From the IMG/VR virus record IMGVR_UViG_3300034119_000189, positions 1 through 21,360 of that record: a DNA stretch of 21,360 bases. One strand, given 5' to 3'. The stretch's first letter is position 1, and each line of letters begins with the position of its first letter. A model generated the notes under the pieces. That model was not told the DNA's origin. It saw only the letters and a program-made list of their open reading frames with translations, and searched no databases. Position numbers and translations under genes: made by a program. Shown here one piece after another: positions 1 through 21,360 of the stretch. This DNA comes from a virus.

Positions 1-38
1 CCGATTGCATCATAGGAAACCCACCGTACAAGGTCTGA
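1..38 (+). CDS. 3' end of a gene, possible DNA methyltransferase motif (partial)
   Basis: Only the last eleven codons are visible. The frame starting at base 3 reads DCIIGNPPYKV and then TGA at 36-38. The D-x-I-I-G-N-P-P-Y string is the catalytic motif IV of N6-adenine (and some N4-cytosine) DNA methyltransferases. Such enzymes normally have well over 50 residues after this motif, but this frame stops two residues after the Tyr. Past the TGA the same frame stays open for nine more codons (GSGKPNRRV) to a TAA at 66-68. That stretch resembles what often follows NPPY in phage methyltransferases. The gene could therefore be a truncated or decayed methyltransferase, or the resemblance could be chance over eleven residues. 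The 5' part lies outside the window. Confidence 0.35.
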   Translation, partial: DCIIGNPPYKV

Positions 39-56
39 GGCTCTGGTAAGCCAAAC

Positions 57-80
57 AGGAGAGTGTAACAGCTCTCCTTT
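57..80 (+). terminator. Hairpin, possible weak terminator
   Basis: A perfect 7-bp stem AGGAGAG (57-63) / CTCTCCT (72-78) encloses an 8-nt loop and runs into TTT. The T-tract is short, so termination may be weak. It separates the upstream reading frame from the gene starting at 113. Confidence 0.4.
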
Positions 81-112
81 GTCATGTTAATAACTTTTAT
101 TATCTTAGCACC

Positions 113-343
113 ATGATAGGATATTTGACTCCATTAGTAATCTCTTGGTGGTTCACTCACTTTGAACCATTGCAGAACTACATAGATAACAAGCTCAACC
201 TCCCAGATTGGCTACATACTTCACTTGGCTGCTGGAAGTGTCTCAGCTTCTGGGGGACTTGGGCCTACTCACAATCATTCACTGTGGCTTGTGCCACATC
301 ACTCACAGCTGTATGCTTGAACAAACTGATATACAACTCATAG
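113..343 (+). CDS. Small CxxC membrane-associated protein, unknown function
   Basis: A 76-residue protein starting at an ATG preceded by an AT-rich leader. Residues about 2-18 and 50-70 are hydrophobic and could be membrane segments. Between them lies GCWKCLSFW (residues 39-47), with a CxxC pair at C40 and C43. I have an impression of similar short proteins with a C-x-x-C-x-x-FW core in other Bacteroidota phages, but I cannot name a family. The 3' end overlaps the next gene's ATG (313) by 31 nt in another frame, which suggests co-translation. The role is unknown, and membrane insertion is inferred from composition only. Confidence 0.6.
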   Translation: MIGYLTPLVISWWFTHFEPLQNYIDNKLNLPDWLHTSLGCWKCLSFWGTWAYSQSFTVACATSLTAVCLNKLIYNS

Positions 344-519
344 AGACCATCCTCAATCAACCTGAGGAGAAGGTGCTCACTAAGAGAAGCCTTATACAAC
401 TACAACAAGTTAAGAACAGAGTTACAGGACAAAGAGATAAGGAGTGTTTCTGTGCATCAGTACGTAGGAAGGTATGGCTCAAGGACTTCACTCAATGGTA
501 TGAAGGAGCACTTGGATAG
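313..519 (+). CDS. Small conserved-looking protein with C-x-C and WY motifs, unknown
   Basis: The frame is open from a TTG at 208, but the ATG at 313 is preferred because it keeps the overlap with the preceding gene short. The resulting 68-residue protein is charged and helical, with a lysine/arginine-rich centre. It ends in a compact block, ECFCASVRRKVWLKDFTQWYE (residues 44 to 64, here lettered to the Glu), that looks like the conserved core: C45, C47, a basic stretch and a terminal WY. The cysteine pair could bind a metal, but too few ligands are visible to claim a zinc finger. It overlaps the sigma-like gene (ATG 500) by 20 nt, so the three genes from 113 to 1042 look like one transcription unit. 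Function not recognised. Confidence 0.6.
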   Translation: MLEQTDIQLIETILNQPEEKVLTKRSLIQLQQVKNRVTGQRDKECFCASVRRKVWLKDFTQWYEGALG

Positions 520-1042
520 ATATATCTCTCATAACTACCTTGAGGTGCTCAAGTACACTCGACATTTCTTAGATGTGCTCAATATACCAACCTCAATAGA
601 TGCAGATGCAGTTATTAACAATGCTTACTTACACTGTGCAGGACTCAATGCTCAAGATATGACAGAGGATAAGGCTAAGAGCTATCTACTCAACACTATT
701 AAGTGTGATCTTATCTGGACTCAAGGCTCTAAGACTAAGAAACAAGATTTGTACAGGTCTCAAGAGTACACAATGGATATCATTGATGACCCTACAGACC
801 TTGAGCACAAGATTGAGATAGAAGATAGGTACAACTTTAAAAAGGCTCTTGTTGAAATATACAGAACAGAGCAAAAGGATAGAATAAAAAAGATAGTATT
901 TGAGGCATATTATGACAAAGGGCACTCAACTCAGACTGCACTCGCTAAATATTTTAACATTAACAGTACATCTGCCTACTTCCTGATTAAAGAAATTAAA
1001 GAAAATATAAATCAAATACAATATAGGTATGAGGAATGCTAA
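500..1042 (+). CDS. Sigma-70-like / helix-turn-helix transcription factor
   Basis: A 180-residue protein from the ATG at 500. A GTG at 452 would add 16 residues but deepen the overlap with the preceding gene. Residues about 10-70 form a helical block resembling sigma region 2, with an aromatic, acidic pattern and then AKSYLLNTIKCDLIW. After an acidic linker (about 95-112), residues about 128-170 look like a region-4 helix-turn-helix: KIVFEAYYDKG, then TALAKYFNINSTSAYFLIKE, the usual recognition-helix layout. The size fits an extracytoplasmic-function-type sigma factor. A phage sigma factor would redirect host RNA polymerase to phage promoters. The first copy of the TACAATATAGGTATG motif lies within its last codons (1017-1031). 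The domain call is by pattern, not by a database match. A plain HTH regulator or a terminase-like DNA binder are alternatives. Confidence 0.6.
   Translation: MKEHLDRYISHNYLEVLKYTRHFLDVLNIPTSIDADAVINNAYLHCAGLNAQDMTEDKAKSYLLNTIKCDLIWTQGSKTKKQDLYRSQEYTMDIIDDPTDLEHKIEIEDRYNFKKALVEIYRTEQKDRIKKIVFEAYYDKGHSTQTALAKYFNINSTSAYFLIKEIKENINQIQYRYEEC
1017..1031 (+). promoter_or_regulatory. Start-codon-embedded 15-mer motif, copy 1 (putative late promoter)
   Basis: TACAATATAGGTATG, whose ATG is the start of the small membrane gene at 1029. The copy lies inside the 3' end of the sigma-like gene, so it also encodes part of that protein's C-terminal QYRYE. TACAAT ends 7 nt before the A of ATG, the normal distance from a -10 box to a transcription start. 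Confidence 0.7.
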
Positions 1043-1190
1043 TTTTTTAGGCTTAATGACTTACATAATGGCCTTTGGAGTAGTGATAGCACTGTGGAAT
1101 GAAAACACATATTTGCTATTTAAGTTCTCAAGCATTACCTTAGCACTATATTTAGTATTCATAATAATTAACGAATATGAGCAACTTTAA
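1029..1190 (+). CDS. Small two-segment membrane protein, unknown
   Basis: A 53-residue ORF beginning at the ATG of motif copy 1 and ending with TAA at 1188-1190. The protein starts MRNANFLGLMTYIMAF. It has two hydrophobic stretches (about residues 7-23 and 34-48) joined by a short polar turn containing NENT, which is a typical hairpin-type small membrane protein. It overlaps the sigma-like gene by 14 nt and the following gene (ATG 1177) by 14 nt, each in another frame, which is the tight packing seen elsewhere in this region. The start-codon motif shared with four unrelated genes is the strongest support that it is translated. The role is unknown; a holin-like or superinfection function is possible but nothing shows it. 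Confidence 0.65.
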   Translation: MRNANFLGLMTYIMAFGVVIALWNENTYLLFKFSSITLALYLVFIIINEYEQL

Positions 1191-1443
1191 AATTAAAACA
1201 GAATACATTGACAAAACTGTCAGAGTATATGATCGCATCTTAGGACAACGTTCTATTGTAGTGGCTAAGATTGACATGAGCAAGGTGAAGTACTACCAAT
1301 CTATTGGACTATCTTACCTATTCGAGGAAGTACCTACAGTTATCAAATATGAGGCAGTTGAGCCACCTATCCCAGCTGAGTCAGTAGAGGTAGCACCTAA
1401 AAAGAAACGTAAGAAAAAACCTGCTCAAGATGGGCAAGCATAA
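1177..1443 (+). CDS. Small protein with basic C-terminus, upstream of terminase genes, unknown
   Basis: An 88-residue protein from an ATG overlapping the end of the preceding small gene by 14 nt. The first 55 residues look like a compact alpha/beta fold (FKIKTEYIDKTVRVYDRILG, then a YYQSIGLSYLFEE segment). They are followed by a proline/valine/glutamate-rich linker and a strongly basic tail with PKKKRKKK (about residues 75-82). The tail could bind nucleic acid or the capsid interior. The 3' end overlaps the small terminase start by 14 nt, so it is probably translated with it. I do not recognise a family. A packaging accessory role is an inference from position. Confidence 0.55.
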   Translation: MSNFKIKTEYIDKTVRVYDRILGQRSIVVAKIDMSKVKYYQSIGLSYLFEEVPTVIKYEAVEPPIPAESVEVAPKKKRKKKPAQDGQA

Positions 1444-1843
1444 ATACATAGAGACTCCTGAGAAAATGTGGGAGCTATTTGAAGCCTACAGAGATTGGTG
1501 CAAGTCAAACCCAAGATATCAATACTCACTTTCTACTAAAACAGGGGAGGCTACTGCTATCCCATTGGAAAGACCACTTATTTTTGAAGGGTTCTATAAT
1601 TATTGCTATGATAAGATAGGATGTATAGATCAGTATTTTGAGAATAGAGATAGGAGATATTCTGAATATGTTGCCATCTGTTCGCGTATAAAGAGAGTCA
1701 TCAGAGAGGATCAGATTACAGGTGGAATGGCAGGGCAGTATAATCCTTCCATAACTCAAAGGTTAAATGGATTGACTGAGAGAGTAGATACTACCACTAA
1801 GGGAGAATCTATCAATGAGATTAAGGTTAATATTATTAAGTAA
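1430..1843 (+). CDS. terS: Terminase small subunit (DNA-packaging gp3-like)
   Basis: A 137-residue protein beginning MGKHKYIETPEKMWELFEAY. It contains a central RPLIFEGFYNYCYDKIG stretch and a C-terminal part with the pattern GQYNPSITQRLNGLTER. This layout matches the gp3-like DNA-packaging proteins that act as small terminase subunits in many Bacteroidota phages. The N-terminal helices recognise the packaging site and the protein hands DNA to the large subunit. The large subunit gene follows directly, which supports the call. The ATG at 1430 overlaps the preceding gene by 14 nt. No pac or cos site could be identified. Confidence 0.75.
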   Translation: MGKHKYIETPEKMWELFEAYRDWCKSNPRYQYSLSTKTGEATAIPLERPLIFEGFYNYCYDKIGCIDQYFENRDRRYSEYVAICSRIKRVIREDQITGGMAGQYNPSITQRLNGLTERVDTTTKGESINEIKVNIIK

Positions 1844-1867
1844 TATAACCTATAAGATATATATTAA

Positions 1868-1891
1868 CTATACTACTAATAAGTGGTATAG
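1868..1891 (+). other. Hairpin in the gap between the terminase genes
   Basis: CTATACTAC (1868-1876) can pair with GTGGTATAG (1883-1891) over 9 bp with one G.T wobble, around a TAATAA loop. No T-tract follows, so it is not a rho-independent terminator. It ends 17 nt before the preferred ATG of the large terminase. A role in mRNA processing or in setting the subunit ratio is possible. Confidence 0.45.
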
Positions 1892-1908
1892 CCAAACCTT
1901 TGCCTAAA

Positions 1909-3057
1909 ATGGAGCTAAACAGTACAGTGATATTCGAGAAGAACCATGATGCACTCAATTCAGATGTGAGGTTTATAATCAATGAGGGCGGCTCAAGGAG
2001 TTCTAAGACCTACTCACTATGCCAGCTCATCATAGTCTACTGCCTACAGAATAGAGGCAAGGTAGTGAGCATCATTCGTAAAACATTCCCAGCATTGAGA
2101 GCTACAGTGATGAGAGACTTCCTTGAGATCATGAAGAGCCTTGAGATATATGATGTGAACAGTCATAACAAATCAGAGCACATCTACACTTTTAGCAATG
2201 GCAGCATAGTTGAGTTCTTTTCAGTGGATGATGAGCAAAAGATAAGAGGTAGGAAAAGAGACCTGGCATGGTGCAATGAGGCTAATGAGCTATACTATGA
2301 TGACTTCACTCAGTTGAACATGAGGACAGAGGGTAAGCTAATCTTTGACTACAACCCATCTGAGTCTAACTCATGGCTGTATGAGTTACCTGCAGATGAG
2401 AGCATACTCATCAAGTCAACGTACAAGGACAACCCATTTCTACCTGAGTCTATTAAGAAACAGATTGAGGACTTGAAACGAACCGATGAGGCACAGTATC
2501 AAATCTATGCATTAGGGGAGAAAGCCATATCCAAGAGTAACATCTACTCCAATTGGACATTTGTCAAGCACAGGCCTGCTAAGTTCACCTCATTTGTCTA
2601 TGGCCTTGACTTTGGTTATAATCACCCCACTGCATTGGTGAGAGTATATTGGAGAGATAAGGATCTATACATTGAGCCTATCATCTATGAGAGTTACTTG
2701 ACTACCACTGACCTCATAGCAAGGATGGATCAGTTAGGCATTGAAAAAAGCATCAACATCCTTGCTGACTATTCAAGGCCTGAGATTATTGCTGAGATAG
2801 ACAGAGCAGGTTACTATATTGAAAATGCTAATAAGGTAGTCAAGCAAGGTATTAATAACATCAAGTCCTTTGGTATATTCTGTGAGGACCATCCTCAACT
2901 TAAGAAGGAGTATGAGAATTACAAGTGGAAAAAGATAGGTGATACCATTACAGATGAGCCGGTCAAGTTATGGGATGATGCAATGGATGCCATCCGATAT
3001 GCTGCCACTCATATCAAGGAGGAATACTTTACAGATGATTCATATATGTCCTTCTAA
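1909..3057 (+). CDS. terL: Terminase large subunit (ATPase and nuclease)
   Basis: The motor that cuts concatemeric phage DNA and pumps it into the prohead. The ATG at 1909 gives 382 residues; an in-frame TTG at 1900 would add only three. Walker A is GGSRSSKT (residues 27-34), the SRSSK variant common in phage terminases. A Walker-B-like stretch RDLAWCNEANEL lies at about 117-128, with the catalytic acidic residue in NEANE. The C-terminal RuvC/RNase H-like nuclease shows YGLDFGYN with D234, ILADYSRPE with D287, and WDDAMDAIRYA with D356, D357 and D360. The length is slightly short for the family but both domains are complete. It follows the small subunit after a 65-nt gap holding a hairpin. 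Confidence 0.93.
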   Translation: MELNSTVIFEKNHDALNSDVRFIINEGGSRSSKTYSLCQLIIVYCLQNRGKVVSIIRKTFPALRATVMRDFLEIMKSLEIYDVNSHNKSEHIYTFSNGSIVEFFSVDDEQKIRGRKRDLAWCNEANELYYDDFTQLNMRTEGKLIFDYNPSESNSWLYELPADESILIKSTYKDNPFLPESIKKQIEDLKRTDEAQYQIYALGEKAISKSNIYSNWTFVKHRPAKFTSFVYGLDFGYNHPTALVRVYWRDKDLYIEPIIYESYLTTTDLIARMDQLGIEKSINILADYSRPEIIAEIDRAGYYIENANKVVKQGINNIKSFGIFCEDHPQLKKEYENYKWKKIGDTITDEPVKLWDDAMDAIRYAATHIKEEYFTDDSYMSF

Positions 3058-3074
3058 CAGGATGCCAACTGAAA

Positions 3075-3089
3075 TACAATATAGGTATG
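3075..3089 (+). promoter_or_regulatory. Start-codon-embedded 15-mer motif, copy 2
   Basis: TACAATATAGGTATG in the 29-nt gap after terL. Its ATG starts the gene at 3087. The three preceding bases are AAA, as in copy 1, giving an identical 18-mer. Confidence 0.7.
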
Positions 3090-4586
3090 GCAATGACAAT
3101 CATAGCAGAACCTCAAGATTTCACTCCTGCTTACAATGAGTGCAAGTTCATAGTTAACTCAACTAATGTCAACAATGATGGCTTCCGATATATCTTTGAG
3201 ATATTTGAGTCAGGCACAGCCAATAGGATAGGATACTATAAGGCACTGCCTACCTATGGCACAGGATATGGGGAGCAGGACTTGAGCAAGCTATTGAGCA
3301 ACATGGTAAGCTATGACTTCAATCCCACAATCACAACCTTTTATGATGCGGCTAACTCATATTACAAGTTTGATGTTAAGATAGGTGAGGAGTATATCTA
3401 CACATTATCTTACACAGCTTCATTGGTGAACAATGGAGGCAATGTACGCATCACAGCAACTCATGCCTTTCAAGTTGGTGATCAGATAAACATAACACAG
3501 GCAGATGGAGGTGTGGCCAACCCGGGAGTGGAAGGATTGCACACAGTGATTTCAATCACAGGCACAACTAACTTCACTATCAATGCTTTATGGTCAGAGG
3601 TAACAGATGCCACTATCAATGGAAGTATCAAGTATGCTGACAATAGGAAGGACATCAACCTCAATGAGATTAGCACCTTAGATAAGTATGTATTCAATGG
3701 AGCTATTCCTTGGATAGATATGCCATTCTATGATCAGACTGACTACACACTTGATAACACATCTGGACTGTGGCTCACTGACCAACCTTTGAACTTTACA
3801 TGTACACTTGGTCAGGACTTATGGCTCAACTTCAAGGATGTGGGCATAGGATCTAACAAGAGGGTGTACTTTATTAATGATGACGGGGATGTGTTCTACA
3901 AGTCAGTGAGTGGACTTGACTATATTAAAGGTGTGGCAGTTGGTCCTAATAACTATGGCTCACTTACCTTAGTGAGTGGCACTGCTCCACTTGTAAAACA
4001 GGATACTAAGTGGTACACAGTAACTTATCGAGATGGCTCTCCCGGATTCATTGACCCTAAGTCAGTGAGTTACAAGGTGAACATAGATACAAGGACATTA
4101 ATCTCTGAGAGTCATATCTTATTCTTAGATAGGATGGGCTCATGGGGTAGCTTTGCCTTCCAACTTAAGAGCTATGAGAAGGGCACAATCAAGAGGGATA
4201 CATACAACAAGGATGTCCCGGGATATGTCACCTCATCTCAATGGAAGTATAAAACTTATGAACAAGGTCAAGTTAATTTCAACACTCAAGTAGTTAAGAC
4301 ATACGACCTCAACACTAACTGGATGAGTGAGGCAGAGGGTACATACTTTCAGCAGTTGTTAACTTCTCCACAAACCTATGTTAAAAACGTAGTGTATCGT
4401 ATTACAGAGGACTTGGATAATCTTTATGATGAGAGTGGATGTATCATACATATCCCTGAGTCAACTGAGTATGTGAGCTGTAATGTGCTTAACACAAACT
4501 TTGAGGTATATAAGCAACGCAACAACAACCTAATCAAGCAGTCAATCCAAGTAAGGTTATCTAATAACGATATAATCAATGGTTAA
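3087..4586 (+). CDS. Large beta-rich virion protein, probable distal tail / baseplate component
   Basis: A 499-residue protein starting at the ATG of motif copy 2. It is rich in Asn, Thr, Tyr and aromatic-Gly turns and has no signal peptide or membrane segment, as in beta-sandwich structural proteins. An internal segment at about residues 110-190 (TASLVNNGG, FQVGDQINIT, TTNFTINALWSEVTDATINGS) resembles an inserted beta-sandwich decoration domain. The C-terminal third contains NWMSEAEGTYFQQLLTSPQ, a pattern I associate with structural proteins next to tape-measure genes in Bacteroidota phages. It overlaps the following gene by 8 nt. Assignment to tail rather than head rests on being the first of a cluster that contains the tape measure. 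The exact role is unknown. Confidence 0.6.
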   Translation: MAMTIIAEPQDFTPAYNECKFIVNSTNVNNDGFRYIFEIFESGTANRIGYYKALPTYGTGYGEQDLSKLLSNMVSYDFNPTITTFYDAANSYYKFDVKIGEEYIYTLSYTASLVNNGGNVRITATHAFQVGDQINITQADGGVANPGVEGLHTVISITGTTNFTINALWSEVTDATINGSIKYADNRKDINLNEISTLDKYVFNGAIPWIDMPFYDQTDYTLDNTSGLWLTDQPLNFTCTLGQDLWLNFKDVGIGSNKRVYFINDDGDVFYKSVSGLDYIKGVAVGPNNYGSLTLVSGTAPLVKQDTKWYTVTYRDGSPGFIDPKSVSYKVNIDTRTLISESHILFLDRMGSWGSFAFQLKSYEKGTIKRDTYNKDVPGYVTSSQWKYKTYEQGQVNFNTQVVKTYDLNTNWMSEAEGTYFQQLLTSPQTYVKNVVYRITEDLDNLYDESGCIIHIPESTEYVSCNVLNTNFEVYKQRNNNLIKQSIQVRLSNNDIING

Positions 4587-7365
4587 GATAATACTTGAGA
4601 CAGGAGTCTTAGATGTATCTGAGAAGACTAATTTTCCGATAACATTTAACATTGGTGATATTAGAGATTTAACATCTCGCAAAGGAACTTTTTCTAAAAC
4701 CATTGTCCTTGAGGGAACTAAGAACAATCATGAGTTGCTTGGGAATTACTATGATGTAAATATTCAAGCTGGAACATTTAACATCAACACGTTGACTCGA
4801 TGTCAAGTGATACAGAATGGAGTGCCTATCTTAGATGATGCACTGCTACAGTTGGTAAGTGTTAATAAGTCTCAGTACACTAATGCTTATGAGGAGGAGG
4901 TTAACTATACTGTATTGATTAAGGATAGCAGAGCTGAGTTTTTTAGTGCTATCACTAATGCTAATCTTGATGACTTAGATTTCTCAGACTTAGATCATAC
5001 ATTCTCATCAACTGATATAGCAGCTACATTCAGCAACACTGTAACAGATGGATATAAGTACGTGATGCCATATTGCACAGGTACTAATGTCTATCAAGCT
5101 AATGAGTTCAAACCTGCTATCTATGCTCAGACTTACTTTGATAGGATATTTGCTGTGGCTGGATTCACTTACACATGGGCAGGATTAACAGATGCTCACT
5201 TTGATAAGTTGTTAATACCTTACAATGGGGATGTTAATAACTTTGATTACAATGACTATAGAGTTGAGGCAACAAACACATGGACAACAAGTTATGTACA
5301 GGGCACAGGAGTGAACTATACCTTCCAAGAGGATATTGACTCTGGATGGACAGAGGTGATTGACACTCAGAATTTATATGACCCTTTAACAGGGGAGTAC
5401 AGTTCACCATTTAGCACTAATGCTCTTGCAGGTGAGAACTATACATATGAGCTACAGATTGGAGGCAGTATCATCCTTGACAATAATAGTGGAGGTAATG
5501 CAGTCCTTGAGTATGTAGCAGGAGGATACATAGTTAAAAATAAATATAGGGTATTTGCTCAGGTATATGTGGCAGGGCTTGGCAACGTAAAGGTGTATGG
5601 CACAACAAGTGGAGTAGCTTACTATCCTGCAGCATCACCATTACCAACAGGCAACACTACTATATTGACCTTTGCTGAATCTCTTAGCATTCCTGCATTA
5701 ACAAATGACCCTTTCAACTTAGCAATAGACCCTAATGACATACAGATATTATCTATAGGAGTTGAGGTAACTCAGACCTATGGTAGTGCTAACAGTAATG
5801 GAGCTAATATTTGGATTGCAGCAGGTGGTGGTTTCACTCCTGTAGATGTCAATGTTGTGCTTGACTTAGTATCTATCAACATGGTGATACTGCCAAGCAA
5901 TAATGTGCAGACTACAGGAGGGACTCTAATCATGAACTCTTATGTTCCTGTAGAGATTAAGCAGTCTGATTTTGTTAAGTCAATATTTCAGATGTACAAC
6001 TTATATGTTGAGCAAGATATTGACAATCCATACAACCTTATACTAAGACATCGAGATGAGTATTACGACTCAGGAGCTGAGAAGGATTGGAGCCAGAAGT
6101 TAGCTAAGGATAAGGCTCAAGAGTTGATGTTCCTTCCAGATGTAACTAAGAAAAAACTTAAGCTCACCTATGCACCGGATGAGGATCAGTCTAATGTACT
6201 TTACACACAAGCTACAGGAGAGATTTATGGTCAGATAGAATACACCTTTGACAATGAATATGTTAAGGATGTAGATACTAAGGAGCTATTATTCTCACCT
6301 ACTCCTGTGTATAAAACATTATTCGGAGCTTATGTTCCTGCAATCAATGGAGCTGCACCTAATACTAACATCCGTATCTTATATGATGGAGGATTAGGTA
6401 CATGCCAACCATTTGACATCATAGACTTTGGCACAACAGGAGAGATAGGCTTGACTGACTATCCTATGATTGGTCATTTCAATAATCCATTGTATCCTAC
6501 ATTTGATATTAACTTTGGCACGAATGATTACTACTTTTATGAGGTAGCAACTCTGACAGCTAACAACCTGTATAACTTATATTGGAGAAGGACTGTTAAT
6601 CAAATCAATGTAGGTAAAATGTTGATAGCTTACTTTGACTTGAATGAGGTTGATATACAATCTTTAAAGCTCAATGATAAGATTTACATTGACAATTCAT
6701 GGTGGAATATAAACAAGATTCAAGATTACAATGCTAACAACAACAGCCTCACAAAGGTAGAGTTGATAAGTATTGATACTGAGATTGACTTAGCACCTTA
6801 TAAGACTGCAGGCGGCAAGCCTATTGGAGATACTATTGTGGCAGTTGGTAATAATGAGGTGTTCAAACAGAGTGCTCAAGTTAATAATGTAGTGGTGCCC
6901 GGATCAGATGTTCTAATCTTTGGTAAGGGCAACGCTGTGAGTCCAGGTGTTAAGGGAGTAGTGATTGGAGATGGTCAGACCTTAGAGAGTGATGGTATGG
7001 TAGTACCTAACTTGACAGTGACTGAGAGTATTAATGGAGCTCCTGTTGTAGGGTATAAGAAATATATTGCAACTATTAGTCAGACAGGAATATTAGATCC
7101 TACAGTAATTGTACTTGAAAACACAATAGGTGATATTGTATGGTCAAGAGTTGGAGTTGGTCAATATGAGGGTGTGTTAATTGGAGCATTCCCTGATGCT
7201 AATAGAACTTACTTAATGATAAGTCAAGTTAACTCTTCACAAGGTGTTTACTATATTACATGGGTTAATGCTGACAGAATAATTGTTGAATGGTATGACT
7301 TTGCATACACAGGTGGTGATAACACATTATTGAATAACACAATAGAAATTAGAGTATATGAATGA
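4579..7365 (+). CDS. Very large tail / baseplate-type structural protein
   Basis: A 928-residue protein and the largest in the window. The N-terminal 150 residues (about 10-60: DVSEKTNFPITFNIGDIRDL, SRKGTFSKTIVLEGTKNN) follow a pattern common in large tail proteins of Bacteroidota phages, in which the protein binds as a beta-rich platform. The middle (about 240-470) is a Gly/Asn/Tyr-rich beta region that may be a carbohydrate-binding insert. The part around 470-620 (KSIFQMYNLYVEQDIDNPYNLILRHRDEY and onward) has baseplate-hub flavour. It overlaps the gene before and the gene after by 8 nt each, so the three proteins are probably made together. Codon spacing is unbroken and there is no frameshift. 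I infer a distal-tail or baseplate role; enzymatic activity is not evident. Confidence 0.6.
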   Translation: MVKIILETGVLDVSEKTNFPITFNIGDIRDLTSRKGTFSKTIVLEGTKNNHELLGNYYDVNIQAGTFNINTLTRCQVIQNGVPILDDALLQLVSVNKSQYTNAYEEEVNYTVLIKDSRAEFFSAITNANLDDLDFSDLDHTFSSTDIAATFSNTVTDGYKYVMPYCTGTNVYQANEFKPAIYAQTYFDRIFAVAGFTYTWAGLTDAHFDKLLIPYNGDVNNFDYNDYRVEATNTWTTSYVQGTGVNYTFQEDIDSGWTEVIDTQNLYDPLTGEYSSPFSTNALAGENYTYELQIGGSIILDNNSGGNAVLEYVAGGYIVKNKYRVFAQVYVAGLGNVKVYGTTSGVAYYPAASPLPTGNTTILTFAESLSIPALTNDPFNLAIDPNDIQILSIGVEVTQTYGSANSNGANIWIAAGGGFTPVDVNVVLDLVSINMVILPSNNVQTTGGTLIMNSYVPVEIKQSDFVKSIFQMYNLYVEQDIDNPYNLILRHRDEYYDSGAEKDWSQKLAKDKAQELMFLPDVTKKKLKLTYAPDEDQSNVLYTQATGEIYGQIEYTFDNEYVKDVDTKELLFSPTPVYKTLFGAYVPAINGAAPNTNIRILYDGGLGTCQPFDIIDFGTTGEIGLTDYPMIGHFNNPLYPTFDINFGTNDYYFYEVATLTANNLYNLYWRRTVNQINVGKMLIAYFDLNEVDIQSLKLNDKIYIDNSWWNINKIQDYNANNNSLTKVELISIDTEIDLAPYKTAGGKPIGDTIVAVGNNEVFKQSAQVNNVVVPGSDVLIFGKGNAVSPGVKGVVIGDGQTLESDGMVVPNLTVTESINGAPVVGYKKYIATISQTGILDPTVIVLENTIGDIVWSRVGVGQYEGVLIGAFPDANRTYLMISQVNSSQGVYYITWVNADRIIVEWYDFAYTGGDNTLLNNTIEIRVYE

Positions 7366-9928
7366 AGTTGAAATACCATTAAAGATAACCGGCATTGGTG
7401 CTATCAAAGCTGAATTAAGAGAACTCAAAGGAGCTATTGCAGATGCAACTGATCCAGAACAGATTGCACAACTTGCCGCAAAGGCTGGGGAGTTGAAAGA
7501 TCAACTTGCAGATGCTAATGATGCGGTCAATGTATTTGCATCTGGTTCAAAGTTTGAACAGGTGAGCAACTCATTAGGAGGTATCAAGGACTCATTGATG
7601 AGCTTAGACTTTGAGGAGGCTCAACAAAAAGCTCAAGTGTTTAGTAATGTAATGGGCAAGCTCAATCCTGGAGACTTAGCAAAGGGCTTCAAAGGGTTCA
7701 TGGGTACTCTATCTACAGTGGGTGGAGCATTTGTAAAACTTGGAGCAACCATCTTAATGAATCCTATCTTTTTATTAGTGGCGGTAATCACTGCTATTGT
7801 TGTAGCCATTGGTATATTCTTAAAAAAGATTGGTGTACTTGATGCCATCTTAGAGGCAATAATGATCCCTATCAATGCAGTGATACAAGGATTTAAGGAC
7901 TTGACTGATTGGATGGGTTTAACAGATAATGCAGCAGAGGAAAATGCTGAGGCAGTTAAAGAGGCAAGTGAGAAAAATAGAGAAAGCCTCAAGGCAGAAA
8001 GTCAAGCAAGGCAGGAACTATATAACCTTACTAAGGACTTAAGTGATGAGGAGATAGCTGCTATTGAGGAGAAGTTAGGAATCCAGATAGATACAAGTCA
8101 AAGTATATTTGACCTTAAGAGGGAACAGATAGAGGGGGACATGGCTATTAATCAAGCTGAGATTGACTCATTAAACTTAAAGAAGGAACTTACAGAAGAG
8201 GATAAGAAGAGATTAGCTGACTTGACTAAAACTCAAGCGGATCTTGCTAATCAACAAGTGCAGAATGAGATAAACAAGATTAACGCTATAAGGAATCTCA
8301 ATGTCAGCTTAGATAAGCAGATTGAGTTACTACAGGCCAAGCAAATCAAGGGAGAGTCTGAGCGTGCTAAGGCAATGCTTGACATCCAACAGAAGGAGGC
8401 ACTTGCTAAGGTAGAGCAGCAGATTAAAGAGGCTCAGCAATTAGGTGATAGCACTGCACTTGCTAAGGCTCAGCAGTTAAAGAACTTGATTATCCAGGAC
8501 TTTAAAAGACAGGAGTTAGAGATAACTAACAAAGGTAATGCAGCTGTATCTAAAGCTAACGTAACAAGTGTGGGCAACACTAATAAAGAGGTAAAGAATA
8601 AATATTCTGAGGCTCTTGCTGACCTACGTAAAAAGAATGAGGTAGCTTTGCAAGAGGCAGAGAATGCAGGTAAGTCAGAGCAAGAGCTTAGAGAATTACG
8701 CATAACACAACTTGAAGCTGAGAGAAAATATTTGTTTGATAACCTTGCTAAAATCTATAAAAAGGAAGTTGATCAAAAGGCAGCACTCGCAAAGATTGAC
8801 AATGACCTTAAGAAAGCAAGAGATAAGAATGCAGCGGATATAGAGAAGGCAGAGAATGAGGAGTTAATTGCAAGGCTAAAAAGAAAAGAACTTAATGCAG
8901 CAGATGATATTGCTAAATTTGAGGCACAAAAGGAACTACTTGAAGCTGAGGCAAAGATAAAGATGGACTCACTTGAGGTAGGCTCAGAGGAGAGAGGATT
9001 GCTTGAGGATGAGACTGCTAAAAAGTTAAAAGAAATTGATGACCAAATCACAGCTAAAAAGATTGAGAATCAACAAAAGATTTTAGCAGCTGCACAACTT
9101 ACAGCAGAGACTAAATTATCTAAGGAAGCATTTGAACTTGAAAGATTTAAAGGTACTAAGGAGGAAGAGATTGCAGCAAATGAGGCATTTCTTAAAACTA
9201 CATTAGATACACTTGATGCTCAAAGAACTGCTGAGCTTGCAGCAAAAGACTTATCAGAGTCAGAGATAGCAGCCATAAAAGAAAAATATCGTCAAGCTGA
9301 AATAGTAGCAGAAGAGACTAAGGCCGCTAAGTTGGTTGAGATAGATGAGAAGGCAAGAGAGAAACTTAATGCAAATATTGAGGCTGGCTTCCAACTTGCT
9401 ACAACAGCAGCAGGGGCTATTGCATCAATACAAGATATCAACACAAAAAAGAAACTTAAAGGAGTACAGCAAGGAAGTAAGGAAGAGGAGAAAATACTTA
9501 AGCAACAATTTGAGCAACAGAAAAAAATGCAGTTAGCAATGGCTGTTATCAACGGTGCTCAAGCCATTGTATCAATCCTTGCTCAGTATCCTAAGTTTGA
9601 TGGAGGTTTTGCTATGGCCGCTGCAATAGCTGGCTCAGTAATATCAACAGCTACAAGTTTAGCAACAATAGCAAGTACATCCTTTGAGGGTGGAGGTAAT
9701 GCTCCAACTGCAGATACAAATAGTTTCACAGGTGGAGGTAGCACAACAGGAGGCATGGCAACTCCATCAGTTAGCCTATTCGGTCAAGGCAATCAACTCA
9801 ATAATGTAGGGGGTGAGGGAGCACAGCAGCAAGGTCAGACTATCACAGTCAATGCTATAGTGAGTGAGACTGAGATGACTGATACACAGAACAAAATTAA
9901 TAAGATACAAAAGAACGCAGAACTATGA
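7358..9928 (+). CDS. Tape measure protein
   Basis: An 856-residue protein that sets tail length and is ejected with the DNA. An N-terminal beta/helical segment is followed by a membrane-like hydrophobic helix (about 132-155, with NPIFLLVAVITAIVVAIG). Then come some 500 residues of highly charged Lys/Glu/Ala/Leu coiled coil (about 190-690), a second hydrophobic Ala/Ile-rich block (about 722-776) and a Gly/Ser/Thr-rich linker. The C-terminus ends TETQNK-like, with ETEMTDTQNKINKIQKNAEL. Using about 0.15 nm per residue, a tail near 130 nm is expected. The arrangement of hydrophobic helix, coiled coil and size is typical of tape measures. It overlaps its upstream neighbour by 8 nt and its downstream neighbour by 4 nt. 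Confidence 0.85.
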   Translation: MNEVEIPLKITGIGAIKAELRELKGAIADATDPEQIAQLAAKAGELKDQLADANDAVNVFASGSKFEQVSNSLGGIKDSLMSLDFEEAQQKAQVFSNVMGKLNPGDLAKGFKGFMGTLSTVGGAFVKLGATILMNPIFLLVAVITAIVVAIGIFLKKIGVLDAILEAIMIPINAVIQGFKDLTDWMGLTDNAAEENAEAVKEASEKNRESLKAESQARQELYNLTKDLSDEEIAAIEEKLGIQIDTSQSIFDLKREQIEGDMAINQAEIDSLNLKKELTEEDKKRLADLTKTQADLANQQVQNEINKINAIRNLNVSLDKQIELLQAKQIKGESERAKAMLDIQQKEALAKVEQQIKEAQQLGDSTALAKAQQLKNLIIQDFKRQELEITNKGNAAVSKANVTSVGNTNKEVKNKYSEALADLRKKNEVALQEAENAGKSEQELRELRITQLEAERKYLFDNLAKIYKKEVDQKAALAKIDNDLKKARDKNAADIEKAENEELIARLKRKELNAADDIAKFEAQKELLEAEAKIKMDSLEVGSEERGLLEDETAKKLKEIDDQITAKKIENQQKILAAAQLTAETKLSKEAFELERFKGTKEEEIAANEAFLKTTLDTLDAQRTAELAAKDLSESEIAAIKEKYRQAEIVAEETKAAKLVEIDEKAREKLNANIEAGFQLATTAAGAIASIQDINTKKKLKGVQQGSKEEEKILKQQFEQQKKMQLAMAVINGAQAIVSILAQYPKFDGGFAMAAAIAGSVISTATSLATIASTSFEGGGNAPTADTNSFTGGGSTTGGMATPSVSLFGQGNQLNNVGGEGAQQQGQTITVNAIVSETEMTDTQNKINKIQKNAEL

Positions 9929-10371
9929 CAAGTTATCAAGCATTAATCAACAAGATAGAGGCATTTTATAACTCACATCTACAGGTAAAAAAAGTAGGTA
10001 GTGACTTCGTGGAGCAGTTACCTAACTTTGCGACAAAGGATGAGAAATATCCTCTTGTGTTTATAGCACCTATCACAGCTATAGCAACTGAGAACACTAA
10101 TACAATGAGCTTAGAGATAACCTGCCTTGACATCATACAAAAGGATAGAGCTAATATCACTGTGATACTCTCAGACTGTCATCAAATATTGGTTGACTTA
10201 GTAAACTATTTTACTTTCAGTGATGATTATAGCTTTGATATCTTAGGACAACCTGCCATAGTGCCATTGAATAATCAAGTGTTAGACTATGCAGCAGGGT
10301 GGGTCATGACATTAGATGTTGACATGAGTAATTGGACAGATTGCCAAGTTCCTATTATAACAGAATCATAA
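9925..10371 (+). CDS. Small structural protein following the tape measure, unknown
   Basis: A 148-residue soluble protein whose ATG overlaps the tape measure stop by 4 nt. The first helix (YQALINKIEAFYNSHLQVKKV) leads into a beta-rich core with hydrophobic strands (YPLVFIAPITAIA, MSLEITCLDIIQKD). It ends with LDYAAGWVMTLDVDMSNW followed by a D-C-x-V-P segment. This layout, with a conserved GW followed by a strand and a cysteine near the end, recurs in my recollection in small virion proteins of Bacteroidota phages, perhaps tail-terminator or neck-like proteins that stack on the tube. Neither identity nor partner can be proven here. It closes the 3087-10371 cluster, since the next gene has its own start motif. 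Confidence 0.5.
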   Translation: MTSYQALINKIEAFYNSHLQVKKVGSDFVEQLPNFATKDEKYPLVFIAPITAIATENTNTMSLEITCLDIIQKDRANITVILSDCHQILVDLVNYFTFSDDYSFDILGQPAIVPLNNQVLDYAAGWVMTLDVDMSNWTDCQVPIITES

Positions 10372-10377
10372 GTTAAT

Positions 10378-10392
10378 TACAATATAGGTATG
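10378..10392 (+). promoter_or_regulatory. Start-codon-embedded 15-mer motif, copy 3
   Basis: TACAATATAGGTATG in the 18-nt gap before the fibre gene, whose start codon is the ATG at 10390. Confidence 0.7.
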
Positions 10393-11577
10393 GCTATCAA
10401 TAGACAGAAAATATCTCAGATGACTCCGAAGGGGTCAGAACTTGATGCGACTGACTTACTTGAAGTAAGTGTTGACACTGGCTCAGGATATGAGACACGT
10501 TCTATCACAGGTCAAGAGGTCTTTGGTGCATATGTTCCTTACACAGGAGCAACTCAAGATGTTGACTTAGGTGAGTTTGAACTCAAGGCAGGACAGCTAA
10601 CATTAGACACCTCACCAACTGGCACAGCAGCAGTTGGAACTACAAGATGGAATAATACATTAGGCAGTTCAGAAACAACCTTGAAGGGTGGCTCTGTTAT
10701 TCTTAAGAATGGTGTTGATTTAGTTGCAAGAGTAGTGAACAAGGTAACACCTAATGCGACACTAACTAAGGCTGCTTATCAAGCTGTTAGAGTATCAGGT
10801 GCTCAAGGTCAAAGATTAGCTGTAGCTTATGCCCAAGCGGATAATGATAATAATTCAGCAGATACAATCGGACTTGTTACAGAAACCATTGCAACGAATC
10901 AAGAGGGATTTATTATAACAGTTGGACAACTTGAAGAGATAAATACGACAGGTAATTTACAAGGTGAAACGTGGTCAGATGGCGATGTTCTTTATTTATC
11001 TTCTGTAACTCCGGGAGCAATAACAAACATCAAGCCTACAGCAGCTACAGCTCATATTGTAGTGATAGGTTATGTTGAGTATGCTCATGTAAATCATGGT
11101 AAGATATACGTTAAGATAATGAACGGATGGGAGCTTGATGAGTTGCATAATGTTTACATTAACACAGGCACGCTTGCTAACAATGATGCCTTGATATATG
11201 AAAGCTCAACTCAGCTATGGAAAAATAAAACTATTGCAACAGCATTAGGATATACTCCTGCACCAAGGGATGTAACCATTGATACTAAGACTATACAATA
11301 TACATTAGTTACAGGAGATAACTCTAAATTTATAGAGCTCAACTTCTCAGGAGGTAACAATATTATAATACCAACTAACACAGCTCAACCCTTCCCTATT
11401 GGTGCTCAGATAATACTATCACAATATGGGGCAGGTCAAGTTACTGTAGTGCCTGATACAGGAGTTACACTTAGGTCAAGTGGAGGTAAGACTAAGACAG
11501 CCGCACAATATGCTATGGCTACATTAATAAAGAGAGGTACTAATGAGTGGTACTTAGCAGGAGATTTAACAACATAA
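10390..11577 (+). CDS. Tail fibre / appendage protein
   Basis: A 395-residue protein that begins with a short coil (INRQKISQMTPKGSELDATD). It then has the segment VPYTGATQDVDLGEFELKAG (about 48-67) and a Gly/Thr-rich beta part with SPTGTAAVGTTRWNN and LKGGSVILKNGVDLVARVVNK. This is followed by a domain containing GQRLAVAYAQADNDNNSADT, EGFIITVGQLEEINTTGNLQG and NGWELDELHNVYI. I recognise this arrangement from tail fibre-type proteins widely present in phage metagenomes. The C-terminal 110 residues (about 285-395) form a separate beta knob with IGAQIILSQYGAGQVTVVPD. It should bind the cell surface or connect fibre to tail. Its start lies in motif copy 3, so it heads the fibre cluster. Confidence 0.7.
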   Translation: MAINRQKISQMTPKGSELDATDLLEVSVDTGSGYETRSITGQEVFGAYVPYTGATQDVDLGEFELKAGQLTLDTSPTGTAAVGTTRWNNTLGSSETTLKGGSVILKNGVDLVARVVNKVTPNATLTKAAYQAVRVSGAQGQRLAVAYAQADNDNNSADTIGLVTETIATNQEGFIITVGQLEEINTTGNLQGETWSDGDVLYLSSVTPGAITNIKPTAATAHIVVIGYVEYAHVNHGKIYVKIMNGWELDELHNVYINTGTLANNDALIYESSTQLWKNKTIATALGYTPAPRDVTIDTKTIQYTLVTGDNSKFIELNFSGGNNIIIPTNTAQPFPIGAQIILSQYGAGQVTVVPDTGVTLRSSGGKTKTAAQYAMATLIKRGTNEWYLAGDLTT

Positions 11578-11589
11578 TAAATAAATAAA

Positions 11590-11856
11590 ATGGCAACAGA
11601 TAACGAAATTTTAATAGCAGGTCAAGGTACTTATATCTTGAATAATACAACTGAGTTCACAGGTAACTTTGATGCTATTGTGGTTCTTGAGGACACTGTG
11701 TTTAATCTTATTAAGATAGCAGCAGTTGATGTTAAGTCAACATACATAGCAGCTACAGGAACAGCAGTTAAGGCAGGTGCTATCATAAGACCTACTAAGG
11801 CTCAGAAGTTTAGTGGTGTTAAGTTAACAAGTGGATCAGTTACTATTGTATTATGA
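11590..11856 (+). CDS. Small beta-rich virion-associated protein
   Basis: An 88-residue protein, all beta in appearance: alternating hydrophobic strands such as EILIAGQGTYIL, FDAIVVLEDTVFNLIKIAAV and FSGVKLTSGSVTIVL. There are no cysteines, membrane segments or signal peptide. The short form ending in hydrophobic V-T-I-V-L is common in small proteins encoded between fibre genes, where they may cap or decorate the fibre. It has its own A-rich leader (ATAAATAAATAAA) 13 nt after the fibre gene and overlaps the next gene by an ATGA. Function is inferred from position only. Confidence 0.55.
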   Translation: MATDNEILIAGQGTYILNNTTEFTGNFDAIVVLEDTVFNLIKIAAVDVKSTYIAATGTAVKAGAIIRPTKAQKFSGVKLTSGSVTIVL

Positions 11857-12674
11857 TTGGTTACGGGAATAGTATGTTTTTAGCAACACATGGAATATTA
11901 GCAAGGTCAGGCGGTGGCGGTGGATTTGACCCCGATGCACAAGCATTTATAACAGCGGCTGGAATAACAAACCCTACTCAACAAGCGGCAATCAATACTT
12001 TGGTAGTTGATTTGAAAGGGTATTCTATTTGGACTAAGATGAAGGCTTTGTATCCTTTTGTTGGGGGAACAAGTACAAGTACAAGTTATAACCTTAAAAA
12101 TACAGCGCAATATCAAATTGCTTGGAATGGTGGATGGACTTGGAATAGTAATGGTGTTACGGGTAGTGTAAATGGTTGGGGTAATACAAGTCTAATTCCT
12201 AATTCTGCATTAACCTTAAATTCAACTCACCAATCTTTGTATATTAGAAATACGGGTAATTTAGGTACTGATGATTTTGGGGCTGCCACAAATGGAACAA
12301 CTTCTTTAATGAGAATTATTGTAAAAGATAGTGGAACAAATAACCATATTGTAGACCATTATGCAACTGCTCAAAGAATTACAGGAACAGTAGCGAATTC
12401 AACTGGGTTCTTTGTTGTATCAAGGGAAAATTCAACGTCTTTAAAATCAAAAAGAAATAATGTTTCTTTGGGTACAAATACAAGTTCTAATACGGGAACA
12501 CTACCAACTTACGCACTATATTTAGGAGCATTAAATAATGCTGGTAGCGCAGTTAATTACACAGCAAGAAACTATGCTTTTGCAAGTGTTGGTGACGGCT
12601 TAACAGACACAGATGCAACCAACTTATACACAGCTGTACAAGCATTTCAAACAACTTTAGGACGTCAAGTATGA
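11853..12674 (+). CDS. Probable receptor-binding / tail tip protein
   Basis: A 273-residue protein. An N-terminal glycine hinge (SGGGGGFDPDAQAFITAAG, about 19-37) leads into a helical stretch about AIN-TLVVDLKGYSIWTKMKALYPFVGG (about 45-71). The rest is a Ser/Thr/Asn/Gly-rich beta domain, with NLKNTAQYQIAWNGGWTW at about 81-98, that looks like a concanavalin-type or lectin-like sandwich. This N-terminal block followed by a variable beta domain is a recurring form in Bacteroidota phages, and I associate it with host-range proteins. A run of ACAAGT units encodes a TSTST stretch near 12069-12086. By eye the gene uses AAT for Asn more heavily than its neighbours, so it may be a transferred module. 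Receptor binding is an inference. Confidence 0.55.
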   Translation: MIGYGNSMFLATHGILARSGGGGGFDPDAQAFITAAGITNPTQQAAINTLVVDLKGYSIWTKMKALYPFVGGTSTSTSYNLKNTAQYQIAWNGGWTWNSNGVTGSVNGWGNTSLIPNSALTLNSTHQSLYIRNTGNLGTDDFGAATNGTTSLMRIIVKDSGTNNHIVDHYATAQRITGTVANSTGFFVVSRENSTSLKSKRNNVSLGTNTSSNTGTLPTYALYLGALNNAGSAVNYTARNYAFASVGDGLTDTDATNLYTAVQAFQTTLGRQV

Positions 12675-12922
12675 AACTAACACAACTAACAACAGAACAA
12701 AAGACTACCTATGTCGGATTATTAACAGAGGTACAAAAAGACGAATTAGTCGGTCAATGGTATGCACCAGATTCTTATTTTAATCCTATTCAAGATGCTC
12801 AAGATAACTGGGTTATATCAGTTGAGGAAATGGAGCAATGCGTTAATACGTCTTTTCTTTGGGTTAAAGACCTTGAGTTAATACCTTATGAACCAAAACC
12901 AACACCACCACCTTTTGAATAA
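12671..12922 (+). CDS. Small acidic partner of the tail tip protein, unknown
   Basis: An 83-residue protein joined to the preceding gene by an ATGA overlap and to the following gene by TAATG. It begins with a helix (LTTEQKTTYVGLLTEVQKD), has a central WYAPDSYFNPIQDAQDNW segment with a W-V-I-S strand, and ends in a proline-rich tail (YEPKPTPPPFE). Proteins of this layout sit next to host-range proteins and may act as fibre assembly chaperones or tip subunits. The sequence alone cannot say which. It appears to travel with the 11853-12674 gene. Confidence 0.5.
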   Translation: MKLTQLTTEQKTTYVGLLTEVQKDELVGQWYAPDSYFNPIQDAQDNWVISVEEMEQCVNTSFLWVKDLELIPYEPKPTPPPFE

Positions 12923-13359
12923 TGGCACGCTACGCAAATAATGGTATATTCAATGTTAAGTATCCTACAAGGAGGAAGATACAACGCATTCTGCAGCAGA
13001 TAATATCTGAGGATGGTGCTATTGATACAGGAGCTATGTATGACTCAGTGCGTATCAATGCTAAAATCCCTGCATTAGGTGAACTTGAGATACAGATTAT
13101 TGCAATGTATTATTTTGGGTTTCTCAATAATGGAACTATCTACATAACACCTTATGACTTCTGTGCAGAGCTATCCAGGAGATTAGACTCAGAAGGTATA
13201 ACAACAGAAATATATTCTCAATATACTGAATGGATGGTTGAAAGGTATCCTATATTACAAGTGGCAAATATATTAGGGGATAAGCGTTCTATCATTTATA
13301 CATTTGAGCCTATAGGTGGAGATTTCTCAGCTCCTCTATCATTCAGAGGTATGTTATAG
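12922..13359 (+). CDS. Neck / tail-completion protein, HK97 gp10-like
   Basis: A 145-residue protein with RRKIQRILQQIISEDGAID and then TGAMYDSVRINAKI, followed by a strand and MYYFGFLNNGT at about residues 55-65. In HK97 gp10-like tail-completion proteins a similar order is seen: a TGxLxDS motif, a beta hairpin, and a Y-x-x-F/W-x-x-GT turn that joins the neck ring. The C-terminal half is less typical and ends GGDFSAPLSFRGML. It is the last plus-strand gene before a converging minus-strand pair, and its stop codon overlaps the facing stop codon by 6 bp. A role in joining tail to head is inferred from the motifs. Confidence 0.5.
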   Translation: MARYANNGIFNVKYPTRRKIQRILQQIISEDGAIDTGAMYDSVRINAKIPALGELEIQIIAMYYFGFLNNGTIYITPYDFCAELSRRLDSEGITTEIYSQYTEWMVERYPILQVANILGDKRSIIYTFEPIGGDFSAPLSFRGML

Positions 13360-14085
13360 ATTAAGCTCTTTTTTCATTGACAGCATATTAAATGTAAGGA
13401 TAAGAGGCAGGTCAGTTACTTGCTTAAACTTAGTCAAATCCTCATTACAAAGTGAGTAGAGTAGTCTCTCCCATCCCCATTTCACAGCAGACTTTTGCTC
13501 AGCTTGTGCCTTAGACTCATCGGATGTCATTGGTTTATTTTCATCCTCCTCATCTCCATCCTCCTCATTAAAAAGTAAGTGATACTTATCCATGAAATCC
13601 TGTCTAAATGATAGGTACTCAGGTATGATACCATAGATATCATTGATACAGTACTCATCAAATAGTTCATGCCGGTCAAATGGATTGAACTCATAAGGCT
13701 CAAAGCTCAACTGTCCCCACTCATTAGTGGTATGTTGCCTGTACATGATAGATGCTATATGACAAAGATGCTTAATATAGTCATTGGCAAAGAAATACTC
13801 TAAGTCAATGAACTCACCACAGGTCAGCTTAGATAGTGGCTTGACCTTCCATTGCTCAATGTCTCTCTTGTAGTTCTTAGATGGCTCAGAGTTAATGAAT
13901 GTAATATCATTGAGCATGGCACTAACCTCACTTACATCTAAGTCCTCAAGTTCATCTGAGCTCACTCCTGCAAGAGCTGAGAGTATCTCTATCTCTCTGG
14001 CAAATACCTCCTCAATAGAATATAACTCTCTTATCTCTTTAAACTGCAGGACATCAATCTCACTCCACGATTTCGGGAGCTTCAT
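13354..14085 (-). CDS. Reverse-strand protein, possible tail assembly chaperone (downstream member of a paralogous pair)
   Basis: Start at the ATG at 14085 (243 residues); a TTG at 14118 in the same frame would add 11. The protein is helical and acidic and begins MKLPKSWSEIDVLQFKEI. Around residue 195 there is an acidic patch (EEDGDEEDE), and the C-terminal end is KWGWERLLYSLCNEDLTKF and onward to a MKKELNL tail. The first 70 residues resemble those of the upstream gene: PKSWSEIDVLQFKEI against PNQLKELTVQQFEDI, with further parallels. The two are probably an ancient duplication. Its frame is +1 relative to the upstream gene, overlapping by 26 nt. The pairing and its place between tape-measure/fibre and capsid genes suggest a tail assembly chaperone pair, but the family is not recognised. 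Confidence 0.5.
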   Translation of the reverse strand: MKLPKSWSEIDVLQFKEIRELYSIEEVFAREIEILSALAGVSSDELEDLDVSEVSAMLNDITFINSEPSKNYKRDIEQWKVKPLSKLTCGEFIDLEYFFANDYIKHLCHIASIMYRQHTTNEWGQLSFEPYEFNPFDRHELFDEYCINDIYGIIPEYLSFRQDFMDKYHLLFNEEDGDEEDENKPMTSDESKAQAEQKSAVKWGWERLLYSLCNEDLTKFKQVTDLPLILTFNMLSMKKELNL

Positions 14086-14608
14086 TTTTCTTGATTTCTT
14101 TGGACAGTTTTTGTCCAATTTCTACTAAGTAAGGAACTGCTAACTCTGACTTGAGCTCTCTTATCATCTTTGCCTTATGCTTGATGTGAGTAGTATCATA
14201 GTGTTCTGCCTTGCTTAGATCATCTCTCTTGAATAAGATAGCTAACATCTCAGAGATGTATCCTTTATGCCTTGAGTTCATGACCTTCTCAATATGCTTA
14301 GTGTCTCTCACTGATAACTTGAACTCCTCACCTTCAAAGGCAGTGTAGTTATAACCATCAAGCTCAATAGTTGACTGTAGTTCTGGCTTACCTTTGATGT
14401 TGTTAAAATCCTTGACATAAGTTTTGAACTGTTCAATGGTGGTGTCCTCAAAGTCATTCTCAGTGATACCAAACAACTCAAATACTTTAAGATGTTTCTC
14501 AATAGCATCTAAGTCCTGTTGTGCATGGATAGATGTGATATCCTCAAACTGTTGCACTGTTAACTCCTTCAATTGATTAGGAATTTCTTTGTCTAAAATT
14601 TTTACCAT
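14060..14608 (-). CDS. Reverse-strand helical protein, possible tail assembly chaperone (upstream member of the pair)
   Basis: A 182-residue protein read leftward from the ATG at 14608. It is helical and charged with the pattern PNQLKELTVQQFEDI (residues 10-24), then FELFGITENDFEDTTIEQF, and a C-terminal KMIRELKSELAVPYLVEIGQ stretch. The first half is similar in layout to the start of the downstream gene. The stop at 14060 lies inside the downstream gene, so the two are probably translated in succession. A TATATTTG (14632-14625 read on this strand) 17 nt before the ATG could be the -7 box. The role is unproven. In many siphophages a chaperone pair precedes the tape measure, and here the pair sits on the opposite strand. 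Confidence 0.5.
   Translation of the reverse strand: MVKILDKEIPNQLKELTVQQFEDITSIHAQQDLDAIEKHLKVFELFGITENDFEDTTIEQFKTYVKDFNNIKGKPELQSTIELDGYNYTAFEGEEFKLSVRDTKHIEKVMNSRHKGYISEMLAILFKRDDLSKAEHYDTTHIKHKAKMIRELKSELAVPYLVEIGQKLSKEIKKNEAPEIVE
14100..14118 (-). other. Perfect hairpin in the overlap of the two reverse-strand genes
   Basis: TTGGACA (14100-14106) and TGTCCAA (14112-14118) form a perfect 7-bp stem with a 5-nt loop. On the transcribed strand the loop is AAAAC, part of a CAAAAAC run. The stem lies 14 nt before the ATG of the downstream gene, so it could affect coupling or frameshifting. Confidence 0.5.
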
Positions 14609-14624
14609 AGATTTTAATTTTTAA

Positions 14625-14632
14625 CAAATATA
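14625..14632 (-). promoter_or_regulatory. Possible host-type -7 box for the reverse-strand genes
   Basis: Read on the minus strand this is TATATTTG, which matches the Bacteroidota -7 consensus TAnnTTTG. Its 3' end is 16 nt before the ATG at 14608, so the leader would be about 10 nt and A/T-rich. No convincing -33 TTTG is seen at the usual spacing, so confidence is low. Confidence 0.35.
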
Positions 14633-14640
14633 ACACTATT

Positions 14641-14655
14641 TACAATATAGGCATG
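14641..14655 (+). promoter_or_regulatory. Start-codon-embedded 15-mer motif, copy 4
   Basis: TACAATATAGGCATG, differing from the other four by C for T just before the ATG. The ATG (14653) starts the protease/scaffold gene. The copy lies next to the possible minus-strand promoter in a 44-nt divergent gap. Confidence 0.65.
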
Positions 14656-15636
14656 GATAGACCTGTCTATAAGATAACTATTGACCCTGAGTACTCTGAT
14701 GGGGAGGAGTTAGGTATTGAAATGATTGCCTTCACTGCCAAGCCTGCTATTAAGGTAAAAGGTATGGCATTCAATCAAGCTACTCCAATGACCTTTAAGG
14801 ATGATATTAAGATGAGAATTGTAGCACCTGCTATGATACCAATGTCAATATATCGCAGAGATGAGGATGGCACTGAGTATGATGTGCTATTCACAGAGGA
14901 GGTCATTGAGTCTATTCATGCTAAGTTCATGCAGAACCTACAAAACAAAGATATCTTTAACTTAGAGCATGAGGCAGAGGAGAAAGTTCCTGCTTACATC
15001 CTTGAGGCTTGGATAGTTGAGAGCCCTAAAAAGGACAAAGCATTCACTACCTATGGTATTGAAGTACCTAAAGGAACTCTAATGCTAACAAGTCAAGTAA
15101 CTGATAAGGAGTACTATGATAGCCTTGTTGAGTCAGGTCAAGTAGGTTACTCTATTGAGGGATTCTTAGGACTTAAACTATCGGAATTATTAAAACTAAA
15201 TACAATGAAGTTACCTGATGGAGAACATCTGATCGAGGATAAAATCTATGTCGTAAAAGATGGAGAAGTTATCGAGATCAAAGACAAAGAAGAACTGGCA
15301 GCAGAAGAACCTGCCACAGAAGAGGCTGAGCAAGAGGCTGAGGCTACAGTTGATGAAGCTGCTGAGGATGTGCAAGAGGAGGAGGCAGATGCTGCCGCTG
15401 AGGATGTTGAGATGGCAGTTGACCCAACTACTGATGCTGAGGCTGTACTTGCAATAGTATCACCTGTGATTGAGGAGCAAGTTAATCAACTACTTGCTAT
15501 CATAGCTGACCTTAAGAACCAAATGGAGGAGTACTTAGCTCCAAGAGATGAGGAGATTGAGGTTGAGGCTAAGAACCAAAAGATGAGCTCAAGGGAGCTA
15601 TTTAAAGAATTTGTAAAATTTTCAAAAACCAAATAA
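14653..15636 (+). CDS. XkdF-like prohead protease fused to an acidic scaffold domain
   Basis: A 327-residue protein starting in motif copy 4. Residues about 60-175 match the phage XkdF serine protease pattern: YRRDEDGTEYDVLFTEEVIE, then FNLEHEAEEKV with H106, EAWIVESPKKDKAFTTYGIE, and the GQVGYSIEGFL block with S167. H106 and S167 are the likely catalytic pair. The C-terminal part (about 210-300) is a very acidic Ala/Glu coiled region and looks like a scaffolding segment, so one protein may both template and mature the prohead. The C-terminus is short and basic (FKEFVKFSKTK), which would suit binding to the capsid protein encoded 1 nt downstream. This combined protease/scaffold form is known in other phages. 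The autocleavage site is not visible. Confidence 0.75.
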   Translation: MDRPVYKITIDPEYSDGEELGIEMIAFTAKPAIKVKGMAFNQATPMTFKDDIKMRIVAPAMIPMSIYRRDEDGTEYDVLFTEEVIESIHAKFMQNLQNKDIFNLEHEAEEKVPAYILEAWIVESPKKDKAFTTYGIEVPKGTLMLTSQVTDKEYYDSLVESGQVGYSIEGFLGLKLSELLKLNTMKLPDGEHLIEDKIYVVKDGEVIEIKDKEELAAEEPATEEAEQEAEATVDEAAEDVQEEEADAAAEDVEMAVDPTTDAEAVLAIVSPVIEEQVNQLLAIIADLKNQMEEYLAPRDEEIEVEAKNQKMSSRELFKEFVKFSKTK

Positions 15637-15637
15637 A

Positions 15638-16570
15638 ATGAACCGTAATTTAAAATTTAATTTAGAGGTTGAGACTAACGCATTATTGTGTGCCAACCCT
15701 GAGGAGTTCTACTCCAAAGCATATCTTCAATCAGAGGATATTGCATCTAACTTTCGCTCTTTGCCAGGCATCAAGTCTAAGACTAAGTTAGCTAATGTAA
15801 CTTTTGGTAACATCTTACAAGCATCTACTTGTAATTTCACTGCTCCTAATGATTCATTAGATGCAGTGGATATTGATGTATGTCCTTTGTCAGCTATGGC
15901 TCAATTATGTCAGTTTGACTTAGAGCAATCATTCTTAGCATTGCAAATGGCAAAAGGATCTAATGGTGATTTCACTGTTGCATCTTTTATGTCATACTAC
16001 TGGAATGAAATGGCATTGACTATCGGTCAAGATATCGAGTTGTTGAGATGGCAAGGTAACACTGAGTCTGAGGATCCATTGTTGTCTTTATGTACTGGAT
16101 ACTTATTTCCACTGTTCTATGATACAGATGTAGTTGGTTTATATGATGGTGCTATTGATACATCAAATGTACTTGACCAATTGAGTGCTGTACTTGCTGC
16201 TGCTCCTTCAACTATTAGCAGAAGAAAATCAGAGTTAAGATTTTATGTATCTACTAATGTAGCTAACGCTTATGAGCTTGCTGCTGCACAAGGTAACACT
16301 TTGACTTATGTTACTACTCCATTAGGTTTAACATTCTTAGGAATCAATGTAGTTGTGTGTGAAGGGATGCCAGATAACACTATCTTGTTGACTTTGAGAA
16401 ATAACCTTATCTATGCATTTGATGCAGAGGGTGATGACAAAGCATTGAAAGCTGTTAACTTATCTGACACTGTAGCTGAGCCTTATTTGAGAACTCGTGC
16501 TAACATGAAAGTAGGATTCCATTATGTTAACCCTGCAGAGATAGTATTGTATAACGCATTCTATATCTAA
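15638..16570 (+). CDS. Major capsid protein
   Basis: A 310-residue protein. No membrane segment or signal peptide is present. The call rests on its place right after the protease/scaffold, its length, the A-rich leader ATAAA before the ATG as in strongly expressed Bacteroidota genes, and a sequence that fits an HK97-type subunit. That sequence has an N-terminal arm (to about 60), a central helix (about 125-145 with FMSYYWNEMALTIGQDIELL) and a C-terminal strand-rich part ending RTRANMKVGFHYVNPAEIVL. Codons for Leu, Ala and Thr show a preferred-codon look. A terminator-like hairpin with a GAAA loop follows. HK97 fold is inferred and was not tested. Confidence 0.7.
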   Translation: MNRNLKFNLEVETNALLCANPEEFYSKAYLQSEDIASNFRSLPGIKSKTKLANVTFGNILQASTCNFTAPNDSLDAVDIDVCPLSAMAQLCQFDLEQSFLALQMAKGSNGDFTVASFMSYYWNEMALTIGQDIELLRWQGNTESEDPLLSLCTGYLFPLFYDTDVVGLYDGAIDTSNVLDQLSAVLAAAPSTISRRKSELRFYVSTNVANAYELAAAQGNTLTYVTTPLGLTFLGINVVVCEGMPDNTILLTLRNNLIYAFDAEGDDKALKAVNLSDTVAEPYLRTRANMKVGFHYVNPAEIVLYNAFYI

Positions 16571-16578
16571 AATATAAC

Positions 16579-16602
16579 GGGGGTAGAAATGCCCCCTATT
16601 TT
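16579..16602 (+). terminator. Hairpin with GAAA loop after the capsid gene, possible partial terminator
   Basis: GGGGGTA (16579-16585) pairs with TGCCCCC (16590-16596) around a GAAA tetraloop, with one T.G wobble. It is followed by TATTTTA, a weak T-tract. Because the next gene has no start motif of its own, some readthrough is expected. The hairpin may also protect the 3' end of the capsid message. Confidence 0.55.
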
Positions 16603-16624
16603 AAAACATTAAAAAACAACTAAA

Positions 16625-17146
16625 ATGAGCTGTGCAACTTTAGAAACAATTTTAAAAAGCTGTGACAATAACTCAGGAGGTATCTATAAGTTCTATGTAA
16701 ACCAACAAGATAACATCCAATCTATCTCTACAGATGAGACAGGAACTAATTGGATTGTTGATGGTATTACATTTATACCTACAGCTGACCCCTTCATTGA
16801 GTTAGAGTTCAGAAGAAACGTATCCTCATTTACAGAGGACTCTGCTATTGATTTAATTAATGGCTCAAGCTATGTAACTGCAACTATAAATTTGATGTTC
16901 CATAGAAGAGATCAAGAGAAATCAAAAGCTATTAAAGTATTAGGAGCAGGACAACAGTACTTAGCAGGTATTGTTGAGGATGCTAATGGTAAATATTGGT
17001 ACTTCCCATTTTTGCAATTATCTGCAACAGGTGAAGGATCAGGAACTACAAGAGCAGATGGCTCTAAGTACAGTGTAACACTTGTAGCTGAGAATGAGTT
17101 TTTGGCTTATGAGGTTGATGCTACTATCATACCAAGTCTCCTTTAA
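16625..17146 (+). CDS. Probable major tail tube protein
   Basis: A 173-residue beta-rich protein beginning MSCATLETILKSCDNNSGGI. It has strands such as GTNWIVDGITFIPT, a central RRDQEKSKAIKVLGAG turn and a C-terminal GSGTTRADGSKYSVTLVAEN that is typical of tube subunits in Bacteroidota siphophages as I recall them. Size, beta content and position directly after the capsid gene support a tail tube subunit that forms hexameric rings. The leader AAAACAACTAAAATG is A-rich, as expected for a strongly expressed gene. A minor capsid or decoration protein is the main alternative. A clear terminator follows. Confidence 0.6.
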   Translation: MSCATLETILKSCDNNSGGIYKFYVNQQDNIQSISTDETGTNWIVDGITFIPTADPFIELEFRRNVSSFTEDSAIDLINGSSYVTATINLMFHRRDQEKSKAIKVLGAGQQYLAGIVEDANGKYWYFPFLQLSATGEGSGTTRADGSKYSVTLVAENEFLAYEVDATIIPSLL

Positions 17147-17170
17147 TCTTGCCATAGATTATAAACTAAG

Positions 17171-17195
17171 AGCCTCACTTCGGTGGGGCTTTTTT
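17171..17195 (+). terminator. Rho-independent terminator with TTCG loop
   Basis: AGCCTCAC (17171-17178) pairs with GTGGGGCT (17183-17190), one T.G wobble, closing a TTCG tetraloop with a C-G pair, the very stable cUUCGg form. Six T follow. It ends the 14653-17146 cluster. Confidence 0.85.
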
Positions 17196-17214
17196 AATAA
17201 TTATTTCTTTGAGA

Positions 17215-17229
17215 TACAATATAGGTATG
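17215..17229 (+). promoter_or_regulatory. Start-codon-embedded 15-mer motif, copy 5
   Basis: TACAATATAGGTATG just downstream of the terminator. A TTG at 17209 opens the same frame, but the motif places the true start at the ATG at 17227. Confidence 0.7.
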
Positions 17230-17562
17230 ATATATCTTGAGAAGGATACAGTTAACACCTTTGTGTTGACACTTACAGAGGTTACAACAATCTCCAATCC
17301 TTACTATTTATTTGAATTTGAGGATGAGTTTGATACTACAGCTAACCCTATCTATTGGCAGGGAGTTGATAGTTCCTCATGGCCTTCAAGATATAACCTA
17401 TTTACTATCGATGAGCCTACTGATATAGACTTTATTAAGGGACAATACAGATATAAAGTTTATGAGAGTCCTACTCCAACAGTTGATCCTACAGGATTGA
17501 CTATGATAGAGGAGGGCCGCATGGTAGTGGCAGGGATACAAACTAATTCAATCTATGACTAA
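17227..17562 (+). CDS. Small beta-rich structural protein, unknown
   Basis: A 111-residue protein that begins MIYLEKDTVNTFVLTLTEV. It reads as a series of strands with aromatic residues (YYLFEFEDEF, IYWQGVDSSSWPSRYNLF) and ends GRMVVAGIQTNSIYD. A short Ig-like or beta-sandwich fold is likely. Starting at 17227 instead of 17209 trims a six-residue segment encoded by the motif itself. It heads a cluster that contains the portal and head-tail connector and overlaps the portal by one nt, so a capsid or neck accessory role is plausible but not shown. Confidence 0.55.
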   Translation: MIYLEKDTVNTFVLTLTEVTTISNPYYLFEFEDEFDTTANPIYWQGVDSSSWPSRYNLFTIDEPTDIDFIKGQYRYKVYESPTPTVDPTGLTMIEEGRMVVAGIQTNSIYD

Positions 17563-18872
17563 TGGCATGGTATAACAGATTTATAGGCAGCAAGCCACAA
17601 GCAACAGAAGTAGTGGAGGGATATCAGTCCTTCTCTACTCCATTTCAAAAGGTAGGCGGAGCCAACCTATCACTCCCTTATGTTAATGGCCGCTATCAGA
17701 TAGCAGGATACATTCCATTTGGGCAGGATAACCTCTATCCAGAGTTACTTAATCAACTATATTACTCATCACCTTTGCATGGTGCTATCGTTGACTTTAA
17801 GACTAACTCAGCAACAGGTGGAGGATACACTATTGAGACTGAGAAAATGTCTCAAGAGGATAAACTCAAGTTATATACCTTTGAGAGAAAGCTCAAGTTA
17901 GGTAAAACAATCAGAGCCATAGCTCAACAGTTGATAGTTCACCATAGAGTGTACTTCAAGTTGTGTTATAATAAGAAAGGAGAGATATATAAAGTTGAGA
18001 ATATTTCACCTGAGAGAGTTAGAGTGTCAAGAGATAAAGAAACATACTTCCTTTGTGATGATTGGACAGCTCGAATTGATGTGAGAGAGATAAAAAAGTA
18101 TCATCCTGCTAACACTGACCTTGAGCAGCTCTATTGCTATGAGTTAATGACCTTGGGCCAGGAGTGGTATCCTTTGCCTCAGTACACATCTGCTTTGAAC
18201 TTTGCATTTTTGAGTGGCGAGCTATCATACTTCGCTAAGAGTAACATTCAAAACTCAATATTTCCATCCTTTGCTATGATGTTCCCTAAGAGACCACAGT
18301 CAGAGGAGGAGAAACACATGATTAAGCAGACCATTGATAGGTTGAAAGGTGCAGCTAATGCCGGTAAGGCTGTTGCATTCTTTGCTAATAATCAAGATCA
18401 GTTACCTAAGATTGAAAGCCTACCTACTAACAGCAATGATAAGTTGTTTCAAGAGGCATCAAGCCTTAACACTGAGCAGATATGCTTTGCTCACACAATA
18501 GATCCCATCCTTATGGGAGTAAGAACTCAAGGATCTCTTGGATCAGGCAGTGATATCAAGCAGGCTTATGTTGTATTTGAGAAAAATGTAGTCATGCCAT
18601 TGAGGAGACAGGTTGAGGAGATAGTTAATGAGATAATGACCATTGCTAAGATACCTGGCAAGTTCTCAATTAACAACTTCCAGATAATTAATGAGACAAT
18701 CATTGAACTTGAAGGTGATACCTCTAAGACATCAGATGCTTTGAACTCATTAAGTCCATTGGTAGCTACTAAGGTACTTGGAAGCATGACACCTAATGAA
18801 ATCAGAGCACTGGCTCAACTGCCTCCAATAGAGGGCGGTGATGTTATACCAACTGAAACACCTGCACCATGA
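17562..18872 (+). CDS. Portal protein
   Basis: A 436-residue protein of the phage portal family, the dodecameric ring through which DNA enters and leaves the capsid. The N-terminal half contains GYIPFGQDNLYPELLNQLYY, then SPLHGAIVDFKTNSATGGGY (about 48-89), a typical portal N-terminal segment. A central stretch rich in charged residues follows. Near residue 308 lies FAHTIDPILMGVRTQGSLGS, with the variable-helix region leading to EIVNEIMTIAKI. The C-terminus is proline-rich. Length is a little short but in range. It overlaps the following connector by 4 nt. The portal normally lies near terL; here it is more than 14 kb from it on the same strand. Confidence 0.8.
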   Translation: MAWYNRFIGSKPQATEVVEGYQSFSTPFQKVGGANLSLPYVNGRYQIAGYIPFGQDNLYPELLNQLYYSSPLHGAIVDFKTNSATGGGYTIETEKMSQEDKLKLYTFERKLKLGKTIRAIAQQLIVHHRVYFKLCYNKKGEIYKVENISPERVRVSRDKETYFLCDDWTARIDVREIKKYHPANTDLEQLYCYELMTLGQEWYPLPQYTSALNFAFLSGELSYFAKSNIQNSIFPSFAMMFPKRPQSEEEKHMIKQTIDRLKGAANAGKAVAFFANNQDQLPKIESLPTNSNDKLFQEASSLNTEQICFAHTIDPILMGVRTQGSLGSGSDIKQAYVVFEKNVVMPLRRQVEEIVNEIMTIAKIPGKFSINNFQIINETIIELEGDTSKTSDALNSLSPLVATKVLGSMTPNEIRALAQLPPIEGGDVIPTETPAP

Positions 18873-19435
18873 TATACTTTATTACAGAAACATATTTAAA
18901 GACTAACACACCTATCACAGCCAATGTTGATGTGACAGATGTTACTCCATATATAGCAACACAGGCACAGCTCAGAGTTATGCCTATCTTAGGCACTACA
19001 TTCTACAACTATCTACTCACTAAGTACAATGCTCAGACATTGACTAATGATGAGGAGGCACTTGTGGCATATATTCAACCTGTTATAGCTTGGAGGAGTG
19101 CAGAGGATGCTGTGTTTGGCTTGACATATCAACTTAAAAACAAAGGACTGCAGACTCAGTTTGGGGATTTCTCAAGTTCAGTAACTCGATCAGAGGTTGC
19201 CTTTGGGATGGAGCATTACGCACAAAAGGCTTCATTTTTTGAGACCAGGTTAACAAGATACTTGATAGCTAATAAGGACTTATATCCTGAGTTCACAGCA
19301 GAGGTGAACAGAGATACTGACCTAAGACCTATGATTGATGCATGTAATTGTAATTGTGTAGGGCAGTGCCATAGTGGTTGTCCATGTGGAGGAATGAGAG
19401 AGAATGGATATAATAACAGCATATTGATTTTGTGA
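18869..19435 (+). CDS. Head-tail connector-like protein with cysteine cluster
   Basis: A 188-residue helical protein that starts with a 4-nt overlap of the portal stop. The N-terminal half (to about 140) has the pattern of phage connector/adaptor proteins: ITANVDVTDVTPYIATQAQLRVMPILG, a YLLTKYN helix, and a W75 in YIQPVIAWRSAEDAVFGL. The C-terminal end carries six cysteines and one histidine in 15 residues (C159, C161, C163, C167, C171, C173), in DACNCNCVGQCHSGCPC. This could bind a metal such as zinc or form disulfides. The connector assignment is inferred from position and helical layout. Confidence 0.6.
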   Translation: MIYFITETYLKTNTPITANVDVTDVTPYIATQAQLRVMPILGTTFYNYLLTKYNAQTLTNDEEALVAYIQPVIAWRSAEDAVFGLTYQLKNKGLQTQFGDFSSSVTRSEVAFGMEHYAQKASFFETRLTRYLIANKDLYPEFTAEVNRDTDLRPMIDACNCNCVGQCHSGCPCGGMRENGYNNSILIL

Positions 19436-19722
19436 TGGGATTTAATGAGATAGCATTTACAGTGATAACAATACTCATATCCGGCATAGGGTATTTTTTA
19501 AAGAGTTTACATAGTGATTTGAAAAGTGTTATGAAAGAACAAAAGGATATCATTGAGACTCAAGGAAGGCTCAAAGGCAAGATTGAGCTTGTTGATAATG
19601 AGGCAAGGTTTAAATATGAAGCCATTGAGAAAATGACACAACTTGAAATCAAGCATCTTGCTGAGCAGATAAGTGAGCTCACTCAATCAGTTAAGAAACT
19701 AATAGAAATAAATTTAAGATGA
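19435..19722 (+). CDS. Membrane-anchored coiled-coil protein, possible hemolysin/holin-like factor
   Basis: A GTG at 19432 would give one extra residue; the ATG at 19435 (95 residues) is preferred because of the TGATG junction. One transmembrane segment (about 5-23, AFTVITILISGIGYFL) is followed by a long charged coiled coil with EIKHLAEQISELTQSVKKL. A single N-terminal helix plus coiled coil is seen in XhlA-type hemolysins/holin partners and in membrane anchors of tailed phages. It is followed by a second membrane protein and a cell-wall enzyme, which supports a lysis role. Without a homology search the precise role stays open. Confidence 0.55.
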   Translation: MGFNEIAFTVITILISGIGYFLKSLHSDLKSVMKEQKDIIETQGRLKGKIELVDNEARFKYEAIEKMTQLEIKHLAEQISELTQSVKKLIEINLR

Positions 19723-19934
19723 CATTAGCACAAAGATGGAATGCTCCGACTCCTAAGTTCTGGAAGAGAGTACAACAGGCAGCCATTACAGTGGGTGCAA
19801 TAGCAGGAGTTATCCTTGCTGCACCTATTACACTACCTGCAGCGGTCATAACTGTGGCAGGATATGTAGCAACAGCAGGAACAGTAGCAGCAACAATATC
19901 ACAATTAACTGTACAAACCAATGAGCAACGTTAA
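19719..19934 (+). CDS. Small membrane protein, probable holin
   Basis: A 71-residue protein with two hydrophobic segments (about 20-38, with AAITVGAIAGVILAAPI, and 40-58, with AAVITVAGYVATAGTVAATI) and polar ends, the layout of class II holins. It lies between a membrane-anchored coiled-coil protein and the cell-wall enzyme, overlapping the first by 4 nt and the second by 14 nt. Both neighbours fit a lysis cassette. The N-terminal stretch TLAQRWNAPTPKFWKR is basic. Holin is an inference from topology and context. Confidence 0.6.
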   Translation: MTLAQRWNAPTPKFWKRVQQAAITVGAIAGVILAAPITLPAAVITVAGYVATAGTVAATISQLTVQTNEQR

Positions 19935-20469
19935 GAACTACACTGATAAGCAACTTTTAGATAGAGTCAAGTCATTATCTACTTATAAGAACATACCATC
20001 TGATATGTGGCTGTTGTTTGTTAGGTCAAATGAGGACGGCAACAACATCTTTGATGACAAAGTATATATATTCAAGGGCTCAGCCTTCCAATATGTAACC
20101 TCTTGCACTACCAATAAGGGCAACAAAGGAACTGCAGTAATGGAAGCTGACAGATGGAACTATGATTGTTATGCTTATGGACTTCACAGAGGTAAAATGG
20201 AGGCACTTAGACAGGTTGCCAAAGTACCTTACAGAAGAGATTACACAGCAGATGGTAAAACAAACCCCACCACTAACATTATGGATAACATTATCTTTAT
20301 GAATGTTCATGGAGCAACCTATAACAAAGGTAGTCAACAGGTAGCAACTCAAATTGGAGGATGGTCAGAGGGATGCTTAGTGCTTAACAATAACCCTGAT
20401 TATGAGAGAATGGTTCGCATGGCAAAAGACCAAGCGAAAGTATCAATAGTATTAATAAACGAATTTTAA
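19921..20469 (+). CDS. YkuD-like L,D-transpeptidase-fold protein, putative lysis enzyme
   Basis: A 182-residue protein without signal peptide. The segment FMNVHGATYNKGS (H130, G131) and GGWSEGCLVL (S149, G151, C152) gives H-G, 17 residues, S-x-G-C. This follows the active site pattern of YkuD-type L,D-transpeptidases, in which the cysteine is the nucleophile. The N-terminal half contains YAYGLHRGKM near residue 86. Position directly after the holin candidate suggests it acts on peptidoglycan at lysis, probably after export by the holin. A peptidoglycan cross-link-modifying role or L,D-carboxypeptidase activity is equally possible. It overlaps the holin by 14 nt, so expression is coupled. Confidence 0.6.
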   Translation: MSNVKNYTDKQLLDRVKSLSTYKNIPSDMWLLFVRSNEDGNNIFDDKVYIFKGSAFQYVTSCTTNKGNKGTAVMEADRWNYDCYAYGLHRGKMEALRQVAKVPYRRDYTADGKTNPTTNIMDNIIFMNVHGATYNKGSQQVATQIGGWSEGCLVLNNNPDYERMVRMAKDQAKVSIVLINEF

Positions 20470-20470
20470 A

Positions 20471-20740
20471 ATGGCAAAGAAAGTAGGCAGACCTAAAAAA
20501 GTACAGGTTAACATTGAGGATGACAAAATTGATGTAATTGTAAAAACAAATAAGGCAGAGATAGAATACCACAAAGATGGTATCAATCAAGAGCTTGATT
20601 ATGATGGTAAGAAAGTAGATGTCAACATCAAAAAAGATGAGACAGGAACTAAGGTAACTGTGGAGTCAGAAAATAAATTCCTTAAAGCTGTTGCAACATT
20701 AGCATCTAAGTTTGTTGTAAAGCGATTTAAGAAAAAATAA
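20471..20740 (+). CDS. Small lysine-rich protein with AT-hook-like N-terminus
   Basis: An 89-residue protein, one nt after the lysis enzyme. It starts MAKKVGRPKKVQV, with GRPKK like an AT-hook that fits the minor groove of AT-rich DNA. The middle is beta-like and charged (DKIDVIVKTNKAEIEYHKDG, KKVDVNIKKDETGTKVTVES), and the C-terminal end is FVVKRFKKK. The mixture of acidic and basic residues and no membrane segment suggest a DNA- or RNA-binding protein. Being the last gene of the late cluster, it might be packaged or act on host DNA; neither is shown. A terminator follows 19 nt after the stop. Confidence 0.5.
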   Translation: MAKKVGRPKKVQVNIEDDKIDVIVKTNKAEIEYHKDGINQELDYDGKKVDVNIKKDETGTKVTVESENKFLKAVATLASKFVVKRFKKK

Positions 20741-20759
20741 TCAATCTATATATACCATG

Positions 20760-20784
20760 AGCCCTACTGCAATAGGGCTTTTTT
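20760..20784 (+). terminator. Rho-independent terminator
   Basis: AGCCCTA (20760-20766) pairs perfectly with TAGGGCT (20773-20779) around CTGCAA, followed by a T-run of six. It closes the 17227-20740 cluster. Confidence 0.9.
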
Positions 20785-20825
20785 GTTATTAACAATCAAA
20801 TGTTAATATTATTTTTGTCTAATTA

Positions 20826-20856
20826 TTTGCATATATAAAAAAACTTACTAACTTTG
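20826..20856 (+). promoter_or_regulatory. Bacteroidota-type host promoter
   Basis: TTTG (20826-20829), a 19-nt AT-rich spacer and TAACTTTG (20849-20856), which is a full match to the Bacteroidota -33/-7 consensus. Expected start of transcription is about 20862, giving a leader of about 20 nt before the ATG at 20882. A weaker pair, TTTG 20782-20785 and TATTTTTG 20810-20817, has a 24-nt spacer. Confidence 0.8.
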
Positions 20857-20881
20857 TTCTATAAATAATAAACAAAACAAT

Positions 20882-21226
20882 ATGAAAACAGAATTTATCA
20901 AAGAATGCGACACTTGTTGGGGGTCAGGATCAGTATTAATTAGCAGTGCTTATGAGCATCCATCTCACAGTGAGTCTGATATTTGCAATGAGTGTAGAGG
21001 TGAGGGCAAATATTTTGACTATGAACTATTAACTGAGCGTGTTGAGGATGTTGAGTGGATGATTGAGGGCATGTTGACTCGAATTAGATTGACATCTGAT
21101 ACTTTAAAAGATTTGAGCAGAGGTATGTTCTATGAGTTACTTCCTAAGTATAAGCATAGACTTAATATTCAGTCAAGAGCTCTTGCAAGATTAGAACTTT
21201 ATTTGTCAAACCTTAAAACTTATTAA
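20882..21226 (+). CDS. Small protein with DnaJ-type CxxCxGxG zinc-ribbon motifs
   Basis: A 114-residue protein starting at the first ATG of the new transcript. It has CDTCWGSG (C9, C12) and CNECRGEG (C35, C38), which are two CxxCxGxG repeats like those of the DnaJ zinc-binding domain. The rest (about 48-114) is helical and charged (LTERVEDVEWMIEGML, RLNIQSRALARLELYL). There is no J-domain, so it is a stand-alone zinc ribbon, perhaps an adaptor for host proteins or a small RNA-binding protein. It is driven by the host-type promoter at 20826, hence probably expressed early, by contrast with the motif-driven genes. Confidence 0.6.
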   Translation: MKTEFIKECDTCWGSGSVLISSAYEHPSHSESDICNECRGEGKYFDYELLTERVEDVEWMIEGMLTRIRLTSDTLKDLSRGMFYELLPKYKHRLNIQSRALARLELYLSNLKTY

Positions 21227-21228
21227 TC

Positions 21229-21327
21229 ATGACAGAAGATCAAAAGGCTGTGAGAGACGTTTTAGTGTTCTCTGCTGCATTATTAGCTATCACTTTTGTG
21301 TTGATGTATATCGGAGTAGTAGGATAG
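21229..21327 (+). CDS. Tiny single-pass membrane protein
   Basis: A 32-residue ORF beginning MTEDQKAVRD, with the stretch VLVFSAALLAITFVLMYIGV as a transmembrane segment. It follows the zinc-ribbon gene by 2 nt and precedes another ATG by 1 nt, so it lies in a compact early operon. The start codon context AATCATG has no SD. The role is unknown. Confidence 0.5.
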   Translation: MTEDQKAVRDVLVFSAALLAITFVLMYIGVVG

Positions 21328-21328
21328 C

Positions 21329-21360
21329 ATGAGAGAGCCTAAAATCAACTTAGCAATTAT
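21329..21360 (+). CDS. Start of a further gene (partial)
   Basis: An ATG one base after the preceding stop opens MREPKINLAI and runs off the window. Only ten codons are visible, so nothing can be said of its function. The tight spacing suggests it belongs to the same operon. Confidence 0.4.
   Translation, partial: MREPKINLAI

Follow-up and report, generated by a model that had tools for sequence, protein, structure and literature searches.

Why would a virus place the same short sequence at the start codons of five gene clusters? We examined a 21,360-nucleotide stretch of viral DNA (the window; IMG/VR record IMGVR_UViG_3300034119_000189), in which TACAATATAGGYATG occurs five times, always on the plus strand and always at the first ATG of a gene cluster. 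The copies lie at 1017–1031, 3075–3089, 10378–10392, 14641–14655 and 17215–17229, exactly where an earlier note on this DNA had placed them, and a sequence check confirmed its remark that only copy 4 carries a C for a T. An ORF check likewise bore out that the ATGs at 1029, 3087, 10390, 14653 and 17227 are the starts of the first genes of plus-strand runs. Within the window the motif was found only before these genes, and a search of the minus strand at two or fewer mismatches returned no copies. The claim that this is far beyond chance also stood: in 500 first-order Markov shuffles the expected count of the 11-mer TACAATATAGG was 0.04 per window, both strands included, with a largest count of 2, and the 15-mer was absent from all shuffles. 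We annotate the five intervals as putative late promoters 1 to 5, each comprising a −10/initiator and an ATG, on the basis of sequence match, and additionally of codon constraint for promoter 1 and of gene layout for promoter 4. Copy 1 falls within the final codons of an upstream ORF (452–1042), while copy 4 lies in a 44-bp divergent intergenic stretch, after oppositely oriented genes. The gap between TACAAT and ATG is only 6 nt.

Five near-identical copies could also be an unrelated conserved repeat, such as a packaging, recombination or operator site. Given the single orientation in each record, the position at the beginning of clusters, the −35 partner at a constant distance and concerted variation between sites, we regard this as extremely unlikely.

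The motif is kept when its ATG is lost

The earlier note had offered a translation-initiation element as its alternative. Such an element would be a conserved stretch ahead of AUG through which ribosomes are recruited in hosts lacking Shine-Dalgarno sites. Bacteroidetes are described as such hosts, and F. johnsoniae as favoring A at −3, −6, −12 and −13 (PMC6847099). The motif does have A at −6, with G at −3 and T at −12 arguing the other way. In the search of related phages that the note had proposed, the motif ends exactly at ATG in 128 of 155 distinct contexts, which speaks for a translation element, and in the other 27 the motif is kept with the real start codon displaced to 15–16 nt downstream. 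At some sites in relatives the ATG of the motif reads ATA, placing it outside the conserved unit. By tblastn at E 1e-3, the first gene of cluster 1 has no homologue in G008 and G009, and the first gene of cluster 3 has none in G012. In these records the promoter stays, its ATG has become ATA, and the second gene of the cluster is now the first. Because the motif stayed and the ATG changed to ATA after loss of the first gene, the motif is not a start-codon element. A translation element also fits poorly with the −35 at a fixed distance, with the restriction of the motif in the window to the first gene of each run, and with the lack of a common RNA fold at the five sites (z −0.3 to −1.7). We thus reject it, since the motif survives ATG loss, and consider it very unlikely.

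A −35 element at a fixed distance

The earlier note's statement that no shared −35-like element is visible was wrong: an element with the consensus TAAACA exists with its first base exactly 20 nt upstream of the motif. In the window, where offset comparison located all five elements, the plus-strand sequences are TAAAGA (997–1002), TAACAG (3055–3060), TAACAG (10358–10363), TTAACA (14621–14626) and TAATAA (17195–17200) for sites 1 to 5, which on their own are modest matches to the consensus (1, 3, 3, 1 and 2 mismatches). We compared 74 non-redundant sites, comprising 40 from the family, 5 from G019, a distant phage (one of them, at 15861, inside an ORF), 28 controls, and one that was dropped (L236, inside a gene). 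As controls we used motif copies from contigs in which tblastn with the window proteins gave no hit at E 1e-15; among these 28, L251 matches the loose core and not the 15-mer. Because the site pattern demands [TC]AT behind the core, sites like GGTAAAG (with the ATG at offset 23) are uncounted. AACA at −19/−18 is present at 25 of the 40 family sites, which are not fully independent because many are homologous between clades, and at none of the 28 control copies (Fisher 1.7e-8). At −20, 31 of 40 family sites and 1 of 28 controls have two or fewer mismatches to TAAACA, a consensus picked after the data had been seen; at other offsets the mean is 2.6 family sites and the largest 10.

Constraint at the DNA level is visible where promoter 1 overlaps coding sequence. 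Of 49 columns with an invariant residue in the upstream gene, only 6 keep one and the same codon in 24/24 sequences. Four of these six are the −10 itself (CAA TAT AGG TAT), and one is the K167 codon AAA (998–1000) in the −35.

A predicted sigma factor upstream of the first site

What might read such a promoter? The gene directly upstream of site 1, the last before the late region, lies at 500–1042 on the plus strand. Its ORF opens at a GTG at 452, while the start conserved in relatives is the ATG at 500, giving a 180-aa protein. The C-terminal half came out poorly in a first AlphaFold model; the one built from a more diverse alignment has two predicted domains (1–76 and 98–179) with a linker between them and nothing else. 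A Foldseek search of the PDB returned no hits below E 0.001 (best E 1.3e-3), yet 25 of ranks 1–27 are entries with sigma factor in their title, and ranks 1 and 10 come from transcription-initiation entries, as chains that we take to be sigma. Region 4 aligned with SigH (3mzy) at Z 8.9 and 2.3 Å over 74 residues, and with σE region 4 on −35 DNA (2h27) at Z 7.7, while region 2 matched moderately, with Z 6.5 and 2.5 Å over 71 residues for 9n9q_C and Z 5.7 and 3.0 Å over 68 residues for the SigC −10 domain (2o7g); with this aligner, Z below 8, or below about 13 for helical bundles, may reflect a common arrangement only. A viral structure library gave matches to annotated phage sigma-70. For the 180-aa protein there was no sigma-70 hit in Pfam or NCBIfam, where a profile match is a detection aid and not a defining trait, no PHROGs hit at 0.001, and no tblastn match in phage records. 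The predicted structure nevertheless contains both the region 2 fold and the region 4 fold that mark the sigma-70 family with ECF-like architecture, and the product is probably a two-domain sigma factor by fold, without a clear family match.

Of 28 records with the motif, 27 also have the sigma-like protein, including 27 of 27 family records tested, the exception being G019. The motif also varies in concert across sites with divergence of this protein: in the clade at the 50% level for the sigma-like protein, the other sites read TATAATATAGG or AATAATATAGG and similar, and L330 has ACAATATAAG at all three of its sites. Fewer than five exact copies were found in 7 of 18 records (G007, G009, G010, G011, G015, G016 and G018), of which G007, G009, G011, G016 and G018 were inspected. 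G009, G011 and G018 have TACAATATAGTTATG at site 3, and G018 has it at site 2 as well; site 4 of G007 reads TTCAATATAGGGTATG, and in G016 the record breaks where site 3 is missing. G019 has the same −10 core but lacks the 180-aa protein and carries other sigma-like genes, so the tie between protein and −10 is not exclusive; when the sigma alignment was compared by hhalign with the region-2 protein of G019, no match resulted. G019 also has a hit to a late-sigma family, PHROG_234.

These data suggest that the 180-aa protein probably reads the five late promoters. A host alternative sigma, such as a Bacteroidota ECF sigma, could do so instead of a phage protein. AAC in the −35 is typical of ECF sigma factors (PMC4153023) and present at three of the five window sites, and F. 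psychrophilum is reported to have seven ECF sigma factors (PMC9723704). Against this reading, the −10 (TACAATATAGG) lacks the CGT of classical ECF promoters, a sigma-fold gene is present in every family record tested, and the motif drifts with phage lineage; we consider it improbable. A phage-encoded RNA polymerase was also considered, and none was recognized among the seven ORFs of at least 380 aa in G004, a 29.7-kb relative: four match terminase, portal, methylase and primase (partly via window homologues), and three, in the tail region, match no named family. Text matches to TACAATATAGG include phiKZ polymerase papers, which we take as chance because the sequence is at the downstream end of a synthetic template, outside the TATG consensus, in the account given there (PMC7618050).

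Host-type promoters and terminators around the late sites

Bacteroidota sigma-A promoters are described as having TAnnTTTG at −7 (PMC9723704), a box that is absent from the plus strand of all five sites. Candidates occur elsewhere in the window. A host-type −7 box, TATATTTG (14625–14632, minus strand), would serve the minus-strand gene pair and overlaps the −35 of promoter 4 by 2 nt, and a host-type promoter, TTTG-N19-TAACTTTG (20826–20856, plus strand), would open the next operon (ATG 20882). In G004 there are 46 TAnnTTTG boxes vs. 34 in shuffles, and in the window 31 vs. 21; for boxes preceded by TTG the figures are 6 vs. 4.5 and 4 vs. 2.5. The excess is only modest, so these assignments rest on place and conservation and not on counts. 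A sigma-70 promoter scan found 71 sites vs. 65.6 expected. Just upstream of promoter 5 is a predicted terminator hairpin (17168–17193, plus strand; −15.8 kcal/mol, z −5.2), strong and with a T run, but missing from the consensus terminator scan. That scan did place a terminator-like hairpin where the late region ends (20759–20780, plus strand).

We rejected the reading of a motif general to Bacteroidota phages: the core with ATG is absent from the whole of Flavobacterium phage filifjonk9-1 and from the 49 kb examined in each of Chryseobacterium phage MA9V-2 and Tenacibaculum phage pT24, and TATAAATA shows no clear enrichment in the same sequences. A relative of the terminase is encoded in 443 viral stretches. 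Among the phage records searched there was no close relative, and of two genome scans the first returned none and the second one MAG contig.

A model for late transcription

The motif is best explained as the −10/initiator half of a two-part late promoter, and we think it quite likely that the five copies serve as late promoters in a Bacteroidota phage, read by a phage sigma with host core RNA polymerase. The host of this uncultured phage is probably a member of the Bacteroidota. The proposal in the earlier note of phage promoters in a host whose own are built differently gains support from retention without the ATG, the −35, sigma-linked variation, the terminator and divergent context, and the host-type promoters. 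For the other, early operons, the host's sigma-A holoenzyme would do the transcribing, at TTTG/TAnnTTTG promoters. The gene that immediately precedes the late region would supply a small sigma, consisting of region 2, a flexible linker and region 4 and lacking regions 1.1 and 3, which would redirect host core RNA polymerase to TAAACA-N14-TACAATATAGGTA, region 4 contacting the AAC-type −35 and region 2 the −10. We infer the early and late timing, the latter from gene content, as well as the exact start sites.

Transcription would start at the A after GGT, or within about 3 nt of it, and at sites where this A is the first base of the ATG the mRNA would be leaderless, or nearly so. Late mRNAs are likely leaderless, with which the spacing is consistent. 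Leaderless mRNAs make up 5.5% in F. psychrophilum (PMC9723704). Alternatively, the same promoter could start several nt upstream of GG and give short leaders. The displaced starts show that leaders do occur in relatives, but the 6 nt from TACAAT to ATG is at the short end of the 6–9 bp given for two phage sigma promoters (PMC8948821), and we consider short leaders in the late mRNAs unlikely. A broader version of the leaderless model is tentative and fairly unlikely: the regulon of a phage sigma that has diverged beyond the reach of profile searches, in which the initiation site is the start codon and most late mRNAs are leaderless in a host group with few such mRNAs, so that the late switch would also switch the mode of translation, favoring ribosomes that take leaderless mRNA, with the distant G019 lineage (possibly with a split sigma) having reached or kept the same fusion of −10 and start codon.

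The proposed late switch, derived from sequence, concerns a phage group to which hundreds of viral contigs match. The sigma and promoter pair could give an orthogonal promoter system for Bacteroidota, and it raises the question of leaderless translation in bacteria without Shine-Dalgarno sites.

Comparison with known late promoters

The late promoter of T4 is TATAAATA, used with gp55, and T4 late promoters are not known to have a −35. The window resembles T4 in its A-T rich −10 and predicted phage late sigma, and differs in having −35 elements and a protein with a region-4-like domain. The Bacteroidota sigma-A promoter type is found in the window at 20826–20856 and not at the five late sites. 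Several promoters of one consensus stand upstream of structural genes, as in phage late-sigma regulons. Phage 7-11 is similar in combining a phage sigma with several bipartite late promoters and host core RNA polymerase; its late sigma gp47 recognizes GTAAtg-(16)-aCTA, tested biochemically (PMC8948821). The sequences differ, the 7-11 host is enterobacterial, and the window sigma is known from sequence and predicted fold; leaderless architecture is not mentioned in the parts of the 7-11 account drawn on here (PMC8948821). The sigma gp36 of phiEco32 is described as using a single element, tAATGTAtA, with starts 6–8 bp downstream (PMC8948821). That set is likewise A-T rich and of −10 type, but is given as lacking both a −35 and region 4, whereas the window system shows both. 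ECF sigma factors share the two-domain size and fold and the AAC in the −35 (PMC4153023), and differ in the CGT of the −10 and in the Pfam sigma-70 match that this protein lacks. Phage sigma factors paired with late promoters are a known kind of system.

Motif copies in the window and in related phages

As the earlier note described, the 15-mer (an 11-nt core followed by TATG) occurs at 1017-1031, 3075-3089, 10378-10392, 14641-14655 and 17215-17229 (sites 1-5), always on the plus strand and nowhere else in the window. Every motif ATG starts the first gene of a plus-strand run, and the claimed excess over chance holds, with 0.04 copies of the 11-mer expected per window. Late cluster 1 (ATG at 1029) encodes a 53-aa protein followed by the terminase small and large subunits; cluster 2 (3087) encodes long proteins of no named family, probably tail proteins judging from size and place; cluster 3 (10390) contains a match to a minor tail protein, cluster 4 (14653) protease-like and virion structural genes, and cluster 5 (17227) portal and end genes.

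Related phages, where the note proposed to look next, carry two to six exact copies in 18 of 18 longer records, on a single strand per record; ten of these are joined records of 27.5-30.4 kb, four with short terminal repeats. Across 80 terminase-related loci (1.0 Mb, some being pieces of one contig), TACAATATAGG was found 164 times forward and never in reverse. Seven records have fewer than five exact copies, and the missing sites were sought in five of them: four had near variants, and the fifth, G016, had no variant at the missing site, where the record breaks. In a deeper clade (terminase 75-81% identical, sigma-like protein about 47-52%), TACAATATAGGTATG is kept after the sigma gene, and the other sites seen read TATAATATAGG, AATAATATAGG or similar. 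A divergent relative on L330, the pond MAG contig JAIXRY010000011.1 (sigma 44% identical), has [TG]ACAATATAAGTATG at three of three sites. That sites without linkage vary in concert argues for a single trans-acting reader. Record G025 contains a tandem AGTATGAAATATAGGTATTAA repeat at 24232 and 24282 that includes a core-like string, with no ATG close downstream.

A -35 element

The earlier note saw no shared -35-like element, a claim overturned by aligning family sites with less than 75% identity over the upstream 60 nt. A second block, consensus TTTTAAACAAA, lies at -23 to -13 relative to the motif start (41 sites, including one from the distant phage G019). Of 40 family sites, 25 have AACA starting at -19 or -18, vs. 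none of 28 controls (Fisher 1.7e-8), the controls being 27 exact 15-mers plus a single loose match in contigs without match to window proteins. Up to two mismatches to TAAACA at -20 were found in 31 of 40 family sites and 1 of 28 controls (at other offsets, on average 2.6 and at most 10 of the 40), where the consensus was drawn from the same sites as scored, homologous sites are not independent of one another and the outside control is unrelated contigs. Non-homologous sites within one genome agree with each other: those of record G020 have GAAACA, AAAACA, TAAACA, TTTACA and TAAACA, all at -20; L330 has TAAACA at all three sites. The window hexamers are, from site 1 to site 5, TAAAGA, TAACAG, TAACAG, TTAACA and TAATAA, and would span -32 to -27 if +1 is the A after GGT.

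Site 1 falls within the final codons of the ORF upstream of it. In 24 aligned sequences the encoded residue is invariant at 49 columns (M and W excluded), of which only six use a single codon throughout, a count not readable as a probability since the sequences are related. Four of the six are CAA TAT AGG TAT, which form the -10; the fifth is K167 (AAA) within the -35, while four other invariant lysines prefer AAG; the sixth is one alanine. Judged from codon use, the sigma-like gene is constrained at the DNA level at the -10 and -35.

Promoter or start-codon element

The ATG closing each copy could belong to a translation-initiation element, the alternative raised in the earlier note. However, TATA replaces TATG in 27 of 155 distinct contexts, and there the start codon comes 27-28 nt past the beginning of the motif vs. 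the usual 12. Cluster 1's first gene had no homologue found in records G008 and G009, where the promoter precedes a homologue of window gene 1177 (49-53% identical); likewise none was found for cluster 3's first gene in G012, where a homologue of 11590 (74%) follows the promoter. These two cases are natural deletions of the first gene. The motif is kept without the ATG where that gene is gone, so the ATG is part of the gene and not of the motif. A promoter is also needed at site 5, directly 3' of a hairpin with a T run (RNA fold; absent from the consensus terminator scan's list), and at site 4, between divergent genes. On these comparisons the motif is best read as a promoter, not a start-codon element.

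The putative reader

The 180-aa product of gene 500-1042 (+) matched no Pfam or NCBIfam family, and no PHROGs family at 0.001. AlphaFold, given a diverse alignment, predicted two mostly confident domains with a loose linker (mean pLDDT 75.5). In the Foldseek PDB search (best E 1.3e-3, none below 0.001), 25 of the titles at ranks 1-27 name a sigma factor, and the other two are chains of transcription-initiation entries. VIA-align matched region 4 to SigH 3mzy (Z 8.9, 2.3 Å, 74 residues) and to sigmaE region 4 on -35 DNA (Z 7.7), values that alone may reflect no more than a common helical arrangement; the uniformity of the structural match list, rather than single Z values, speaks for the sigma assignment. 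In a viral structure library, the top match was an unnamed relative (E 8e-11), and after it came proteins annotated as phage sigma factors, interspersed with unnamed ones. With homologues in 27 of 28 motif-bearing records, all but G019, this protein is the putative reader of the late promoters.

G019 shares five proteins with the window at 24-32% identity, and has no homologue of the sigma-like protein. It shares the -10 core: TACAATATA[AG][AG]TAT stands at the start of four clusters and once within an ORF, with [GA]AAGCA at -20 in three of the four clusters. On its loci L322/L323, a 114-aa protein (3350-3694) matches the PHROG_234 late sigma factor (E 4.7e-9, region 2 only), and close by a 185-aa protein (4094-4651) has weak region-4 matches; the pair is a possible split sigma. 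The -10/start-codon fusion may therefore extend beyond the window sigma family.

Proposed early and late order

A terminator-like hairpin ends the late region (20759-20780) and is followed by a host-type promoter, TTTG-N19-TAACTTTG (20826-20856). Record G004 has such a promoter before the same operon and before its ERF recombinase gene, and other relatives have similar sites before alike-looking genes. Genome-wide box counts are only somewhat above shuffles, so the call rests on place and conservation. This arrangement suggests a cascade, with early genes read by host sigma-A and late genes by the phage sigma. Among the 25 best of 1277 records in the terminase search, all below 35% identity, 24 are phages of Parabacteroides, Bacteroides or Flavobacterium and one has no name; phages of Vibrio, Streptococcus and Staphylococcus are also numerous in the full list.

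In the stretch 14608-14655, late promoter 4 overlaps a host-type -7 box, TATATTTG (minus strand, 14632-14625), which would serve a minus-strand gene pair. The two promoters would seem to exclude each other, and two deeper-clade records retain the box. The minus-strand neighbours inside the late region, 13354-14118 and 14060-14608, have N-terminal parts alike by eye, and neither gave a convincing family match.

Transcription start and comparison with known systems

In the open-access literature searched for the 11-mer, for phage late promoters in Bacteroidota or of the leaderless kind, and for phage sigma factors, no description of this system was found. Two phage-sigma promoter sets have starts 6-9 bp downstream of the element (PMC8948821). 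Counted from TACAAT, this distance would place +1 on the A of ATG or next to it; with AATATA as an alternative -10, +1 would fall inside the gene. By this analogy we infer a start at or next to the A of the ATG and hence probably leaderless late mRNA. Leaderless mRNAs make up 5.5% in F. psychrophilum (PMC9723704), so a whole leaderless regulon would be unusual.
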